Of a DNA stretch of 64,000 bases, positions 1-64,000 are shown one piece after another. The first letter of the stretch is position 1. Each line of letters opens with the position of its first letter. The DNA comes from Calothrix sp. PCC 7103. Lineage in GTDB: Bacteria > Cyanobacteriota > Cyanobacteriia > Cyanobacteriales > Nostocaceae. The DNA lies in NCBI RefSeq assembly GCF_000331305.1, contig NZ_KB217478.1, positions 7,156,317-7,220,316 on the forward strand, written 5' to 3'. Under the pieces are notes generated by a model, which saw only the letters and a program-made list of their open reading frames with translations, had not been told where the DNA came from and made no database searches. The translations under genes were made by a program, and so were the position numbers.

Positions 1-1
1 A

Positions 2-868
2 ACTTTAGACAATTTAACTAGCTGGCTACAACAAGCCAGCCAAACTCCTAAGAAAGAAATATTAATGTATTTTACAGGACATGGAATTCCTAACGAACAA
101 GATTTAAATAATAATGCGTTGACGCTTTGGAACCGCCAATCAATGAGCGTTAAAGAATTTTCGACGATGCTCGATAAAATGCCACAAGAAACACCTGTAG
201 CGGTAGTAATGGCGCAATGTTTTTCTGGTTCTTTTGCCAATTTTATTTATACTGGGGGTAATCCACAGCGTCCAGTTGCGCTACAAACACGGTGTGGTTT
301 CTTTGCGACTATTAAAACACGACCTTCGGTAGGATGTACACCACTTGTTAACGAAGCCGATTACAAAGATTATAGTTCAAGCTTCTTTGCTGGGTTAAGC
401 GGTAAAAATCGGATTGGACAGCCTGTAGCTTCAGCCGATTATAACAAAGATAATAAAGTTTCTTATGCTGAGGCTCATGCTTTTGCTAAAGTTGATGAGC
501 AAACAATGGATTTACCTATTTCTACTTCAGAATCTTGGCTGCAATCAAAAGCTAGCTCTGAAGATATAGAAAGAATAATGCAGCAACCGATAAGCGAAAT
601 TATTAGAACTGCACGTCCAGAGCAAAAGTATGTAGTTAATTCGATAGTAAAAATGTTTAACTGGAATGCTAGCAAGTCTTATGGTGATAATTACGACCAG
701 TTAAGAGCTTCGGAGTATGATACCGAAGAGGAGCAAGCTTATCTTAAACGCTTGGGTATGGAACTTGTAGATATCAGCATGGAAAATAATATTCGTAAAT
801 CTAGTAATCAGCAGCAAATTGCAATTTTGAATAAGCTGCTTAAATGTGAAAGTTCGGCACCGCGTTAG
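2..868 (+). CDS. Caspase-like (C13/C14-type) peptidase, 5' end outside window
   Basis: The reading frame is open from the first bases of the window, so the N-terminus is missing; the first ATG (position 65) lies inside the fold. The fragment carries a caspase-like dyad: His in YFTGHG (fragment residue about 27) and Cys in AQCFSG (about 73), each after a hydrophobic strand. A 12-residue EF-hand-like loop (DYNKDNKVSYAE) follows around fragment residue 150, which suggests calcium binding. The C-terminal third is helical and unassigned. Clan CD peptidases of this type (caspase, legumain, metacaspase) cleave proteins after particular side chains. The substrate cannot be told from here. The class is fairly secure from the His/Cys motifs; the exact family is not. 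Confidence 0.7.
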   Translation, partial: TLDNLTSWLQQASQTPKKEILMYFTGHGIPNEQDLNNNALTLWNRQSMSVKEFSTMLDKMPQETPVAVVMAQCFSGSFANFIYTGGNPQRPVALQTRCGFFATIKTRPSVGCTPLVNEADYKDYSSSFFAGLSGKNRIGQPVASADYNKDNKVSYAEAHAFAKVDEQTMDLPISTSESWLQSKASSEDIERIMQQPISEIIRTARPEQKYVVNSIVKMFNWNASKSYGDNYDQLRASEYDTEEEQAYLKRLGMELVDISMENNIRKSSNQQQIAILNKLLKCESSAPR

Positions 869-872
869 GTAG

Positions 873-933
873 GGTGCGTGAAAGCTATTTTAATCTATCA
901 TTGTAATGCAATATTAAAGTGCTTTCACGCACC
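873..933. repeat. Inverted repeat GGTGCGTGAAAGC between convergent genes
   Basis: Arms 873-885 and 921-933 are perfect 13-bp inverted copies around a 35-bp loop. The repeat fills the gap between the caspase-like gene and the convergent minus-strand gene and abuts the latter's stop codon. It may terminate both transcripts. A related pair (GGTGCGTGACGC) lies at 18815-18872, so this is a dispersed repeat family. Confidence 0.75.
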
Positions 934-1353
934 TTACGTGTTAAATATTTCTAGTATTTGGCGACAAATTTGTTTGAGTCGTTCTCCTACTTGTTCGGAT
1001 GGCATGGTGGCGCCTACAAATTTCCAGTTTTCTACCGTAGAAAGGCGCCAAGCTTCACCGCGATGGTCGAAACCAGCGACTTCAACACCCACACAAAAAC
1101 GCGAATTAGTTTCTGGGTCTAAGTGCAAACGAATTTGAAACAGTAAACTGCGAACACGCCACGACCGACTAATACCGGGAAAATGAAAACCAATATCAAT
1201 TGAGTCAGGGTCAATTAACTCGCGAGTGTCGGGGTCATTGTGCCAAGGCTTAAGGTCAGATTTTGCATCTGGAAATTCGCGCTTGAATAAATTAACTACC
1301 GTGGCTATTTTACTGGTGAATTCAAGACTGGTTGCCATTTCAGCTGCGTTCAC
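934..1353 (-). CDS. Conserved-looking hypothetical protein (139 aa)
   Basis: No function is recognised. The protein is soluble, without a signal peptide or membrane segment. It alternates charged helices with a central strand-rich part (residues about 50-110) containing several Trp and Phe. The start is a GTG at 1351-1353, supported by a perfect GGAGG ribosome binding site at 1361-1365, seven bases upstream; the next Met is at residue 6. The gene converges on the caspase-like gene and shares its hairpin repeat. It is probably a real gene because of the ribosome binding site and the open frame. Confidence 0.65.
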   Translation of the reverse strand: MNAAEMATSLEFTSKIATVVNLFKREFPDAKSDLKPWHNDPDTRELIDPDSIDIGFHFPGISRSWRVRSLLFQIRLHLDPETNSRFCVGVEVAGFDHRGEAWRLSTVENWKFVGATMPSEQVGERLKQICRQILEIFNT

Positions 1354-1365
1354 GAATTATCCTCC

Positions 1366-1728
1366 ATTCTTAATGCATCAATGATTCCCGAATTTGTGGT
1401 TACACTAAACTTGCTTTATTGGTGTTACAGCTTAACAATACTACACAAAGAAATCAACTTAAAAATTAGCACTTTATAATATTTGTGTCCTTAGTTGTAT
1501 TTTTTGACACTTTTGATACAAAAATTTTTGAGTTCTAGAGGCTTATTGAGCAATTATACTCAATTTGACTTGCAAGTGATAAAAGTTGCCAGTTTTGTAG
1601 TATGTAAGTTGTGAGCTAGTAAAATCAAGTATGTTCATAAAACAAGAATTACCAATAAGCACTCGTAAACAAGCCCACTCCGATCTAAAATGACAACTGT
1701 TATATGGCTATCAAATCGTATGCAGCTT
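1366..1728. other. Intergenic region upstream of psbQ
   Basis: AT-rich spacer between the divergent hypothetical gene and psbQ. It must hold the promoters of both. I see no clear sigma-70 pair, repeat or RNA gene. An in-frame extension of psbQ (ATG at 1690) lies at its right end and is discussed with psbQ. Confidence 0.4.
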
Positions 1729-2196
1729 ATGGCGCGTCAACGGAGCATCATTTCTCTAATACTGGTATTTTTGGCAACTTTCTTAATGAGTTGTGGTGGA
1801 CCCACCGTTGCCACTCCACCTCCTACCTATACGCAAGCGCAACTAGAAAAGATTCAGGGATATTTAACTGATATCAAAGCAGTACGTGAGCGTAAATCAG
1901 AACTTGGAGAGTTAATTGACTCTAAACAATGGATTAAGGTGGGTAATTTTATACATGGACCAATGGCGGAAGCGCGTTTGGACATGACATATATTGTTCC
2001 TAACTTGCTGCCATCTGAACAGGCGCCTGCGCGTAAAGTTGCACGCGATGTGTTCGACCACTTAGTCAAAGTTGACCAAGCAGCTTCTTCTGGTAATCAG
2101 CTTGTTGCTGCCAGCAACTTTGAAGGGGTATATTCGGATATTGACAAATTCCTGAATTTAATGCCGTCTAAGCTTAATTCTGCTGAAGAAGGTTAA
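1729..2196 (+). CDS. psbQ: Photosystem II lipoprotein PsbQ (CyanoQ)
   Basis: CyanoQ is a lumenal lipoprotein attached to photosystem II that stabilises the oxygen-evolving side. The N-terminus has a short basic stretch, a hydrophobic segment and a lipobox LMSC at residues 19-22 (from the 1729 start), followed by Gly-Gly and a Pro-rich linker. The four-helix-bundle region contains the family signatures FIHGPMAEARLDM and DIDKFLNLMP, which match cyanobacterial PsbQ as I know it. In-frame ATGs also occur at 1690 and 1720. I prefer 1729 because MARQRSIISLILVFL resembles the usual N-terminus and directly precedes the lipobox. It appears monocistronic, with a hairpin just downstream. Confidence 0.9.
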   Translation: MARQRSIISLILVFLATFLMSCGGPTVATPPPTYTQAQLEKIQGYLTDIKAVRERKSELGELIDSKQWIKVGNFIHGPMAEARLDMTYIVPNLLPSEQAPARKVARDVFDHLVKVDQAASSGNQLVAASNFEGVYSDIDKFLNLMPSKLNSAEEG

Positions 2197-2210
2197 TCTG
2201 GAATAAAGGG

Positions 2211-2230
2211 GCTAGGGATTAGTCCCTAGT
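2211..2230 (+). terminator. Hairpin after psbQ
   Basis: CTAGGGA (2212-2218) pairs perfectly with TCCCTAG (2223-2229) over a four-base loop, 15 bases after the psbQ stop and before the next gene. The following bases are pyrimidine-rich (TCTCTTACTCTC), not a pure T run, so it is a plausible but not classical intrinsic terminator. Confidence 0.5.
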
Positions 2231-2246
2231 CTCTTACTCTCAAATC

Positions 2247-3362
2247 ATGTACATAGCAATTATTGGATGTGGCGTTGTTGGCGCCGCAATAGCATACGAA
2301 CTGAGTCAAGTTCCGGGATTAAAAATTACAGTTTTCGATCCATTACCGCCAGCAAAAGCTTCAACAGGGGCGGCATTAGGTGTATTAATGGGCATTATTA
2401 GCCACAAGACCAAGGGTAAAGCGTGGCGAATTCGAGAACAGAGTATTGCGACTTACGAAGAGTGGGTTCCCAAGCTAGAGGCTGTTTCTGGGCGTAAAAT
2501 ACCTTTTAATCGTCAGGGAATCTTGATGTTACTAACTCCTGAAGAAATTTCTAAAGGGGAATCACAATGGGAAAATTTAGCAGCAATTCGTGCTAAACAA
2601 GGTTGGCAGTTAGAAGTATGGGACACAGCAAAACTCAAGCAAGTATGTCCACATCTAAATACTGAACAAATTATTGGCGCCGTATATTCACCATGTGACC
2701 GTCAACTCGACCCAACGACATTGACATTAGCTTTGGTAGATGCAGCGATGTCAAATGGTGTCAGTTTCAAATTTGGTGTAGAAGTTAATGGGTTTAGTCC
2801 TCTAAGTATGAACTCAGAAGAAGTGTGTCAATATGTCGAGACAAGCGCAGGTAAAATATTCGTAGACAAACTGATTATATCTGCTGGACTAGGTTCAACT
2901 GTTTTAACAGCGCAGTTAAATCAAAAAATCGATATTCGTCCTGTATTAGGGCAAGCTATACATTTTCATGTTGGACACGCGCTTGGCAACCCAGATTTTC
3001 AGCCAGCGATTACAGGCGATGATGTCCATATTGTTCCATGTGGCGCCGGCATTGTACCCGCAACAGATTATTGGGTAGGCGCCACTGTAGAGTTTCCCAA
3101 CACAGAAGGATATAGCTTACCTCCCGACGTTGAATTATTAGAGTCAGTCAAACAGCAAGCTATATCTTTTTGTCCCGAACTTAAAAACGCGACTATTACG
3201 CGCACATGGTCAGGTTTACGTCCCCGTCCCGAAGGGCGCCCTGCCCCAATTATTGAAAAACTACCTGGGTATAGTAATATTCTTGTTGCTACAGGACATT
3301 ATCGTAACGGTGTTTTACTGGCGCCTGCGACTGCGGTAACAATTCGTGAGATGATTATTTAA
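2247..3362 (+). CDS. FAD-dependent oxidoreductase, D-amino-acid/glycine oxidase (ThiO-like) family
   Basis: Members of this family oxidise amines of amino acids such as glycine or D-amino acids with FAD; ThiO does so for thiamine thiazole synthesis. The protein begins with a Rossmann dinucleotide motif, IIGCGVVGAAIAYEL (residues 4-18), with an acidic residue ending the second strand (VFDP). The C-terminal FAD-binding segment contains WSGLRPRPEGRPAPII and GHYRNGVLLAPATA, typical of the DAO/ThiO group. Length (371 aa) is normal. It follows psbQ by 50 bp but is separated from it by a hairpin. The substrate is not certain; no thiamine genes are adjacent, so I give no symbol. Confidence 0.8.
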   Translation: MYIAIIGCGVVGAAIAYELSQVPGLKITVFDPLPPAKASTGAALGVLMGIISHKTKGKAWRIREQSIATYEEWVPKLEAVSGRKIPFNRQGILMLLTPEEISKGESQWENLAAIRAKQGWQLEVWDTAKLKQVCPHLNTEQIIGAVYSPCDRQLDPTTLTLALVDAAMSNGVSFKFGVEVNGFSPLSMNSEEVCQYVETSAGKIFVDKLIISAGLGSTVLTAQLNQKIDIRPVLGQAIHFHVGHALGNPDFQPAITGDDVHIVPCGAGIVPATDYWVGATVEFPNTEGYSLPPDVELLESVKQQAISFCPELKNATITRTWSGLRPRPEGRPAPIIEKLPGYSNILVATGHYRNGVLLAPATAVTIREMII

Positions 3363-3395
3363 TAAAACTAAAATACAAGCAGCACATAAAAAACC

Positions 3396-4247
3396 GTGTC
3401 AATAGCAGAAAAAAAGATAAAAATCGACTCATTAGAATGGTTTTACCGCGAATCTGAACCCATTGGTCGCAGTGATTTATTACCTGTAATATTACTACAT
3501 GGGTTAGTATCACAAAGTTACAGTTGGCGAAATATTTTACCAGCATTAGCACAGCAGGGTACCCATGCAATAGCACCAGATTGGATTGGATACGGGTTTT
3601 CATCTAAACCAGAAAAACGTGATTTTGCGTATACACCCGATGCATTTATTACTGCATTAGAAAAATTTATCACAGAATTAAAGCTTGAAAGATTTTCTTT
3701 AGTCGTTCAGGGTTTTCTAGGTTCAGTTGGCTTACAATACGCTTTACGTCACCCTGAGCAAATCGCTAATATAGCAATTTTGAATGCACCAATTTCTCAA
3801 AGTGCCAAAGTACCTTGGAAAATTCAGCAAATGGGTTTACCCTTGGCAGGTGAAATGATGACCCAAGACCCATTGTTAGTTGATAGAACATTAGAAGGTG
3901 GCGCCCGTTATCGTATCGATGACCAACATTTAGATATTTATCGTAAACCATATTTAAAAAGTTCATCATCAGGACGCGCGCTTTTAGCAACTATTCGTAA
4001 CTTGCAATTAGATAAAGCCATGCAAGAAATCGAAACTGGATTTAAAGAATGGAAGCAACCAGTATTAGTACAATGGGGAGCAATAGACCCTTGGTTATCT
4101 GTAGATATGGCAGAAACATTTGCTAAAGCTACACCCGATAGAGAGTTAGTAAAACTTAATAACGTCGGTCACTATCCGCAAGAACACTACCACGAAACCA
4201 TCTTACAAGACTTACTACCATTCATGCGACGCTCAGAAAAATCTTAA
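3396..4247 (+). CDS. Alpha/beta-hydrolase-fold protein with an altered nucleophile elbow
   Basis: The fold is clear: the oxyanion-loop strand ILLHGL (residues 32-37), WIGYGFSSKP after strand 4, an acid position in WGAIDPW and a C-terminal NVGHYPQEH histidine. At the nucleophile elbow (residues about 103-109) the sequence reads VVQGFLG. The Ser/Asp/Cys position of the usual Sm-x-Nu-x-Sm pattern is therefore Phe107. The protein may be non-catalytic, or use another residue. The start is a GTG, and the gene lies 33 bp after the flavoenzyme on the same strand, so the two may be cotranscribed. Length (283 aa) is typical of epoxide-hydrolase or dehalogenase-like proteins. Confidence 0.78.
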   Translation: MSIAEKKIKIDSLEWFYRESEPIGRSDLLPVILLHGLVSQSYSWRNILPALAQQGTHAIAPDWIGYGFSSKPEKRDFAYTPDAFITALEKFITELKLERFSLVVQGFLGSVGLQYALRHPEQIANIAILNAPISQSAKVPWKIQQMGLPLAGEMMTQDPLLVDRTLEGGARYRIDDQHLDIYRKPYLKSSSSGRALLATIRNLQLDKAMQEIETGFKEWKQPVLVQWGAIDPWLSVDMAETFAKATPDRELVKLNNVGHYPQEHYHETILQDLLPFMRRSEKS

Positions 4248-4282
4248 AGGATGTGTTTTTCAATGTCATGCTAATTTGAAAA

Positions 4283-4358
4283 TGTCATGCTGAACGCAGT
4301 GAAGCATCTAGATTCTACCCTTTGGGAAAACTCCGTTTACGCTACGCTCAGAATGACA
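4283..4358. repeat. Interspersed inverted repeat (TGTCATGCTGA / TCAGAATGACA)
   Basis: TGTCATGCTGA (4283-4293) and TCAGAATGACA (4348-4358) are near-perfect inverted arms enclosing the stretch AACGCAGTGAAGCATC. This is a sequence type I know as a dispersed short repeat in many cyanobacterial and other genomes. It sits directly before the Rpn-like fragment and may be a recombination site. Confidence 0.55.
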
Positions 4359-4421
4359 ATTTAATCTTTTAGAGATTAAGGAAGCGATACCAAAATACCC
4401 ACTCGCTTCAAATCAAAATTT

Positions 4422-4952
4422 ATGGGTTTATTAGCGCGTCAGGACTACAAAGTTATTAATCTCTGGGAAATTGACGCGCAGGTAGCCTTTAATGGATTGT
4501 CTTCTCTGCTACCATTTGTACCAATTCTCAAAAATGGTGGTAACGAAGCAACAATTGAGCAAGCATTACGAGTACTGCGTGCTGATGAGCAATTAGAGCA
4601 ATTTGAAATGCTCCTAGGTTTTTTTGCTACATTTGTGTTAGATAGTCCATTAGTACAACGTATAATGAGGTTAGATATGGCAGTACTACGAGAATCTCCT
4701 TGGTATGAGCAAATTCTTAGAGAAGGTCAGCAAATAGGTCAGCAAATAGGAGAAGAAATAGGTGAGCAACGGGGTATTTTATCAGCAATTGAATTAGGAC
4801 TGGAGTTAAAATTCGGCGCCGAAGCATTACAATTAATGGAATCTATTTCTCAAATCTCAGATTTAGAGCAACTTAAAGTAATTAAAGACGCAATTAAAGT
4901 TGTTGTTATTTTGTTCAAAGCGCAGAAGTTCAACTTGGTATACTGCTTTTAA
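4422..4952 (+). pseudogene. Broken Rpn/PD-(D/E)XK transposase-like gene (central part only)
   Basis: This resembles the C-terminal half of cyanobacterial Rpn-family (recombination-promoting nuclease / putative transposase) proteins: NLWEIDAQ, SLLPFVPILKNGG, a segment ending MAVLRESPWYEQILREG, then a QQIGQQIGEEIGEQRG repeat and LELKFG. The N-terminal nuclease core with its catalytic residues is absent, so the copy is 5'-truncated. The 3' end is also wrong. Homology-like sequence stops near residue 158 (about 4900), and the last 18 codons are the antisense of the truncated dpdD. The gene is a remnant joined to the Dpd island by a rearrangement. Confidence 0.65.
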
Positions 4953-5642
4953 TAATGCGATTGTAACGGCAAATGGTTTTTTTAGCTGTAAAAGATTGCC
5001 AATTTCTGGAAGTTGTAGTAATTCATTCCATTGTTCTAACTCTGCTAAAAGTTGCACACGCAAAAATAAAAGATTGAGCGCATCTAAACGGTGTTGGTTA
5101 GCAAGGTACTGTAGTTCTTGTTCTGCACAACTGCGGGTGCCTGCTTGTAGTGCCATATAAAAATCCCGCAGTACTCTACCTGTTGGACGGGGAATTTCTC
5201 TATTATGTTTGACACAGCGCGCGCTTACTTGGCGCATCCGTTCAAGTGCTTGCCAAATTTGAGAGGAATCTCCGTTAAATTTTATTGCATTACCTTGTGT
5301 AAATTCATTAACTGCCTCTTCTATAGGGTCTCGTAAATTTAGTTGTGCGGTTTGTCCCCGATACGTTGAATAAGTTGGGCCGACAAATGCCATTAGTTCT
5401 TCGCTTAAACGACGTAACTGTTTTGGTGAAAAAGCAATGCCATACCAATCTACCTGATTGTTTTTTGGGCGCCAGCATGGAAGGATGGTAGGTTGAGCTT
5501 CACTTTGGGTCAACAACTCTACCCAAGGTCGAATTTTTGCGCTTTTTCCTTCGGTACGCTTAATCTTGTCTAAATCAAATTTATTACTGGCGCCGAAAAA
5601 CTGTTCCAGAAAACGAAGAGTCCTAGCATTGCTTTTATTCAT
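4863..5642 (-). CDS. dpdD: DpdD-like protein, apparently 3'-truncated
   Basis: Dpd systems place 7-deazaguanine bases in host DNA and restrict unmodified DNA; DpdD belongs to the restriction set and its activity is not known. I assign this gene from its place after dpdK (12 bp) in a Dpd-like operon and from segments such as RPTGRVLRDFYMALQAG and RLDALNLLFLRVQLLAELEQWNELL. No enzymatic motif is seen. The last 17 or so residues (Asn-rich, then low-complexity) read into the antisense of the Rpn-like fragment, and 259 aa is short for what I recall of DpdD, so the C-terminal part seems lost. ATG at 5640-5642 is preferred over the adjacent GTG. Confidence 0.55.
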   Translation of the reverse strand: MNKSNARTLRFLEQFFGASNKFDLDKIKRTEGKSAKIRPWVELLTQSEAQPTILPCWRPKNNQVDWYGIAFSPKQLRRLSEELMAFVGPTYSTYRGQTAQLNLRDPIEEAVNEFTQGNAIKFNGDSSQIWQALERMRQVSARCVKHNREIPRPTGRVLRDFYMALQAGTRSCAEQELQYLANQHRLDALNLLFLRVQLLAELEQWNELLQLPEIGNLLQLKKPFAVTIALLKAVYQVELLRFEQNNNNFNCVFNYFKLL

Positions 5643-5654
5643 CACTGTTTTATC

Positions 5655-6164
5655 CTACACAACTCCCCAACGACTGCCAAAAATCAACTGTTGCTCGGCA
5701 ATTACTTGTGGTGATGTATCATAAGTTAACGCTTCCTCGTTTACAGTTATACCGTTATAAGTAAAATTCATAGAACCAGCTAGATAATACCCGTCTCCTA
5801 AAATACCTTTAGAATGAAGTTCCTCTGTACTATGCACTTGACAATTAACACCATCAGTTTTGATTAGAAGTGCTTCTATGAAACTACGGTTATGTTTATC
5901 TGGACGAGTTGCAACATGTACTATGGTTCCTCGCTGAGTCAGGGTAGTAAGAATTTGAGAAAGTAAAATACGCGAACGACTCCAAGACGGTTCCAGGCAC
6001 ATAAACGAATTACTAGTATTATCTATAACTTGGATATCGGATATCCACGGTGAAACAAGCCATATACATTTACTAGGAGTAAGAAGTTCTGCAACGAATA
6101 TAGCTTGCAGCAAGTTAGGAACTTGACGAGAACTTAAGCGAGAGTGAATATACCGAGAAGGCAT
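5655..6164 (-). CDS. dpdK: DpdK, phospholipase-D-like protein of the Dpd cluster
   Basis: A small PLD-superfamily protein (169 aa) with a single HKD motif: H117, K119 and D124 in HSKGILGD, followed by the typical GSMNFTYNG. PLD-fold proteins with one HKD motif usually dimerise to form one active site and include phosphodiesterases and nucleases. In Dpd systems this protein is a candidate DNA nuclease of the restriction set. The N-terminal WLVSPWISD is the usual first strand. It lies 26 bp after the 132-aa gene and just before dpdD. The catalytic residues are intact, unlike its damaged neighbours. The symbol rests on motif plus context. Confidence 0.7.
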   Translation of the reverse strand: MPSRYIHSRLSSRQVPNLLQAIFVAELLTPSKCIWLVSPWISDIQVIDNTSNSFMCLEPSWSRSRILLSQILTTLTQRGTIVHVATRPDKHNRSFIEALLIKTDGVNCQVHSTEELHSKGILGDGYYLAGSMNFTYNGITVNEEALTYDTSPQVIAEQQLIFGSRWGVV

Positions 6165-6190
6165 TTTATTTTATATTTATTTTTTTTAAT

Positions 6191-6589
6191 TTATGGGCGT
6201 AAAAATTCAATAATTACTAAACGCAAGTAGTCTAAATTTCTAATATAAGCTTTCATTTGACCATACTTATCATTACTATCAAAATAAAACTGAGCAACAA
6301 CAGGAATATTAAAAGCATTCATTTCTTGTAACTCAATAATAGCCTCTTGTTCATTTGCAATTTTAGCAGTTGCCTGAATTTGGCTAGCATAACCTCGAAT
6401 ATTTACCGTCAAAAGCTCAATCTGTTCTAATAAACTAAATTCTTCATCCGTACTAGAAAATTGAGACGCAATTTCTTTTCGTTCCTGTTTTGTATGATGA
6501 TAATCATTTGTTAATTGATTTAATAATTGAGTTATATAATTTATTCTGATTTCAGGACTTTGAGTATTTAGCGGTGCTTTAGTCATCAT
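6191..6589 (-). CDS. Small hypothetical protein in the Dpd cluster (132 aa)
   Basis: Not recognised. The first 85 residues are predicted helical and rich in Gln, Glu and Leu, probably a coiled coil. The C-terminal part is strand-and-helix with VAQFYFDSNDKYGQMKAYIRNLDYLRLVIIEF. Its start overlaps the end of the upstream 77-aa gene by 11 bases, so the two are probably translated together. dpdK follows after 26 bp. There is no signal peptide or membrane segment. Its position suggests a Dpd accessory or partner role, but this is inference only. Confidence 0.6.
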   Translation of the reverse strand: MMTKAPLNTQSPEIRINYITQLLNQLTNDYHHTKQERKEIASQFSSTDEEFSLLEQIELLTVNIRGYASQIQATAKIANEQEAIIELQEMNAFNIPVVAQFYFDSNDKYGQMKAYIRNLDYLRLVIIEFLRP

Positions 6590-6812
6590 TCACTCCATAA
6601 GTAACTATTTTTTCAGTACCAAATTTATCAGGTCTTACAATTAAATATTCATTCCCTTTCCGGTAGACTGCTGAACCATCTCGACGATACCCAGATTTCG
6701 GAACCCTTACTGCTCTACTTTTGTTAAAATTATGAGCTTTCCGCAAATACTTAAGTCGGTCGAACTCTTTTCTAGTACCGCTTGGCGCAAGTAAGTATAC
6801 CATTGTAATCAA
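6579..6812 (-). CDS. Small basic hypothetical protein in the Dpd cluster (77 aa)
   Basis: Not recognised. The sequence is basic (many Lys and Arg) with KYLRKAHNFNKSRAVRVPKSGYRRDGSAVYRKG, which would suit nucleic-acid binding. An internal Met at residue 4 (6803) is an equally good start. It overlaps the 132-aa gene by 11 bases. It is separated from dpdJ by a 224-bp gap with a palindromic repeat, so it may start a second transcript that includes dpdK and dpdD. Confidence 0.5.
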   Translation of the reverse strand: MITMVYLLAPSGTRKEFDRLKYLRKAHNFNKSRAVRVPKSGYRRDGSAVYRKGNEYLIVRPDKFGTEKIVTYGVNDD

Positions 6813-6982
6813 CGAAAATGCTGCGGTTTATAACCCTTAAAAAAGGTCTATACATTTACGCCGTTGTGTACTAGAAGCATGGTCTAGAATACTATGAGAT
6901 ACAGTGATATAAGTCGAAGGTTATATACTGCCTTATTTCGGCAACTTCTACCTTTGTATATCCAAGGCTTTATATCAAAAAT

Positions 6983-7029
6983 GTTGGGTTGAGGAACGTA
7001 AACGTAGTTTTCCCGAAGGGAGACCCAAC
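6983..7029. repeat. GTTGGGT...ACCCAAC palindromic repeat
   Basis: GTTGGGT (6983-6989) and ACCCAAC (7023-7029) bracket a GAGGAACG-type core. Relatives occur at 31496-31525, 35250-35279, 36153-36180 and 37332-37362. This copy lies just after the dpdJ stop and could act as a terminator or boundary element. Confidence 0.65.
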
Positions 7030-7036
7030 CTACGGT

Positions 7037-10000
7037 TTATTGTACTATTTCTTGTACCCTTAATCTGACTGCAAATCCTTGTGGATATCTAATGACTCCT
7101 TCTACAAGTGGGTAAACTTGTAAGAAACCTAATTCTATTGGTTCTGTAACTAATTGTAAGATAGCTAGTTTCAATTCTTCTAGTGCTTCTGGGGGCCCAA
7201 TTAATAGTACTGACATACCGCAATTAAATGCTGTTTCTATTTGTTGGCGCCAGTCTGTTTCATCAAGCATAATTATACATTCTGAGGCTTGTAGTACGTT
7301 GAGTAAAATTTCTCTATCAGGTTCCGGGAGTGCTATAAACGGGTTATATGAGGATAAAGCACGCGAACTAATGGTGTTTCCTCTTGCCCATAATAGCCCG
7401 TAAATGACTTGAAAGCGCCAATAAGGTAATGGTTGAACTAAACCAAGATGCTGTAATGCTTGGTCTAAGTTGTTATTATTACTAGCTATATAAGCAAATA
7501 CTCGTGCATCAATTTCAATACCTAAGCGTGCTTCTTCTTGATGCCATAAATGAATCAAGTCTAGTAATAGTTTATCGGTTTGGGGTGTACTTCCGGGACG
7601 TAAAATTCTGGCATTAATTGCTGTGATAACGGGATGTGTAACTAATATTCCTTGCTCAGATAAAGTTTGACGTAGATTATCACTTGCTTGTTTTAATTCA
7701 CTATACCCCGAAGCTGTGCGCGCGTCTGCGATTGCATAATTAATTTCATCGTTAGTTTCGATTAATTCAAGTAACCGTGTAAGTTCTAAGTCTACTATTT
7801 CAAAGTCTGAAGGTTCTAATGCACTTGTTGCCAAGCGGAAAAAGTTTGCTGGGTCTATTGCATACCTTGCTAATATTTCTTCGATGACTCCACCACCACC
7901 TATGGTAGATTCGGTAATCCAAATTTCGTGTATTTGTTCTGTATTATCAAGTTTATCAATAATAGGGGCGTCTGCATCTATATCTAAAATTAAATCGTCG
8001 ATGTCAAATTGAGGACATAATTGTCTACATGCATCGAGTAATGCTCCTCCTAATGTTGACTTGAAACGTAGTACTAGCCATTGTTGCCACTGTTCATCAG
8101 ACTTTAACCATAAAATTGGCGCCAGATTATTTAATCTACTTTGAATTTCAATATTATTGCAAAGCACTAACAGTTTATCATGTACTTTCTGGCGCCCTTC
8201 TACTCTATCTTCGTCTGTTTGCCCATCTTCAAGCAAAGTTTCCTCAATATTTAATGTTTGGAAGATATTTTCTAAAACGTTTGCCATTTGTAGACCGATC
8301 TCTTCTGTCTGTAAAATTTCCCATGCTTGCTGTAAAGAAATTTGGTCAGTAAGCGCACGTGCGGTTAGCATTGATATATATATTTGATAAAGCCACTCGC
8401 GCTGAAAGTAGTTTGTGAAATAAAATAGTTCCACGTCGTCCAAAACACAATATCGAAAATATGCTGTGCGAGATGACCCGGAAGTGTGGGTAAGGGGTGA
8501 AGGAATGCGAAAACGAAATACTAAACCGTCTACAGATTGAGCAAACCCCACTGCTGCGGGACTATTATCATTACCAACAAAGTTAATAGTAGTAACAAAT
8601 TCTTCACCTTTTTGGTAATATATAGTGGCATGAGATGCTATTGCAAATCGTCGCACCTCAATTGGAGATTGTTGAGTGTGGGTAAAACAAGCAATTTCTG
8701 TAATCAGTTTGCTCCAAGGCGAACCTTTGGGTATTTCAAGAACAGTTCCAGAAGGTGGTATTATTTGGCTATGCCATTCTAATATCGCATTTGAAGTTAT
8801 AGAAATATTTCCTGGAATTTGAGTTGGATTAATTGCCCAAGGACGGTAAGTTGGTATATCTACAATTTTCCCATGTTGCCACATCTGAAAATTTCCAACT
8901 GCTTCAAGTTCCCTACAGTATTGTGTTATTGGTAATATTTGTTCTCTGTCTTCAAAATTGAGTGGAGCAATCCAGTGACTAGCACGGATGTGTTGTACTC
9001 CAAAACGTCGTGATGCTCTCCCTGGTGCAAAGGTTTTCAGTGCTTGAACCATAGGCATTATATTAGTATCTGGGTTACTGTTTTTAGTTTGGGGAGGTGT
9101 TGTAATTATTACTTCTGGTAATAGTAAGTCGCTAAATAAATTAGAAGTGACAAAATCTGGTAGGGGTGCAAAGGGAATTCGATAATCTTCTTCTGTATCA
9201 TTGGGGTTAACAGGAAAGCATTTCCAACCAGATTCTAAACGACGCAGCAAAGTAGGAAGTGCTGCCATCATTAATGACCTTGGTGGTTCCCAAAGTATTG
9301 TTTCGACTTCTTCTTGAGTTAAATTTAGTGTTGCTTGTAGATATAATTCAAATTCGCGTTGCGCTGCTTCATTTTCAAGGACATTCTTTATTAAGTCGAT
9401 TTCTAAGTGTTGACGCTTGTTATCGTATAATGCTGGTGATGCAAAGTCATTCCAAACACTGCCTTTATTTGTATTAACTAGCTTAATAGCAACCCAATCC
9501 ATAAAAGCATAAACAGCTTGAATTCTAATTACATAGCGGTTGGCAATTGGTAGAAAGCGTTTTTCTAAAATTGGACTAAATAGCATATCGTAATTTTGAT
9601 AAGCTATACGGTCGCGTCCATAATCAGAAAGTACTACTACAGTCCAAGGTCGCATCGTTCTTTTTCGTCCTGCACGTCCTTTTCGCTGAAGAAAAGAAGC
9701 CATATCGCGCGGAGCTTTATGCTGAATTACACCTCCTACATCTGGGTCATTAAATCCGACTTCTAACGATGCGGTAGCAACGATTATATCTGCATCTAAA
9801 GCTACTCCTGTGTCTTGGGAACTTGTGCGTCCAATGCTTAAAGGAAGTTCTAAAGCATGACCGATTTCTTCGCACATAAACCAAGATTGACCATAAACTA
9901 AACGTTCTCTATTCTCAGCATTACCACGTGCGCGTAAAGCTGCTAAAGGTAATCTTCCTCTAATTGGGCGCCCCCAACTATTTTGTGCTTCAGTATCTAA

Positions 10001-10324
10001 TAAGTTATGAAACAAACGATTTGTAACATCTAAGTCATCAGTAAAAGCAAAAACACGTGAACCATAAAAGTCTTTGCTCAGAGGTTCAACATTAGGGTCT
10101 AATACACGTCTTAATAATACTGCCGTTAATATACTACTTGATAATAAAGTAGTACCTGATACAGGGTCGCCTCTGAGAACAAGTTGATATTCCATCCCTT
10201 CAGCAATTAAGTCATCACCAGGATATATTTCTTCAACCCGACCTAAATTTAAACCAGTAAGTTGGCTAAAAAATTCTGCTGCGCTTTCTAATGTTGCCGA
10301 AAGTCCAGTATATTGAACTTTTAC
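7037..10324 (-). pseudogene. dpdJ: DpdJ helicase lacking its N-terminal ATPase motifs
   Basis: The frame is open from 10324 and its first residues are VKVQYTGLSATLESAAEFF, which is helicase motif III (SAT). Motifs V and VI follow (VATASLEVGFND, then QRKGRAGRKR), then a long C-terminal region of about 850 residues. Walker A and the DEAD/DEAH box should lie upstream of SAT but are absent: a stop codon (10325-10327) precedes and a different small gene ends at 10339. No ATG, GTG or TTG occurs between 10322 and the ATG at 10195. The coding sequence is thus cut at its 5' end, by deletion or misassembly. If translated from 10195 it gives 1052 aa, which cannot hydrolyse ATP by itself. The DpdJ name comes from motifs and position. 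Confidence 0.65.
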
Positions 10325-10338
10325 TTAATTTAATAATT

Positions 10339-10509
10339 TTAACTAATTTGGGAGTGTTTTGTTCGTTGAGGTTGGGCTGCAATTTGGGCATCGAGGTGTG
10401 CAATTAGTTTATCCATCATCTCGTTTGCCTGAGCTATCTCGGCGCGAGTTGTCCTAAGATTTTCAAGATGTTTTGCTCTTACTTCTGCTGGTGCAATTGC
10501 TTTATCCAT
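10339..10509 (-). CDS. Tiny hypothetical protein, translationally coupled (56 aa)
   Basis: The ATG at 10507-10509 overlaps the TAA of the upstream 113-aa gene in a TAATG arrangement, a strong sign of coupled translation. The product is helical and mixed-charge (MDKAIAPAEVRAKHLENLR at the start; HLDAQIAAQPQR near the end). No family is recognised. It ends 15 bases before the truncated dpdJ frame, so the lost dpdJ start may have lain just downstream of it. It could also be the intact head of a longer protein cut by the same event. Confidence 0.5.
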   Translation of the reverse strand: MDKAIAPAEVRAKHLENLRTTRAEIAQANEMMDKLIAHLDAQIAAQPQRTKHSQIS

Positions 10510-10850
10510 TATAACCCCCAGTTATTTACTACTTCCTCTATACTACGCGACCATGCTGGAATTCTGGTTTCTATATAGTCCATAGTCTCTTCTAACATCG
10601 TAGCAGTTGCATTATCAGCCTGCAGTTTTGCTGTAGCGGTTCTTATTGTGATGGTAGTTAACCTTTGATCGCTATTTGTTACATCTAAGGCAAGATTTGT
10701 AAGTTCGTCTAAATCTTCTATAGTATCTTGCCTTTCATTGTATGCTCTAAATAGTCTATATTCTGTAGACTTGGCGATATTGACGAGGTTTATTAATTCT
10801 CGACAATTTAACCAAATTCTATTATTAATTTCCTCTGGTATCGTAGCCAT
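10509..10850 (-). CDS. Small helical hypothetical protein in the Dpd operon (113 aa)
   Basis: Not recognised. It is all-helical by composition, with several ITIRTATAKLQADNA and DYIETRIPAWSRSIEEVVNNW segments. The spacing from the upstream 234-aa gene is two bases, and it is coupled to the next gene by TAATG. It has no membrane segment. By position between DpdH and DpdJ it could be part of, or a partner to, DpdI. Confidence 0.6.
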   Translation of the reverse strand: MATIPEEINNRIWLNCRELINLVNIAKSTEYRLFRAYNERQDTIEDLDELTNLALDVTNSDQRLTTITIRTATAKLQADNATATMLEETMDYIETRIPAWSRSIEEVVNNWGL

Positions 10851-10852
10851 AT

Positions 10853-11557
10853 TTAAATTAAGCGGATTTTTAATGAATCTGAGATATTATGTTTATTAAT
10901 CCAATCTTGGACTTCTGGAGTTAAAAGACTTAAAGAGGCGCCTTGATTTGCAGCATCTTTAAGTAGTCGTAATACAGTATCTGGTACTTCATCTGAATTT
11001 AAACTATTCCAGCATAACTTTAATTGTTCTATCTTACGTTCATATTTTTCAAATTCGACATTATTTTTAGGAAAATTAATATCTTTTATTTCCTTATCGA
11101 AAATACGTATTTCTTGAACCGTATATTTAAAAGCTTCTACTTTAGATAACACATTTAGCATTTCATTATTTGTACTGGGCATTCTTTGCTTGAGATAAAT
11201 ATTCCATGCTTGACTTAATTGCTGTTCTATTGTATTTTTTAGACCTCTTATACTTGAGATAAAACTGTTTGCTTTAAAATTATTATTTTCAATAATCCAC
11301 TCAGGATTTTGCCGAAATTTTTCTTCAGCTTCAGCAATAATAGCTACTAGAGAGTCAACTTTGGGAACCACATCAAAATTTGCTAGCTCTCGTTGCCGAA
11401 ACGCACGCACAGCTTCAACAATTGGTTCAATCATCGTCAAAGCGTCAGTTATCTGCTTTTGCCTCGATTGGAATGCTTGAAGATTATCAGCAATTCTTTG
11501 CTGAGTTTCTTTCTGCTGGCATAAATCAATCAATTCTTGAGATTTACTAATGAGCAT
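10853..11557 (-). CDS. Coiled-coil protein following DpdH (possible DpdI)
   Basis: A soluble, helix-rich protein of 234 aa with heptad-like stretches at about residues 5-110 (LIDLCQQKETQQRIADNLQ and onward) and 150-190. No catalytic motif is visible. It starts five bases after the dpdH stop, inside a run of tightly packed minus-strand genes. In described Dpd clusters DpdI is among the restriction proteins and has no clear function; the position fits, but I cannot confirm the identity by sequence, so no symbol is given. Confidence 0.6.
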   Translation of the reverse strand: MLISKSQELIDLCQQKETQQRIADNLQAFQSRQKQITDALTMIEPIVEAVRAFRQRELANFDVVPKVDSLVAIIAEAEEKFRQNPEWIIENNNFKANSFISSIRGLKNTIEQQLSQAWNIYLKQRMPSTNNEMLNVLSKVEAFKYTVQEIRIFDKEIKDINFPKNNVEFEKYERKIEQLKLCWNSLNSDEVPDTVLRLLKDAANQGASLSLLTPEVQDWINKHNISDSLKIRLI

Positions 11558-11562
11558 TACAT

Positions 11563-14500
11563 TTATCCTTTAATTTCATTCAATAAATTTTGAAGTTTAG
11601 CCAAATCATCTTTTATTCCTTGATGACAAGAATTTACTGAACCTTGTCCTAATTTTCCTAAATCACCAATTTTATTTTTTGCTTCTAAAGTCGAAGCTTC
11701 AAGAAATCTATCTGTCTGATTCAAAAAATCTTTAGAATCACTAATTACCTTTTGAAAATCTTCACTCAGATAGACGAGAATTTTACCTCTCGCATTTTCC
11801 GCTTCTTTCTCTGCTTGGATACGTCTCATATTTTCTTGATACTTAGTAATTGCAGTACGACGGAATTGATCAATAATTTTATTGATGTCATCAATGCTTT
11901 TGACACCACGTAATACTCCTGCTATTTGTGCATTTTGTAAAGCACAATTTACTGTATCAATCACTTCTTTCTTATTGAAATTTTCACCTAACTCTGATAC
12001 TAACAGTTGGTAAATTTCAAATTGACGTTGGTATTCTTCTTCAATGCTTTTTTCAAGCAGTTCATCTACATCTTTACGAGCATTATAAATTTCTGAAAAT
12101 TTATCACTAACATCTTCTGGAATCTCACACTTAGGTTGCCAGGATTTTCTGATGTTTTCTAAATGATCAATAATTTGGATGGAATCAATAATTTGAAAGT
12201 CTCTTGAGCTACCTTTAGTACAAGCAATTCGAGTTTGAACAATTTCTAGTAATTCATCACGGTGTTTTTTCAAAGATTTAAACAGCTTTTCCCAACTCTG
12301 ACTACGACCTGTATCGTTTCTATCTAAATCTAGAAATAACGCATTAATGAAGTTTTCCAGAGAATTAGTAGGGTGTCCTCCCATTGTTGCAGCAATTGCT
12401 AAAAGTTCTACTGCTGCTGGAACTGGGTTCCAAATTTCTCCAGATTCTCTAGGATAAAGACGAATTGCTTTCAATACATATTGGCTCCATTTTTCTAGAA
12501 GTTTGCTATAGGTAAGGAAATAACGGTCTCCGTTGGGAAACTTCCAATTTTTGTGGTGACTATATAGTAAAATTCCTTGGAATGCTACGGCAGTTTCAAG
12601 AAACTCGCTCTTATCATCAGGGTTAAGAGGTAATAGTAACTTTACACCAAAAACTTTTTCTCTTGAAAACCTCGGACTAGAAAATTGAATATTTTTCTGT
12701 TTAAAATACTTACTTGTGTTACTAGCAAAAAAATTTTCTAGTAAAAGTTCATTATCCAACTGGATTTTTTCAACTATTGCAGGAAAAAGAAAGGTGCGTA
12801 TATTTTGTGATATGTCTTGAGGTAATATTGATTCGTTGTTCCAGTTATCCAGAATTTTTAGCTTTTTTTGTAGTGTTTCTGGAATTTCTGGTTCTTTATC
12901 AACTGATTTTGGTTCAGTTATATAACTTCCTCCAGCTTCAATTGCGCGTGGTGTGGGAAGATTATTTTGAGGGTTTGGAATGGTACGTTTATTTTCGGTT
13001 TGCTGAATTTTGGCGCCGAGAGTTGGTAGACTAAAAGCAGTATGAACAGAAGCAGGTAGGTCGCAAAGCTCATCACTGTCAGTCCATAAGTCTATAAGTA
13101 TCGCACGTCGCTCAGTATTATAAGGGTCTTTTGTTCTAATATCTGTTTGGAGCATAGTATTCAAACGCACCTTACCAAAATGCTCTCGTAAAGTCACAGA
13201 TGGGAAATTACCTTTCTTAATATCATTGAACCCATTTTCTAAAGTATACTTTAGTACATCTTTAATGAGAATGCGGGGGTTAAAGTTACCTGTATTGACA
13301 CGATTCCACATTTGTTCTAAAGCTTTGGGTGTGAACGGATATAATCCCATGTCGTTAACATTCCCAAAACCTGCATGACAAGCTTCACGATGTTCGCAAT
13401 CGTTACACGCACTGACGATAGATTCTTGTTGAGAATCCTCTTCTTGGTTGTTTTTGGCCCAGTCGGAGATAACCTGATTTTCTAAACGAACCGTATTTAG
13501 GTATCTAGACACAAACTCTTGAATATCATCTTGGGTAATTAAAGATTGATTATCAACTGTACCAATATCGAGGTTGACACTAAATGTAATACGCTGTTGA
13601 ACGGTATCGATTAAACTTTGAAAATAACCTGTAGTACAAGCTAAAGCAGTACGAATTGCACACAAAGGTTTACTTCCTGGTTGTTGTGGTCGAGCTAATA
13701 CTGCTTCTAACACCTCTCGGTCAATACCTTGTAATTTCGCAAAATCTTCAATTAGTAAAACTAACTCAACACCCTGCTCTGCTAAAGTTTCACGCACTTC
13801 ACGCATTAATCGCTGCAAGTCTTCCCGACCTAAGCTAAGTACTTGTTTGATAGCTTCGTTAAGATGTTCGTTCAACCACTCGACTGTAGTTTTTTGAAAA
13901 CTTTCATTACTAATCAGAAAAGTATAAAACTCTTGGGTTTTTGCCGCTGACTTTTGCCAGTTAAGGATATCAATGGGTAAGTCTTCTATCGAAAATCCTT
14001 GTCTTTCTTCGATAATTTCGACTTTATCTTTATATCCTAATGTATGAGTAATGAGACGATGAATAATACCATCATCTTTTAACCAATATTCACGGAAAAA
14101 AGGGTCGTGTAGAAAAGAGTCGAGTTTTTCAACAAGATAATTTTGCTCGTCAGTAAGTTGAGTTATATCTCGGTTTCCATTATGACTCGATGCTGCTGCA
14201 AGTTCGTTAAGAAGTCTCACCCTTGCTTGAGTTTCCGTTAACGTATAAGTTGCTCGGTTCACACGTTCACGGTATTCATCAAACCTTTCTCCTTCCACTT
14301 CATTAAGAATGAGAGTAATAATATCTTTTAAATTTGTACCAATTTTTGGAATTAGTAGCACTTTGCGTTTCTCGGTTGATTCGATATTCGCATCTAACCA
14401 ACGAATTAAGTGCGACTTTCCAGTACCAGAACCACCTAAAACTGGTACAAAGGCAAAATCTTTTTCGGCAAGAAAATCTCTAAGAAACTGCTGCTCATTG

Positions 14501-14658
14501 TACTCAACCTGTGATGATGCATTAATGAGTTGTTGACGGTACATCGCAATGGGGTGGTGAGTCGCTAAAAACAAATGTTTTTCGGGTTGGGTTGCTTCTA
14601 CGTTCATAACCCGATGTACCATATCCAAATTCCAACAAACAAACTTTTCAAAACTCAT
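11563..14658 (-). CDS. dpdH: DpdH, large P-loop ATPase of the Dpd restriction set
   Basis: A 1031-aa protein with a Walker A motif GGSGTGKS at residues 75-82 and a Walker B-like strand VELVLLIEDFAKL near residues 305-320, as in AAA+/STAND-like ATPases. A cysteine cluster (C-x2-C-x5-C in ACNDCEHREAC, about residue 420) may bind zinc. The long C-terminal half is helical with coiled-coil character. In Dpd systems DpdH is needed for restriction of DNA lacking the 7-deazaguanine modification. Start and stop are fixed by an ATGA overlap with dpdG upstream (four bases) and a five-base gap to the next gene. The frame is intact. Confidence 0.72.
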   Translation of the reverse strand: MSFEKFVCWNLDMVHRVMNVEATQPEKHLFLATHHPIAMYRQQLINASSQVEYNEQQFLRDFLAEKDFAFVPVLGGSGTGKSHLIRWLDANIESTEKRKVLLIPKIGTNLKDIITLILNEVEGERFDEYRERVNRATYTLTETQARVRLLNELAAASSHNGNRDITQLTDEQNYLVEKLDSFLHDPFFREYWLKDDGIIHRLITHTLGYKDKVEIIEERQGFSIEDLPIDILNWQKSAAKTQEFYTFLISNESFQKTTVEWLNEHLNEAIKQVLSLGREDLQRLMREVRETLAEQGVELVLLIEDFAKLQGIDREVLEAVLARPQQPGSKPLCAIRTALACTTGYFQSLIDTVQQRITFSVNLDIGTVDNQSLITQDDIQEFVSRYLNTVRLENQVISDWAKNNQEEDSQQESIVSACNDCEHREACHAGFGNVNDMGLYPFTPKALEQMWNRVNTGNFNPRILIKDVLKYTLENGFNDIKKGNFPSVTLREHFGKVRLNTMLQTDIRTKDPYNTERRAILIDLWTDSDELCDLPASVHTAFSLPTLGAKIQQTENKRTIPNPQNNLPTPRAIEAGGSYITEPKSVDKEPEIPETLQKKLKILDNWNNESILPQDISQNIRTFLFPAIVEKIQLDNELLLENFFASNTSKYFKQKNIQFSSPRFSREKVFGVKLLLPLNPDDKSEFLETAVAFQGILLYSHHKNWKFPNGDRYFLTYSKLLEKWSQYVLKAIRLYPRESGEIWNPVPAAVELLAIAATMGGHPTNSLENFINALFLDLDRNDTGRSQSWEKLFKSLKKHRDELLEIVQTRIACTKGSSRDFQIIDSIQIIDHLENIRKSWQPKCEIPEDVSDKFSEIYNARKDVDELLEKSIEEEYQRQFEIYQLLVSELGENFNKKEVIDTVNCALQNAQIAGVLRGVKSIDDINKIIDQFRRTAITKYQENMRRIQAEKEAENARGKILVYLSEDFQKVISDSKDFLNQTDRFLEASTLEAKNKIGDLGKLGQGSVNSCHQGIKDDLAKLQNLLNEIKG

Positions 14659-15566
14659 GATTTATCACCCTGCCAAATAATATGAGAAATTCGTCCAGCA
14701 TCATCAACTTGGTTATTAGCCTTTGGTAATATCATGATGTCAGCATCTGACTCCCTCTTCATCTCGATATAACCTTCTGCACGTAAACGAAACAAAGCAA
14801 AAGCAGTACTAGTAGAAAGGTAATTGGGTTGACGTTGCCCAATATTTTTTTCGATTTCGTCTCGAAATTTACCTGTTTCAAATAAAGGACACTTTATAGC
14901 TAATTTATCAATAAATTCTTGCATGAGAAGCTTTGTACCGACTTCTTGATTAAATACATCTTTTAACTTTCGTCTTATATATAGTGTCGGGTCTGGAACG
15001 GTCACTCTTTTTGTTCCCAATTTATGACCCCAAGCTAAACCCATGTAGCACATCCAGTTATCCATAGAGTCATACAAAAGGTTGCTAGTCATTCTTAAAA
15101 AATCTCCGACTTGTTGGTTGTTAACTTGAGTTTGCACTGCTTCCCAATGTCCAGGTGCATCATATATATCCTGTGCTAAAAACCAAGCACAAGCAAGACC
15201 AAAGTCTTCTTCGTCTGCATTATCAGAGGCAAAAAGTAAAGTCGCAAGAGTATCTGGTAATAAAGCATCACCACTTTTTGGACTACGTGCAGGTTCTGGT
15301 AAATTTTGATTAATACCAATCTCGTCGTCTTCTTTTACTAAAAGACCACACTTGACACATTGACCTAACGTTTCATTAAACATTACATGTGATACTTTTT
15401 CCTCTTTTGATATTTCTTCAGATAAACGTCGCTCCAATAACTTATCAGGAGAAAGAATTTGCTCTAATATATCTCTTTTTTGCTTTTGGTTTTTTACTTC
15501 AAGCAAATACCTAAAAATACCTCTAACTCTACTTGGTATTGCTTTTGGAGTTTTTAAAAAGCTCAT
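14655..15566 (-). CDS. dpdG: DpdG, restriction-set protein of unknown activity
   Basis: About 303 aa. I take the ATG at 15564-15566 (MSFLKTPKAIPSRVRGIF), which overlaps the dpdF stop as ATGA; an in-frame ATG lies 18 bases upstream inside dpdF. A Cys pair (QCVKCG, about residue 81) may be half of a zinc site. The rest is helical, including a C-terminal winged-helix-like segment TSTAFALFRLRAEGYIEMKRESDADIMILP, which suggests DNA binding. Its place between the RecQ-like and P-loop genes with four-base overlaps on both sides indicates a strictly coupled dpdF-dpdG-dpdH unit. Confidence 0.7.
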   Translation of the reverse strand: MSFLKTPKAIPSRVRGIFRYLLEVKNQKQKRDILEQILSPDKLLERRLSEEISKEEKVSHVMFNETLGQCVKCGLLVKEDDEIGINQNLPEPARSPKSGDALLPDTLATLLFASDNADEEDFGLACAWFLAQDIYDAPGHWEAVQTQVNNQQVGDFLRMTSNLLYDSMDNWMCYMGLAWGHKLGTKRVTVPDPTLYIRRKLKDVFNQEVGTKLLMQEFIDKLAIKCPLFETGKFRDEIEKNIGQRQPNYLSTSTAFALFRLRAEGYIEMKRESDADIMILPKANNQVDDAGRISHIIWQGDKS

Positions 15567-18100
15567 ACCCCAATCTCCATACAAAATGAATCAAATTTAA
15601 AATGTCTTCCCGAAAAAACGTCAATCATTTTTCTATCATTACGATTCGGGTCAGGTGTATCTATAGATAATAAAATAATCCTTGGCGTCTGTGGCATACT
15701 ATTTTTTGATATATAAGATAAAGGTATTTTTTCTCCTTGAGAATGAAAAATAAAAGTTGCAACACGCGGCATTTTTAGCGGTTGATAATTTGACCACCAA
15801 AAAATGAAACCATTTTGAATTAGATTGACTTCTTTTATAAAGTGTTCCCTAAATTCATCAGGAGCTATCACATTTTTAATATTTTGCTCTAGCAACCATT
15901 TAAAAACTCTATTAATCTGACGCTTTTTACCTTTTGCTTCCAAAGAATCATAAAAAATTAACAGTAAATTCTCACCCCACAGCAATCGTTCGAGTTCTTC
16001 ACCCACAAAAACACTTTTATTGTGACAAACAGGACTAGGTTCTGGCATAATTCCAGTAAAAGGTTTAATTCTTTTTTCTCGACAAACAGGACAACCCCCG
16101 CAAGTACGAGAAACTGTGACTTTATTTTTAATTCCTTCTGTACCCTGGAAAGAAATGGTATATGCTTCTTGAAATATTTTTGACATGCATCGTTTAGCTT
16201 TCAAAGCTTCTATCATTAGATTGATATTTTTATGACTCAAACTTTGACGTTGCTGACGAATCGGTTCTACTTTAAATTCCCAAGTAACTTTATCCAAATG
16301 AGATTGGTTACGAATACTAATAATTCTATGATTTCGGTAATTTCCCCATGCTTGGTTATATACCTCTTCTAACTCAAAGCTTTTTTTCAAAGGTGGTTCT
16401 TCAAAGTCGATTTTAATTAAACCTGCTCGATTCATTAACGTTAAGGTACGGATATTCCAAGCTCGATTTGCTTTATTCTCGGTTCCCCTCATATCTATAT
16501 CTTCTGGTAGTAAAGAGGGGGGTGTATTAGTAGGAACACGAAATCTACCATCACTTAAAGGAGTTTTGTTAGCGAACATATTTTGCCAACGCTGTAAACC
16601 TCTTTCAACAGTGATGGCTGATTTTTCATTAACTCCACGAGCAATTTTGATATCAGTCTCTGTATACAGCGTTAATGAAATTGAAGCTTTACCGTCTCTT
16701 CCACCTCTACCAACTTCTTGATAAAATCTGTCAATAGTTTCAGGCACACAAACATGAATAACTGCACGCACGTCTGCTTGGTCAATACCTAATCCAAATG
16801 CAGAAGTTGCGACTACTATATCTATTTTTCTATCTCGCCATTTTTCAATTAGCTGTAATCTATCTTTAGGACTAGATTTACCTGTCATCAAGTCGCATCT
16901 TGTAAACCCTGCACATGCAAGTTCCTTTTTCCATTTTTGAACATCTTCAACTTTGGTTCCATAGATAATCAATGGACGTGGAAGATTATATACTGCTTCA
17001 ATTAATCTTTCTTCCCTAACTTCTTCGTCTCTACACTCGTTAAACCAGTACGAAGGTTCTGGACGTAACTGTACGGCAGAAATTACTTTTAGGTCTTTCC
17101 CAAATAATGATTCTAAGGTTTCTAGGCAAGATTCAGTAAGAGTCGCAGTTAGTAGTAGTGTTGTAAAAGAACCAAGACGTAATAAATCTTTTCGCAAACC
17201 TGGAATTTCTTGGAAAGCAGGACGAAAATCATCTCCCCACTGCTCGACCATGTGCGCTTCGTCGATGATAAAGTACTTTAACGTTCCTTGCTTTGCCGCT
17301 TCGTATAACGCAGGCGCCAGTGAATCCATTAAACTTTCAGGAGAGGTAAAAATAATCCTTTGAGTACCTTCACGAATTCGTGTGCGTATTGCCTCACGTC
17401 GTTCTTTTCCTTCTTGGCTACCATCACTGTAATACGCCGTATCATGCTTAATAATAGACTTCAATCCTTTTTCTTGGTCTATCGCTAGTGCTGTTGTTGG
17501 CACTACTACTATACTTACACCTCTATGTTGCGAATTTAACAAAGCTGGTAACTGCGCGCAAAGGCTTTTTCCTGAACCAGTAGGTAGATTAATTATCAAA
17601 GTAGCATCAACAGGCGCCGTCAAAATACTATGAATTGCACTTCGTTGACCAACACTGCGATATTTATCTAAATTCACTAGCTTTAAAAAAGGGTCTCCTG
17701 CAACATAATCATAATTTCGTCGCAGTTCTTCTTTAAAAACAGGTTTATCAGGAGATTCATTAAAAAAATCTAACCATTCTGGTTTCCAGGGACGCGCGCT
17801 AATTGTGTAATATTCATCATCGTCACCATTGAAAATTGTTATACTACTTTTTTCCAAAACTTCACGCTTTGGAAAAAGAGGTTTACGAGATATTTTTATA
17901 AGAGTTGAAGAACTTCCACCCTGTTTTTCATCTTCTCGTCGCAGTACATGACGTACTAAGCTCGCAATGTCTCCCGCAGCAGCATTGTTAAGTAATGCAT
18001 CGAGAAGGCGCCGATGACAAGGTTCTGTAATATGTCTTGTATCTTCAGGCACGTCACCTGTTCTAAGAATTTCTTGCAGTTCCGTAAACGAATCTGTCAT
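15563..18100 (-). CDS. dpdF: DpdF, RecQ-like DEAH-box helicase
   Basis: A superfamily-2 helicase of 845 aa. Q-motif-like VGQRSAIHSIL is near 150-160, Walker A LPTGSGKS at 172-179, DEAH at 280-283, TAT motif III (LLLTATLTES) near 318, motif V SAFGLGIDQADVRAVIH and motif VI YQEVGRGGRDG. A Cys cluster (SRTCGGCPVCREK) later in the protein resembles a zinc ribbon. The layout matches the RecQ-like DpdF of 7-deazaguanine restriction systems, including the DPFLKLVNLDKYRSVGQR lead-in. It heads the tight dpdF-G-H run; 827 bp of repeat-bearing spacer separates it from dpdE. All ATPase motifs are intact. Confidence 0.8.
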   Translation of the reverse strand: MTDSFTELQEILRTGDVPEDTRHITEPCHRRLLDALLNNAAAGDIASLVRHVLRREDEKQGGSSSTLIKISRKPLFPKREVLEKSSITIFNGDDDEYYTISARPWKPEWLDFFNESPDKPVFKEELRRNYDYVAGDPFLKLVNLDKYRSVGQRSAIHSILTAPVDATLIINLPTGSGKSLCAQLPALLNSQHRGVSIVVVPTTALAIDQEKGLKSIIKHDTAYYSDGSQEGKERREAIRTRIREGTQRIIFTSPESLMDSLAPALYEAAKQGTLKYFIIDEAHMVEQWGDDFRPAFQEIPGLRKDLLRLGSFTTLLLTATLTESCLETLESLFGKDLKVISAVQLRPEPSYWFNECRDEEVREERLIEAVYNLPRPLIIYGTKVEDVQKWKKELACAGFTRCDLMTGKSSPKDRLQLIEKWRDRKIDIVVATSAFGLGIDQADVRAVIHVCVPETIDRFYQEVGRGGRDGKASISLTLYTETDIKIARGVNEKSAITVERGLQRWQNMFANKTPLSDGRFRVPTNTPPSLLPEDIDMRGTENKANRAWNIRTLTLMNRAGLIKIDFEEPPLKKSFELEEVYNQAWGNYRNHRIISIRNQSHLDKVTWEFKVEPIRQQRQSLSHKNINLMIEALKAKRCMSKIFQEAYTISFQGTEGIKNKVTVSRTCGGCPVCREKRIKPFTGIMPEPSPVCHNKSVFVGEELERLLWGENLLLIFYDSLEAKGKKRQINRVFKWLLEQNIKNVIAPDEFREHFIKEVNLIQNGFIFWWSNYQPLKMPRVATFIFHSQGEKIPLSYISKNSMPQTPRIILLSIDTPDPNRNDRKMIDVFSGRHFKFDSFCMEIGV

Positions 18101-18410
18101 AAATCATCACTGGTTAATTTATGTATAATATTTATCTATCCAGTTTAAGTAATTTAACTAATACGATTAATATTAGCCAAGTGTATTCATCAAAAAAATA
18201 TTAAATCCGGATTAACTCTAGATAAATTTTTTGTAACATTTTATTTTGAGAACTGCCAACTGTAATTTTTCGTACTCGTAATACTACTTGCACTGGATGC
18301 TTTGAGAATGATAACGGCGCCAGCAGTTTAATATTTGTAAAAATAAAATCAGTAATCTTGGGAAGTAATTATACATCTTATGATACATCTTGTGATGCAT
18401 CTTGTGGGAT

Positions 18411-18465
18411 GGGCATCCCTGCCCGTCCATTAAATTTCAACATTACAAACGGGCAAGGATGCCCG
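18411..18465. repeat. Inverted repeat GGGCATCCCTGCCCGT / ACGGGCAAGGATGCCC
   Basis: Arms 18411-18426 and 18450-18465 match with one mismatch over 16 bp. Each arm is itself partly palindromic. Relatives are at 18892-18909, 22450-22467 and 27906-27924, so this is a dispersed repeat of this genome. Confidence 0.7.
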
Positions 18466-18814
18466 TTCCAGAAGAGAACAAGATGAATAAGATAACAAGA
18501 TAAAATAGGGAATACACAATTTTATAGGAACTAAAATTAGGTGCGTCAGTTATTTTGATAAGGCAAATGTACTAATCCAGGCTTATCAACAATAAGTAAA
18601 ATTTAAATTGCACTAGCAGCTAAGAAAAATTATCGCACTCTTATGACTCTAACATGTACTGTTGTAATTTTGCCACAAGGGTGATGTAAGTATATAATTG
18701 CTTATAATTTTTATAAACGTATTGCTGTACATGGCTTTTTGCCCATACTCAAGACGCCGTACTTTGCTTTTCTTCTCTGTGTTGAGTGTGTCTTTGTGGT
18801 AAAAAATAATAGTT

Positions 18815-18872
18815 GGTGCGTGACGCTATAAGTCTATAACTACGTTGAAATTTTTTCGTGGCGTCACGCACC
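18815..18872. repeat. Inverted repeat GGTGCGTGACGC / GCGTCACGCACC
   Basis: Perfect 12-bp arms at 18815-18826 and 18861-18872 around a 34-bp loop. It is related to the repeat at 873-933. It lies downstream of dpdE on the minus strand and could end that transcript. Confidence 0.7.
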
Positions 18873-18891
18873 CTACATTTGAATGTTACAA

Positions 18892-18909
18892 ACGGGCAGG
18901 GATGCCCGT
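18892..18909. repeat. Short palindromic repeat ACGGGCAGGGATGCCCGT
   Basis: A near-perfect palindrome 19 bp left of the dpdE stop codon, same family as 18411-18465. On the minus strand it follows dpdE, so it may work as a terminator hairpin with the neighbouring GGTGCGTGA repeat. Confidence 0.6.
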
Positions 18910-18927
18910 TCCACAAACATAGGACTT

Positions 18928-21900
18928 TTACCAGTCTTCTACTTCTCCTCCAGCAATGGGAGGGCGCCCGGAAACGATAATGAAACCTACGGAGTCAAGG
19001 CGAATATTTGGGTGACGGATACCTTCTATTATTGCTTGGTTGAGTTTGGCTTCTTCTACTACTTCTTGGGTGAGTGTTTTGTCAATGAATTTTTCTTGTT
19101 GTTTAATACGGTTGAGACGTAAACGTAGTTGTTCGAGTCGTCTACCTAGTTTTTGTTCTGCGTTTTCTGCTGTTTTTTCGCACAGTTCTATAAAGTTATC
19201 TTGGCTAATTAGTAACTCTACAGATGCGTTACGCGCGTCGCGACAAAAATCTTGCCAATCGTCTGGGTGTATAAAGTTATCTAGTATTGGCAAACGACTT
19301 TTTGCTAGGTTGTAGTCTTGGTTGTTGGCGCCTTTTGGAGGTGTTTTGCTAGCGGTTTTAGCGGCAGCTTTATCGGCAGCTTTGATTGGCGGTTTAATTG
19401 GCGGTTTGCCTTTGCCTTTGTATTGGCGTTGTAATATTTCTAACAGCGCTTCGTCTTCAACAATGCTCATTGGCTCGTTGCGTGCGTCGATAAAGATACT
19501 TTGGATGATTGGTGGAAATAAGCTATCTGCACGACGTTGTAATGTTTTGTACTTGATTGGGTCTATTTTATAACTACTTAAGTCGGTTTCGATAATGTAG
19601 TCAAATCTAAAACCAAACCATTCAGCACCTTCGCTCTTGTCCCAAGTATCATCAACTCGCCACATGGCAAATGCTTGACCTCGGTCATCCCAATGTATAT
19701 AAGATGATAATGAGTCGATTAAACCTTCACCAATTCGATAAAGGTTGACGTTGGGTTTTTGATTGGCAACTCTTCGGTTATATGTACCTGTATCGTTTGT
19801 TAATCCCACGAAGTAAGTTCTCAAATCGTCGATGGGTATTAGGGTTTTCTGTGTTGGTTCATAACGCTGTGCTGCTGAGACGTTTGGGTCATTTAGCTGT
19901 TTTAACCGTAAAGCGTTACATAACCAGTCTTCGGTGACTCGCTCGATTTCTTGGTGTTGAGCATCAAAGTTATCTAAGCTTTCAAAGTACTCGCTAGCTA
20001 TTTCATCGAGAGCGTTAATTTCATCTAAGGTGTTTTGCTCGTCTATTTTAACAAGCTCGGCGCCTATTTCTTGTTTAACTTGCTCTACACTTTCTAATAG
20101 CCCATTTGCCCCAGATTTAAACAAGGTTGCTTCTAACTGTGGCAATTTCTCGTCTACGTAAAATTGGAAGCTCGCTATCGACTGCTCAAAGATATTAAAT
20201 CCATCTTTCAACAACTGATACCATGCATCGTGGGGACTGTCATCTATCTCGGCGCCTGCGAATACTGTAAATTCTACATTCAACTGGCGCCCAATACGGT
20301 CAATTCTACCAATTCGTTGCTCTAAACGATTTGGCGACCAAGGCAAGTCAAAATGTATCATCGAGTCAGCATATTGCAAATTACGTCCTTCTTCACCCGA
20401 ATAGTCGCAAACCAGAATAAAGCAGTTAGGGTCATTTTTAAATCTATCAAGACTCTTTTCTACTTGCGCTCTTGGTTCTCCGAGTAAATGACTCGCAATA
20501 CATGATTCTCCAAAGCTATCTCGCAAAAACTTAATGATTTGAGCGCAAACTTGCACGTAACTGGTAAATATCACTATTTTTGGTAGCTTATCCCCAGGTA
20601 TTGGTCTTCTTAACCGTAGTTGCACTTGCTCGAGTAACTTAGGTAAATTACTACGGAACGATTGGAGTTTAAAGTTTTCTGAGAGCTTATAAAGTATTAC
20701 TATTCTCAGTAACACCAAACGGTCGCCATCTTCTGAAGGTTTCTCAAGAATTTTTAGTAAACCTTGTAAAATTTCCTCTTCCTTGTCGAATTTGGGAGTT
20801 TCAGTCAGAATATTCAAACTATCTGTGTCAAACTCTTTTGTCAACACTTGAGGAAAACTACCCTTCAAACGCGCTTCGAGAACTTGCTGTAAAATTCCTA
20901 ACCAAGTACCACTGGCACGGAACAATAGTAAAAAGATGCGGTGATAGTTTGAGTTATCAGGCGCCAGTCCACGCCATTCTTCCATTAACTCGTGAATGTC
21001 GTAAACACGCTCATCTAAATCATACTCAGCTTTCGGCGCCACATTCCTGTCAAAAATTACATCCTCCACAGAAGCGCGACGATTACGAAGCATTCGACGG
21101 TAAAGTCTATAAGTATCGCTAATATGAGTACGAATCGCTCTAACTATTTTATTTTCGTTACCAGTTTTTTCTTGTAAAGAATTTTGTAGCTTTTCTGCCA
21201 AATCTGATAAGTATTTATCTTCGGGAAATAAACTGCAAAGTTGTGTAACTTGATTTTTGAGAACGAAAGGATTTGCACCCTCTTGAAACGACAATAATAC
21301 TCGACCAATATCTTGACGCTTTGCCACTCTGTCACGGAAACCTTCCAAATCATCTAATTTATAATTTGTCGGGTCGAGCAAATGCAACATTGACAAAAAA
21401 TCTTCCTCGTTGTTGACGACAGGAGTCGCAGAAAGTAATAGTAACCGCTCTGACTGGTGAGCAAGCTTCTTAAAAGCTCCAAAACTGCTGCGCTTTGTTG
21501 CATCCGTTGACCTTGCCATCGCTGCTACGTGATGAGCTTCATCTATAATTATTAGCCCAATATCAGCTTTTGCATTAACTTTGTGAACATCCTCAACCGC
21601 TGCTAATACTACCCTATCGGGAAAATGCGACAGATAAAACTTATTCTTCAACTCAGTACGCCACTGTTCGAGTAAATACTGCGGCGCCAATACTATCGCG
21701 CGTCTCTCTGGGTCATCGAGTAAATATTGACGCAAAATGGCGCCTGCTTCAACCGTTTTTCCTAATCCGACCTCATCAGCTAACAAATATCGTTGAATAG
21801 GGTCTTCAAGTACCCGACGCACAACTTCAACCTGGTGACGCAGCAACTCAATATTCGCAGAAATTAACCCCGTCATTCCTCGACTAACCGCGCGTTGCGA

Positions 21901-22314
21901 AGTTAGGTTTTTCACCAGCGCAAAACGTCTTTGGTGGAAATAAGGCGTTTCTTGACCCTTATACGTCAATATATCGATAGGGTCTTCGATAGGCAAATTG
22001 CAGCGGACATATACATCCCGTTCCCTAGCAAACAAAGTTTTACTGTCAGGCAAATCAATTTGATAGGATAAGTGGTTTTCATCCCAACCAAAAACTCTTC
22101 CTATCAACCATCTATCACTCTCTGACTTTACATAGCACCGAGTTTGACGCTGAAGTGTAACCCGACGCAACTCACTTAAAGGTACTGTTTCCTCAATACA
22201 TTGCCCTACTGAGCAGAAATACTCAACTACTACGTCTTGATTACTATGTTGAACTACCTTTCCCGTACCTAGTTCATTATCAAGCGAACGTACTAGTGAA
22301 CCAATTTGAATCAT
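18928..22314 (-). CDS. dpdE: DpdE, SNF2-family helicase
   Basis: A 1128-aa SNF2/RapA-like ATPase that would move along double-stranded DNA. Walker A ADEVGLGKT is at residues 179-187, DEAH at 258-261, motif III LLSATPVVNNEEDF and motif VI RLEQRIGRIDRIGRQ. An N-terminal beta-rich segment (1-110) precedes the helicase core. A Pro/Lys/Ala linker near residue 970 separates a C-terminal coiled-coil domain. This composition fits DpdE of the Dpd restriction set, though DISARM DrmD is also SNF2-like. It holds nine GGCGCC sites, about three per kb, unlike the sparse dpdF-H genes, hinting at a different residence time. The frame is intact. Confidence 0.72.
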   Translation of the reverse strand: MIQIGSLVRSLDNELGTGKVVQHSNQDVVVEYFCSVGQCIEETVPLSELRRVTLQRQTRCYVKSESDRWLIGRVFGWDENHLSYQIDLPDSKTLFARERDVYVRCNLPIEDPIDILTYKGQETPYFHQRRFALVKNLTSQRAVSRGMTGLISANIELLRHQVEVVRRVLEDPIQRYLLADEVGLGKTVEAGAILRQYLLDDPERRAIVLAPQYLLEQWRTELKNKFYLSHFPDRVVLAAVEDVHKVNAKADIGLIIIDEAHHVAAMARSTDATKRSSFGAFKKLAHQSERLLLLSATPVVNNEEDFLSMLHLLDPTNYKLDDLEGFRDRVAKRQDIGRVLLSFQEGANPFVLKNQVTQLCSLFPEDKYLSDLAEKLQNSLQEKTGNENKIVRAIRTHISDTYRLYRRMLRNRRASVEDVIFDRNVAPKAEYDLDERVYDIHELMEEWRGLAPDNSNYHRIFLLLFRASGTWLGILQQVLEARLKGSFPQVLTKEFDTDSLNILTETPKFDKEEEILQGLLKILEKPSEDGDRLVLLRIVILYKLSENFKLQSFRSNLPKLLEQVQLRLRRPIPGDKLPKIVIFTSYVQVCAQIIKFLRDSFGESCIASHLLGEPRAQVEKSLDRFKNDPNCFILVCDYSGEEGRNLQYADSMIHFDLPWSPNRLEQRIGRIDRIGRQLNVEFTVFAGAEIDDSPHDAWYQLLKDGFNIFEQSIASFQFYVDEKLPQLEATLFKSGANGLLESVEQVKQEIGAELVKIDEQNTLDEINALDEIASEYFESLDNFDAQHQEIERVTEDWLCNALRLKQLNDPNVSAAQRYEPTQKTLIPIDDLRTYFVGLTNDTGTYNRRVANQKPNVNLYRIGEGLIDSLSSYIHWDDRGQAFAMWRVDDTWDKSEGAEWFGFRFDYIIETDLSSYKIDPIKYKTLQRRADSLFPPIIQSIFIDARNEPMSIVEDEALLEILQRQYKGKGKPPIKPPIKAADKAAAKTASKTPPKGANNQDYNLAKSRLPILDNFIHPDDWQDFCRDARNASVELLISQDNFIELCEKTAENAEQKLGRRLEQLRLRLNRIKQQEKFIDKTLTQEVVEEAKLNQAIIEGIRHPNIRLDSVGFIIVSGRPPIAGGEVEDW

Positions 22315-22449
22315 AGCGGTAGTCCCACATGTACTTTTGCATTAAACCTTAAATAAGATATCGCTTTAATAACCCTTAATCAACTTGCACACCCGTGCTA
22401 TTCAATAAATCTTAATAACGAAACGTATCGCATTTTTATAGTGCTAGAA

Positions 22450-22467
22450 CAGGTATCCCTGCCTGTT
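22450..22467. repeat. Short palindromic repeat ACAGGTATCCCTGCCTGT
   Basis: A near-palindrome of the GGGCAGGGATGCCCGT family between the divergent dpdE and exonuclease genes. This 261-bp spacer also must hold both promoters, but I cannot place them with confidence. Confidence 0.5.
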
Positions 22468-22575
22468 ATTATATAAAATGACATTTTTGACATCCTCTAA
22501 TTTACTCCATACCTATAAAAATTAAAATATAAATAGGCGCCAATAAGAACATTAAATACTAGGAGTAAATACTGA

Positions 22576-23385
22576 ATGCATTTTAATATAACACGTCCGT
22601 TAGTATTCATTGATTTAGAGACAACTGGTGTGGATATAAATCAAGATAGAATTGTACAAATTGCTATTTTAAAAGTATTCCCTAATCAAACTAAAGAAAG
22701 AAAAAAATATTTACTCAACCCAACTATTTCCATTCCTGATGCTGCATCGAGTATACATAATATATATGATGAAGATGTACAACAGGCGCCGACTTTTGCT
22801 CAAATTGCAACTTTTTTAGCAGAATATATTAAAGATGGTGATTTTGCTGGATATAATTCTAATAAATTTGATATTCCTTTGCTAATAGTAGAATTTTTAC
22901 GTGTGGGTATAGAATTAAACATAGAAGGCAAGAAATTTATCGATGTCATGACAATATTTCATAAAATGGAACCGCGTACACTAAAAGCCGCATATAAATT
23001 ATACTGCGGAAAAGAGTTAGTGGGCGCCCATGATGCAGAAAATGATATTGTTGCTACATACGAAATTCTCAAAGCTCAACTTTTGCGGTATGAGAATGTA
23101 CCATATGAAGACAAAGATGGAAATATATCGTACCCTGTAACTAATAATATAGATAGTTTAGCTGATTTTACGCCCTTTAACTTGGTTGACCCTACTAATA
23201 AAATAATTACCGACGAGCAGGGTAATTTGATATTCAATTTTGGTCAGTATAAAGGGCAACCTATCGTAGATGTGCTTTTGAAAAATCCTGGATACTACCA
23301 CTGGATGATGGAAGCAAATTTTTCGATCTTTACCAAAAGAGTAATTAAACAGGTTTGGGAGAACAGAGGGTGGAAGAAAGACTAA
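22576..23385 (+). CDS. DEDDh 3'-5' exonuclease with C-terminal DUF3820-like domain
   Basis: A DnaQ-like exonuclease: D13 and E15 in FIDLETTG, D99 in NSNKFDIPLL, and H152/D157 in AHDAEND complete the DEDDh set for two-metal hydrolysis of DNA or RNA 3' ends. Residues about 215-262 (FNFGQYKGQPIVDVLLKNPGYYHWMM) resemble the small DUF3820 domain often attached to such exonucleases. A good AGGAG site (22561-22565) precedes the ATG. It is divergent from dpdE and converges with the MerR-like gene, overlapping it by four bases. It may serve repair or the neighbouring defence genes; the sequence cannot decide. Confidence 0.85.
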   Translation: MHFNITRPLVFIDLETTGVDINQDRIVQIAILKVFPNQTKERKKYLLNPTISIPDAASSIHNIYDEDVQQAPTFAQIATFLAEYIKDGDFAGYNSNKFDIPLLIVEFLRVGIELNIEGKKFIDVMTIFHKMEPRTLKAAYKLYCGKELVGAHDAENDIVATYEILKAQLLRYENVPYEDKDGNISYPVTNNIDSLADFTPFNLVDPTNKIITDEQGNLIFNFGQYKGQPIVDVLLKNPGYYHWMMEANFSIFTKRVIKQVWENRGWKKD

Positions 23386-23888
23386 CCTGGTAAAGCTTTA
23401 GCCCTTCTCTCAAAGCTTTTAAAATCTACAACTTTCGATTTTCTTGCGGCTTCCCAAATCTCGTTCACAATATCTATTAATCGTGGTATCACAATCAAAA
23501 CATACTGACCCACTTGTTGACCGCTTTTTCCTGCAACTTTCACGGCAGTGGGCAGATTTTCCCCAAAGTCTGACCAGTCTTGCTTAACCCAAAAGATTTC
23601 TTCGCCAACAACAACTAGCTGCTTATCCCGCAAACTGTTGTCATAGCCGCTATCATCTAAAAATTTGATTAACTTTCTAACCGTTTGTAGAGAGACATCT
23701 CTTCTTAGGTTTTTGATCGCCCTTATTTCTAGAAGTTGCTCCCAACTGAAAATCACAGTTGGTCTTGCATTATTGCCAAACCGATAGGGAATAATGAGAC
23801 CTACTTTTTCTAGATAGGCAAGTCTGCTTGATGTGCAGCCAGCCAGATGTATTGTCTCTTGTCTTGTAAAACCTGACACCTGGTTCAT
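23382..23888 (-). CDS. MerR-like helix-turn-helix regulator
   Basis: The first 75 residues look like a MerR-type winged helix: a start motif GFTRQETIHLAGCTSSRLAYLEKVGLI, then basic RFGNNARPTVIFSWEQLLEIRAIKNLRRDVSLQTVRKLIKFL. The remaining 95 residues (DWSDFGENLPTAVKVAGK and a C-terminal helix) are not assigned; they resemble the partner domain of antitoxin-like regulators. The gene is divergent from the large methylase at 24109, and a TACAAAA/TTTTGTA inverted repeat lies between them. A role as control protein of the methylase module is likely but inferred. Confidence 0.7.
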   Translation of the reverse strand: MNQVSGFTRQETIHLAGCTSSRLAYLEKVGLIIPYRFGNNARPTVIFSWEQLLEIRAIKNLRRDVSLQTVRKLIKFLDDSGYDNSLRDKQLVVVGEEIFWVKQDWSDFGENLPTAVKVAGKSGQQVGQYVLIVIPRLIDIVNEIWEAARKSKVVDFKSFERRAKALPG

Positions 23889-24024
23889 ACTCGTTACCTG
23901 TCTACTTGCTTTCTCTAGTTAGCTTTTTGGCAATTCTTTTAACTAGACCTTGCCTTGCATTATACCAAAGCTCTAAATATGTACAATTTAGTATGCTTAA
24001 ACTTGTTTAACTAAAATTTTGTTA

Positions 24025-24044
24025 TACAAAAAGCTGATTTTGTA
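24025..24044. promoter_or_regulatory. Candidate operator TACAAAA-N6-TTTTGTA
   Basis: Perfect 7-bp inverted arms at 24025-24031 and 24038-24044 with a six-base spacer. They lie in the divergent spacer between the MerR-like regulator and the methylase, 65 bp before the methylase ATG. Related GTACAA words occur at about 23979 and in reverse form near 24090. The 20-bp dyad is the size bound by MerR dimers; this assignment is inference. Confidence 0.45.
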
Positions 24045-24108
24045 CAATAAAGTGATAATATTATGGCACGTCAATAATTACTTCTGATATCGTACATTTG
24101 ATAGAAAC

Positions 24109-26880
24109 ATGGCTGGACGGGGACTTGATTATGTAATTGAAACAGCTTGTCGGGTGTGGAACATGGCGCCGCACCGAGATGTGCGTATTCCCCCAGTTAT
24201 AAATAGTGATAGCGAACCAGTACCTATTGATGCCTTATGGACGGATTATGCACTTCGTCCAAGCGTAACGAACTTGGCATTTATGGTGCAATTGGTTTCG
24301 CAGTCAAATATCGAACAATGGAAACAAAGGCTAAATCGTTATCCTATTCGTGCAGGACTGTTAATTTCAGAATCATCCTACATCCTACTTCAATATTTCG
24401 ACCCATCTGGTAGGTTGGAAGAACGGGAAATTGAGCCTGAGTCTCTAGCAGTTGAGCTTGCCCGACCAAAAAGCAAACTATTTACACCAAAAGCTTTAGC
24501 AGAATTTCGTACAGGTCAACTAACGCTTGCCGACTTGGAAGAATCAATTACCGAACGTAGTTTATCTTTTCTACTTCGTCAAAGGGCAGAACTAGATCGA
24601 GCCTTCCAAACAGCGATTCAGGGGGTTCTTGAAGATGTTGGTCTTCCTCAGCCACAAACACGCCCACAAAGTTATGTGTCCTCTCGTGCAGAAATAGCAG
24701 GACATGGAATTCGTGTTGCAATAGCATTTATGGCAGCACGAATTTTAGAGGACAAAGGCTTTTTTGGTTCCGAACGGATTCCAACCAACGACCCTCGTAT
24801 TTTACTAAATCGAACAGTTCCTCGCGTAAATGGTTTTTTTAAAAAGGCGCTAGAAGAATCTATACCTCATCTAAGTGATAGGGTTTTACAGCGTTTAGCT
24901 TATAATTTGGGGAGTCAAGTTAGTTTTGCGCTGGTGGATCATAAAGATGTTGGGTTGTTATACGAACGAGCTATTAAAGAATTACCCAACGATATTGCTG
25001 GCGCCAAGTGGAGCGACTTACAACGACACTATACACCAGTAGCGCTTGCTGAACGTATGCTTGAGCAACTTCCTTTGGAACGGCTACGCCCAGAGGAACG
25101 TATAATTTTTGACCCAGCCGCAGGGTCGGGTAGTCTCTTATTAGCTTCTACATCTCGTCTTGCAGGAATGTCTGATATTCCAGAAGATGCGGAAGCGCGA
25201 AAATCTTATCTTGCACAGCACGTTGCAGGAAATGATTTAGATCAATATGCGGACTTAGTAACACAGCTTAGATATACTTTAGCAAGAGAGTCTTTGGGTC
25301 AAAATGTTCCATTTCCTTTTCCCTCTCACTTTTCTCACAAAGACTATGAGAAGCTAAATAAAGAGAATATGCGTATAAAGCCGCGTGTTATTGTGGCAAA
25401 TCCACCTTTCGCAGAAGATGGTAATACTCAGCGAGCAGCAAAATTCATACAAAAAGTTTTAAGTTGGTTGGAAGAAGATTCTCAATTTGCTTTTATCCTA
25501 CCTCAATCTTTTTTAACAGCTTCAACTCACGGCATACCAAATGCACGAAGATTACTAACTGAGAATTGTCGTACTTTTGAAGTATGGCAATGTCCAGCAG
25601 GTAATGTTGGAATTGATGCAAGACAAGATGTGTGTATCATTTTGGGAGGTGTAGGCAAGCCCAAAATTACCTTACCTATTACTGCACGGGCAATTTTTTC
25701 ACCAGTTAGAATTCCTGAGACTCGTGATAACGGTTTTTTGGGAACTACATGGATTACAAAATTAAATTCAAATCAAAAAAATTGGGATACTGTTACAGCA
25801 CCTCCCATAGCTTTTAATATTCCTACTATACCTTTAGGAAATCTTTTCTTTGTTTTTGCTGGTGTGACTCTTAAAAAAGGTTACAAACCGATAAAAGAAT
25901 GTGTATCTGAGGAAAATTGCAAACTATACTGGCAGTTAAAATGGCGTGATAAAAAAAGATTATGGGCAGATCCAACAAGAGTTAATGATTCGGAGCGTTG
26001 GATCAAGTACACTAAAGAATTTCTCTATAGGACAGCATCAGAGTTTGCTCACTTATTTGACCTACCAAAGATTTTAGTTGGTAGTGCAGTTAATCGTGGT
26101 ACAAAAAACCCTCTTGCTGCCCAACTTGATAGTACTGGTTTATGCCCAGACAAACATATATTTTGTGTTTTACCCATCAAGCAAGTAGAGGAGTATAACA
26201 ATATAAAAGAAAAAAAACCGTCTCCAGAAGGATGGGAAACTTTAAATTACGAGGAGCAAAGATTATGGCTACTAGGCATTTTGTCATCAAAGCTTGCTGG
26301 TCAACTTTCATTAATTGGACGTAATACCCGTGGGTTAACTAAAGATGCACTTTGCCAACTACCTTTACCATTAAAAGTTGACTCTCGCATTATTGATATT
26401 ACACATCAAATTATCACACGAGACCAAAATCATCTTCCTATTCTTGAACCAGATGAACTTCGCAAGGAATTAGATGAAATTGTAGAGGAATCATATGGAA
26501 ATCCGCGCTTGATTGAGATAGCTCGCACAGGAGAACCTCCAGAATTAAAGGATTGGAAATCGGAACAAATCAAGCCGACATTAACTGTGATTGGTCAAAT
26601 TTTAGACATCTCAATAGATAACACTCAAATACAGTTATATTTAAGTGGTTTATTAGACGATAACGAAGAAGAATGGTTACCAATTCTTCCAGAAATTCCT
26701 GGTTGGGCACTTGATGGTACTGTGTTTGAAGCTGAATTAAGCGAAGATATTGAAACCTTTGAAGAACTTGCTCAACGTCCTTGGGCACTTCGACATTTTC
26801 GCCATACACCATATCCATACTTAACTAATGACGAACTGAAGCAGAAATTGAGGGTAGACAGTATGGAGAACCTTCTATGA
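24109..26880 (+). CDS. Large N6-adenine DNA methyltransferase, restriction-modification type
   Basis: A 923-aa protein with a gamma-class/HsdM-like core: HYTPVALAERM (residues 307-317), SAM motif I FDPAAGSGSLLL (334-345) and catalytic NPPF (431-434). The 300-residue N-terminal part and 400-residue C-terminal part would provide target recognition; the C-terminal half contains a TRD-like stretch (NIPTIPLGNLFFVFAGVTLKKGY). I see no PD-(D/E)XK or helicase motif, so it is not an obvious type IIG enzyme. Its TGA overlaps the ATG of the MBL-fold gene (ATGA), meaning the two are made together. It holds only two GGCGCC sites in 2.8 kb, low for this genome. Confidence 0.82.
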   Translation: MAGRGLDYVIETACRVWNMAPHRDVRIPPVINSDSEPVPIDALWTDYALRPSVTNLAFMVQLVSQSNIEQWKQRLNRYPIRAGLLISESSYILLQYFDPSGRLEEREIEPESLAVELARPKSKLFTPKALAEFRTGQLTLADLEESITERSLSFLLRQRAELDRAFQTAIQGVLEDVGLPQPQTRPQSYVSSRAEIAGHGIRVAIAFMAARILEDKGFFGSERIPTNDPRILLNRTVPRVNGFFKKALEESIPHLSDRVLQRLAYNLGSQVSFALVDHKDVGLLYERAIKELPNDIAGAKWSDLQRHYTPVALAERMLEQLPLERLRPEERIIFDPAAGSGSLLLASTSRLAGMSDIPEDAEARKSYLAQHVAGNDLDQYADLVTQLRYTLARESLGQNVPFPFPSHFSHKDYEKLNKENMRIKPRVIVANPPFAEDGNTQRAAKFIQKVLSWLEEDSQFAFILPQSFLTASTHGIPNARRLLTENCRTFEVWQCPAGNVGIDARQDVCIILGGVGKPKITLPITARAIFSPVRIPETRDNGFLGTTWITKLNSNQKNWDTVTAPPIAFNIPTIPLGNLFFVFAGVTLKKGYKPIKECVSEENCKLYWQLKWRDKKRLWADPTRVNDSERWIKYTKEFLYRTASEFAHLFDLPKILVGSAVNRGTKNPLAAQLDSTGLCPDKHIFCVLPIKQVEEYNNIKEKKPSPEGWETLNYEEQRLWLLGILSSKLAGQLSLIGRNTRGLTKDALCQLPLPLKVDSRIIDITHQIITRDQNHLPILEPDELRKELDEIVEESYGNPRLIEIARTGEPPELKDWKSEQIKPTLTVIGQILDISIDNTQIQLYLSGLLDDNEEEWLPILPEIPGWALDGTVFEAELSEDIETFEELAQRPWALRHFRHTPYPYLTNDELKQKLRVDSMENLL

Positions 26881-27905
26881 CATGCGAGGTTGTGTTTCTA
26901 CCCGTAGGAAATGCTGATAGTATAGTTATATCTACCGAAGATAATTCAACAGTTGTTGTTGACCTTGGTAAACCCCGACTTCTGGATAAATGGTTGCAAA
27001 CTAAAAATATAAAAAATATCAACCGAATATATATTACTCACGCACATCACGACCATGTTCCACCACTTGTAAAGCTTGTAGAATTTCTTAATATTTGGCT
27101 AAAACATGGAAAGGTAGAAACATTTTGTCTCCCTTACTGTTTTTATAAATATGCAGTTGAAAAACTATTAAGCCACCGAGGAAGTAGTGCTGAGTATAAA
27201 CGATTAGAACTCGCATTAAATCGTCTTGATGACTGGGATAGAAAAAATATTATCCGCTTTCTACCTGCTACTCGCTATTCTAATCAATTCTCACATGGAA
27301 ATTTACAAATTAATGTTTTACATCCAAGACAATTATTTATTGAAAAACATTTAGCACAAACTAGCGCCAAACTCAATGAAATTTCTCTAGTGCTGCGCGT
27401 TACATATGGCGCCTTTGCTGCATTGCTACTGGCAGATATAGAAGGCGCCGGACTAAAAGAATGTATTGAAATTTGCCAACCAGATGAATTAAACGCGAAC
27501 ATCGTAAAAATTCCGCATCATGGAGCATACCCAAAGAATGGAGATGACCTTAAGGATTTGCTCGAAACAATTGATGCGGAAATGGCTGTTCTATCTGTAG
27601 GTAGTACTAATACATACGGGCATGTTGTTCCTGAGTTATTTAAACTTTTGTTGAATCAAAAAGATGATGAATCTAAAAGTTTGGAAAAATTTGTTTGCAC
27701 GGAAGTCACTCGAACGTGCGTTCATTCAGCCAGTAAACGTACTGTAATGGGTAAATCAGGATTAGAGAAAGCGCAACGATGTGCGGGAGAAATTACAATT
27801 TGTGCTGAAACTTCAGGTAAATGGGATTTGAAAACAGAGACTGAGCATGAAGGTGTTATTTCTGAGTTCAAATATCCTGCGTGTAAAGGTAAAATTGATT
27901 GTTGA
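26877..27905 (+). CDS. ComEC-like metallo-beta-lactamase-fold hydrolase coupled to the methylase
   Basis: A 342-aa MBL-fold protein with the metal motif H55-x-H57-x-D59-H60 (ITHAHHDHV), a second acidic site in LLLADIEGAG and a HHGAYP motif. These are typical of ComEC/Rec2-type nuclease-like MBL domains. The C-terminal 100 residues hold six Cys in pairs (VCTEVTRTC, RCAGEITIC and the final ACKGKIDC), probably a zinc-binding tail. There are no membrane segments, so it is soluble, unlike ComEC. Its ATG overlaps the methylase stop by four bases. It is the best candidate effector of this module. Whether it cuts DNA or a nucleotide is unknown. Confidence 0.8.
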   Translation: MTCEVVFLPVGNADSIVISTEDNSTVVVDLGKPRLLDKWLQTKNIKNINRIYITHAHHDHVPPLVKLVEFLNIWLKHGKVETFCLPYCFYKYAVEKLLSHRGSSAEYKRLELALNRLDDWDRKNIIRFLPATRYSNQFSHGNLQINVLHPRQLFIEKHLAQTSAKLNEISLVLRVTYGAFAALLLADIEGAGLKECIEICQPDELNANIVKIPHHGAYPKNGDDLKDLLETIDAEMAVLSVGSTNTYGHVVPELFKLLLNQKDDESKSLEKFVCTEVTRTCVHSASKRTVMGKSGLEKAQRCAGEITICAETSGKWDLKTETEHEGVISEFKYPACKGKIDC

Positions 27906-27924
27906 ACGGGCAAGGATGCCCATT
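27906..27924. repeat. GGGCAAGGATGCCC repeat after the MBL-fold gene
   Basis: A palindromic copy of the dispersed GGGCAAGGATGCCC(G/A)TTCC family, starting one base after the MBL-fold stop codon and lying between convergent genes. It may serve as a terminator. Confidence 0.55.
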
Positions 27925-27956
27925 CCACAAGAGAGTTAATTTATTTTTTGGAGTTC

Positions 27957-29021
27957 TTAAGTCCAGTATAGGATTTTGGCATTGGGGAAACGGCGCCCAA
28001 TTTCACCTTCAAAGAAGCGGCGTAGTGTTTTCATGATGTCGTTATCGTATACATATTTGGTACCACCAAACTTGTTACGCTTAACGCTGCGCTTTTCTTC
28101 GTCCATATCTAATTTTGAGTGGGGATACCAGGTTTGTAATACTTCTTTGGAACCAGGTGTAAAGCGGTGCGATATTAACTCGAAAGTTAAATCACATTCA
28201 AAATCTAATGCATTGCTAATTTGGTCAAACAAATTACTGTAGTGCATTTCCCAGTCTTCCATTGGCATAATTGGCGCCACTACCAACCCTACTGGATACT
28301 TTGCCAATGCTAACTTTCGCAGTCCCATCAACCGAGATGCCACTGACGCAGTACCACCTTCAAATTTACCAGAAATAGGCGCCGCATTTACACTAACTCG
28401 ACAGCGAATATGTCCATTATGCGGTAAATCTAAAAGTGGTTCCACAGCATCAAACTTCGATACCCAACGTAAATACCCATCTTCACGAGTACCAAAATAA
28501 CGAATGCACTCAGCTAAACTACCCGTTAAATGCTCAATACCAAGCGGGTCGGTATAACAACTAACTTCATAACTAGTAGCCTTTCCTGGTTGCTCGTATT
28601 TAGCTAAATTATCTAAGATTTGCGGTAAGTTAGCATATGCTCTAATTACTGGTGGACCACTTAAACTGCCAGCTAGGTAACAATATTGACAATGTGCTGG
28701 ACAACCCTCAGCCAAATGAAACTGCCAGTCAGCAGAAGGTGGAATAGGACTAAGCTTAAACTGACTTGGTGGCGCCGTTACTATAGCAAGGGTACGCTTA
28801 GAAATATCATAAGTCTCGCGCTCAGTTTCTCCGCGTAAACCAGTAAGACGGTTACGTGGCAACTCTTCAATAGGTAAATTCAGCGCTTCGATACGCTGCT
28901 TAATCTTCTGTCCCCAAGGTTCGTCAAGTGCTGCGGGTGTAAACACTACTCGTTCTGGCATCCATAATTTAGCTGGACGCTGTTCTGTGCTAGAAGTACT
29001 AACTTTATCGGCGAGCATCAT
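27957..29021 (-). CDS. SPL-family radical SAM protein (spore photoproduct lyase-like)
   Basis: A 354-aa protein with a [4Fe-4S] radical-SAM motif CPAHCQYC (C-x3-C-x2-C) within EGCPAHCQYCYLAGSLSG, about a third of the way in. The motif and the ISHRFTPGSKEVLQTWYPHSKLDMDEE region place it with spore photoproduct lyase-like proteins. Members occur widely in non-sporulating cyanobacteria, where the substrate is not established; repair of UV lesions in DNA is one possibility. The C-terminus contains a typical KFGGTKYVYDNDIMKTL. It is convergent with the MBL-fold gene and divergent from agrE. It does not look like part of the defence module. Confidence 0.82.
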   Translation of the reverse strand: MMLADKVSTSSTEQRPAKLWMPERVVFTPAALDEPWGQKIKQRIEALNLPIEELPRNRLTGLRGETERETYDISKRTLAIVTAPPSQFKLSPIPPSADWQFHLAEGCPAHCQYCYLAGSLSGPPVIRAYANLPQILDNLAKYEQPGKATSYEVSCYTDPLGIEHLTGSLAECIRYFGTREDGYLRWVSKFDAVEPLLDLPHNGHIRCRVSVNAAPISGKFEGGTASVASRLMGLRKLALAKYPVGLVVAPIMPMEDWEMHYSNLFDQISNALDFECDLTFELISHRFTPGSKEVLQTWYPHSKLDMDEEKRSVKRNKFGGTKYVYDNDIMKTLRRFFEGEIGRRFPNAKILYWT

Positions 29022-29342
29022 ATATTATTCTTATATTGAGTTGTATTCAAGCTTGTAGCAGAAGCGTTGCTATCTCTATATAGTTCTTATAATAATACTT
29101 GCCCTAATTACTGAGCATACCGGATTTTACCCAATTGAATGTAGTAGTTTCCAATTAGGCGCCCTTAGCAACGGATTACGTAACGGATGTAACGGATAAT
29201 TCTCACTCATCCATCTGTTGCATCCGTTGCCAAGCTATTTAATCAAAATTAAAAAGCAGACGTTTTTTTGCTATTTCAGGTACGATAGCGTGTGCAGGTC
29301 TATATAATACAGGCTCTAGGCATCTAAACGCTGGTAACTATT
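29022..29342. other. Divergent spacer upstream of agrE with AACGGAT repeats
   Basis: Three AACGGAT words (29170, 29182, 29191) are followed by an inverted CATCCGTTGCC (29221-29231). The same words recur near 52563 and 61086, so they are a dispersed repeat. A TATAAT box at 29303-29308 is well placed for the agrE promoter. I see no consensus NtcA site (GTA-N8-TAC). Confidence 0.45.
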
Positions 29343-31454
29343 ATGACTCCTCGGATTAAGTTTTTGATGTGCGCTCCTGACCACTATGATGTGGACTATG
29401 TGATTAACCCTTGGATGGAGGGAAATATCCATAAGTCTTCGCGCGATAAAGCTGTTGAACAGTGGCAAGGGTTACACCATATACTCAAGGAACACGCAAT
29501 TGTAGATTTGGTGGCGCCTGTAAAAGGTGTGCCTGATATGGTTTTTACCGCCAATGCTGGTTTAGTATTGGGTCAAAATGTTGTTTTAAGTCGCTTTTTA
29601 CACAAAGAACGGCAGGGAGAGGAACCATTTTTTAAAGCTTGGTTTGAGCAAAATGGTTATACTGTCTACGAACTTCCCAAAGATTTACCTTTTGAAGGCG
29701 CCGGTGATGCGCTTCTAGACCGAGAAGGACGTTGGCTTTGGGCTGCATACGGTTTTCGTTCTGAATTAGACTCACACCCTTATTTAGCAAAGTGGCTTGA
29801 TATTGAGGTATTGTCTTTACGTCTTATTGATGATAGATTTTATCATCTTGATACCTGTTTTTGTCCTTTAGCTAACGGGTATTTACTTTACTATCCCGGC
29901 GCCTTTGACTCATATTCAAACCGCATGATTGAAATGCGTGTAGCGGCAGAAAAACGCATTGTCCTCGAAGAAGCTGATGCAGTTAACTTTGCTTGTAATG
30001 CAGTTAACATCGACCATATTGTCGTGATGAATAAAGCTTCTGATGCTTTAAAAGCACGACTATCTGAAGTTGGCTTTCAAGTACTCGAAACTCCATTAAC
30101 CGAATTTCTCAAAGCAGGTGGCGCCGCTAAGTGTTTGACATTACGCACCACTGAACCTGTACGCGATGAAGTTCATGCAAGTGTGTACGTTGAAAGCCGT
30201 ATACTCAAACTTGAAGGACATTTACTTGATTCAGGTTTAATTAACCGCGCACTCGATTTAATTATCGATAACGGCGGTAGCTTCCAAGTATTAAACTTTA
30301 ACTTGGGTACACAGCGTCAAAGTACTTCGGCAGCAGAAGTTAAAGTTTCTGCACCTTCGCACGAAGTCATGGAAAGTATTCTTTCGCACTTAATTGATTT
30401 GGGTGCTGTAGATTTACCCCAAGATGAACGCGATGCTAAACTTGAACCTGTTGAGAAAAACGGTGTGGCGCCTGATGATTTCTATGTCACTACTATATAC
30501 CCAACTGAAGTGCGTATTAGTGGTGAGTGGATACAGGTGCAAAACCAACGTATGGATGGCGCCATTGCAATTACGCGCACACCTCAAGGTACTGTTGCTA
30601 AGTGTAAATTATTACGTGATTTAGAAGTTGGTGAAGAAGTTGTTGTTGATGTTTTAGGTATCCGTACTATTCGTAAAACTGAATCACGTGAGAAGCGTAA
30701 TGCTGAAGAATTTAGCTTTATGTCCGCAGGTGTTTCTAGCGAACGTCGTGTAGAATTAGTTGTGGAACAAGTTGCTTGGGAATTACGTAAAATTCGTGAT
30801 GCAGGTGGTAAAGTAGTTGTCACCGCAGGACCCGTCGTAATTCATACTGGTGGTGGTGAACATTTATCGCGTTTAATTCGTGAAGGTTATGTACAAGCAT
30901 TGCTAGGTGGTAATGCTATCGCGGTTCATGATATTGAACAGTCAATGATGGGAACATCATTAGGTGTCGATATGAAACGCGGTGTTTCTGTAAGAGGAGG
31001 ACATCGCCACCACCTTAAAGCCATAAATACAATTCGCCGTCATGGTAGCATTGCTAAAGCCGTAGAAGCTGGAATTATTAGAGGTGGAATCATGTACGAG
31101 TGCGTTAAAAATAACGTACCTTTCGTACTTGCTGGTTCAATTCGTGATGATGGCCCTCTTCCTGATACTCAAATGGATTTGGTTAAAGCACAAGCTGAGT
31201 ATACAGAACATATTCGCGGCGCCGAAATGATTTTGATGCTTTCTTCAATGTTGCACTCTATAGGTGTGGGTAATATGACACCTGCGGGAGTCAAAATGGT
31301 TTGCGTCGATATTAACCCCGCAGTCGTAACCAAATTAAGTGATAGAGGTTCCGTAGAGTCAGTTGGTGTAGTCACAGACGTTGGGTTATTCCTAAGTTTG
31401 CTAATACAACAACTCGATAAACTCACCAGTCCCTATGTAACCAAAGCAAGGTAA
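29343..31454 (+). CDS. agrE: Bifunctional arginine dihydrolase / ornithine cyclodeaminase (AgrE, ArgZ)
   Basis: A 703-aa enzyme of the AgrE/ArgZ type. The N-terminal half is a guanidine-modifying domain that turns arginine into ornithine, ammonia and CO2: CAPDHYDVDYVINPWM at residues 10-25, FTANAGLVLG, FEGAGDALL and the catalytic Cys in GGAAKCLTLRTTEP (about residue 264). The C-terminal half is the ornithine cyclodeaminase-like domain that makes proline in heterocystous cyanobacteria: MSAGVSSERRVE, GPVVIHTGGGEHL, and ALLGGNAIAVHDIEQSMMGTSLGVDM. The enzyme mobilises arginine from cyanophycin. It stands alone between divergent and unrelated genes. The reading frame is complete and eight GGCGCC sites mark it as long-resident DNA. 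Confidence 0.92.
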   Translation: MTPRIKFLMCAPDHYDVDYVINPWMEGNIHKSSRDKAVEQWQGLHHILKEHAIVDLVAPVKGVPDMVFTANAGLVLGQNVVLSRFLHKERQGEEPFFKAWFEQNGYTVYELPKDLPFEGAGDALLDREGRWLWAAYGFRSELDSHPYLAKWLDIEVLSLRLIDDRFYHLDTCFCPLANGYLLYYPGAFDSYSNRMIEMRVAAEKRIVLEEADAVNFACNAVNIDHIVVMNKASDALKARLSEVGFQVLETPLTEFLKAGGAAKCLTLRTTEPVRDEVHASVYVESRILKLEGHLLDSGLINRALDLIIDNGGSFQVLNFNLGTQRQSTSAAEVKVSAPSHEVMESILSHLIDLGAVDLPQDERDAKLEPVEKNGVAPDDFYVTTIYPTEVRISGEWIQVQNQRMDGAIAITRTPQGTVAKCKLLRDLEVGEEVVVDVLGIRTIRKTESREKRNAEEFSFMSAGVSSERRVELVVEQVAWELRKIRDAGGKVVVTAGPVVIHTGGGEHLSRLIREGYVQALLGGNAIAVHDIEQSMMGTSLGVDMKRGVSVRGGHRHHLKAINTIRRHGSIAKAVEAGIIRGGIMYECVKNNVPFVLAGSIRDDGPLPDTQMDLVKAQAEYTEHIRGAEMILMLSSMLHSIGVGNMTPAGVKMVCVDINPAVVTKLSDRGSVESVGVVTDVGLFLSLLIQQLDKLTSPYVTKAR

Positions 31455-31957
31455 TATAATTTTGTGGGGTGGGCATCCTGCCTACCCCCTCACTGTAGGT
31501 TGGGTGGAGGAACGGAACCCAACAACAACTCCATGTCATTAATTTTAGGTCTCGTTACAAAGGCACCGATGCTAGTACAATGTAGCTAGCAAGCAAATTA
31601 TAGAACAAAATTTGTAAGCAAGTACTAATAATGACATATGACAGCGATTTTAAGTGTTTATATTGAGCAAAACCCGCCTTTTTATTTTTGCAAAAAGTAT
31701 TTAATTTAACTACTGTTCAATTAGATTTGCTTTTGTCGCGAGTTCAAATTTGTAGAAATGCTCTACAGGCAATCCCTGTTTTGTCAACTGGATATTGCTT
31801 CTGCTAACTGTTGAGAGTCTGAAAAAATATAACTTGTGCTAGAACCGTGGCGATAAGCAGCTTACTTGCTGATAAATTCTTCATATCCAGGAGTAATCTC
31901 TCCATGATAATTGTAAAGTTTAAGTTCAAGATAATGAATTATTTTCATGTTAAATTT
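31455..31957. other. Intergenic region with palindromic repeats
   Basis: After agrE there are two hairpin repeats: GGGGTGGGCATCCTGCCTACCCC (31466-31488) and TAGGTTGGGT...ACCCAAC (31496-31525). They probably end the agrE transcript. A 100-bp segment (31654-31754) is shared in diverged form with 35951-36053. No gene or RNA is evident. Confidence 0.5.
31654..31754. repeat. Left copy of a diverged ~100-bp repeat
   Basis: Starts GTGTTTATATTGA and continues through a segment ending TTAGATTTGCTTTT. The copy at 35951-36053 begins with the same 13 bases and matches at about 70% by eye. The copies are direct and bracket the methylase/NotI-like/HicBA region. They may be cassette boundaries or parts of an old duplication. 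Confidence 0.45.
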
Positions 31958-32060
31958 GATACCTTTAAACTATTTCTTGGAATAAGCGCTTTTTTAGTCG
32001 GGTCTCTGGTTACTTCCTTCATCGCGGCATCTGGTTTACCGATGTTACCGATAATAATGT
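31958..32060 (+). pseudogene. Truncated copy of the DUF2085 membrane-protein gene
   Basis: The frame reads FLVGSLVTSFIAASGLPMLPII, matching residues about 25-47 of the intact DUF2085 protein at 34304-34807 (VVGPLVAPFLAASGLPMLPII). The DNA matches at roughly 75% by eye. Similarity ends sharply after GATAAT (about 32058), and unrelated sequence and a stop follow. An open frame of 81 codons from 31847 includes it but its first half is not family-like. It is a 5' fragment left by duplication or insertion. Confidence 0.6.
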
Positions 32061-32189
32061 GTAGGGTAGCCATCCTAACTACTCTTAACTAGCGTTTAAT
32101 TAAATTAAGAAAAATAAATCCAAATAGTTAGAATGTTCTGTACTATGCAATAATCAAGCAAAAGCACAACATATTAAGACAATGATACA

Positions 32190-33284
32190 ATGTTAAATGC
32201 ATCAAATTTCGTTCCTGAACTCGATGTAATAAAAAATACACCAATTAGTATTTCTAATCGTTTATTGACCTATGAAAGATCAGAAAGCTTGCATCCAATC
32301 TTCATATATGGTGATGCATTACACACATTAAAGCAAATACCTGATGATTGTTTTGATGTTTGTATGACAAGTCCTCCATATTGGAGCCATCGTGAGTACT
32401 CTGGCTTAGGGATTGGGCTTGAAGATACATATGTTAACTATATTAACAATTTAATCAAGATTCTACTTGAAGTAAAACGAGTTTTAAAACCGACTGGCTC
32501 TTTATGGCTTAATATTGGAGACACTTATGTTAATAAGCATTTAATTGGTATACCTTGGAGAGTCGCATTAAAATTAACCGACGAGTGTGAATTTATACTT
32601 CGTAACAGTATAATTTGGAATAAAATCAAAGGGGCACCTGATAACTCTAAAGATAAGCTAAGATGTGTACATGAACATCTGTTTCATTTTGTTAAATCTA
32701 AGAATTATTATTACAATATAGACGCAATAAGAAGCACTTCACGTTCAGCTAAAGTTGAAAACGGTAAAGTTATTTCGGCAACAGGAGTTTCAGGTGTAAA
32801 ATATAGGCGCCAAATAGAATTGTCAACATCTTTAACCGAAGTAGAAAAGAAAAATGCTTTTACTGCTCTGGAAAACATTTTAAATGATGTGAAAGAAGGA
32901 AGACTTTCTGACTTTCGTATGATTATTCGCGGTCAACAACGCATTACACATTCTAGTGGAGAAAAAGTTTCAGGACGAGCTAGAGAGTTGAAGGAGCGCG
33001 GCTTTTACTTTTTAAAATATCATCCAAAAGGGGCGAAACCAGGGGATGTTTGGGATATTTTACCTGAAGATACACAAAAACGAGAAGGTCATTATGCTGC
33101 TTACCCTGAAGACTTATGTAAGGTTCCTATACTAGTTTCTTGTCCAGAAAGTGGTATTGTTTTAGACCCTTTCTGCGGTACTGGCTCTACGATGAAAGTT
33201 GCTAAAGCTTTAGGACGCAAATCTTTAGGTATAGATATATCTGAAGATTATATTCAAATGGCTGAGAAGCGCTGTATATTATGA
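32190..33284 (+). CDS. Site-specific DNA methyltransferase, beta class, N4-cytosine type
   Basis: Methylates an amino group in a specific DNA site. The catalytic motif SPPY is at residues 61-64 (CMTSPPYWSHREYSG), which favours N4-cytosine. The SAM motif DPFCGTGST is near residues 326-334, so the motif order is that of the beta class, with target recognition between. Length 364 aa is usual. The TGA overlaps the ATG of the next gene (ATGA), a NotI-family endonuclease, so the two form a type II restriction-modification pair. The recognition site cannot be read from sequence. Only one GGCGCC site occurs in the gene. Confidence 0.85.
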   Translation: MLNASNFVPELDVIKNTPISISNRLLTYERSESLHPIFIYGDALHTLKQIPDDCFDVCMTSPPYWSHREYSGLGIGLEDTYVNYINNLIKILLEVKRVLKPTGSLWLNIGDTYVNKHLIGIPWRVALKLTDECEFILRNSIIWNKIKGAPDNSKDKLRCVHEHLFHFVKSKNYYYNIDAIRSTSRSAKVENGKVISATGVSGVKYRRQIELSTSLTEVEKKNAFTALENILNDVKEGRLSDFRMIIRGQQRITHSSGEKVSGRARELKERGFYFLKYHPKGAKPGDVWDILPEDTQKREGHYAAYPEDLCKVPILVSCPESGIVLDPFCGTGSTMKVAKALGRKSLGIDISEDYIQMAEKRCIL

Positions 33285-34124
33285 GTAAAATAGTAGAACT
33301 TTTTGGTCATTATAAAACTGCATCTGTTGATTGGCAAGAGGTCGTTACTCAACAGCAGTGCCCATTTTTATCGAAAGAGATGTATCAAAGTACGTAAAAG
33401 TCAACCCGAAATTTCTATAGGAACATGTACCGTTCAATATGGCAAAAATGACCAACAAGTTATTATTTGTCCCCACAGGTTTCGCGAACGTAAACAAGTC
33501 TTTACAGACTGCATCCATTTATTAACCCAACATGAACCAGGAAACGAACTACATTTAATCTCAGAAGTTGCAATTCCTGGAGGAAGTGTAGACTATTTTC
33601 TCGTTTCATCTTTAAAACGTCGCGTGCGAGATTTTGTAGGAATTGAATTACAAACATTAGATACAACAAGAACAGTATGGCCACAAAGGCAACAATTTTT
33701 ACGTGAGCAGAATGTTGAAGTCGCTTCGGAAGTCCAGGTGTCAAAATCTTTTGGTATGAATTGGAAAATGACTGCGAAAACTATTCTTGTGCAGCTACAT
33801 CATAAAATTCAGACATTTGAACATTTAAATAAGCATTTTGTGTTAGTGATACAAAACGTGTTTGCAGATTACATGAAACGCGAGTTCAATTTTTCCCACA
33901 TTGATAAAGTTAGATTAGGTGACCCCATGCATTTTCATACATATGAACTAGCTTTTAGCGATGGAGAGTTAAGAATAGAGCTAGCTGAACGCTTTAGTAC
34001 AGATACTGATGGTCTTGCAAGGTGTTTAGGACTTCAAGCAGAAGCAAGAGTTGAACTAGAAGTAATTATTAAACAACTTGAAACAAAAATGTCCGACCGG
34101 ACATTACTAGGAATTGTTGAATAA
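33281..34124 (+). pseudogene. NotI-family restriction endonuclease gene with a +1 frameshift
   Basis: The ATG at 33281-33283 overlaps the methylase stop and starts MSKIVELFGHYKTAS, continuing to QQCPFLSK, then stops at 33395-33397. The homologous frame resumes one base over: dropping the G at 33377 joins SK to RCIKVRKSQPEISIGTCTVQYG. Downstream, SVDYFLVSSLKRR and GIELQT form the PD-(D/E)XK site, and the Cys residues (in QQCPF, KRCIK, GTCTV and ICPHRF) fit the metal-binding site of NotI-type enzymes. The second frame alone has a start codon (33303) but encodes a meaningless N-terminus. Either the gene is dead, the base is a sequencing error, or a frameshift is used. Confidence 0.7.
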
Positions 34125-34178
34125 CAGTTATAAGTTAAAATTTCAGGTATCGAGGCGCCAGCTTACTTGTTATAAAGT

Positions 34179-34205
34179 AGAATGTGAACCAATGGTTCAC
34201 ATTCT
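34179..34205. repeat. 27-bp palindrome around AATGTGAACCA
   Basis: Perfect 13-base arms around a central A, just after the endonuclease gene. Nearly the same palindrome (central T) is at 36189-36215. Both sit after the last gene of a plus-strand unit, so they may be terminators or binding sites; the pair is a distinct repeat family. Confidence 0.7.
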
Positions 34206-34303
34206 AGATATTAAATTTTTAAACAGTACATGTATATTAATTATTAAGTTAAATTAAATATTACAATATCTTTACAATCAACTCGAATTATTACAAACAA
34301 GCT

Positions 34304-34807
34304 ATGCAAGGCGCCATTTTAGAAAAACAGTCACGTCTTAACTGGGTAAGTTTCATTGGAGACTTTTTGCTTTCAGGGATGGTAGTTGGTCCTTTGGTTG
34401 CTCCTTTCCTTGCTGCGTCTGGTTTACCAATGTTGCCGATAATTGCCGATATTATTTATTTTATGGGACATTATGTGTGTCCACAGCCTGATATGGGGGT
34501 CATGATGGCACCACCATTTATCATGGCTGTGTGTATGCGGTGTTATGGTACTGTTACAGGTTTATTCATTTCGCGCGTTTTATTTGCGCTTACAGATGGT
34601 AAAGGTTTTTACTGGTTGAGTCAGTACGGTTGGTTAGGCGCCACTATTGCTGCTATTTTAATGATGGCTTATCCTTTTGAGTTAGCTGTGCAGGTGTTAG
34701 GATGGTGGGACTTTAATAATTTTATTGTCACACCGTTTGGTTTCATTACTGGGTTAGCATGGGGTTTATTCACTATGCCTATACTCCACCAGAAACAAGT
34801 TTTGTAA
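34304..34807 (+). CDS. DUF2085 family membrane protein
   Basis: A 167-aa integral membrane protein with about four hydrophobic segments (residues 20-50, 60-85, 100-125, 135-160). The signature Cys-containing stretch FMGHYVCPQPDMGV and VCMRCYGTVTGLF, with a CPQP and a CMRCYG motif, is typical of DUF2085. The two Cys motifs may bind metal; the function is unknown. A broken copy lies upstream at 31958-32060, on the other side of the restriction-modification genes. Its 3' end overlaps the convergent MAPEG gene by 29 bp. Confidence 0.8.
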   Translation: MQGAILEKQSRLNWVSFIGDFLLSGMVVGPLVAPFLAASGLPMLPIIADIIYFMGHYVCPQPDMGVMMAPPFIMAVCMRCYGTVTGLFISRVLFALTDGKGFYWLSQYGWLGATIAAILMMAYPFELAVQVLGWWDFNNFIVTPFGFITGLAWGLFTMPILHQKQVL

Positions 34808-35177
34808 CTATACCAATAATGGCGCCAATAAGTAAAAACATACCTGAAAGAGAGCTTATACCAAAACCAAGCGTCCGTTTTTCTGCTGCTTGGTAATATC
34901 CCCAAGCGTAAACTATACGACCAACCACCCAAACGGCGCCGATAATAGCTCCCCATAAAGGATTAACATAAAAAGAAAACAACCATAAACTGGGTAAAAA
35001 GAAAATTAATTGCTCTAGAGTATTTTGCTGTACACGCAATACTCGCTCAAAATTTGCGTCTCCACTCATTTGCGGTACTGGTACTTTATATTTAGCTCTA
35101 GCTCTACCTACATTTATCGTTAATATCAAATAAACCAGAAGCGTAAGAGATGTAACAAGGCTTGTCCAAGCAAACAT
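34779..35177 (-). CDS. MAPEG family membrane protein
   Basis: A 132-aa protein with four membrane helices and the MAPEG signature in RVQQNTLEQLIFFLPSLWLF and GRIVYAWGYYQAAEKRTLGFGIS. MAPEG proteins include glutathione transferases and peroxidases of membrane lipids; cyanobacterial members have glutathione transferase or peroxidase activity in some cases. The gene converges with DUF2085 and overlaps its 3' end. A GTTGGGT-type palindrome at 35250 lies behind its start. Confidence 0.85.
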   Translation of the reverse strand: MFAWTSLVTSLTLLVYLILTINVGRARAKYKVPVPQMSGDANFERVLRVQQNTLEQLIFFLPSLWLFSFYVNPLWGAIIGAVWVVGRIVYAWGYYQAAEKRTLGFGISSLSGMFLLIGAIIGIVTKLVSGGV

Positions 35178-35249
35178 ATTTAACGTTATTATGTAACTTT
35201 ACTTCTAACTATACTCAATATTAACCTTAAAAATAATCTAGCAACAGTT

Positions 35250-35279
35250 GTAGGTTGGGTGTCCGATTGGAACCCAACT
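35250..35279. repeat. GTAGGTTGGGT...ACCCAAC palindromic repeat
   Basis: TTGGGT (35255-35260) and ACCCAA (35272-35277) are inverted arms with a short loop, in the divergent spacer between the MAPEG gene and hicB. Same family as 6983-7029 and 36153-36180. Confidence 0.6.
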
Positions 35280-35381
35280 ATAATCAACTTGTTTTAGTCT
35301 TCAACCTCAAAAATCATAAATAAAGTATTTTTAAGTTAAAATAGAAGTCACACTGTCTCAATTGAAACTAGTGATACCAAA

Positions 35382-35585
35382 ATGAAACTTAAAGTCATAG
35401 TTCACGAAGCTGAAGAAGGTGGATACTGGGCAGAAGTTCCAGCTATCCCTGGTTGTGCAACTCAAGGAGATACTTTTGAAGAGTTACTTGAGAATCTGTA
35501 TGAGGCTATTGAGGGATGTTTATCGGTTAATATTGACTCAGAACAAATAACAAATAAATCTAGAGTTATGGAAATTGCTGTATGA
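35382..35585 (+). CDS. hicB: HicB-family antitoxin
   Basis: A 67-aa partial-RNase-H-fold protein with the HicB signature EEGGYWAEVPAIPGCATQGDTFEELLENLYEAIEGCL. It lacks the C-terminal DNA-binding domain of larger HicB proteins, as is common in cyanobacteria, so autorepression would need another means. Its TGA overlaps the ATG of hicA (ATGA). HicB binds and blocks the RNase HicA. Confidence 0.88.
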   Translation: MKLKVIVHEAEEGGYWAEVPAIPGCATQGDTFEELLENLYEAIEGCLSVNIDSEQITNKSRVMEIAV

Positions 35586-35857
35586 ACTCCATGTCGGGTA
35601 AGGAGTTAGCAAAACTTTTAGAACGTAACGGTTGGACTTTATTACGAATCCAGTGTAGTCACCATATATACGGGAAATCTGGTAATCCATCTCGAATTTC
35701 TGTGCCAATTCACAAAAATAAAGATATAAAAGTAGGGTTACTCAGAAATTTATTGAAAACAGCTGGTTTGTTAGAAAGTGCTTCTTTTGAAGATGTTAAG
35801 GAAATAACTGAAGAAGCTACTGAAGAACAGCGTAATGGCGATGATGTAGATTTATAA
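35582..35857 (+). CDS. hicA: HicA-family mRNA interferase toxin
   Basis: HicA toxins are small double-stranded-RNA-binding-like RNases that cleave mRNA and tmRNA. The signature GKELAKLLERNGWTLLRIQCSHHIYGKSG contains the catalytic His region (SHH), followed by IHKNKDIKVGLLRNLLKTAGL. The toxin core is about 65 residues; here an acidic tail of about 25 residues (FEDVKEITEEATEEQRNGDDVDL) extends it. Translation is coupled to hicB through ATGA. Confidence 0.88.
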   Translation: MNSMSGKELAKLLERNGWTLLRIQCSHHIYGKSGNPSRISVPIHKNKDIKVGLLRNLLKTAGLLESASFEDVKEITEEATEEQRNGDDVDL

Positions 35858-35950
35858 TTCCATATTTGTTACAACACACGAAAAATAAGTCACGCGGCGC
35901 CATAAAAACAACAATAAGGTATTTTTAATAACATTAATAATCAAATCTAC

Positions 35951-36053
35951 GTGTTTATATTGAATAATATGCGAAATTTTATTTTGAGACCAAGTAATTT
36001 ATTTAACTAACATTCACTTAGATTTGCTTTGCTGCCGTAACTAAAATCTATAG
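35951..36053. repeat. Right copy of the diverged ~100-bp repeat
   Basis: Direct diverged match to 31654-31754; see that entry. It closes the stretch that holds the restriction-modification and toxin-antitoxin genes. Confidence 0.45.
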
Positions 36054-36188
36054 CAAACCTAAATCGCTTGTAAAATATTTCTCTTCTTTCTTTCCTTCCT
36101 TTGCGTCCTTTGTGGTTCGTTACATAAGCATCATTTTGTATTGCTATTTTGTGTTGAGTTCCGTTCCACCACCCAACCTACAATATTT

Positions 36189-36215
36189 AAAATGTGAACC
36201 ATTGGTTCACATTTT
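36189..36215. repeat. 27-bp palindrome, second copy
   Basis: Perfect 13-base arms (AAAATGTGAACCA) around a central T, 14 bp from the end of the following minus-strand glycosyltransferase. It matches 34179-34205 and probably acts as a bidirectional terminator between hicA and the cluster. Confidence 0.7.
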
Positions 36216-36228
36216 GGGGATATGGTTT

Positions 36229-37287
36229 TTACAGGGAACTAATTTGTTCTACAAATTTATCTATATATATTTTGTGATTGTAGTGTTTTAGCACTAAGTC
36301 GTATCCTCGTTGTGCTAGGTTGTCTGCTTTTTCTGGGTTGTTTAGTAGTTTGGTTATGGATTCATGTAGTGAGTGTGCATCACCTTGAGGTACAGTTTTA
36401 ATTGCACCTGCTTTTTCTAGCTCTGTTATTATTCCTGGGGATTTTGTAATTATAACCGGGCGCCGACACGCTAGCGCTTCATACATCGTACTCAGTCCAG
36501 CTTGATAGTTATTTTCAAACAAGGGTATTATTACAATGTCGGCATCTCTATATAATTGTACTAAATCTTGCCAATCGTAATAGCGACACGACATATTTTT
36601 TGGCGCCACTTTAGGGAATGCACGTTTTGTTGCTTTGGCATTTGGTGATGCTACACAAATTTTGACTTCTATATATGATAAGTCTTGAGTCGCAGCAGCA
36701 AGGGTACAATAGTCTCGTTTTTCTAACCCCACACTCGCTATTATTGGACGTGTTTTAGTCGCAGAAACTTTACCTGGTGTGAAGAATGTAATATCTGTTG
36801 GTTGTTGTAAAAATAATTTTATTTTACTTTCTGGTAAGTTCAAATAGTCGCGCAAAAATTCTGCACTTGCTAATGTATAAGTCATGAACAAGTCTATTTT
36901 GTCCTGAACTTGGAATAGTTTCAATGCCAAGCGTCCACGTAATCGATTAATATTATGAATTAATACTGCTGTTTTTGGACGCTTTTTATTGGCGCCACAT
37001 AAACTAGCTAATGGTATACCTATGTCTTCACCTGTACAAAATACTACTGAGTTTTCTGTAAGTTGCTGTGATAGTGTACGCGCTAATGCCCAGTGTTCTT
37101 TATTACCCATCAATAATGCACGCAGTGTATCTGATGGTACAGGTGGATATTTGCCTGGTTGATGTATCTCAGCTTGTAAAATTTGACTTGCTTCCCACAT
37201 AACGTGACAAGGAGATTTACCTGCTTTTGCATTATGAGCTATAGATTCCAGGTCAAATGACCGACTTAAAACGATGTGGTACTTCAC
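36229..37287 (-). CDS. Glycosyltransferase, GT-B fold (family 4-like)
   Basis: Transfers a sugar from a nucleotide donor, probably in the exopolysaccharide pathway encoded to the right. The C-terminal half has the GT4 pattern: IASVGLEKRDY, YRDADIVIIPLFENNYQAGLSTMYEALACRRPVII, with the E-x7-E-like pair replaced by MYEALA. Length 352 aa fits a GT4 enzyme with a short N-terminal domain. There is no signal or membrane segment. It is the last minus-strand gene before the hicBA side. Donor and acceptor are unknown. Confidence 0.75.
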   Translation of the reverse strand: MKYHIVLSRSFDLESIAHNAKAGKSPCHVMWEASQILQAEIHQPGKYPPVPSDTLRALLMGNKEHWALARTLSQQLTENSVVFCTGEDIGIPLASLCGANKKRPKTAVLIHNINRLRGRLALKLFQVQDKIDLFMTYTLASAEFLRDYLNLPESKIKLFLQQPTDITFFTPGKVSATKTRPIIASVGLEKRDYCTLAAATQDLSYIEVKICVASPNAKATKRAFPKVAPKNMSCRYYDWQDLVQLYRDADIVIIPLFENNYQAGLSTMYEALACRRPVIITKSPGIITELEKAGAIKTVPQGDAHSLHESITKLLNNPEKADNLAQRGYDLVLKHYNHKIYIDKFVEQISSL

Positions 37288-37331
37288 AGTACCTCCTTTT
37301 ATAGCTATAAAGTGATATTAGCATATCGATG

Positions 37332-37362
37332 TATGTTGGGTGAAGGAATGTAACCCAACATA
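37332..37362. repeat. TATGTTGGGT...ACCCAACATA palindrome
   Basis: Perfect 10-base arms around an 11-base loop, between two minus-strand genes of the cluster. Same family as 6983-7029. It may reduce read-through from 37372 into 37287. Confidence 0.6.
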
Positions 37363-37371
37363 CAATTAATG

Positions 37372-38403
37372 TTACATGCTATACCCGAATACTTGATCAA
37401 ATTTGGTGGCGCCTTCACTGAGTATACAGGTTTTTTCAGAGTCTAAAAGATTACTGTCGATAAGGGTTTGTAATTTGCTGCGAAAATCGGAGTAATTTTG
37501 CCTTGTTTTATCTTGAATGTAGGTGACTCTTTTGGTTTCATCTGTTATACCTTTGATTAATTCATCCAGAGAAGGGACTTCATATTTCCACCCTGATTTG
37601 TCAAATGCTTCGATAAGTAACCGAATTAAAAGAATTCGGAAGCATTCGTCTTCAAATGGTGTTTTACTTTTTTGAAACCACCTATAAGTACAAATCACGT
37701 AATTAAAGTGAATAAATCCCCATTCTTGCTGGTGATACCTTATCAACTCTGGTTTAGTCTTACATTGCGGGTATAGAGTTGTATCAAATGTGTGAAGTTG
37801 ACCTAGTATTTCTCCGTCATGTCCACGATGCTCCCAAGGTCGAAAACTTCTTACCCAGTCTACGTCAAGCATCATTTCCCAGGTTGCGGTAAGATGATCT
37901 ATTCCATTCTCTTTATACCAAGCATCCCATACTGGACTCACACCAAGACACGCTAAATTTTCTGATTCACAAGTTTCGTAATGAATCTTCATGAATTCAT
38001 CTTCGGTGATAAATAAATCAGCATCATGCAAAAGTGCGTGTGTTGTTTGAGTTGCACTGACTCCACGAACAAGTTGCAACCAATGGTTGTTGTGCGGATT
38101 ATTTTGGTAACGGGAAATTATTTGCTCTAAAGGGTTGGGATTAATTAAACGAATTGGTGTATGATATTTGTGGCGCGTTTCAGAGAGCAGTTCAGAAAAA
38201 CCTGGCACAAGTTGGTCTGGTATGACAATGGTTTCAAATAAACCATCTGGTTTTTGATTAGAACAAGTTTCTAAAGCAATTTTGAGAAAAACTGGTAAAT
38301 CACCTGGAACGGGTAGTAAAACTGTATAGGCAAGAATTCGCTCGTCGATTGGTTTATTCCAATGTGAATATTGCCACTTCCAAAGAGATGCTGTCTTTAA
38401 CAT
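37372..38403 (-). CDS. Glycosyltransferase-like protein, GT-A type, unassigned
   Basis: A 343-aa soluble protein. Its first strand ILAYTVLLPVPGD and an acidic HALLHDADLFI segment (DxD-like) suggest a GT-A fold that binds a nucleotide sugar with a metal ion. The region WEHRGHDGEILGQLHTFDTTLYPQCK is unfamiliar. I cannot give a family. The longest frame begins with TTG at 38427; the ATG at 38403 is preferred. It lies between the flippase and the GT4 gene on the same strand, which supports a role in the same polysaccharide. Confidence 0.6.
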   Translation of the reverse strand: MLKTASLWKWQYSHWNKPIDERILAYTVLLPVPGDLPVFLKIALETCSNQKPDGLFETIVIPDQLVPGFSELLSETRHKYHTPIRLINPNPLEQIISRYQNNPHNNHWLQLVRGVSATQTTHALLHDADLFITEDEFMKIHYETCESENLACLGVSPVWDAWYKENGIDHLTATWEMMLDVDWVRSFRPWEHRGHDGEILGQLHTFDTTLYPQCKTKPELIRYHQQEWGFIHFNYVICTYRWFQKSKTPFEDECFRILLIRLLIEAFDKSGWKYEVPSLDELIKGITDETKRVTYIQDKTRQNYSDFRSKLQTLIDSNLLDSEKTCILSEGATKFDQVFGYSM

Positions 38404-38482
38404 GATATTAAAAGCGATAAAGAACAAATAGCGCTTTTTTTCTCAACGCTACTAAAAATAGAAACTATGTTTCTTGGGTTTG

Positions 38483-39838
38483 TTACATAAAAATTTGAAA
38501 TGGAGTTCCGAAACCGAGAGAACTACGAATCAAAACGAACAAAGCTAACATTCCTACAAACAATATTGTTGCTTGTACATCTTGAATGAAACAAAAAAGT
38601 TTTTCGCACCATAAACCATAAAGGTTTCCAATATACAATGGAAAGTCTGAAAGTGCTATCACAACAATTACTCCCAATATTCCTTGTGTAGTAAACGCTA
38701 ATGGCATACCAATACTTACCATTAAAAATCTTAGTAAATTACTCTGTGCAGAGTATAATGGTTTCCCAAGCGCTAGTAAAGCTGGACTTGTTGTGTAATA
38801 CAAGATTGAGAACCATACACCGCAGCTAAGTATTGGCATCATCCATACTGCTTCTCCATACCTTTGGTCATATAGTCGAGCAATAACAAAGTCTCCAATA
38901 TTTACTAGTATTGCTAACAATACTGCACATGCGAATACTATCAACCGACGTTGACGAACTATTTTTGTTCGTAAGGTTTCTCTTGGTAAGTCGGTTTGAT
39001 TGGATATTGTTGGGAATATGACTCGATAGCTTAGGGTTTTTATTACTTCACGCGGCATATTTGCTAGTGTCGCTGCGATAGTATACACACCTACCGTTTG
39101 AAATGATAGTAACTTACCTAATATCAATCGGTCAGATTGCTCTGCTAAGAACATAATTGCTGTGGCGATGAACATCCATCTACCAAAAGATAGAAGTTCT
39201 TTAAGTGCTGCTTTGTCCCAAGAAAATTTTGGTCTTTGTTCTGGAATTAAGAAGAAACTACCAATCGCACGAATTGTACCTCCAATCAGTCCACTAATTG
39301 CGAATGCCCACAAACTGCGTAACCACCAAGCTAAAGTTATCAATACTATCAGTGATAGTATTTGCACGATAAAGTCGAACATTATGACTTTACCAACTTC
39401 CATGCGACGGTTGAGTAGTGCAGGCGCCGGTGAGGCAAATCCAAGGATAATGGATGTTAACCCCATAATTGGGACTAACCATAACAGTCGTGGTTCATTA
39501 TAAAACTTTGCTGCGGGGTACGTAATTGCTAAACAAATCAACCATACCCAAAATCCCCGTGTTGCTTGTAGTGTCCATGCAGTGTTGAAAAATTCTCGTT
39601 CTTCACCACGTTTGTTTTGAATAATGCTTTGACCGATACCTAGGTCTGAAAATAATTCTATACCCATCAGCAGCGTATTCACTACTGCCATCAACCCAAA
39701 AAACTCTGGCACTAATAACCGAGTCAATATAATATTACTCACTAATCGCGCAAATTGACTGGCGCCGTAACCAATAATAGTCCACATTGCACCACGAATA
39801 GCAAGCTTTTTTAGATTCGGTTTTTTTAAGGTTGTCAT
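38483..39838 (-). CDS. Polysaccharide flippase (Wzx-like, MATE/MOP superfamily)
   Basis: An integral membrane protein of about 451 aa with roughly 12 hydrophobic helices and the family start NLKKLAIRGAMWTIIGYGASQFARLVSNIILTRLLVPEFFGLMAVV. Such proteins flip lipid-linked repeat units across the inner membrane. QSIIQNKRGEEREFFNTAWTLQATRG matches the loop after helix 2 in this group. The start is ATG at 39838 or GTG at 39862. It lies seven bases or so after a GT4 gene and is the presumed exporter of the cluster, with the polymerase-like gene at 45044. Confidence 0.85.
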   Translation of the reverse strand: MTTLKKPNLKKLAIRGAMWTIIGYGASQFARLVSNIILTRLLVPEFFGLMAVVNTLLMGIELFSDLGIGQSIIQNKRGEEREFFNTAWTLQATRGFWVWLICLAITYPAAKFYNEPRLLWLVPIMGLTSIILGFASPAPALLNRRMEVGKVIMFDFIVQILSLIVLITLAWWLRSLWAFAISGLIGGTIRAIGSFFLIPEQRPKFSWDKAALKELLSFGRWMFIATAIMFLAEQSDRLILGKLLSFQTVGVYTIAATLANMPREVIKTLSYRVIFPTISNQTDLPRETLRTKIVRQRRLIVFACAVLLAILVNIGDFVIARLYDQRYGEAVWMMPILSCGVWFSILYYTTSPALLALGKPLYSAQSNLLRFLMVSIGMPLAFTTQGILGVIVVIALSDFPLYIGNLYGLWCEKLFCFIQDVQATILFVGMLALFVLIRSSLGFGTPFQIFM

Positions 39839-39868
39839 GGGTTGGGGTAAAAGTATTCTCACTCATAT

Positions 39869-41122
39869 CTACTGTGTTGTCAACAATAACTTCGGTTCAG
39901 ACACCTGATTATTATTCTGGTCGTTGGACTGACTAAATAAAACTGCTAGCTTTTTCGCTTCTACCGCAACCGAATGTTGTTTGATCACCGATTGGGCGCC
40001 AGACACTGCCATTTGAGTTAAAATTGCAGGAGGCATTCGTAAACATTCACGCATAGCAGTAGTCAAAGCTTCAACTGAACCTGCTGGTACTAACCAACCA
40101 TTAATATTCGATTGAACTAATTCGGGAATACCCGCAACATAAGTACTAATTACAGGTCTAGAAAGCGCAAACGCTTCCATCAGCACCACTGGTAAACCTT
40201 CAGCAAAACTCGGCAAGACTAAAGCACGAGCATTACTTATATATTGTTGTACCTGTGAACCACTTGCCCATCCCGTAATTTTTACGAAGTTGTGCAAATT
40301 ATATTTATGGATAAGTGTTTCAAGATGACCCCGCATTTCACCATCACCTACTAACGTCAACTGCAAATCCCAACCTTCATCACAAAGTTGTTTAATTGCA
40401 TTTAATAGCAGGATTTGACCCTTCTGTTCGCATAACCTTCCTACGCAAACTAAATTACTAACATCACGAATATCTATTTGTGGTTGGTTGAAATACTCGT
40501 CATCAAGTCCACAGTGAATAATATGGATTTTTTGCCATTGCTCGTAACTACACCAACGATACAACTGACTCAAACCAAAAGAGCAAATTGCCACAACAAA
40601 CTTTGCACGATTGATTTTCTCTGTTAAAGCTATATTAACCGCACGGTCAAACTCTTCTGGTCCATGAACTGTAAAGCTGTATTCTGGACCACCCAATGCA
40701 TGACATAACATTGCTACAGTCGTAGAATTAGTTCCGAAATGGACATGGAGATGAGTTGCTTCACACTCTACAAGCCAGCGTCGCAAAGTGCAAGCCTCCG
40801 CTAGATATATAATATGGTGCAAAATTCCCGTATCGGACTTTATGCCAACCTTGAGAGCTAAAAATAAACCCCCAAGCAATGCTGCTGGTTTGAAAATCGC
40901 AAAACTAATCAATGATAATAGTAGATTCAATACTCCTACATCTAGTATTACCCGCGTTTTCTCGAATTCTAGTTTATCTTCTGGGTCAACCAATTCCGAG
41001 ACACAAGAACGAATCGAAAATCGAGCAACCGATATACCGTCAGCTTCAAGGGCCGCTATTTCACGCCTAATAAAGCTATGGCTTACTTTCGGGTATTTAT
41101 TAACTAAGTATGCTACTTTCAT
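39869..41122 (-). CDS. Glycosyltransferase family 4 protein
   Basis: A 417-aa GT-B enzyme. Typical features are an N-terminal KVAYLVNKYPKVSHSFIRREIAALE, then HLHVHFGTNSTTVAMLCHALGGPEYSFTVHGPEEFD, and the C-terminal VCVGRLCEQKGQILLLNAI and ARALVLPSFAEGLPVVLMEAFALSRPVISTYVAGIPELV, which holds the catalytic E-x7-E (E in FAEG, E in MEAF). Retaining enzymes of this group build exopolysaccharides. It is directly upstream of the flippase on the same strand. Confidence 0.85.
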   Translation of the reverse strand: MKVAYLVNKYPKVSHSFIRREIAALEADGISVARFSIRSCVSELVDPEDKLEFEKTRVILDVGVLNLLLSLISFAIFKPAALLGGLFLALKVGIKSDTGILHHIIYLAEACTLRRWLVECEATHLHVHFGTNSTTVAMLCHALGGPEYSFTVHGPEEFDRAVNIALTEKINRAKFVVAICSFGLSQLYRWCSYEQWQKIHIIHCGLDDEYFNQPQIDIRDVSNLVCVGRLCEQKGQILLLNAIKQLCDEGWDLQLTLVGDGEMRGHLETLIHKYNLHNFVKITGWASGSQVQQYISNARALVLPSFAEGLPVVLMEAFALSRPVISTYVAGIPELVQSNINGWLVPAGSVEALTTAMRECLRMPPAILTQMAVSGAQSVIKQHSVAVEAKKLAVLFSQSNDQNNNQVSEPKLLLTTQ

Positions 41123-41468
41123 TGTTGATTATAATGCACCACATTCGTTCAAAACAATTGGCTAGCTAATAAAATTAAACCAACCATCTTTAATATTGTG
41201 TGCGTTTTTATACTTGGGGAAGCTTATAACAACGCTAAGGAGCGTTTTACTGCACGGAGTTGCCACTTTATTACTTGTAAAATTAATATTTTTTTTATGC
41301 AAAATCAATTACTAATGTGAAGTTAATCTTTAAATTTATTGTTTTTTTGTGAAGTTCTTGTAAAGATAAGTTAAGTTGGGGGGATTTAATAAATTTATGC
41401 GTACAACATCTATCTGAATGCAGATATCTGAGGTAAATATATAACTCCTATTAAATCCCATCCATAGT
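41123..41468. other. AT-rich intergenic region with a small hairpin
   Basis: AACGCT-AAGG-AGCGTT (41231-41246) is a perfect 6-bp hairpin followed on the plus strand by TTT. Very AT-rich, T-rich sequence follows at 41290-41370. It probably carries the promoter of the minus-strand 41122-36229 genes. No gene is evident. Confidence 0.45.
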
Positions 41469-42467
41469 TTAAGACGTAGCATTTTTGTATTCAACCAACG
41501 TCGGTTGACGTTTGAGTAAACGTGACAAATGGAATTTGATTTGACCTTGTGCTTGAGGAAATTTACTTAAAACACAATATAGACCATATAGTCTAGCATC
41601 CTCTGCTGTTAGACCAGTTGCTCTTCCATATTGATAGATTCGATAAAATAAATACGTATATAATGATGTAAGTATTAAGAAACCGAACCCGTGTGTAATC
41701 CAACTAGTAGCAATGGCAATTAATGGTAATATAAATCCCCATAGCCAAATGCTGCGAGATTCTTTTACCCAATATCGTTCAGACTTGTTACTGTGCATAT
41801 GAGCTACTTGTGCATAAGCATGACCTGCACGTAAAGAACGCTTCCACCATTGACCAATATTTGTCATTTGTGCATCATGCTGCGTCATTTCTTCATCAAT
41901 ACGCATGATTACACCTCCATTAGTACGAAGTCGTAGACATAATTCTGGTTCTTCTCCGGCAATTAAAGCTTGGTTAAAACCACCTACTACTTTCAATGCA
42001 CTAATACGCATCATTGAGTCTCCACCACAAGCTTTGCTTTCTCCTATTGGTGTATCCCATTCGATATCGCACAACCGATTATATCTCGATTCTGACGGAA
42101 ACCTTTCCCGGCGCCGACCGCACACGACAACTACTTCTTGATGTTCGTCAAGATATTTTGCCGCTACATTAAGCCAATTTTGTGCTATTTGACAGTCTCC
42201 ATCGACAAATTGGACGTATTCTAAATTTGGCGCCAATTTTAAAAGCTTATCAAAACCTGCATTACGAGCGCGTGCTGCTGTAAATGGAATTGTTAAATCA
42301 AGTTCTACAACATATACACCCAACGCACTAGCCATTGCAACACTTCCATCGGTAGAACCAGAATCAACATAACATACAATCACCCCTTCTGATAATATCG
42401 AAAGTAAACACCGTTCGAGACGCTTTCCTTCGTTTCTGCCTATGACTACCACCCCTATCGATTGCAT
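41469..42467 (-). CDS. Glycosyltransferase family 2 protein
   Basis: A GT-A enzyme with SIGVVVIGRNEGKRLERCLLS, DSGSTDGSVAMA (first Asp site) and FVDGDCQIA (metal-binding DxD). The ESKACGGDSMMRISALKVVGGFNQALIAGEEPELCLRLR segment is the usual acceptor region with the base ED-like motif. A hydrophobic segment near residue 240 (WLWGFILPLIAIATSWITHGFGFLILTSLY) suggests a membrane anchor. I choose the ATG at 42467, preceded by a purine-rich AGGGGG, over a longer start at 42497. Confidence 0.85.
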   Translation of the reverse strand: MQSIGVVVIGRNEGKRLERCLLSILSEGVIVCYVDSGSTDGSVAMASALGVYVVELDLTIPFTAARARNAGFDKLLKLAPNLEYVQFVDGDCQIAQNWLNVAAKYLDEHQEVVVVCGRRRERFPSESRYNRLCDIEWDTPIGESKACGGDSMMRISALKVVGGFNQALIAGEEPELCLRLRTNGGVIMRIDEEMTQHDAQMTNIGQWWKRSLRAGHAYAQVAHMHSNKSERYWVKESRSIWLWGFILPLIAIATSWITHGFGFLILTSLYTYLFYRIYQYGRATGLTAEDARLYGLYCVLSKFPQAQGQIKFHLSRLLKRQPTLVEYKNATS

Positions 42468-42664
42468 GTCCAAACCCCCTACAACACAAAACCACAAAAT
42501 TAATTATTCAAAACAGCCAAGCATCATGGAATAAGGATAACAGCCCTTTATCCCCAACATTTTTCCATATTTTTTCACTTTCCACCTTCTAAATAAAACA
42601 TCATACTTAAGATAGATTTTTTATGCTATTTTAAAAAATAATATTTTTGTGCGAAATAATCAAT

Positions 42665-42732
42665 AGAAACCCGGTTTCTCACTCAAAATCATCATTTGTA
42701 TTACAACACATCAACTAAGAAACCGGGTTTCT
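42665..42732. repeat. Inverted pair of AGAAACCCGGTTTCT elements
   Basis: AGAAACCCGGTTTCT (42665-42679) and AGAAACCGGGTTTCT (42718-42732) are each nearly palindromic and are inverted copies of each other. A similar pair is at 53808-53872. They lie in the divergent spacer before the plus-strand 42760 gene. Confidence 0.7.
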
Positions 42733-42759
42733 GGTTTATCATCCCAAAAAATAGCTAAT

Positions 42760-43746
42760 ATGGTGCCCATTACTTTTGTTTGCTGTATCGAATCTGGTTG
42801 GCTCGAAGTTCAAACACTACGCATGATTGAAAGTTTACGTCGATGGGGAGGCGCCTATGCTTCTTGTCCAGTATACGCCGTTACACCCCGCTTTGGACCA
42901 CCCATCTCTAAAAACACACGCATCCAATTAGAACAACTTCAAGCTCAGTACATTAGTTTTAGTAATCAACATAAATATTCTTGGAATAAGTTTTTGAACA
43001 AACTTATGGCATTGAAAGCAGTGGAAGAAATTGCTGAAACTGAATTTATTAGTTGGTTAGACAGCGATTTACTTGTGGTGGATGAGCCAAGTGAATTTAT
43101 GATGAAGGAGGATTTTAGCTTTGTTGCTTGTCCTGCTGATAAATTGAGTAACGAAACTTCTGGAGCAGACGACCCAAATGACCCTTACTGGCGCCAAATA
43201 TGTAAATGTGTTGATATAGATATAGAAGAACTACCTTGGGTCTCAAGCGAACCACAGCATTCACCAATGCGTTTCTGCTTTAATAGTGGTGTTTTTGTTT
43301 ATCGTAGCAGCACAAATTTTGCTCAACATTATTTAGACACTTTTACACAGTTATGTGATGCTCAAGTTATGTCTAATCGCTCAGGATTTTTTTTCAATGA
43401 CCAAGTAGCTTTAGGATTAACTGTTGCAAAAATGCAAATTCCTTGGGACACTCTTTCGTATTCACATAATTTTGCCATCGGTACATGCGTTCCACAAAAT
43501 TGGTATACTCAAGAGTATCTTCAAACTGCCAAAATTATTCATCATCATGATGCAATGTGGCCTTGGTTTTGGGATACTTTTTATTTTGCAGTTAATGCGA
43601 GCCATCCATATGTTGGAGAATGGTTAGCACAAATAGGACCAATGCAAATAGAGGCGCCGATGAGATCGCGAGTGATGAAAAAAATGCTAGAATTCTACAG
43701 AAAACGAAAAGAGTTAGCTTATTCTAAACTCTGTCGAAGCTATTAG
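42760..43746 (+). CDS. Glycosyltransferase-like protein with GT-A DxD motif
   Basis: A 328-aa soluble protein. ISWLDSDLLVVDEPSEF (about residues 100-115) is a GT-A-type nucleotide-sugar site, and FCFNSGVFVYR with SGFFFNDQVAL resembles the acceptor side of GT8-like enzymes. The C-terminus contains KIIHHHDAMWP, a possible metal site. No precise family is recognised. It is the first of two plus-strand genes inside the cluster and precedes the 43784 gene by 37 bp. Confidence 0.65.
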   Translation: MVPITFVCCIESGWLEVQTLRMIESLRRWGGAYASCPVYAVTPRFGPPISKNTRIQLEQLQAQYISFSNQHKYSWNKFLNKLMALKAVEEIAETEFISWLDSDLLVVDEPSEFMMKEDFSFVACPADKLSNETSGADDPNDPYWRQICKCVDIDIEELPWVSSEPQHSPMRFCFNSGVFVYRSSTNFAQHYLDTFTQLCDAQVMSNRSGFFFNDQVALGLTVAKMQIPWDTLSYSHNFAIGTCVPQNWYTQEYLQTAKIIHHHDAMWPWFWDTFYFAVNASHPYVGEWLAQIGPMQIEAPMRSRVMKKMLEFYRKRKELAYSKLCRSY

Positions 43747-43783
43747 AAAATCGTAGTAGCGTTTTTTAAAACAAAATACAGCA

Positions 43784-44848
43784 ATGCAATCTCAAAAACT
43801 AGAAACAAAATTTACTGTGTTGCCCTACCCAGTTACATTCGTTTGTCAATATTTAGAAAAATGGGCTGATTTATTATCCAATGATAACCAGCTTCCTGAC
43901 CCGGATACAATTCCTGGACGTATTGTTACAAACGAGGAATGCTGGATTGTTATGACTTATTTACATTTAAAACGAAGAAACCTCAATGTATATTTGTCTA
44001 ACCAATTTGTTGAAGGTAATATATGTGTTGCTAGCGCGTTAGATTTTGGAATTAAACAAAAAACTTTTTCATCTTTTGTTGTCGGTTGCCGTTCGGATGG
44101 ACCTAGACCTGCTTTATGTGATGTTGCCATTGTCCAAAATCAAGCAAATATCAAGTCGAATAAAGATATATTTATACCTCACTGGCCACAACCTGGTTTA
44201 ATAAAACGAGATAGCGCGCGTAAAAATCGTATTAGTAATATAGTTTTTAAAGGTTCTGAGATAAATTTATATGAAGCATTTCGTTCACCAGAGTTCATTC
44301 AAGAACTAGAAAATCTTGGTGTTAAGTTAGAAATAAATGGTTTACATAAAGATAAACAAGTACAATGGCATGATTATAGTGAAGCAGATTTAGTTTTAGC
44401 TGTGCGAGACTTAACTGAAAGAGATGCTTTTGTAAAACCTGCGAGTAAATTAATCAACGCATGGACAGCAGGAGTTCCAGCACTTTTAGGTCCAGAACCT
44501 GCTTTTCAATATTTACGACAGTCACATTTAGATTATATCGAAGTCAAAACACATAAAGAAGCTCTTACAGCAATTCGGCGCCTGCGAGATGACCCTGGTT
44601 TATACGAACAAATGGTTATCAATGGCTCATTACGCGCTCTTGAATTTTCCGCAGAACAAATTGCATTACGTTGGCATGAAGTTTTATCTACACAAGTTGC
44701 TTCATTATATTCAAACTGGTGTAAGCGCAGTTCTATAAGTAAAGTTGCCAATTTTGCAGTGAGAGCAGTGAATCAAAAACTCGCAATACGAGAGGCCGAC
44801 TATCATCGCGCACATGGATACCGTCCAATTTCCAACAGATGGACATAG
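43784..44848 (+). CDS. GT-B-like glycosyltransferase-type protein, unassigned
   Basis: A 354-aa soluble protein. The C-terminal half has a Rossmann-like pattern VQWHDYSEADLVLAVRDLTERDAFVKPASKLINAWTAGVPALLGPEPAFQYL, which recalls the donor-binding half of GT-B enzymes without the usual E-x7-E. The N-terminal half (VTFVCQYLEKWADLL, GRIVTNEECWIVMTYLHLKRR) is not a family I know. It is cotranscribed with 42760. A role in decorating the polysaccharide is inferred. Confidence 0.6.
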   Translation: MQSQKLETKFTVLPYPVTFVCQYLEKWADLLSNDNQLPDPDTIPGRIVTNEECWIVMTYLHLKRRNLNVYLSNQFVEGNICVASALDFGIKQKTFSSFVVGCRSDGPRPALCDVAIVQNQANIKSNKDIFIPHWPQPGLIKRDSARKNRISNIVFKGSEINLYEAFRSPEFIQELENLGVKLEINGLHKDKQVQWHDYSEADLVLAVRDLTERDAFVKPASKLINAWTAGVPALLGPEPAFQYLRQSHLDYIEVKTHKEALTAIRRLRDDPGLYEQMVINGSLRALEFSAEQIALRWHEVLSTQVASLYSNWCKRSSISKVANFAVRAVNQKLAIREADYHRAHGYRPISNRWT

Positions 44849-44931
44849 CTGTACCAAGCACGCAAAAAACCCCCCGTAATAAGCACTTCAGTGCTTAACT
44901 AATGCTTAACTATAAACATAAATTACTTATG

Positions 44932-45023
44932 TGGCGCCAAAATTCTAGGTAAAACTCAGATTATAGATATATCCTCTAGTAAAATAGCAGATGGTGCCAA
45001 AAATTCTAGGTAAAACTCAGATT
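44932..45023. repeat. Tandem direct repeat of about 32 bp
   Basis: GG(C/T)GCCAAAA(A)TTCTAGGTAAAACTCAGATT occurs at about 44932-44963 and again at 44992-45023, 60 bases apart. The second copy differs in the GGCGCC site (GGTGCC) and one inserted A. It lies between a plus-strand gene and the convergent O-antigen-ligase-like gene. Confidence 0.65.
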
Positions 45024-45043
45024 TTAAGCAATCTCCGTGCTTA

Positions 45044-46237
45044 TTACGAGCAGTTCTTTTTGCCTAGGGATAAGGTTGATGTAATGTACAGTGTCCAATA
45101 TATGTTGGTTTTGAATAACATAAAGCTTTCTGTCATGTTGTTCATGAAAAAAAACATCAGAAAAGCTAAATACCACATCTTCTCCGGCGCCTTGGTGGCA
45201 TATGCTAACTTTAATGCTCTAAAATAAGCTATTAAAAAACTAATCGCGAATAGCAAAATTCCAATTAACCCCACATCTAGCGCTAAATCTATAAATCCAT
45301 TATGCCCATGCGGAGGCACAAAACCTGATGCCACTGCTTTTCCTGCTTCTAGTGCATATGGACTACCTGGCGCCCAAAAAGCACCACGTCCAAAACCAAG
45401 TAATGGTCTATCCATAAGTCGTGACAGCGCAATACCCCACATTGGTGTTCTTCCTGTCAATGTTGGGTCTCTACCAAGAGCAGTTAACAGTTCTGTCCAA
45501 TTACTCAATACAAGCGTCATTACTGCACCAACTACTAATATCACCAAATCTATAAAAATAACCGTAGTTTTACCTACAAAACGAAAATAACGGTAGAAAA
45601 ACAAAGTTAAAAATAATATTGCTGATACTACTAGCGAAGTTTTTGATGTTGATAACAACATCAGTATTATCCCGAACACAAAACCAGTCCATTTATAAAT
45701 TTGCTGTAGTTTATTACCACTCGTCGGTAACAAAAAAAATGTAAATGAACTTATTACCATTATTGCACCAAGTAAATTTTTATACCCAAATACCCCTTTC
45801 CAGGCGCCTGGGTGGTCGATGCCATGAATACCAAGTGCTGGCATTACAGCAGCTACACCAAAACTCATTAATTCCCCAATAAAAAAAGCGATGCCAAAAA
45901 TTTCTACTTGCTCTCTAACAGTAAAGCGTGCAGCAATATACAACCCAAATGATGTCATCTGCAAAATTTCACGACTGTCTTTTAATGTGCTAATAAACAC
46001 ATCTGACCACAAGAATGATGCGAAAGCGATGATAGTTAAAAAAGTTAAAAATATATCTGACTTTATTACCAATAGCGAATCTTTCCAACGTAAACAAGCT
46101 AAAACTGTTGCACCACCCCATACAAAATAGCGTAGCAACGTTATCGGCGCCCCTGCAAATAATTCTGAAAAAGCTCCAGAAAAAAATAGCACCCCAATAA
46201 TCACAAATATTTTTTCAAAAAAAGTAATATTAAACAC
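45044..46237 (-). CDS. O-antigen ligase / polysaccharide polymerase-like membrane protein
   Basis: A 397-aa membrane protein with about ten hydrophobic helices. The large periplasmic loop GRDPTLTGRTPMWGIALSRLMDRPLLGFGRGAFW and the PPHGHNGFIDLALDVGLIGILLF segment are the Wzy_C/WaaL signatures. It would join or polymerise repeat units outside the inner membrane. It starts with GTG at 46237 and lies 25 bp after the GT4 gene at 46263. It is the only polymerase candidate in the window. Confidence 0.85.
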   Translation of the reverse strand: MFNITFFEKIFVIIGVLFFSGAFSELFAGAPITLLRYFVWGGATVLACLRWKDSLLVIKSDIFLTFLTIIAFASFLWSDVFISTLKDSREILQMTSFGLYIAARFTVREQVEIFGIAFFIGELMSFGVAAVMPALGIHGIDHPGAWKGVFGYKNLLGAIMVISSFTFFLLPTSGNKLQQIYKWTGFVFGIILMLLSTSKTSLVVSAILFLTLFFYRYFRFVGKTTVIFIDLVILVVGAVMTLVLSNWTELLTALGRDPTLTGRTPMWGIALSRLMDRPLLGFGRGAFWAPGSPYALEAGKAVASGFVPPHGHNGFIDLALDVGLIGILLFAISFLIAYFRALKLAYATKAPEKMWYLAFLMFFFMNNMTESFMLFKTNIYWTLYITSTLSLGKKNCS

Positions 46238-46262
46238 AGTGATAAATGGTAATAATACTAAT

Positions 46263-47486
46263 CTAAGCTACGATGTTAGGCTGCTCAACAGATAATAGTT
46301 CCTGGATAGCGCAAAGACTGGAGGCTAATGCAGTAGCCCAACTTTTGTTAATATCGTAGAACTGTTCCTGTAACTCAAAACACGCAAGTCGCTTTTGCTT
46401 ACAAATGATTGGGTCATTATATATTTGAAGTATAGCTGTTACATATGCTTCTATATCATTCGGTAATACTTCAATCACAGCTTCACGCACGTAAGATAAT
46501 GCTGGACAAACAGCACTTGTTATCACAGGACGACCTGATAATACACCTTCAGCGACCACGCGATTAAACCCTTCAATAAAATCAGTTCGTGTTGGTACTA
46601 TAACAACGTGTGCTTTACCGAACATGGAACGCATTTTTTGTTTGCCACAATATCCATGAAATACGAATAAGTCTTCTATACCCTCTTTTTTGACAGATGT
46701 TTGTAGTGGTTTTAGTGCTGCACCATCCCCACAAATATCAAAAATTATATTTTTTATCCCAATCGCAGCAATTCGTTTGGCTATGAGCAGTAAGTCGAAA
46801 GCGCCTTTATCATACTCGACTCTACCCGCAAATAATACTCGTAACGGTAGACGTTGTTGAGGTGGAGGTGGAATATCCGCGAAGTCATTTCTTTTATATA
46901 TAGGTAAAAATTCATAAATTGGTGGATGTACCCCATTTGTTAATACAGTAATTTGTTCCGTGATATCATGAGAGACCGCGTGTATACTATGACATTTTGA
47001 GTAAAACAAATCACGACTCAAGTTAAGAATTATTTTCTCTCCTAGAGTTTGCTTGGAATATTTACGCCACAACGTGCAGTGCAGCGACGGAATTACTTTT
47101 ACACCTATCCAAGACAATGGCAGTAACATAAACCAGTAAGTTGTACCACTATCTGCAATTACCACATTGGCACCAAAACTAATTGCCGAAATAAATAGCT
47201 GTATTCCTTGTAGAATCTGCTTTACATGATAAAACAAACGAGTGCCACCATACAACAAAACTCGGCGCCGTTCAATAATAAAACGACCGTCATAAAGAAC
47301 CTCTGTTTTTCTCGCTAGTCCAATTACATAACCAACAGCATCTAAAGCTGTACAGACAGAATAAAAATAACTTGAAAAGGTCATCGAAACCTGTGACCCC
47401 ACATCCGAACCTTCTTTCCAACATTTATATGCCTCAATTACATCTTCCGTACCAATTGCGTATACTATCCGCAGTTGCTTGGACAT
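46263..47486 (-). CDS. Glycosyltransferase family 4 protein, paralogue of the 49850 gene
   Basis: A 407-aa GT4 enzyme: LRVLFAGRVEYDKGAFDLLLIAKR, DICGDGAALKPL, and SHVVI-like AHVVIVPTRTDFIEGFNRVVAEGVLSGRPVITSAVCPALSY. The N-terminus SKQLRIVYAIGTEDVIEAYKCWKEG is unusual and is shared almost throughout with the protein at 49850-51043. The two probably arose by duplication inside the cluster and may add similar sugars. No membrane segments; probably membrane-peripheral. Confidence 0.82.
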   Translation of the reverse strand: MSKQLRIVYAIGTEDVIEAYKCWKEGSDVGSQVSMTFSSYFYSVCTALDAVGYVIGLARKTEVLYDGRFIIERRRVLLYGGTRLFYHVKQILQGIQLFISAISFGANVVIADSGTTYWFMLLPLSWIGVKVIPSLHCTLWRKYSKQTLGEKIILNLSRDLFYSKCHSIHAVSHDITEQITVLTNGVHPPIYEFLPIYKRNDFADIPPPPQQRLPLRVLFAGRVEYDKGAFDLLLIAKRIAAIGIKNIIFDICGDGAALKPLQTSVKKEGIEDLFVFHGYCGKQKMRSMFGKAHVVIVPTRTDFIEGFNRVVAEGVLSGRPVITSAVCPALSYVREAVIEVLPNDIEAYVTAILQIYNDPIICKQKRLACFELQEQFYDINKSWATALASSLCAIQELLSVEQPNIVA

Positions 47487-47619
47487 TTTATAACTTAGGT
47501 TTTCTACATAAGAGTGAATGATACGATTATATTCATTTATCGTATATTTACTTAAACTTTAATATATTTATTACATAGTACGCTTATAATCAAGCAAGTT
47601 GCTGGATATAAAATATCAC

Positions 47620-48846
47620 TTATATACCCTGATTGATTTGACTTATGATTTGCGCTTTTAATGTAGCGGCGCCAATTCGGCTATCAAAATGTTCAATAAT
47701 CGTAGAGCGTCCACTGCATCCTAGTTGTGTTTTGAGTGCAGGATTTTCTATCAGTCGCATTAGCGCAGATGCTAAAGCTGTAACATCCCTCGGTGCAACC
47801 AATAATCCGTCTTTACCATCAGTAATTATTTCAGGAACACCACCCGAATTAGTGCCAATTGTTGCTACGGACATTGCCATTGCTTCCATGTAAACTACAC
47901 CTAGGGGTTCACAATGGCTAGCAAGTACAAATGCATCTGTATGACACATTTTTTCGATAACTTGGTTTTCTGATAAAGTGCCTGTAAATTCGATTAAATT
48001 GGATATTTCTAATTTTGCTGCCAATGCTTTTAAGTTGTCTAACTCCAAACCGGCGCCAACAATTGTAAGATGAACTAATTTACCAGCGTCAACAAGGCAT
48101 TTTACAGATTGAATTACAGTATCGTGACCTTTGCTTGTGTGTAGGCGCCCAACGGTGAGAATTTGAAAGGTTTGATTGTTGTTATTATTTAATTTATAAA
48201 GCTGTGGATTCCATATATTGGTATCTACACCAATACGTCCTAGCAGCAGTTGGTTTTTTTGTACTGGATAATTACATCGTACTTCTGCTTCTAGCTTTTT
48301 GGTAATAGCAATAATAAAAGCTGCATTAGTAAACTTTGCCGTCATACCACCTCCCCACCATTCCAAGTTCGCGTTTAGCGTCAGCGAGTATGAAATGCCA
48401 GTTATCTGTTTGAGCATTATTGCTAATATTGCTGAATTTCCACAGCTATGACAGTGCATATGCTCTATTTTACGTACTACACAATAGCGAGCTAATATAC
48501 AAGCCATTGGCACCAAAGCAATAATATGCCAACGTGGCGCCTCTACATTTATAGTTAAAGCAAGTCTTATGGCTTTAAATAAACCAATCGGGTAAGTTAA
48601 TGCCCAACATAGACTCACAAAAATGTCAATTATATTATGGAAAATATTTTGTTTCCACAGATAGTAAGTTTGTGCAATATCAGCAAAATCGTGTTTAGCT
48701 TTAATATCTGGTGAAGGATATTTAGTGGAAAAAATCTCAATTTGAGTTCCCCACTCACGTAGATGGGTAATTTCTCGCCAAATCCAAATGTGTGTTTGTC
48801 CTGGAAATTCAGGTATTAAATAGGCAATTCTGGGATGCTGTAGCAT
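47620..48846 (-). CDS. Glycosyltransferase family 4 protein
   Basis: A 408-aa GT-B enzyme. Motifs are RIAYLIPEFPGQTHIWIWREI, HMHCHSCGNSAILAIMLKQ, ILTVGRLHTSKGHDTVIQ, and VLASHCEPLGVVYMEAMAMSVATIGTNSGGVPEIITDG with the E-x7-E pair. It belongs to the same broad group as the gene at 39869. A perfect 13-base inverted repeat (48851-48975) begins just before its start codon. Confidence 0.84.
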   Translation of the reverse strand: MLQHPRIAYLIPEFPGQTHIWIWREITHLREWGTQIEIFSTKYPSPDIKAKHDFADIAQTYYLWKQNIFHNIIDIFVSLCWALTYPIGLFKAIRLALTINVEAPRWHIIALVPMACILARYCVVRKIEHMHCHSCGNSAILAIMLKQITGISYSLTLNANLEWWGGGMTAKFTNAAFIIAITKKLEAEVRCNYPVQKNQLLLGRIGVDTNIWNPQLYKLNNNNNQTFQILTVGRLHTSKGHDTVIQSVKCLVDAGKLVHLTIVGAGLELDNLKALAAKLEISNLIEFTGTLSENQVIEKMCHTDAFVLASHCEPLGVVYMEAMAMSVATIGTNSGGVPEIITDGKDGLLVAPRDVTALASALMRLIENPALKTQLGCSGRSTIIEHFDSRIGAATLKAQIISQINQGI

Positions 48847-48850
48847 AGGC

Positions 48851-48975
48851 GTCCCGCCTGTGCGGTGAGAGGTAAATATTATTATTATTATTTATCAAAA
48901 TTAAGTATTATTCTCCTCCGGAGACACTCCGTGAACGCAAAAAAGGCGCTATTTTATAGACTGCACAGGCGGGAC
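48851..48975. repeat. Inverted repeat GTCCCGCCTGTGC / GCACAGGCGGGAC
   Basis: Perfect 13-base arms at 48851-48863 and 48963-48975, almost filling the spacer between two minus-strand genes. The right arm ends at the base before the stop of the DUF6492-like gene. It could form a large stem between the cistrons. Confidence 0.7.
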
Positions 48976-49842
48976 CTACAAAAGAAGATGGAAATTTTTG
49001 ACAAGATTTTCATATTGTTGCACTTTCATAGCAGCTTTCGCTGATATCATCACAGCAATATATTCTTTTGGGGTACGCTGAAAAAAGTTCTCCAACTCCA
49101 CATCAGACATTTGTTGATTAAACCAATATTCATGACAAATGCACTCTGAGTCAAAATAATGTCCCAATACTTTAAGTACTTCCTCTACAAAAACCCCATA
49201 CAACACATACTCAGATAAATTCCAATTACTGCAAACAGTTTCAACCCATCCTCGTCCTGACACCTTTTCGATATGTTTATACAGTTGTTTTAAATTATCG
49301 CTTCTCCATGTCATGATTTGACTTATATAACCAGTGACAGGAATATCACCACTTGGTAAATTGAGTAAACGACGAGCATTATAATTCCATTTTTCACCAA
49401 TCGGCGCCTGTGGAGAAAGATTTCCAGGAATACGGTACAAGCGCACTAAACCATCACGAATAAAAAAGTTCCAATCAAAAGGACGAATAAAAGCAACATC
49501 AGAATCTACAAATACAAATACCTGTTCGGTAAAAAATTCTGCTGCTGCAAGTTTAATGAGTTGCTGAATTATCCATCCTCGCACGACTAAGTGCTTGATA
49601 TTAAACCAACAATTATTGATAAAGGGTAATTGAACCCAACTAGGTAAGATTGATTCAACGGTAATTATTTGAGTGTTTCTATATTTAATTTGACGAAAAA
49701 GAGGTAAATCGCGCGTTGGCACAATTATATAATGCTTTGCCTTTTCGGGTGCGAATGCTTCTATACTCCAAGCCAGCAGCTGACATCGATGATAGTCTGG
49801 TGCATAACTAGGAGTAATTAAGCAAAAATCAACTTTTTGCAT
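48976..49842 (-). CDS. DUF6492-like glycosyltransferase-related protein
   Basis: A 288-aa soluble protein beginning VDFCLITPSYAPDYHRCQLLAWSIEAFAPEKAKHYIIVP, which I recognise as the DUF6492 pattern, and holding VFVFVDSDVAFIRPFDW with a metal-binding DSD. It is probably a GT-A-fold sugar transferase of unknown donor. It lies seven bases after the 49850 GT4 gene and is likely cotranscribed with it. Confidence 0.75.
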   Translation of the reverse strand: MQKVDFCLITPSYAPDYHRCQLLAWSIEAFAPEKAKHYIIVPTRDLPLFRQIKYRNTQIITVESILPSWVQLPFINNCWFNIKHLVVRGWIIQQLIKLAAAEFFTEQVFVFVDSDVAFIRPFDWNFFIRDGLVRLYRIPGNLSPQAPIGEKWNYNARRLLNLPSGDIPVTGYISQIMTWRSDNLKQLYKHIEKVSGRGWVETVCSNWNLSEYVLYGVFVEEVLKVLGHYFDSECICHEYWFNQQMSDVELENFFQRTPKEYIAVMISAKAAMKVQQYENLVKNFHLLL

Positions 49843-49849
49843 TTTATGC

Positions 49850-51043
49850 TTAGATATCTATCAATATAGATTTTAGCTTGGCGCCCCAACTTCTATTCAC
49901 ATCATAGAACTGTTCTTGTAGTTTCAGGCAAGCAAGACGCTTTTGTTCGTATAGTGAATGATTTTTGTACAAATCAATCAAAGCATTACCGTATGCTGTG
50001 ATGTCGTTTGGAGGTACTTCAATTACAGCAGAACGCACGTAGGATATAGCAGGACATACTGCGGACGTAACAACTGGACGACCGGCTAAAATGCTTTCTG
50101 CTACAACTCTATTAAAACCTTCAACAAATTTAGTTTGTGTTGGTACTATTACGACGTGTGAGTCACTCAATATAGACTGCATCTTGGGTTTTGTACAGTG
50201 ACCATGACATTGATAATTTGCTTCTAACCGAGAGTCTGTAACTTCTTGACACAGTTCATTAAATGCTGAACCTTCACCACAAATATCGAAAACAATATTT
50301 CGTAAACCTTCACTTTGAAATCGTTTGGCAATTTGGAGTAAATCAAATACACCTTTGTCATGTTCTATTCGTCCTGCATATAAGACACGGAATAGAGATA
50401 CGTTTAAATTTGGGTGTTTAATATGAGCAAAGTCTTGACGACAGTAGGTAGGTGTAAACTCGTACACTGGTTGGTGATGATTTTGAGTTAGTTGTGCGAT
50501 CTGCTTTGTGATTTGATTTGATACCGCTAAAGTTGCTGTACAATCTGAACTAAATAAGCTTTCGCCTAATTTGAGAGTTAGTTTTTCACCTAGAGTTTGA
50601 TGTCCAAAATGGCGCCATAATACACAATGTACCGATGGAATTACCTTGATTCTAAACAAAGAAAATAGGCGCCACATAAACCAGTGCGTAGTTCCACTAG
50701 ATGCAATACATACCGATGCTCTGAACTTTACCGCACAAGCAAGTAAATATAGCCCATTCCAAATATGATAAATGTGGTAAAAAATACCATGAGCGCGATT
50801 GACTAGAATTGGTAGACGTTTGATTACGAACCTGTCATCTTTGACGACTTGTTTAATTGCAGACTGTGCAATTACATAACCTTGAATGTTTAAACTTTGA
50901 CAAACTTCGTAAAACTGACTTGAATAAGGAATTGATACTTGTAAAGGTGATTCTTTTCCGTGTTTCCAATGCTTATATGCTGCAATCACATCTTCTGGCC
51001 CCACTGCATATAAGACTCGAAGCTGTTTTGATGTTTTTTCCAT
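49850..51043 (-). CDS. Glycosyltransferase family 4 protein, paralogue of the 46263 gene
   Basis: A 397-aa GT4 enzyme with FRVLYAGRIEHDKGVFDLLQIAKR, FDICGEGSAFNEL, and SHVVIVPTQTKFVEGFNRVVAESILAGRPVVTSAVCPAISY. It aligns along its length with the protein at 46263-47486, including KQLRVLYAVGPEDVIAAYKHWKHG at the start. The two copies flank the genes at 47620 and 48976, which suggests a local duplication. Donor specificity is unknown. Confidence 0.82.
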   Translation of the reverse strand: MEKTSKQLRVLYAVGPEDVIAAYKHWKHGKESPLQVSIPYSSQFYEVCQSLNIQGYVIAQSAIKQVVKDDRFVIKRLPILVNRAHGIFYHIYHIWNGLYLLACAVKFRASVCIASSGTTHWFMWRLFSLFRIKVIPSVHCVLWRHFGHQTLGEKLTLKLGESLFSSDCTATLAVSNQITKQIAQLTQNHHQPVYEFTPTYCRQDFAHIKHPNLNVSLFRVLYAGRIEHDKGVFDLLQIAKRFQSEGLRNIVFDICGEGSAFNELCQEVTDSRLEANYQCHGHCTKPKMQSILSDSHVVIVPTQTKFVEGFNRVVAESILAGRPVVTSAVCPAISYVRSAVIEVPPNDITAYGNALIDLYKNHSLYEQKRLACLKLQEQFYDVNRSWGAKLKSILIDI

Positions 51044-51299
51044 TCAGACGTACCGTAATATTTGTATGTGACTAATTACACGCTTTTTATGATGAATTTA
51101 ACCGTTATAATACTCAGATACAGGACAAATGTTCACAGTAGGCATAAAAGTGCTTAATGCGATTCGGATATTATTTTAGCTTTATTTAAGCTAGCGTTAA
51201 TACTTAGAAAAAATTTATTTTCCCAATAATTTTTACTATATTCGATTATAATAAACGTTTATTTCGGAATTAATAGTGCATTTTGTTGCTGTCTTTTAA

Positions 51300-52493
51300 T
51301 CAGTATTTATACTGTCCAGAAGTTAAATTATGTTCATACAGCCAGTTTCTATCATGTTGCGAATTGTTAAGCCATGTATAAATTAATTTAGCCCATTTAA
51401 CTGGCAACTGTAATTGTTTCCATGATTTGAGCGAAGCGAAACTAAGACTGTAATAAAGTTCTGGATTTGATATGAGTTTATGTATAGAATTTGCTAACAT
51501 CTTGGAATCGCGCGCTGGAAATATAACTGCACTAATGCCATCTTCTAAATTTCTTTTAAACATGGGATGGTCTGAAGCGACAATAGGAGTACGCGCGCAC
51601 AAAGCTTCGTATATTGTTAATGGTAATCCTTCTGGATATTCATGCCAACTAGGTACTATTACTAAGTGCGCTTGTCGCATTAAATCAATTACTTCGTTGT
51701 GAGGAACCAAACCTAAAAAATTAATATTATCCTGTATGCCTAATTGTTGAGATTTATTAATAAAATAATCAATATCGCCTTTACCTGCTATGTGTAACTT
51801 GGTTGTGATATTTTGCTCACGTAAAATAGCCAATGCTTCAAAAATTTCTCCAACACCTTTACTAGGGACCACAGCACCAATATAAACTAGATTCCAAACA
51901 TCGGTAGATGGTAATGTTTTTGGTGTAAACTCGTTGGGGGTTTTGAAGTGCGGCCAGTCCCAAGGAATAATTTTATTTGGGTTCACACCGATATTTTGAA
52001 GCGAAAGGCAAGAATTTACACCATGATTTGCCACCCACTCAATATAAGGGTTATTTAATTTTGCAGCCAGAAGAGAGTTTTTGATACGATTTCGTAATCC
52101 TCGCTGTAAAAATGAATCAGCGAGCAATGCCATAGTTTTAACGCGCTTTTTAATCGCCCAACTCAATATAGCTGGAATTGGTGAGTGAACGACTAAGTGC
52201 GTGGGGTTTAATTCAGCGATAATTTGACAAATTTCCTGACTTTGCTCAAATGGGTCAACTGCGGCGCCTACCGCGCGTATTCCAGGTTGCAAAAGCGTGT
52301 TATATTTTTCTGTAGTTTGGCAACACATTAAAATAGCTTCTTCAATTTCTTGACTGATATTGCTTATCGAATCAATCACATACTTTTGCGCGTGGTATGT
52401 TTCTATACCATTTTCTCGAACTTGCTTAAAGGTTTCACGGTAGTCACCCGCATACTGAACTATTAATAAACGTTTATTAGCTTCCATTGGCAT
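51300..52493 (-). CDS. Glycosyltransferase family 4 protein
   Basis: A 397-aa GT-B enzyme with NLVYIGAVVPSKGVGEIFEALAIL, KLHIAGKGDIDYFI, and AHLVIVPSWHEYPEGLPLTIYEALCARTPIVASDHP, which holds the E-x7-E pair (E in PEGL, E in YEAL). The N-terminal domain (RLLIVQYAGDYRETFKQV) is less familiar. A 256-bp AT-rich spacer separates it from the next downstream gene, so it may have its own terminator. A second in-frame ATG at 52487 is possible. Confidence 0.84.
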   Translation of the reverse strand: MPMEANKRLLIVQYAGDYRETFKQVRENGIETYHAQKYVIDSISNISQEIEEAILMCCQTTEKYNTLLQPGIRAVGAAVDPFEQSQEICQIIAELNPTHLVVHSPIPAILSWAIKKRVKTMALLADSFLQRGLRNRIKNSLLAAKLNNPYIEWVANHGVNSCLSLQNIGVNPNKIIPWDWPHFKTPNEFTPKTLPSTDVWNLVYIGAVVPSKGVGEIFEALAILREQNITTKLHIAGKGDIDYFINKSQQLGIQDNINFLGLVPHNEVIDLMRQAHLVIVPSWHEYPEGLPLTIYEALCARTPIVASDHPMFKRNLEDGISAVIFPARDSKMLANSIHKLISNPELYYSLSFASLKSWKQLQLPVKWAKLIYTWLNNSQHDRNWLYEHNLTSGQYKY

Positions 52494-52583
52494 TTAAATA
52501 CATCTAAATATAAGTTATACATAAAATCCCCACAGTATATAAATAATACAGTGGGGAACACTCATCCGTTACATCCATTGCCA

Positions 52584-53780
52584 CTAGTCTCGTTCAGTAC
52601 GAACCCATGTTTTTTGGGGTTGAACTAAGAATTTGAAGTACAAAGGAATTTTCCAGAGGATGTAAAACGGTATAGCAAACAGTTCTAACAACGGTAAGTC
52701 AGAACGCGCGAAGTTTGACCAAGCTATTAATATTGCCGTCAAAATAAATGTTCCTGCAAGAGCAGTAATCCAAACAGGTATCCATATTGACATCAAAAAG
52801 GCGAATAGAAGTGAAGTACACATCACCGCAAACCACATCGCGACAAATAACGATAGGGGTGGAATGCACAAGTCTAATGCGCTGAGAAATAAAGCTAATC
52901 GTTTTTGACTAATAGAAGCTTGAATTAATTTGGGTACATAAGTAAGCAAAGTTTGAATATGTCCATGTTCCCAACGGGTACGTTGACTTTTCGCACTTTT
53001 AGAGTTTTGAGGTAAACAACCTTGAACGTGTGCTTCTGGACAAAAAATTGGTGGATATCCAGCAATAGTTAAATCTAGTCCGAGTTTCATATCTTCGACA
53101 ATTTCAGAATTTGCCAGGTCAACCGAACGAATAACTGACCAAGGAAATGCCATTCCAGTACCTGCTAACAGACATGGTAAATTCATGCGTACTAGACCGC
53201 GCGAACGAACCAGATTTTTAACTTTAAATGCAAAGGTTGATATGGAATCTTTAGGAGTTGGTTGATTAGGTTTTGACATCAAGTAGACTGCTTGTGCTGG
53301 TCTACCTGTATTATTAGCTTTCTCGGTCAACAGCGTTATTGTATTTCTTTGAACTATACAATCAGCGTCAATAAATACAACTACTTCAGGTGGGTCATTC
53401 TCTAGAAATTTTAATCCGTAGTCCAGAGCGTATCCTTTACCTTTCTTGCTCTCATCTTGTCTTTCTATGACTGTAACTCCTGCACGTGAAGCAATTTCAG
53501 CAGTTGCGTCTGTACAGTTATCAGCAACTACCACCATTTTTTCATGTGGTAATAACGTAGATTTTAAGCTTTTTAATGTATTTGAAATTACACTCTCTTC
53601 ATTATGAGCAGGAATTAAGACTGCTACCTTATTAGTCTGAATTTTTGAAGTTGTGGAAGTCAGTGGAAACAGAGCAGTGATGCATTCAATTAGTAAAACA
53701 GAACCCAGAACAAGCAAAAAGAAGGCACTTATCAGCAGAATTATTTCTATTGATAGATGCATTGGCTGGTTAATATACAT
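52584..53780 (-). CDS. Membrane glycosyltransferase family 2, polysaccharide-synthase-like
   Basis: A processive-type GT2: an N-terminal membrane helix (LSIEIILLISAFFLLVLGSVLLIECITALF), VAVLIPAHNEESVISNTLKSL, DNCTDATAEIA, VVFIDADCIV (DxD), the acceptor EIVEDMKLGLDL (ED) and QRTRWEHGHIQTLLTYV, equivalent to the QxxRW motif. Three or four C-terminal helices follow. These features fit hyaluronan/cellulose-synthase-like enzymes that may also polymerise. A longer start at 53828 reads through an AGAAACCGGGTTCCT repeat, so I prefer the ATG at 53780. Confidence 0.85.
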   Translation of the reverse strand: MYINQPMHLSIEIILLISAFFLLVLGSVLLIECITALFPLTSTTSKIQTNKVAVLIPAHNEESVISNTLKSLKSTLLPHEKMVVVADNCTDATAEIASRAGVTVIERQDESKKGKGYALDYGLKFLENDPPEVVVFIDADCIVQRNTITLLTEKANNTGRPAQAVYLMSKPNQPTPKDSISTFAFKVKNLVRSRGLVRMNLPCLLAGTGMAFPWSVIRSVDLANSEIVEDMKLGLDLTIAGYPPIFCPEAHVQGCLPQNSKSAKSQRTRWEHGHIQTLLTYVPKLIQASISQKRLALFLSALDLCIPPLSLFVAMWFAVMCTSLLFAFLMSIWIPVWITALAGTFILTAILIAWSNFARSDLPLLELFAIPFYILWKIPLYFKFLVQPQKTWVRTERD

Positions 53781-53807
53781 GTTGGAGAATTTCCTAATGT
53801 TTATCCA

Positions 53808-53872
53808 AGAAACCGGGTTCCTGTACAAAACTATGCTAGAAATCCTAATTTTTAATAAGGAACCCGGTTTCT
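53808..53872. repeat. Inverted pair of AGAAACCGGGTTCCT elements
   Basis: AGAAACCGGGTTCCT (53808-53822) and AGGAACCCGGTTTCT (53858-53872) are perfect inverted 15-base arms with a 35-base loop. The right arm overlaps the stop of the acetyltransferase gene. Same family as 42665-42732. Confidence 0.75.
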
Positions 53873-54413
53873 AATTGACAAGTGATTTTTGAATAACTTT
53901 TGCGGGAATACCTACAGCAGTTGACCCTGAAGGAATATCGCTTAGTACGACTGCATTGGCGCCAATATTCACATTATCACCAATGGTGACATCACCAAAA
54001 ATTTTCGCACCAGCACCAACATTAACGCGCTTGCCCAAACAAGGTGCATCTAACGGGCGATTGAGATAACGATTTCCTAAAGTTACACCTTGACGAATAA
54101 TGCAGTCGTCACCAATTGTGCTGTAACCGTGAATTACAATACCTCCTTGGTGTTCAATAACTACACGGCGTCCAAGGTTAACAGTGTAAGGCAATTCAAT
54201 ACCATAACCGTTGCGAATTTTACGGAATAACATTCGGTAGAGAATACTTAAAGGAGCGCGTAAAAGCTTTGGTTGTACTGTCATACGCCATACACCAAAT
54301 CGATGTACTGCCACTGCACGAAACCCAGGAAGTGTCCAGTCGCACCCGTGTGACCGGAAATCTTCTTTTATTTGCTCCCAAAAACTTAATTCTGTATTAA
54401 CCGTATTATCCAT
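53871..54413 (-). CDS. Serine O-acetyltransferase-like hexapeptide-repeat protein
   Basis: A 180-aa left-handed beta-helix acetyltransferase. The hexad repeats are in the C-terminal half (GIVIHGYSTIGDDCIIRQGVTLGNR, VNVGAGAKIFGDVTIGDNVNIGANAVVLSDIPSGSTAVGIPAKVI). The His in VVIEHQGGIVIHG is typical of serine acetyltransferase CysE-like enzymes. The short N-terminal helical part and the setting point to polysaccharide O-acetylation (as in WcaB-like proteins), not cysteine synthesis. It lies 22 bp after the tyrosine autokinase gene. Confidence 0.8.
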   Translation of the reverse strand: MDNTVNTELSFWEQIKEDFRSHGCDWTLPGFRAVAVHRFGVWRMTVQPKLLRAPLSILYRMLFRKIRNGYGIELPYTVNLGRRVVIEHQGGIVIHGYSTIGDDCIIRQGVTLGNRYLNRPLDAPCLGKRVNVGAGAKIFGDVTIGDNVNIGANAVVLSDIPSGSTAVGIPAKVIQKSLVN

Positions 54414-54435
54414 AATAGGCGCCTATATTTTGGTA

Positions 54436-56619
54436 CTACTTACTATCAGATGACTGAACTACAAGCGAACTATTATCTGTATCACGGGTACTGTTGTAAT
54501 AGAAATATCCATCAGGTTCATGTTTGATATTGACACCATTCGCTACCAAACCTAAAACCGACGCTTCTGAACGCATGAGCAAAGCTTTAGCTGCAAGTGC
54601 GCTCTTCAAGTCAGCAACACCAGGACGAACTACAACCAAAACACCATCCGCCATTTTACCCAAAACTGCTGCATCCGCAGTTCCTGCTAAAGGTGGAGTA
54701 TCAAAGATTATATAGTCATAGTGTTGTGATAAAGCTTGGATTAAAGCGCTCATGCCTTCAGAGTCTAATAGAGCTTGAGGATTTGGTGGTATTACCCCAG
54801 CCGTTAATACTGATAGATTTCGTGTAACCGATTGAATACAACTGCGAATTCGGTCTTGTCCGACTATCACATTGCTCAACCCCGTCAAATTCATCACTCC
54901 CCACAAATGATGTTGCGAAGGATTACGCATGTCTCCATCTACAAGCAAGACACGTTTACCTGCTTGTGCAATTACAGCCGCTAAATTCGCGCTCACCTCA
55001 GATTTTCCTTCACCTGGAACTGAACTAGTAACCACGATAGTGCGAACTGTTTTATGGCTAATAAATTTTAAGTTCGCTTGTAGCATTTGATATGCTTCGT
55101 GAATTACTGAGCGTGGCAAAGTTCCTACAACTACCCTTGGTGAGGTGCCTTCCATTGTTTGCTCAATAGAAGCACTATTGGTATCAAATTTGGGAATTAA
55201 GCCAAGCAATGTATAACCAAACACATCTTGAGCTTCTTTAACAGTTTTGATTGATTTATCGATGACATCAACTACAAATGCAGCAGCAACTCCCAATAAG
55301 GCGCCAATAAAAATTCCACCTGCCCCTAAAAGCAGCATCATTCTCATTCGCGCAGGGTTTGGCGAGACAACCGCATTTTGGACGACGCGCGCACTACCAA
55401 TAGTTTGGTTTTCAGAAACGCGAATTTCTTGAAGACGACCAAGTAAGGTTTCGTAGGTCTTTTGAGCCACCGTTAGGCGCCGTTCTAAGTCACCTTGTTT
55501 CTTCTCCAAATTCGGTAATATAGACGCGCGTTGCTTGAATTGTTCGTGTAAGTTCGATAAAGTTTGGACTCGATTTTCTAAACCTAAACGCTGGGCTTGA
55601 AGTCTGACTGACTCCCCAACTAACTGTTCCTTAAGTTCACCTAACTGTAATTTATCGGGCGAAACTTTGACGTTGGCACCTAAAGACTGACTAGCTCGCT
55701 GTTGCAATAACCTATTTAAAGCAATTTCTTTTTGCTTCAAGCTAATTATCTCTGGGTGGTCAGGGGTATAAAGTGCTTGTTGTGTAGCTAACTGACTTTG
55801 TACTTTTTGTAATTCACCCAATGCTTCTTGTACGCCAGGTATTAACGATAGTGATGTTCTATCTACTGCTTCAGAGCTTGGTATTTTAATTTGAGACCGA
55901 AGTTCAGCTTGTTGCGACGTAACCTCTGCTAGTTGCCCTTTAACTTGATTTAGCTGCTTGTCTAGGTCGCCAATATTTTTGACAGTTTCCTCTGTCTCTT
56001 TTTCTAAGTTAATAACTTGATTAGATGCCTTAAAAAAGCGTAATTCTTCAGTTGTCTTATCTAATTCACCTTTTGCACGAGGAAGTTGAGACTCAATAAA
56101 CTTGCGCGCCGAAATTGCTTCTAAACGGTTATTTTGAATATTGCTATCTACATACGACCGCATGATTTGATTCACAACGTCCGCAGCTATCTTTGATTCA
56201 CCAGATATATGCGACACGTTTAGAACATCGGTACCAGGAATTGGTTCAACTTTAACATTAATAGATTCTGGTTGTATAAGCTCACCGTTTTTATCTCGCA
56301 GGTCAAGCTTTTTGATAACAGCTTCTAAAATCGGACGCGATTGCAAAATTTCTGCCTGAGTTGATAGAGGATTTGCTTCACGTCTGACGCTTTCCAAATC
56401 TCCACTTTTCTCTCCTAACCCTGTTAGCAACGAAGTACGGTTTGCTTGAAACATTAGTTTTCCAGAAGCTTGATAGGTCGGACGTTGCAGCGATATCGCA
56501 AACCCTGATAATGCTATAGATGTGAATAAAATCCCTGATGCAACAAGCCAGCGTCGTTTTAAAACTAGCCAGTAGCTGCGAATATCAATGTCTTCGGAAC
56601 GGTTGTATTGCTGCTCCAT
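54436..56619 (-). CDS. Polysaccharide co-polymerase / tyrosine autokinase (Wzc-like)
   Basis: A 727-aa inner-membrane protein that controls chain length and export. Residues about 15-50 hold a Wzz-type first membrane helix, then a periplasmic part with coiled coils (about 190-410), a second helix near 430-455 (MMLLLGAGGIFIGALLGVAAAFVVDV) and a cytoplasmic BY-kinase. The kinase has Walker A TSSVPGEGKSEVSANLA, Walker A' LLVDGDMRNPSQH and Walker B IIFDTPPLAGTADA. The C-terminus carries a small tyrosine group (GYFYYNS) instead of a long cluster. It belongs to the cluster transcript from 57.5 kb. Confidence 0.9.
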   Translation of the reverse strand: MEQQYNRSEDIDIRSYWLVLKRRWLVASGILFTSIALSGFAISLQRPTYQASGKLMFQANRTSLLTGLGEKSGDLESVRREANPLSTQAEILQSRPILEAVIKKLDLRDKNGELIQPESINVKVEPIPGTDVLNVSHISGESKIAADVVNQIMRSYVDSNIQNNRLEAISARKFIESQLPRAKGELDKTTEELRFFKASNQVINLEKETEETVKNIGDLDKQLNQVKGQLAEVTSQQAELRSQIKIPSSEAVDRTSLSLIPGVQEALGELQKVQSQLATQQALYTPDHPEIISLKQKEIALNRLLQQRASQSLGANVKVSPDKLQLGELKEQLVGESVRLQAQRLGLENRVQTLSNLHEQFKQRASILPNLEKKQGDLERRLTVAQKTYETLLGRLQEIRVSENQTIGSARVVQNAVVSPNPARMRMMLLLGAGGIFIGALLGVAAAFVVDVIDKSIKTVKEAQDVFGYTLLGLIPKFDTNSASIEQTMEGTSPRVVVGTLPRSVIHEAYQMLQANLKFISHKTVRTIVVTSSVPGEGKSEVSANLAAVIAQAGKRVLLVDGDMRNPSQHHLWGVMNLTGLSNVIVGQDRIRSCIQSVTRNLSVLTAGVIPPNPQALLDSEGMSALIQALSQHYDYIIFDTPPLAGTADAAVLGKMADGVLVVVRPGVADLKSALAAKALLMRSEASVLGLVANGVNIKHEPDGYFYYNSTRDTDNSSLVVQSSDSK

Positions 56620-56687
56620 AGCGGTTATTTATGTAGTAAAGATTGGTTGAATTTGATGCACATGCATTGTTTTTTGTTCGTAATTTA

Positions 56688-57509
56688 TTAGATGGTCTTA
56701 CTTTTAGCTGCCGATGCTAATGCTTTTTCTGTTGGCTTTTCTGTTGGTTTGTGTGATTCAGACCAAGGATTCTCGTATAGATGAATCCGCTGTTTTAAAA
56801 TCAGCCACAAAAATGGAAATGCGCTTAATACATAACGTTTCCAGAGCCTTTTCGGTTCTGAACTTAAACGATACAACCATTCCAAACCAACTTCGCTCAT
56901 CCATTTTGGAGAACGTTGAATATCTCCAGCTTCAAAGTTTATTGTTGCTCCTATTGCCAGGAATATCTTGACATTTTTTAATGCGTGCCGATATTTTGCA
57001 ATCCACATTTCTTGCTTTGGAGCGCCAACACCAATAGCCAACACAGTTGCTCCAGAAAGGTTAATTAAATCAACAATTTCTTGACATTCTTGCTCGTTAC
57101 TTTCAAATCCATATGATGGAGAATGAGCAGCAACAATGATGTTTCTTCCAACTTTGGAATTTATGCTCATTTGAGCTTTTTTGACAACCGCTGCTTCAGA
57201 CCCCAGCAAAAAAATTTTGATATTCTCGTCGTCACGATAGTAATCGTAAAATGCTGGAAACAAATCTGAACCAGAGATTTTTTCTTGGATTGGGGTTCCA
57301 AGAAAATTTGATACATACATCAACACTTTACTATCGCAAACTCGGTAGTCAGCCTCCTTATACACATCATAAAACTCGTAGTTTTCCTGTAATTTCATAA
57401 CATGGTCAACGTTGGGAGTAAATACAACCCCACCGTGATAAAGCTTTTCTAAAAGCTCCACCATTGTGATGTTATGAATTTTGACATTTAGTAAATTTAT
57501 TTGCCTCAT
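56688..57509 (-). CDS. WecB/TagA/CpsF family glycosyltransferase
   Basis: GT26-type enzymes add N-acetylmannosamine-type or glucose-type residues to lipid-linked acceptors. The signatures are TPNVDHVMKLQENYEFYDVYKEADYRVCDSKVLMYVSNFLG, GSDLFPAFYDYY, IFLLGSEAAVVKKAQ, and VLAIGVGAPKQEMWIAKYR, ending in ERWSYRLSSEPKRLWKRY-like EWLYRLSSEPKRLWKRY. The longest frame starts at a GTG (57572), but the ATG at 57509 (MRQINLLNVKIHNITMVELL) gives a usual N-terminus. It is the first gene of the 57.5-to-44.9 kb minus-strand cluster. Confidence 0.9.
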   Translation of the reverse strand: MRQINLLNVKIHNITMVELLEKLYHGGVVFTPNVDHVMKLQENYEFYDVYKEADYRVCDSKVLMYVSNFLGTPIQEKISGSDLFPAFYDYYRDDENIKIFLLGSEAAVVKKAQMSINSKVGRNIIVAAHSPSYGFESNEQECQEIVDLINLSGATVLAIGVGAPKQEMWIAKYRHALKNVKIFLAIGATINFEAGDIQRSPKWMSEVGLEWLYRLSSEPKRLWKRYVLSAFPFLWLILKQRIHLYENPWSESHKPTEKPTEKALASAAKSKTI

Positions 57510-58598
57510 CACCGCTCTCAAAACAAGTGATATTGAATGTTTACGTATTTGCTCATCATCCTGCCTAGCCACTTGTCGAATCGGAACACGGAAGTTATAT
57601 TAATTAAAATTGAGCCATTACATAAATTTGAATCTGGCTTGAACACGTAATAAGCCAAAACTTATATATTCTTAGTGATGCCCCTCAAATTATACATAGT
57701 TTTATACATTGGTCAATCCTAGTTACACTCCTAATTTAGGATCAGTGTCGATTTATCAAAACCTATTTAAATGAATGGTGAATTTCAAATCAACTGAATG
57801 TCCTCCTAATGTTAATCAAATCAAACAGAATGCATAGCTTTATAGCGATTTAACTATTCAATATTTACTCTCACATCCTATTTAACTTTGTTTAACTTTA
57901 TTCGCGCTTCAATCATTAGGTAGAATTTTTCAACTATCTTGACTTAAATGTTACATAGTTATTCCAGCGATGCTTCAACTACCACAATTTGTAAGTAAAA
58001 TTCATCCCTACTGAGCTTGTTAAATTAAACAGAATAGATTTCATCCTAAGATAAACATATAAAGCTTAGATGTATCTAAAGAACGGCAGCATTGATATCT
58101 GCTATGGTTTCTGAATGCACAGTTACCTGCTTATAGCTCCAAAGTAAACACACTGCATAACAGAGTACTTCAGAGTCAAAATGCGAGGTATCGCAAACAA
58201 AGCCATGACATAACACAAAAATTAACGACAAGTTAAAAGAGAAAGTGTTCAACTTCACTTGCCATCGGATTTACCACACACTGACTGCCTGAGTCTGCGA
58301 ATTGTTAAGTTTTAATATATCTTTTATTTTGCTCGAATTTAAATATTTAGTGTAAAGCTAATGTGTAGAATGAAATAAGTTTTTATAAAGAAATTGTAAA
58401 GCAAGCGTTTTTTCCCTGAAGTTATAGGAAAAAATTGTTTCAATACACAAATAAAAATCAACAATAATGAAGCGAATTTAAAAATAATTCGTAAGGTGTT
58501 ACAGAAGACATTTTAATTTGAAGGCATAGAGTATGCAGAGACACCTCAGTCAGGCGCCTCTGCATAATCATTTAATAACTACAGATTTGATAGTAATT
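57510..58598. other. Long intergenic region, likely promoter of the polysaccharide cluster
   Basis: About 1.1 kb without a convincing gene. It is very AT-rich on both strands. The minus-strand cluster promoter should be in the left part (57.5-57.9 kb) but I cannot place boxes. An open frame at 58076-58258 has no coding features. Near the right end there is a hairpin (58533-58565). Regulatory RNA is possible but not seen. Confidence 0.4.
58533..58565 (-). terminator. Hairpin downstream of the lectin/FG-GAP gene
   Basis: ATGCAGAGACACC (58533-58545) pairs with GGCGCCTCTGCAT (58553-58565) with two mismatches over 13 bases and a seven-base loop. It lies 34 bp after the stop codon of the minus-strand lectin gene. 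It has no clear T run, so it is a stem-loop of uncertain efficiency. Confidence 0.45.
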
Positions 58599-60839
58599 TT
58601 ACACTATGTCACGTGAAGGGCTAGGGCCTTCAATTTCCCAAGTTACATCCTGAACTCTGAAAATAACAGAACCAGCATCGAAAGCATAGCGGTTGCCGTT
58701 GCTTGCATCACGCTTCATGGCCCACATATTAGTTTCACCAGTACGATAGTTGCGCCATACCCAGTCAGGTACACCATCTCCTGTAAAGTCGGCAGTTCCT
58801 TCAAGGCGCCACTGGGTATCTGTGACTGGAGGAGTATTAATGGAGTTTGTCTTGGTTGGATCATAGTCACCGTTATTTAGCATTCCCCAGATAGCATTTC
58901 CGCCAGTGCGGTAATTACGCCAGAGAATATCAGCAACACCATCTGCATCGAAGTCAATTACATCTGCAACTTCCCACTGAGTGTCAGCGATAGGAGTAAT
59001 AACGTACCCATCAGCGTCATTAAAGTAAGGATTGTTACCAGTGGAAGTATTATTTAATTTCCAGATTCTATTTTCGCCAGTTCTATAATTACGCCAGAGA
59101 ATATCGGGAATAGCGTCATTATTAAAGTCAGCCCAGCCTTCGACAACCCAGTCAGTAGGTACGTTGGGAGTGAGAGTTCTACTTCTGTCGAGGTCAAGAG
59201 TCAGGGCGCCAGTTCCAGCAATGTTGGCATCAAAGTTATATGCCCATATAGCTATTTCACCAGTTCTGTAATTGCGCCAAAGAATCTGAGGTCCACTGCT
59301 GCCACCAAAGTTTGTCACCCCTTCCATTTCCCAGTTTGTATCTTCTATAGGACGAAGACCCTGAGTTCTACTTGTACTAGATACATCGACATCAATACCA
59401 GTGTTGGCGTCAAATGTCATAAACCAGACAGAATTTTTACCTTTGTCGGGTCCATTCCCGTAATTGCGCCAGAAGATATCAGTAATACCGTTGTTATCTA
59501 CGTCATACAAACCTTCAATTTCCCAACCAGTGTCTCTTACTTCTCGAATCCACTTAGTTAATCTTGAGTCTGTATTCAAGCTAAAGGGGTTAGTTGGATT
59601 TGCGGGGTCGTAATTAATACCCCAAACACCATTTTGACCACTGTCTGCTCCATTTCCATAATTGCGCCATAGTATTTCTGGTGTATTAAAGCCACTAGGG
59701 TTGGCAGTACCACCAAAATTAGGAACCTTTGTTGAGGTACCAACAGCGGGAGTACCAGCATTACCAACGGCGCCAGTAAAGTTAAGTGTGACGCTAGCAC
59801 TAACAGTTGGCGAAGAATCTGTTGGTAAACCACCGTACTCAACGACGTAACCTTGGGGTCTGTAAGCGCCAAGGTTAGTATAATCTTGCTGGTTAGGAAG
59901 GTCATTCCACTTACCTATATTTCCAGCATTCGCATTTCCAACGATGTGGGCATAATCTTCACCATCAGGTTTACCAGCATCAGTAGAGTTGTTTGGCTCA
60001 CCCCTTTGTAAATCCCAGTTATTGTAGCGTCCATTAATTGCAGCACCTGTATTATTTCCTCGCCAATATAGTTGTCCAGTACCACCGTTGTCGTTTGTTG
60101 CTAGACCTTCAGGCCCCGTTACCCATCTCCAGTCTCCTTCTACCGCTGCGTCACTGGCGCCTATCCAACCATTACCACTAACTCGACTTTGTATAAAATC
60201 TTGTTCAGCTTGAGTCGTGATTGTTGCTAAATACCCTTGTTTACCTAAATAGCTAGGACGATTGCTAGCACCATCTCTTGCATCAGTCCAAGAAATGCCT
60301 TCATTAGTTACAAATTCGTAAAAATGCCCATTTTCTGGATTTGCGAGTAAATTACCTAAAGAGAACTGAATATTGCGCGCTGCTCCTGGGTTGGCTGCAT
60401 CTGTATTAGCATACGTAACTCGACGCAATAAACCTTGGTAAACATCAGAACTAAGGGCATTAGCAGAATCTAAGGTCAGCACACCTCTTGACTGGTCGTA
60501 GTTCCAGTTAACTCCATCTGGGCTACTACCACTTGTAGCTCCATCAATACCTAAACGGTCTTTACTGGCATCAAAGTTACCAATTAACACCCGTGCGCCA
60601 TTGAGTGTACCAACATTTGTGATAGTTAAATCTGAGTCAACAACTTGTGGAGTAGTACCTCTGTAATTAATATTGCCAGAAATATTTCCCAACCCCCCGC
60701 TAACATCCGCAGCAACAGCAGAACTTGAACTTGAAGAAGCACTTAACGGAGTTGGTATCGAGTAGTTAGGCGTATTAGACAGAGTAGTTGATAATTCTTG
60801 TAGTTCTTTTTTGATACGGAGCGATAATGTATCAGACAC
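58599..60839 (-). CDS. C-type-lectin-domain protein with FG-GAP-like repeats
   Basis: A 746-aa probable surface or secreted protein. Residues about 1-165 hold a Ser-rich and beta-rich lead domain; about 170-335 is a C-type lectin-like domain (FYEFVTNEGISWTDARD, GYLATITTQAEQDFIQSRV, GWIGASD, WRWVTGPEG, NNWDLQRGEPNN). Six VCBS/FG-GAP-like repeats follow from about 385, each with the core ILWRNY(R/G)(T/N)G...W. No N-terminal signal peptide is visible, so secretion would be by a C-terminal or type I route. The GTG start at 60837-60839 has an AGAGGAAA site nine bases upstream. It could bind sugars made by the adjacent cluster. Confidence 0.8.
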   Translation of the reverse strand: MSDTLSLRIKKELQELSTTLSNTPNYSIPTPLSASSSSSSAVAADVSGGLGNISGNINYRGTTPQVVDSDLTITNVGTLNGARVLIGNFDASKDRLGIDGATSGSSPDGVNWNYDQSRGVLTLDSANALSSDVYQGLLRRVTYANTDAANPGAARNIQFSLGNLLANPENGHFYEFVTNEGISWTDARDGASNRPSYLGKQGYLATITTQAEQDFIQSRVSGNGWIGASDAAVEGDWRWVTGPEGLATNDNGGTGQLYWRGNNTGAAINGRYNNWDLQRGEPNNSTDAGKPDGEDYAHIVGNANAGNIGKWNDLPNQQDYTNLGAYRPQGYVVEYGGLPTDSSPTVSASVTLNFTGAVGNAGTPAVGTSTKVPNFGGTANPSGFNTPEILWRNYGNGADSGQNGVWGINYDPANPTNPFSLNTDSRLTKWIREVRDTGWEIEGLYDVDNNGITDIFWRNYGNGPDKGKNSVWFMTFDANTGIDVDVSSTSRTQGLRPIEDTNWEMEGVTNFGGSSGPQILWRNYRTGEIAIWAYNFDANIAGTGALTLDLDRSRTLTPNVPTDWVVEGWADFNNDAIPDILWRNYRTGENRIWKLNNTSTGNNPYFNDADGYVITPIADTQWEVADVIDFDADGVADILWRNYRTGGNAIWGMLNNGDYDPTKTNSINTPPVTDTQWRLEGTADFTGDGVPDWVWRNYRTGETNMWAMKRDASNGNRYAFDAGSVIFRVQDVTWEIEGPSPSRDIV

Positions 60840-61592
60840 TGGGTTTTCCTCTTAATTAGATTATTAAAGAACTTTCGCTCTAGTGCGTACAAACGTTGAA
60901 TATGTAGCCAAAAAATGAACATGCTATCGAGTCATTAAAATCTAGTACATTCACTAAGGTAAATCCACTTAAGCTTGTATATTTGACTACAAATAATTAT
61001 GTAGCAAAAACTACTAAATAGTCAAATATTTTATCATGCCCAAAAATATTTTCGTAATAACATTTAATCACAACTTTATGACAATGTAACATCCGTAACG
61101 GATAAAAACTTACAAAAGTTACTGTGAGATACTTACGTAATCTCCGCCCATATGAAGAGAACATCTACCGATAGATAAGTATCTCGTGATTCTTATATTT
61201 GCATATGCATAAGTTTGTTCAATTAATCACAATATACAAAAACATCCGCAATTAATCGAGTGTGCATAACGTCTAACCCTTGTCAATCAGGGCACGCACT
61301 TAAAAATAGTAATAATATAAAGCTTACTTTATGAAGTTAATATTAATTTTTTATACTCAGATGATTTTATGTAATATGGCTAAAGTCACGTGATTTCAAG
61401 CACTTCACTAGCTAAACTTCTGTTTAAAACTTCTTAATGCTTTCTTTATATATTTTTTATAAAACTTTTAAATTACTTATACTAATCTTTGTAAGCTTTT
61501 CGTGTTTTTGTGCTTAATCAAACAAGGATTAGGGTATAAGGTATTAAGAAATGCTTATACTTTTCTTGCTACCTATCCCTATTCCCTAAGTG
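60840..61592. other. Intergenic region between lectin protein and amidase
   Basis: About 750 bp, AT-rich, with ACATCCGTAACGGAT near 61088-61102 (the AACGGAT repeat family) and no gene-like frame. It should contain the promoter of the lectin gene near 60850-60950 and the 3' end of the amidase transcript. Confidence 0.4.
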
Positions 61593-63449
61593 TTATTTCT
61601 GATTTTTCTTAAACCACTCGACGACACCATCAGAAATTGTACGTGCCATCTTCCTTTGGTCTTCAGGGTTGGTAATTAGTTCTATTTCAGTAGGATTACT
61701 CATAAAGCCAAGTTCTAGTAGTACAGATGGAGAACTAGCGGGACGTGTTAGCGCTAAGTTATTCCAAAATACTCCATAAGAGGGTCGCCTATTTTTTTCT
61801 ACTACATAGTTATGCAGAAATAAAGCTAAGTCGTGTGCTTGCGTATTGTACCAAAACGTACCAAATCCCTTAATGTTTTCGGCATCACCATCATCGGGTA
61901 GCGAGTTATGGTGAACAGATAAAGCGATTGTTGGTTCTTCTGCGTCAATAATTTTTTGACGGTCAACTAGTGAGAGTTCTACATCTGAGTTGCGCGTCAT
62001 GACTACAGTGGCGCCACGCTTGATTAAGTCGTCGCGTATTAACCTAGAAATAACTAAATTAACATCTTTTTCTAAAGTACCCTCTGGACCACTGGCGCCA
62101 GATTCAGTCCCACCATGTCCTGGGTCAAGTAGTACTTTCACACCAGATAATGGTTTGCGTCCAGTTTTAGTGGGGGGGTGACGCATTGTTAAAATTAAGC
62201 TAGTCCCTTCATAGCGGAGTTTGTAACCCCACTGTTGATTTGTCTTGAGGTTGAAAGTGTATCTAACTTGATTTGGGTTGACTTGTTGCCAATGGAGACG
62301 TGAAATAATTGGGTTATTGTCAGTGCGGAACGTATCGGTTTGTGCAGTGGTGTTATAAAGAGTCAAAGTTAGAGACTTGTCACCTTGCTGGACACTGACA
62401 GGAACAGGCACCTGTAAAGGAAAAACTATCTCAGTTTTGCCCTGTAAATTCCGATAGCCAACACTGCGAATAATTGTGCGTGGTGGTACACTACCTGGTA
62501 TAATACGAGTCTCTTTACTATTAATCCAGGCGCCGTAATCTAAGCGTAACCAATCACCGTCTCTTCCGGTAATAGAAGCCCTTGTACCTTTTGGTAGAGG
62601 TGTAAGCCGAGAAAAGTCGGTACTAGCACCAGTTCTTGCGACACCCGCGTCGGATGTAACTTCAGCTACTTGTAATTGCGCTTGAGGAAGTACGGTAATT
62701 TTACCATTACCAGTTTGGGTAATAGTCTTACCATTGATAGTTAGTTGGAATTCCGGTTTACCTAACTCAATCAAAGTGGGAGTATCTGGAATAACTGTAC
62801 CTGAGATAATGTTATTGCCATAAAGTAACGTACCTGTTTGTTGACTAGATTGTCCAACAGTGGTGCAGCCTTCATACTTACTAACGCTCGGACTAGCAAT
62901 TGGTTGGTTCCTTCCTGTTAAAGCTGCTTTATTATCTGGAAGTTGTGCAATTTGTGGTTGAGGTAAAAGAGAAATTGTTTGTAAACCAAGTTTGACAGAG
63001 ACATTTGAAGCAGGAGGTGCAACGGCACTAAAACATACAGTCTCTCCTGGTAATCGAGCAATATCAACTGCTGGTGTGAGAGAATTTGGAGCAAAAGCAG
63101 CTCCAGTGGGGATTTCGGGTTGTAAACTCAACCGCGTTACTTTTATCAACAATTCTTGATTTTGGTAACGAATTGTAAAGTTATTTTCCCCAATTGATAG
63201 CGGTAAGCTTGGTGCAAAATGACCACTCTGACTTCTTTTGACTAGCTTACCATTAATGAAAACTTGTCCGGTTGACGGCGCCGTGCCAATGAAGAAGATT
63301 CTATCGGCACTTGTTTTGTGATTGGTTCGGGGGTAGACAACCTTAAGGGATTGTTCCAAAGCCAAAACGCTATAGGGGGTGAGTATTGAACTGATTAAGG
63401 ATAATCCTAAAAGGGGTTTCACGCCACTAAATAAATAAGAACATAACAT
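61593..63449 (-). CDS. N-acetylmuramoyl-L-alanine amidase (Amidase_3) with AMIN-like region
   Basis: A 618-aa periplasmic cell-wall hydrolase. An N-terminal signal-like hydrophobic segment (about residues 9-32) precedes Ig-like, SH3-like (about 280-320) and AMIN-like (about 330-425) regions. The catalytic domain starts about 436 with LLDPGHGGTESGASG. The zinc ligands would be His 445, a Glu near 456-460 (PEGTLEKDVNL) and His 513/514 (SVHHNS); the catalytic Glu is near 579 (LLELGFMSNP). It would cleave the peptide from MurNAc in septal peptidoglycan and matter for filament growth. It is divergent from pyrG. Confidence 0.9.
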   Translation of the reverse strand: MLCSYLFSGVKPLLGLSLISSILTPYSVLALEQSLKVVYPRTNHKTSADRIFFIGTAPSTGQVFINGKLVKRSQSGHFAPSLPLSIGENNFTIRYQNQELLIKVTRLSLQPEIPTGAAFAPNSLTPAVDIARLPGETVCFSAVAPPASNVSVKLGLQTISLLPQPQIAQLPDNKAALTGRNQPIASPSVSKYEGCTTVGQSSQQTGTLLYGNNIISGTVIPDTPTLIELGKPEFQLTINGKTITQTGNGKITVLPQAQLQVAEVTSDAGVARTGASTDFSRLTPLPKGTRASITGRDGDWLRLDYGAWINSKETRIIPGSVPPRTIIRSVGYRNLQGKTEIVFPLQVPVPVSVQQGDKSLTLTLYNTTAQTDTFRTDNNPIISRLHWQQVNPNQVRYTFNLKTNQQWGYKLRYEGTSLILTMRHPPTKTGRKPLSGVKVLLDPGHGGTESGASGPEGTLEKDVNLVISRLIRDDLIKRGATVVMTRNSDVELSLVDRQKIIDAEEPTIALSVHHNSLPDDGDAENIKGFGTFWYNTQAHDLALFLHNYVVEKNRRPSYGVFWNNLALTRPASSPSVLLELGFMSNPTEIELITNPEDQRKMARTISDGVVEWFKKNQK

Positions 63450-63507
63450 TTACTGTGGCACAATGACGGGGTGTCTTTTACAGAAGTTGCTAAAATTTGA
63501 TAATTGA

Positions 63508-64000
<493 letters not shown>

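Follow-up and report, generated by a model that had tools for sequence, protein, structure and literature searches.

A Dpd restriction operon without its modification genes

The window (the whole 64,000-nucleotide stretch of Calothrix DNA analysed here) carries on its minus strand, at 4863-22314, a Dpd restriction operon whose genes follow the order E-F-G-H-I-J-K-D. Its features are listed here in the direction of transcription.

18928..22314, minus strand: DpdE, SNF2/RapA-like helicase, 1128 aa, intact (NF041062, 1082.8 bits, cut-off 500; GLGKT and DEAH motifs)
18101..18927, no strand: gap between dpdE and dpdF, 827 bp (blastn; alignment of seven genus members)
15563..18100, minus strand: DpdF, RecQ-like helicase, 845 aa, intact (NF041063, 941.6 bits, cut-off 550; GSGKS and DEAH motifs)
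14655..15584, minus strand: DpdG, 309 aa, intact (NF041064, 123.4 bits, cut-off 80)
11563..14658, minus strand: DpdH, AAA-type P-loop ATPase, 1031 aa, intact (NF041065, 927.7 bits, cut-off 450; GGSGTGKS motif)
10853..11557, minus strand: DpdI, 234 aa, intact (NF041066, 42.1 bits, E 9e-11, below the 150-bit cut-off; same place in mapped islands)
10509..10850, minus strand: 113-aa open reading frame (ORF) between DpdI and the DpdJ fragment, without family match
7037..10195, minus strand: DpdJ fragment, residues ~451-1502 (NF041067, 1276.4 bits, cut-off 800, profile positions 438-1482 only)
6191..6589, minus strand: 132-aa ORF in the variable J-K interval, without family match
5655..6164, minus strand: DpdK, phospholipase-D-type nuclease, 169 aa, HKD motif intact (NF041068, 211 bits, cut-off 100; HSKGILGD)
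4863..5645, minus strand: DpdD remnant, residues 1-245 of ~751 (NF041061, 228.8 bits, below the 300-bit cut-off; profile positions 1-242 of 704)

The restriction genes dpdD-K thus lie in one cluster, in which DpdE, F, G, H, J and K exceed their NCBIfam cut-offs and DpdD (228.8 bits) and DpdI (42.1 bits) fall below them; PADLOC agrees with the NCBIfam equivalog calls. A preliminary description had recognised E-F-G-H-J-K-D here from motifs and order, a reading that family scores and gene order uphold except that it overlooked DpdI at 10853-11557, a protein 40-61% identical to the one at the same place in other islands and 96% identical to that of a congener (G030). The order equals that of the annotated Enterobacter plasmid pPOL9A, where an unnamed protein takes the position of I, followed by dpdB and dpdA in convergent orientation. 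Dpd models score far higher than those of another defence family (DpdE 1082.8 bits vs 173.2 for DrmD), although DpdE resembles both DISARM DrmD and BrxH; its best solved relative is RapA. AlphaFold models were too poor for DpdG and DpdH (mean pLDDT 52 and 42), and Rfam gave no match to RNA elements in window positions 1-32000.

As the preliminary description had noticed for dpdJ and thought probable for dpdD, both genes are damaged. Residues 1-408 of DpdJ are gone by deletion (tblastn match to 409-1502, with homology reaching back to residue 409 at window position 10321), and with them helicase motifs I and II, which in the full-length protein of G076 lie at residues 197 (Walker A) and 382 (DEVH). 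DpdD matches only residues 1-245, with about the last two-thirds (about 246-751) deleted; relative to G030, 1668 bp are deleted, and the remnant now runs into the adjacent gene at about position 4904 of the window. The window copy is at least partly disabled, with J and D broken and E-I intact.

Modification genes were sought throughout the 11.6-Mb genome (G000). No TGT, DpdA or DpdB match occurs in the window, as previously noted, and the suggestion that such genes lie elsewhere was not supported for this genome: the DpdA model (cut-off 200 bits, weaker matches counted at E<=0.001) finds nothing at E<=0.001 anywhere in it, and the best DpdB score is 21.8 bits against a cut-off of 300. DpdB is likewise below its cut-off in DpdA-bearing cyanobacteria (0/26). 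The TGT family is represented by the housekeeping Tgt and one 33-bit paralogue (C7:5731209), which adjoins SbcCD-like genes. We consider this paralogue unlikely to act as DpdA in trans, given its 27 bits with the DpdA model, its different operon type and its lack of generality. In one DpdA-bearing island DpdC is seemingly fused to DpdA (a weak YaaA-like stretch, 23 bits), and DpdA-bearing islands carry a further, 275-aa TGT-like protein that PF01702 misses.

DpdA-less islands recur across cyanobacteria

Among 192 genomes of the family, DpdH scores over its cut-off in 19 and DpdA in 16, with both in 7, so that DpdA is missing from 12 of the 19 DpdH-bearing genomes. Adding five genomes from a phylum sample and two from named contigs gives 26 cyanobacterial DpdH genomes, 17 of which lack DpdA over the cut-off. 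Thirteen of these 17 have only the housekeeping Tgt (PF01702), 13 give no DpdA-model match at E<=0.001, and 12 have neither a second TGT nor a weaker DpdA-model match.

Full-length E-F-G-H-I-J-K-D sets without DpdA over the cut-off occur in five genomes spanning four genera (G076, G127, G012, G019 and G066); two of these genomes are congeners, both with a 1502-codon dpdJ. Calothrix sp. HK-06 is among the strains with such a full-length island, and no second TGT was seen in it. In G066, DpdK reads HAKGILGE in place of the HKD motif. Five further genomes (G073, G099, G369, G304 and G537) carry E-I only and have no DpdJ over the cut-off; E-I is full length in several families, and this shorter set recurs in families other than that of the window, Tychonema sp. 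LEGE 06208 being one carrier. The window copy has possibly been reduced to this same E-I form. The earlier view that the damage favours inactivation is correct as to the partial deletion of J and D, but their loss is no proof of inactivity, because other genomes in which no DpdJ reaches the cut-off still retain E-I. Contig ends fall close to the island in G019, G027, G055 and G536; in G537 the contig stops 2.2 kb past DpdI.

These islands could be decaying remnants that lost DpdA and whose restriction genes are drifting, with the broken dpdJ and dpdD of the window as a typical case. Within the genus, two of four Dpd modules are decaying: that of the window, with J and D partly deleted, and that of G030, where a stop interrupts DpdF and J is truncated; the islands of G113, G136 and G536 are fragmentary. 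We regard decay as an unlikely general account, given the full-length eight-gene DpdA-less sets, the intact E-I sets in several families and the pattern of selection. DpdA-less pairs show dN/dS of 0.05-0.38, similar to the 0.10-0.48 of the DpdA-bearing pair G078/G189 (the sole compared pair with two complete DpdA genes), although dN/dS between old lineages may be partly older than the loss of DpdA. In the DpdA-less pair G012/G019, dN/dS is 0.16-0.23 over all eight genes. DpdA-less sets are about as constrained as DpdA-bearing ones, under purifying selection, and in trees of DpdE and DpdH the two kinds of lineage are intermixed. The window looks like a decaying example with E-I intact.

Alternatively, self DNA might be modified in trans by a divergent TGT, a methylase or phosphorothioation, and the Dpd complex would read that mark. 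Several observations are consistent with this reading: a 67-bit DpdA-model match in a 320-aa frame of G127, which has a full-length set; the extra TGT paralogue of G000 near SbcCD-like genes; the TGT-like protein of DpdA-bearing islands, invisible to PF01702; and, also in G000, a gene resembling N6-methylases that lies 1.8 kb upstream of dpdE. Other sub-cut-off DpdA-model matches occur in G113 (44.4 bits), G369 (21.7) and G030 (20.1). Nevertheless, the 12 of 17 DpdA-less genomes with neither a second TGT nor any DpdA-model match at E<=0.001 make marking in trans a rather unlikely explanation. The adjacent N6-methylase was rejected as self-marker: it is present in only 4 of the 15 genomes searched, and among genomes with full-length Dpd sets, G127, G019 and G066 lack it and G076 has a broken copy.

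The DpdE site alternates between Dpd and BREX-like modules

Within the genus, DpdE is fixed (86-98% identical) and the modules beside it alternate. In three congeners (G101, G115 and G138) the DpdE-adjacent site is occupied by the restriction half of a type-4 (phosphorothioate) BREX system, a module that the window does not contain. It comprises homologues of DUF4007, a 143-aa protein, BrxC4, PglZ and BrxL of a Pseudanabaena plasmid cluster; BrxC4, PglZ, DUF4007 and BrxL are present in all three congeners at 39-65% identity to the Pseudanabaena set (BrxC4 39-41%). A 1799-aa protein of the module was identified via the Pseudanabaena plasmid and has no useful solved relatives. Compared with type-4 BREX, the congener module has a NERD-kinase fused to PglZ (the fusion is broken in G138), has DpdE in front, and gives no match to the Pseudanabaena PAPS reductase (tblastn) or to cysteine desulfurase in 53-60 kb per site. 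Absence of PAPS reductase is already known for type 4, since the enzyme is reported in 406 of 457 type-4 taxa (PMC12839542).

Two parts of the window match DNA near the BREX-like modules: positions 18201-18692 of the E-F gap are 87% identical to sequence that in G138 lies upstream of this module (blastn), with shorter matches in G101 and G115, and the 132-aa ORF between J and K has DNA 75% identical to a segment of G115 located 1.4 kb past the module. No protein homology between the Dpd and BREX-like modules was found by hhalign, for which the alignments were shallow. Behind one DpdE, then, two systems of different chemistry alternate, and neither has marking enzymes nearby.

DpdE itself may be a resident recombination anchor that does not function with the swapped modules, a possible though doubtful view that is compatible with a working DpdA-less module. 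Of the 192 family genomes, 87 have DpdE over its cut-off and 19 have DpdH, and 10 of 14 chosen loci outside the genus have no Dpd neighbour, with no neighbouring ORF common to more than six of those ten. Lone DpdE has dN/dS of 0.06-0.13 among five of the ten loci; as it is under strong constraint also when alone, its conservation by itself is no proof of Dpd function. The E-F spacing of 694-948 bp in the genus and the lack of DpdE in the 23 kb around the Pseudanabaena type-4 BREX homologues also suggest an anchor. However, E overlaps or abuts F in most other islands, and it lies within annotated Dpd operons.

DpdE could, on another reading, define a class of mark-free restriction, in which a fixed SNF2-type motor licenses swappable effector halves (Dpd F-D or type-4 BREX) that have each lost their marking enzymes, self/non-self sensing would depend on DpdE and not on DNA chemistry, and E-I would be the minimal autonomous form. 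We offer this as a speculative proposal, improbable as it stands.

Discussion

Judging from gene content and constraint, we lean towards reading the island as a Dpd restriction half of a kind that recurs in cyanobacteria and functions without 7-deazaguanine marking; DpdA-less sets look like working, mark-independent modules. The preliminary description had argued that restriction genes with no self-modification partner ought to be harmful to the host, unless they are inactive, are served by modification genes elsewhere or recognise something else. Harm does not serve as a general expectation, with 17 of 26 DpdH genomes DpdA-less, several of their sets full length and similarly constrained, and recognition of something else appears to fit best.

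In such a variant, DpdE (an SNF2-type motor), DpdF (a RecQ-like helicase), DpdG, DpdH (an AAA ATPase) and DpdI would form a core that finds and processes invader DNA, with DpdJ, DpdK (a PLD nuclease) and DpdD as a removable second layer of effectors. The host's own DNA would escape attack because the trigger is something other than a missing mark; candidates are DNA ends, replication intermediates, modified bases of the invader itself or some DNA state specific to phages. As a special case of mark-independent function, the module may be modification-dependent (type IV-like) and attack invader DNA that bears 7-deazaguanines. Phages with such DNA exist (PMC6884629), and a reader of this kind needs no self-marking. 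Yet the single phage record matched by a cyanobacterial DpdA came from human faeces, the matches of the own-genome TGT were five records of Sulfolobus viruses, and no cyanophage with a match to either was found, so we hold this special case to be quite improbable.

The window shares all eight restriction genes with the described Dpd systems (dpdA-K), in the same order and by the same family models. It differs in that its genome lacks dpdA and dpdB over the cut-offs and J and D are broken; in its relatives either the full set or just E-I persists where no DpdA reaches the cut-off. According to one review, moving eight dpd restriction genes into a naive host lowered transformation, and the same review calls the restriction cluster "presumptive" and notes that its activity has not been pursued further (PMC12707154). 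As in DISARM and other YprA-helicase systems, the Dpd set includes a helicase of the YprA family, DpdJ (PMC12458937). DndFGH without DndABCDE is likewise a restriction half found alone and proposed as standalone defence (PMC10853773), although it uses other proteins and another mark, phosphorothioate; the term Dpd is absent from the main text of that paper.

What has been reported for Dnd, restriction decoupled from modification, is hereby extended to a second, chemically unrelated system, and a further decoupled half (type-4 BREX) sits at the same genomic position. With full-length islands that lack DpdA present in named cyanobacteria, the need for a mark, the minimal core (perhaps E-I) and the sensed signal become open to experiment.

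The Dpd operon in Calothrix sp. PCC 7103

Pfam, PADLOC and NCBIfam scans identified the following operon, bearing out the Dpd restriction gene set proposed in the preliminary description from sequence alone:

4863–22314, minus strand: ten ORFs, encoding DpdE, F, G, H, I, J (fragment), K and D (remnant), and two small ORFs matching no family in Pfam, PADLOC or NCBIfam

Annotated Dpd islands on a Nostoc C057 plasmid, in Agrobacterium and in Enterobacter pPOL9A have the same E-F-G-H-I-J-K-D order, with an unnamed protein in the slot of DpdI. Six of the eight proteins are full length (DpdE to DpdI and DpdK), and motifs are intact in those checked (E, F, H and K). The suspected damage to dpdJ and dpdD was confirmed: DpdJ homology starts at residue 409, a truncation that removes the Walker A and DEVH motifs, and DpdD stops at residue 245, where a 1668 bp deletion relative to the congener G030 fuses it to the adjacent gene.

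The suggestion that modification genes lie elsewhere in the genome found no support. Across its assembly (G000; 12 contigs totalling 11.58 Mb, completeness 100), nothing matched the DpdA model at E≤0.001, DpdB scored at most 21.8 bits (cut-off 300), and the TGT family (PF01702) picked up, besides the housekeeping enzyme, a single 33-bit paralogue 1.4 Mb away, which scores 27 bits with the DpdA model. Upstream of this paralogue (L114:8963–9988, G000:C7 near 5731000) are genes for an M78 peptidase, two unassigned proteins, an SbcD-like metallophosphatase and an SbcC-like protein, possibly a separate defence operon.

DpdH commonly occurs without DpdA

Among 192 genomes of the same family, NCBIfam cut-offs were exceeded by DpdE in 87, DpdH in 19, DpdA in 16, and both DpdH and DpdA in 7; DpdA stayed below cut-off or unmatched in 12 of the 19 DpdH genomes, as did DpdH in 9 of the 16 DpdA genomes. 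These nine (G001, G005, G058, G097, G120, G125, G144, G153 and G158) possibly carry modification-only islands. In a phylum-wide sample of 386 genomes, DpdH exceeded its cut-off in 11, of which five were new (two with DpdA). Named genome contigs yielded 12 DpdH loci on scanning, two from additional genomes, both without DpdA. On recounting, DpdA over cut-off is missing in 17 of 26 DpdH genomes. Four of the 17 have sub-cut-off DpdA-model matches (G127, 67.0 bits; G113, 44.4; G369, 21.7; G030, 20.1), four have a second, weak TGT-family match (G000, G030, G127 and G369), and 12 have neither. The match in Dulcicalothrix desertica (G127:C59:3090–3659, stretch L053), below the cut-off of 200, lies in a 320-aa frame. 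DpdB exceeded its cut-off in 0 of 26 DpdH genomes, DpdA-bearing ones included, so its absence is of little informative value in cyanobacteria.

The GATOR-GC survey of dpd islands makes dpdA and dpdB obligatory, so that DpdA-less islands would be invisible to it; it reports one cyanobacterial dpd island, without restriction genes (PMC11888242). Other papers mention uncharacterised Dpd-like classes (PMC12458937), BREX types and also a composite system containing a TGT (PMC12839542), decoupled DndFGH (PMC10853773) and, once, a Dpd system by name (PMC10273834). The literature searched, whose reach excluded the founding Dpd papers and the 2024 review, yielded no description of DpdA-less Dpd islands.

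Three island architectures

Gene maps resolve three forms. In form (a), a fused DpdA protein is followed mostly by a 275–330-aa gene, sometimes by a ~91-aa gene, and then by E-I, J, a variable interval, K and D. DpdA is the C-terminal part of the fusion; the N-terminal part has a weak YaaA-like, DpdC-like stretch. The fusion is full length in five of the nine DpdA-bearing DpdH genomes (G078, G189, G037, G280 and G215), truncated or split in G035, G088 and G040, and also split in G136, where the break precedes an otherwise complete DpdA domain. In G035, G088 and G040 (L092, L094, L103), DpdA is cut C-terminally and DpdE N-terminally, with 322-aa and 186–189-aa genes between; downstream genes are open in G040, but G035 and G088 have some broken ones. 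In G280, J stays below cut-off at 216.8 bits, and neither K nor D could be recognised nearby. DpdI (L082:12464–13858; L105, DpdI of G037) has an additional N-terminal domain resembling, by eye, a DEDD/RNase D exonuclease. The dpdJ-dpdK interval (e.g., L082 to L088, L098) holds variable cargo, including kinase-like, 1008-aa and other genes, and is a possible insertion hotspot within the operon.

DpdA-bearing cyanobacterial islands (L072:5360–8804 and L070:5294–8760) combine the fused DpdA and a 91-aa gene with a 275-aa protein whose motifs look TGT-like, and have no DpdB over cut-off; the fusion and the 275-aa protein are perhaps a two-TGT enzyme. The likeness of the latter was seen by eye and in a weak 46-column hhalign match, and PF01702 does not detect it. 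Since that model misses such a protein, a divergent modifying enzyme may act in trans in genomes with DpdA-less islands.

Form (b) equals form (a) from E onward, without A; form (c) is E-F-G-H-I only.

DpdA-less islands by form
Form (b), full length: G076 (Calothrix HK-06), G127 (Dulcicalothrix desertica PCC 7102), G012, G019, G066
Form (b), decayed: G000, G030
Form (c): G073, G099, G369 (Tychonema LEGE 06208), G304, G537 (Spirulina subsalsa); G027 in pieces
Form (c), partial: G506 (partial F, G-I)

Form (c) spans families f1, f6 and f14 and the Spirulinaceae. DpdJ was not over cut-off in these genomes, and DpdK and DpdD were not seen within 23–27 kb past DpdI in G073, G099, G369, G506 and G304, or within the 2–3 kb covered in G537 and G027. 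Contigs end near the island in G019, G027, G055 and G536, and E-G are missing from G113; given such ends, short flanks and losses, the cleanest cases are G076, G012 and G066 (full set) and G073, G099 and G304 (E-I). The Nostoc C057 plasmid has a full-length set and no DpdA match within the 35 kb read.

Selection and divergence

We estimated dN/dS by Nei-Gojobori and built trees with FastTree. In the DpdA-less pair G012/G019, dN/dS is 0.16–0.23 across all eight genes (dS 0.30–0.72); it is 0.20–0.33 in the E-I pair G073/G099, 0.22–0.38 in G369/G506 (four genes), and 0.10–0.48 in G078/G189, the sole pair in which both members have a complete DpdA. Within the genus of PCC 7103, values are 0.06–0.11 for DpdE, 0.05–0.12 for K, 0.19–0.20 for D and 0.31–0.33 for F. 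Judged from these ratios, constraint on the restriction genes is not visibly relaxed after DpdA loss, though part of the divergence may predate the loss. DpdA-less and DpdA-bearing lineages are intermixed in the DpdE and DpdH trees, which implies several independent losses or gains.

Divergence is uneven along the operon. Among G000, G076 and G127, DpdE shares 98% protein identity and the first ~500 DpdF codons 87–99% DNA identity per 150-bp step. From the end of F through I, identity drops to ~70% (steps 53–89%), and J, K and D stand at 85–94%. In the DpdA-bearing pair G078/G189, dS likewise peaks at G and H (E 0.28, G 1.06, H 1.38, I 0.38, J 0.25). Read as allele swapping, the pattern suggests that DpdG and DpdH carry a diversified, perhaps recognising, part.

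DpdE marks a site shared with BREX-like modules

DpdE is over cut-off in all seven genomes analysed from the genus, beside Dpd F-D in four and a BREX-like module in three (G101, G115 and G138), whose DpdE is 86–98% identical to that of PCC 7103. The module (L066, L067, L069), of type-4 BREX, comprises DUF4007, a 143-aa protein, a ~1800-aa protein, a NERD-kinase-PglZ fusion (broken in G138) and BrxL. On a Pseudanabaena plasmid, its homologues belong to a type-4 BREX cluster that also encodes PAPS reductase and cysteine desulfurase; neither of these two genes was matched in the 53–60 kb read around the three sites. Upstream DNA is common to both module types (G000 versus G138, 492 bp at 87%; G115, 310 bp at 76%; G101, 151 bp at 74%); in alignment, the likeness among all seven members tails off ~80–100 bases before the first start codon, and G138 also has the downstream flank of G000. 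Restriction halves of 7-deazaguanine and phosphorothioate type thus alternate at one site, in both cases with marking genes absent nearby.

Against a close DpdE-module partnership, DpdE is absent beside the Pseudanabaena cluster, and outside the genus 10 of 14 selected DpdE loci have no Dpd neighbour. Among five of these ten, dN/dS is 0.06–0.13; DpdE therefore also has a role independent of Dpd neighbours.

Two further genes lie near dpdE:

24109–27905: N6-methylase-like gene (923 aa) and 342-aa, weakly metallo-beta-lactamase-like partner

The methylase-like gene is also near dpdE in G115 and is internally deleted in G076.

Interpretation

The PCC 7103 copy has lost its J/D part and kept the E-I set, which stands alone elsewhere, and may be inactive or reduced. 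On the most likely reading, DpdA-less islands would encode restriction complexes independent of the 7-deazaguanine mark.
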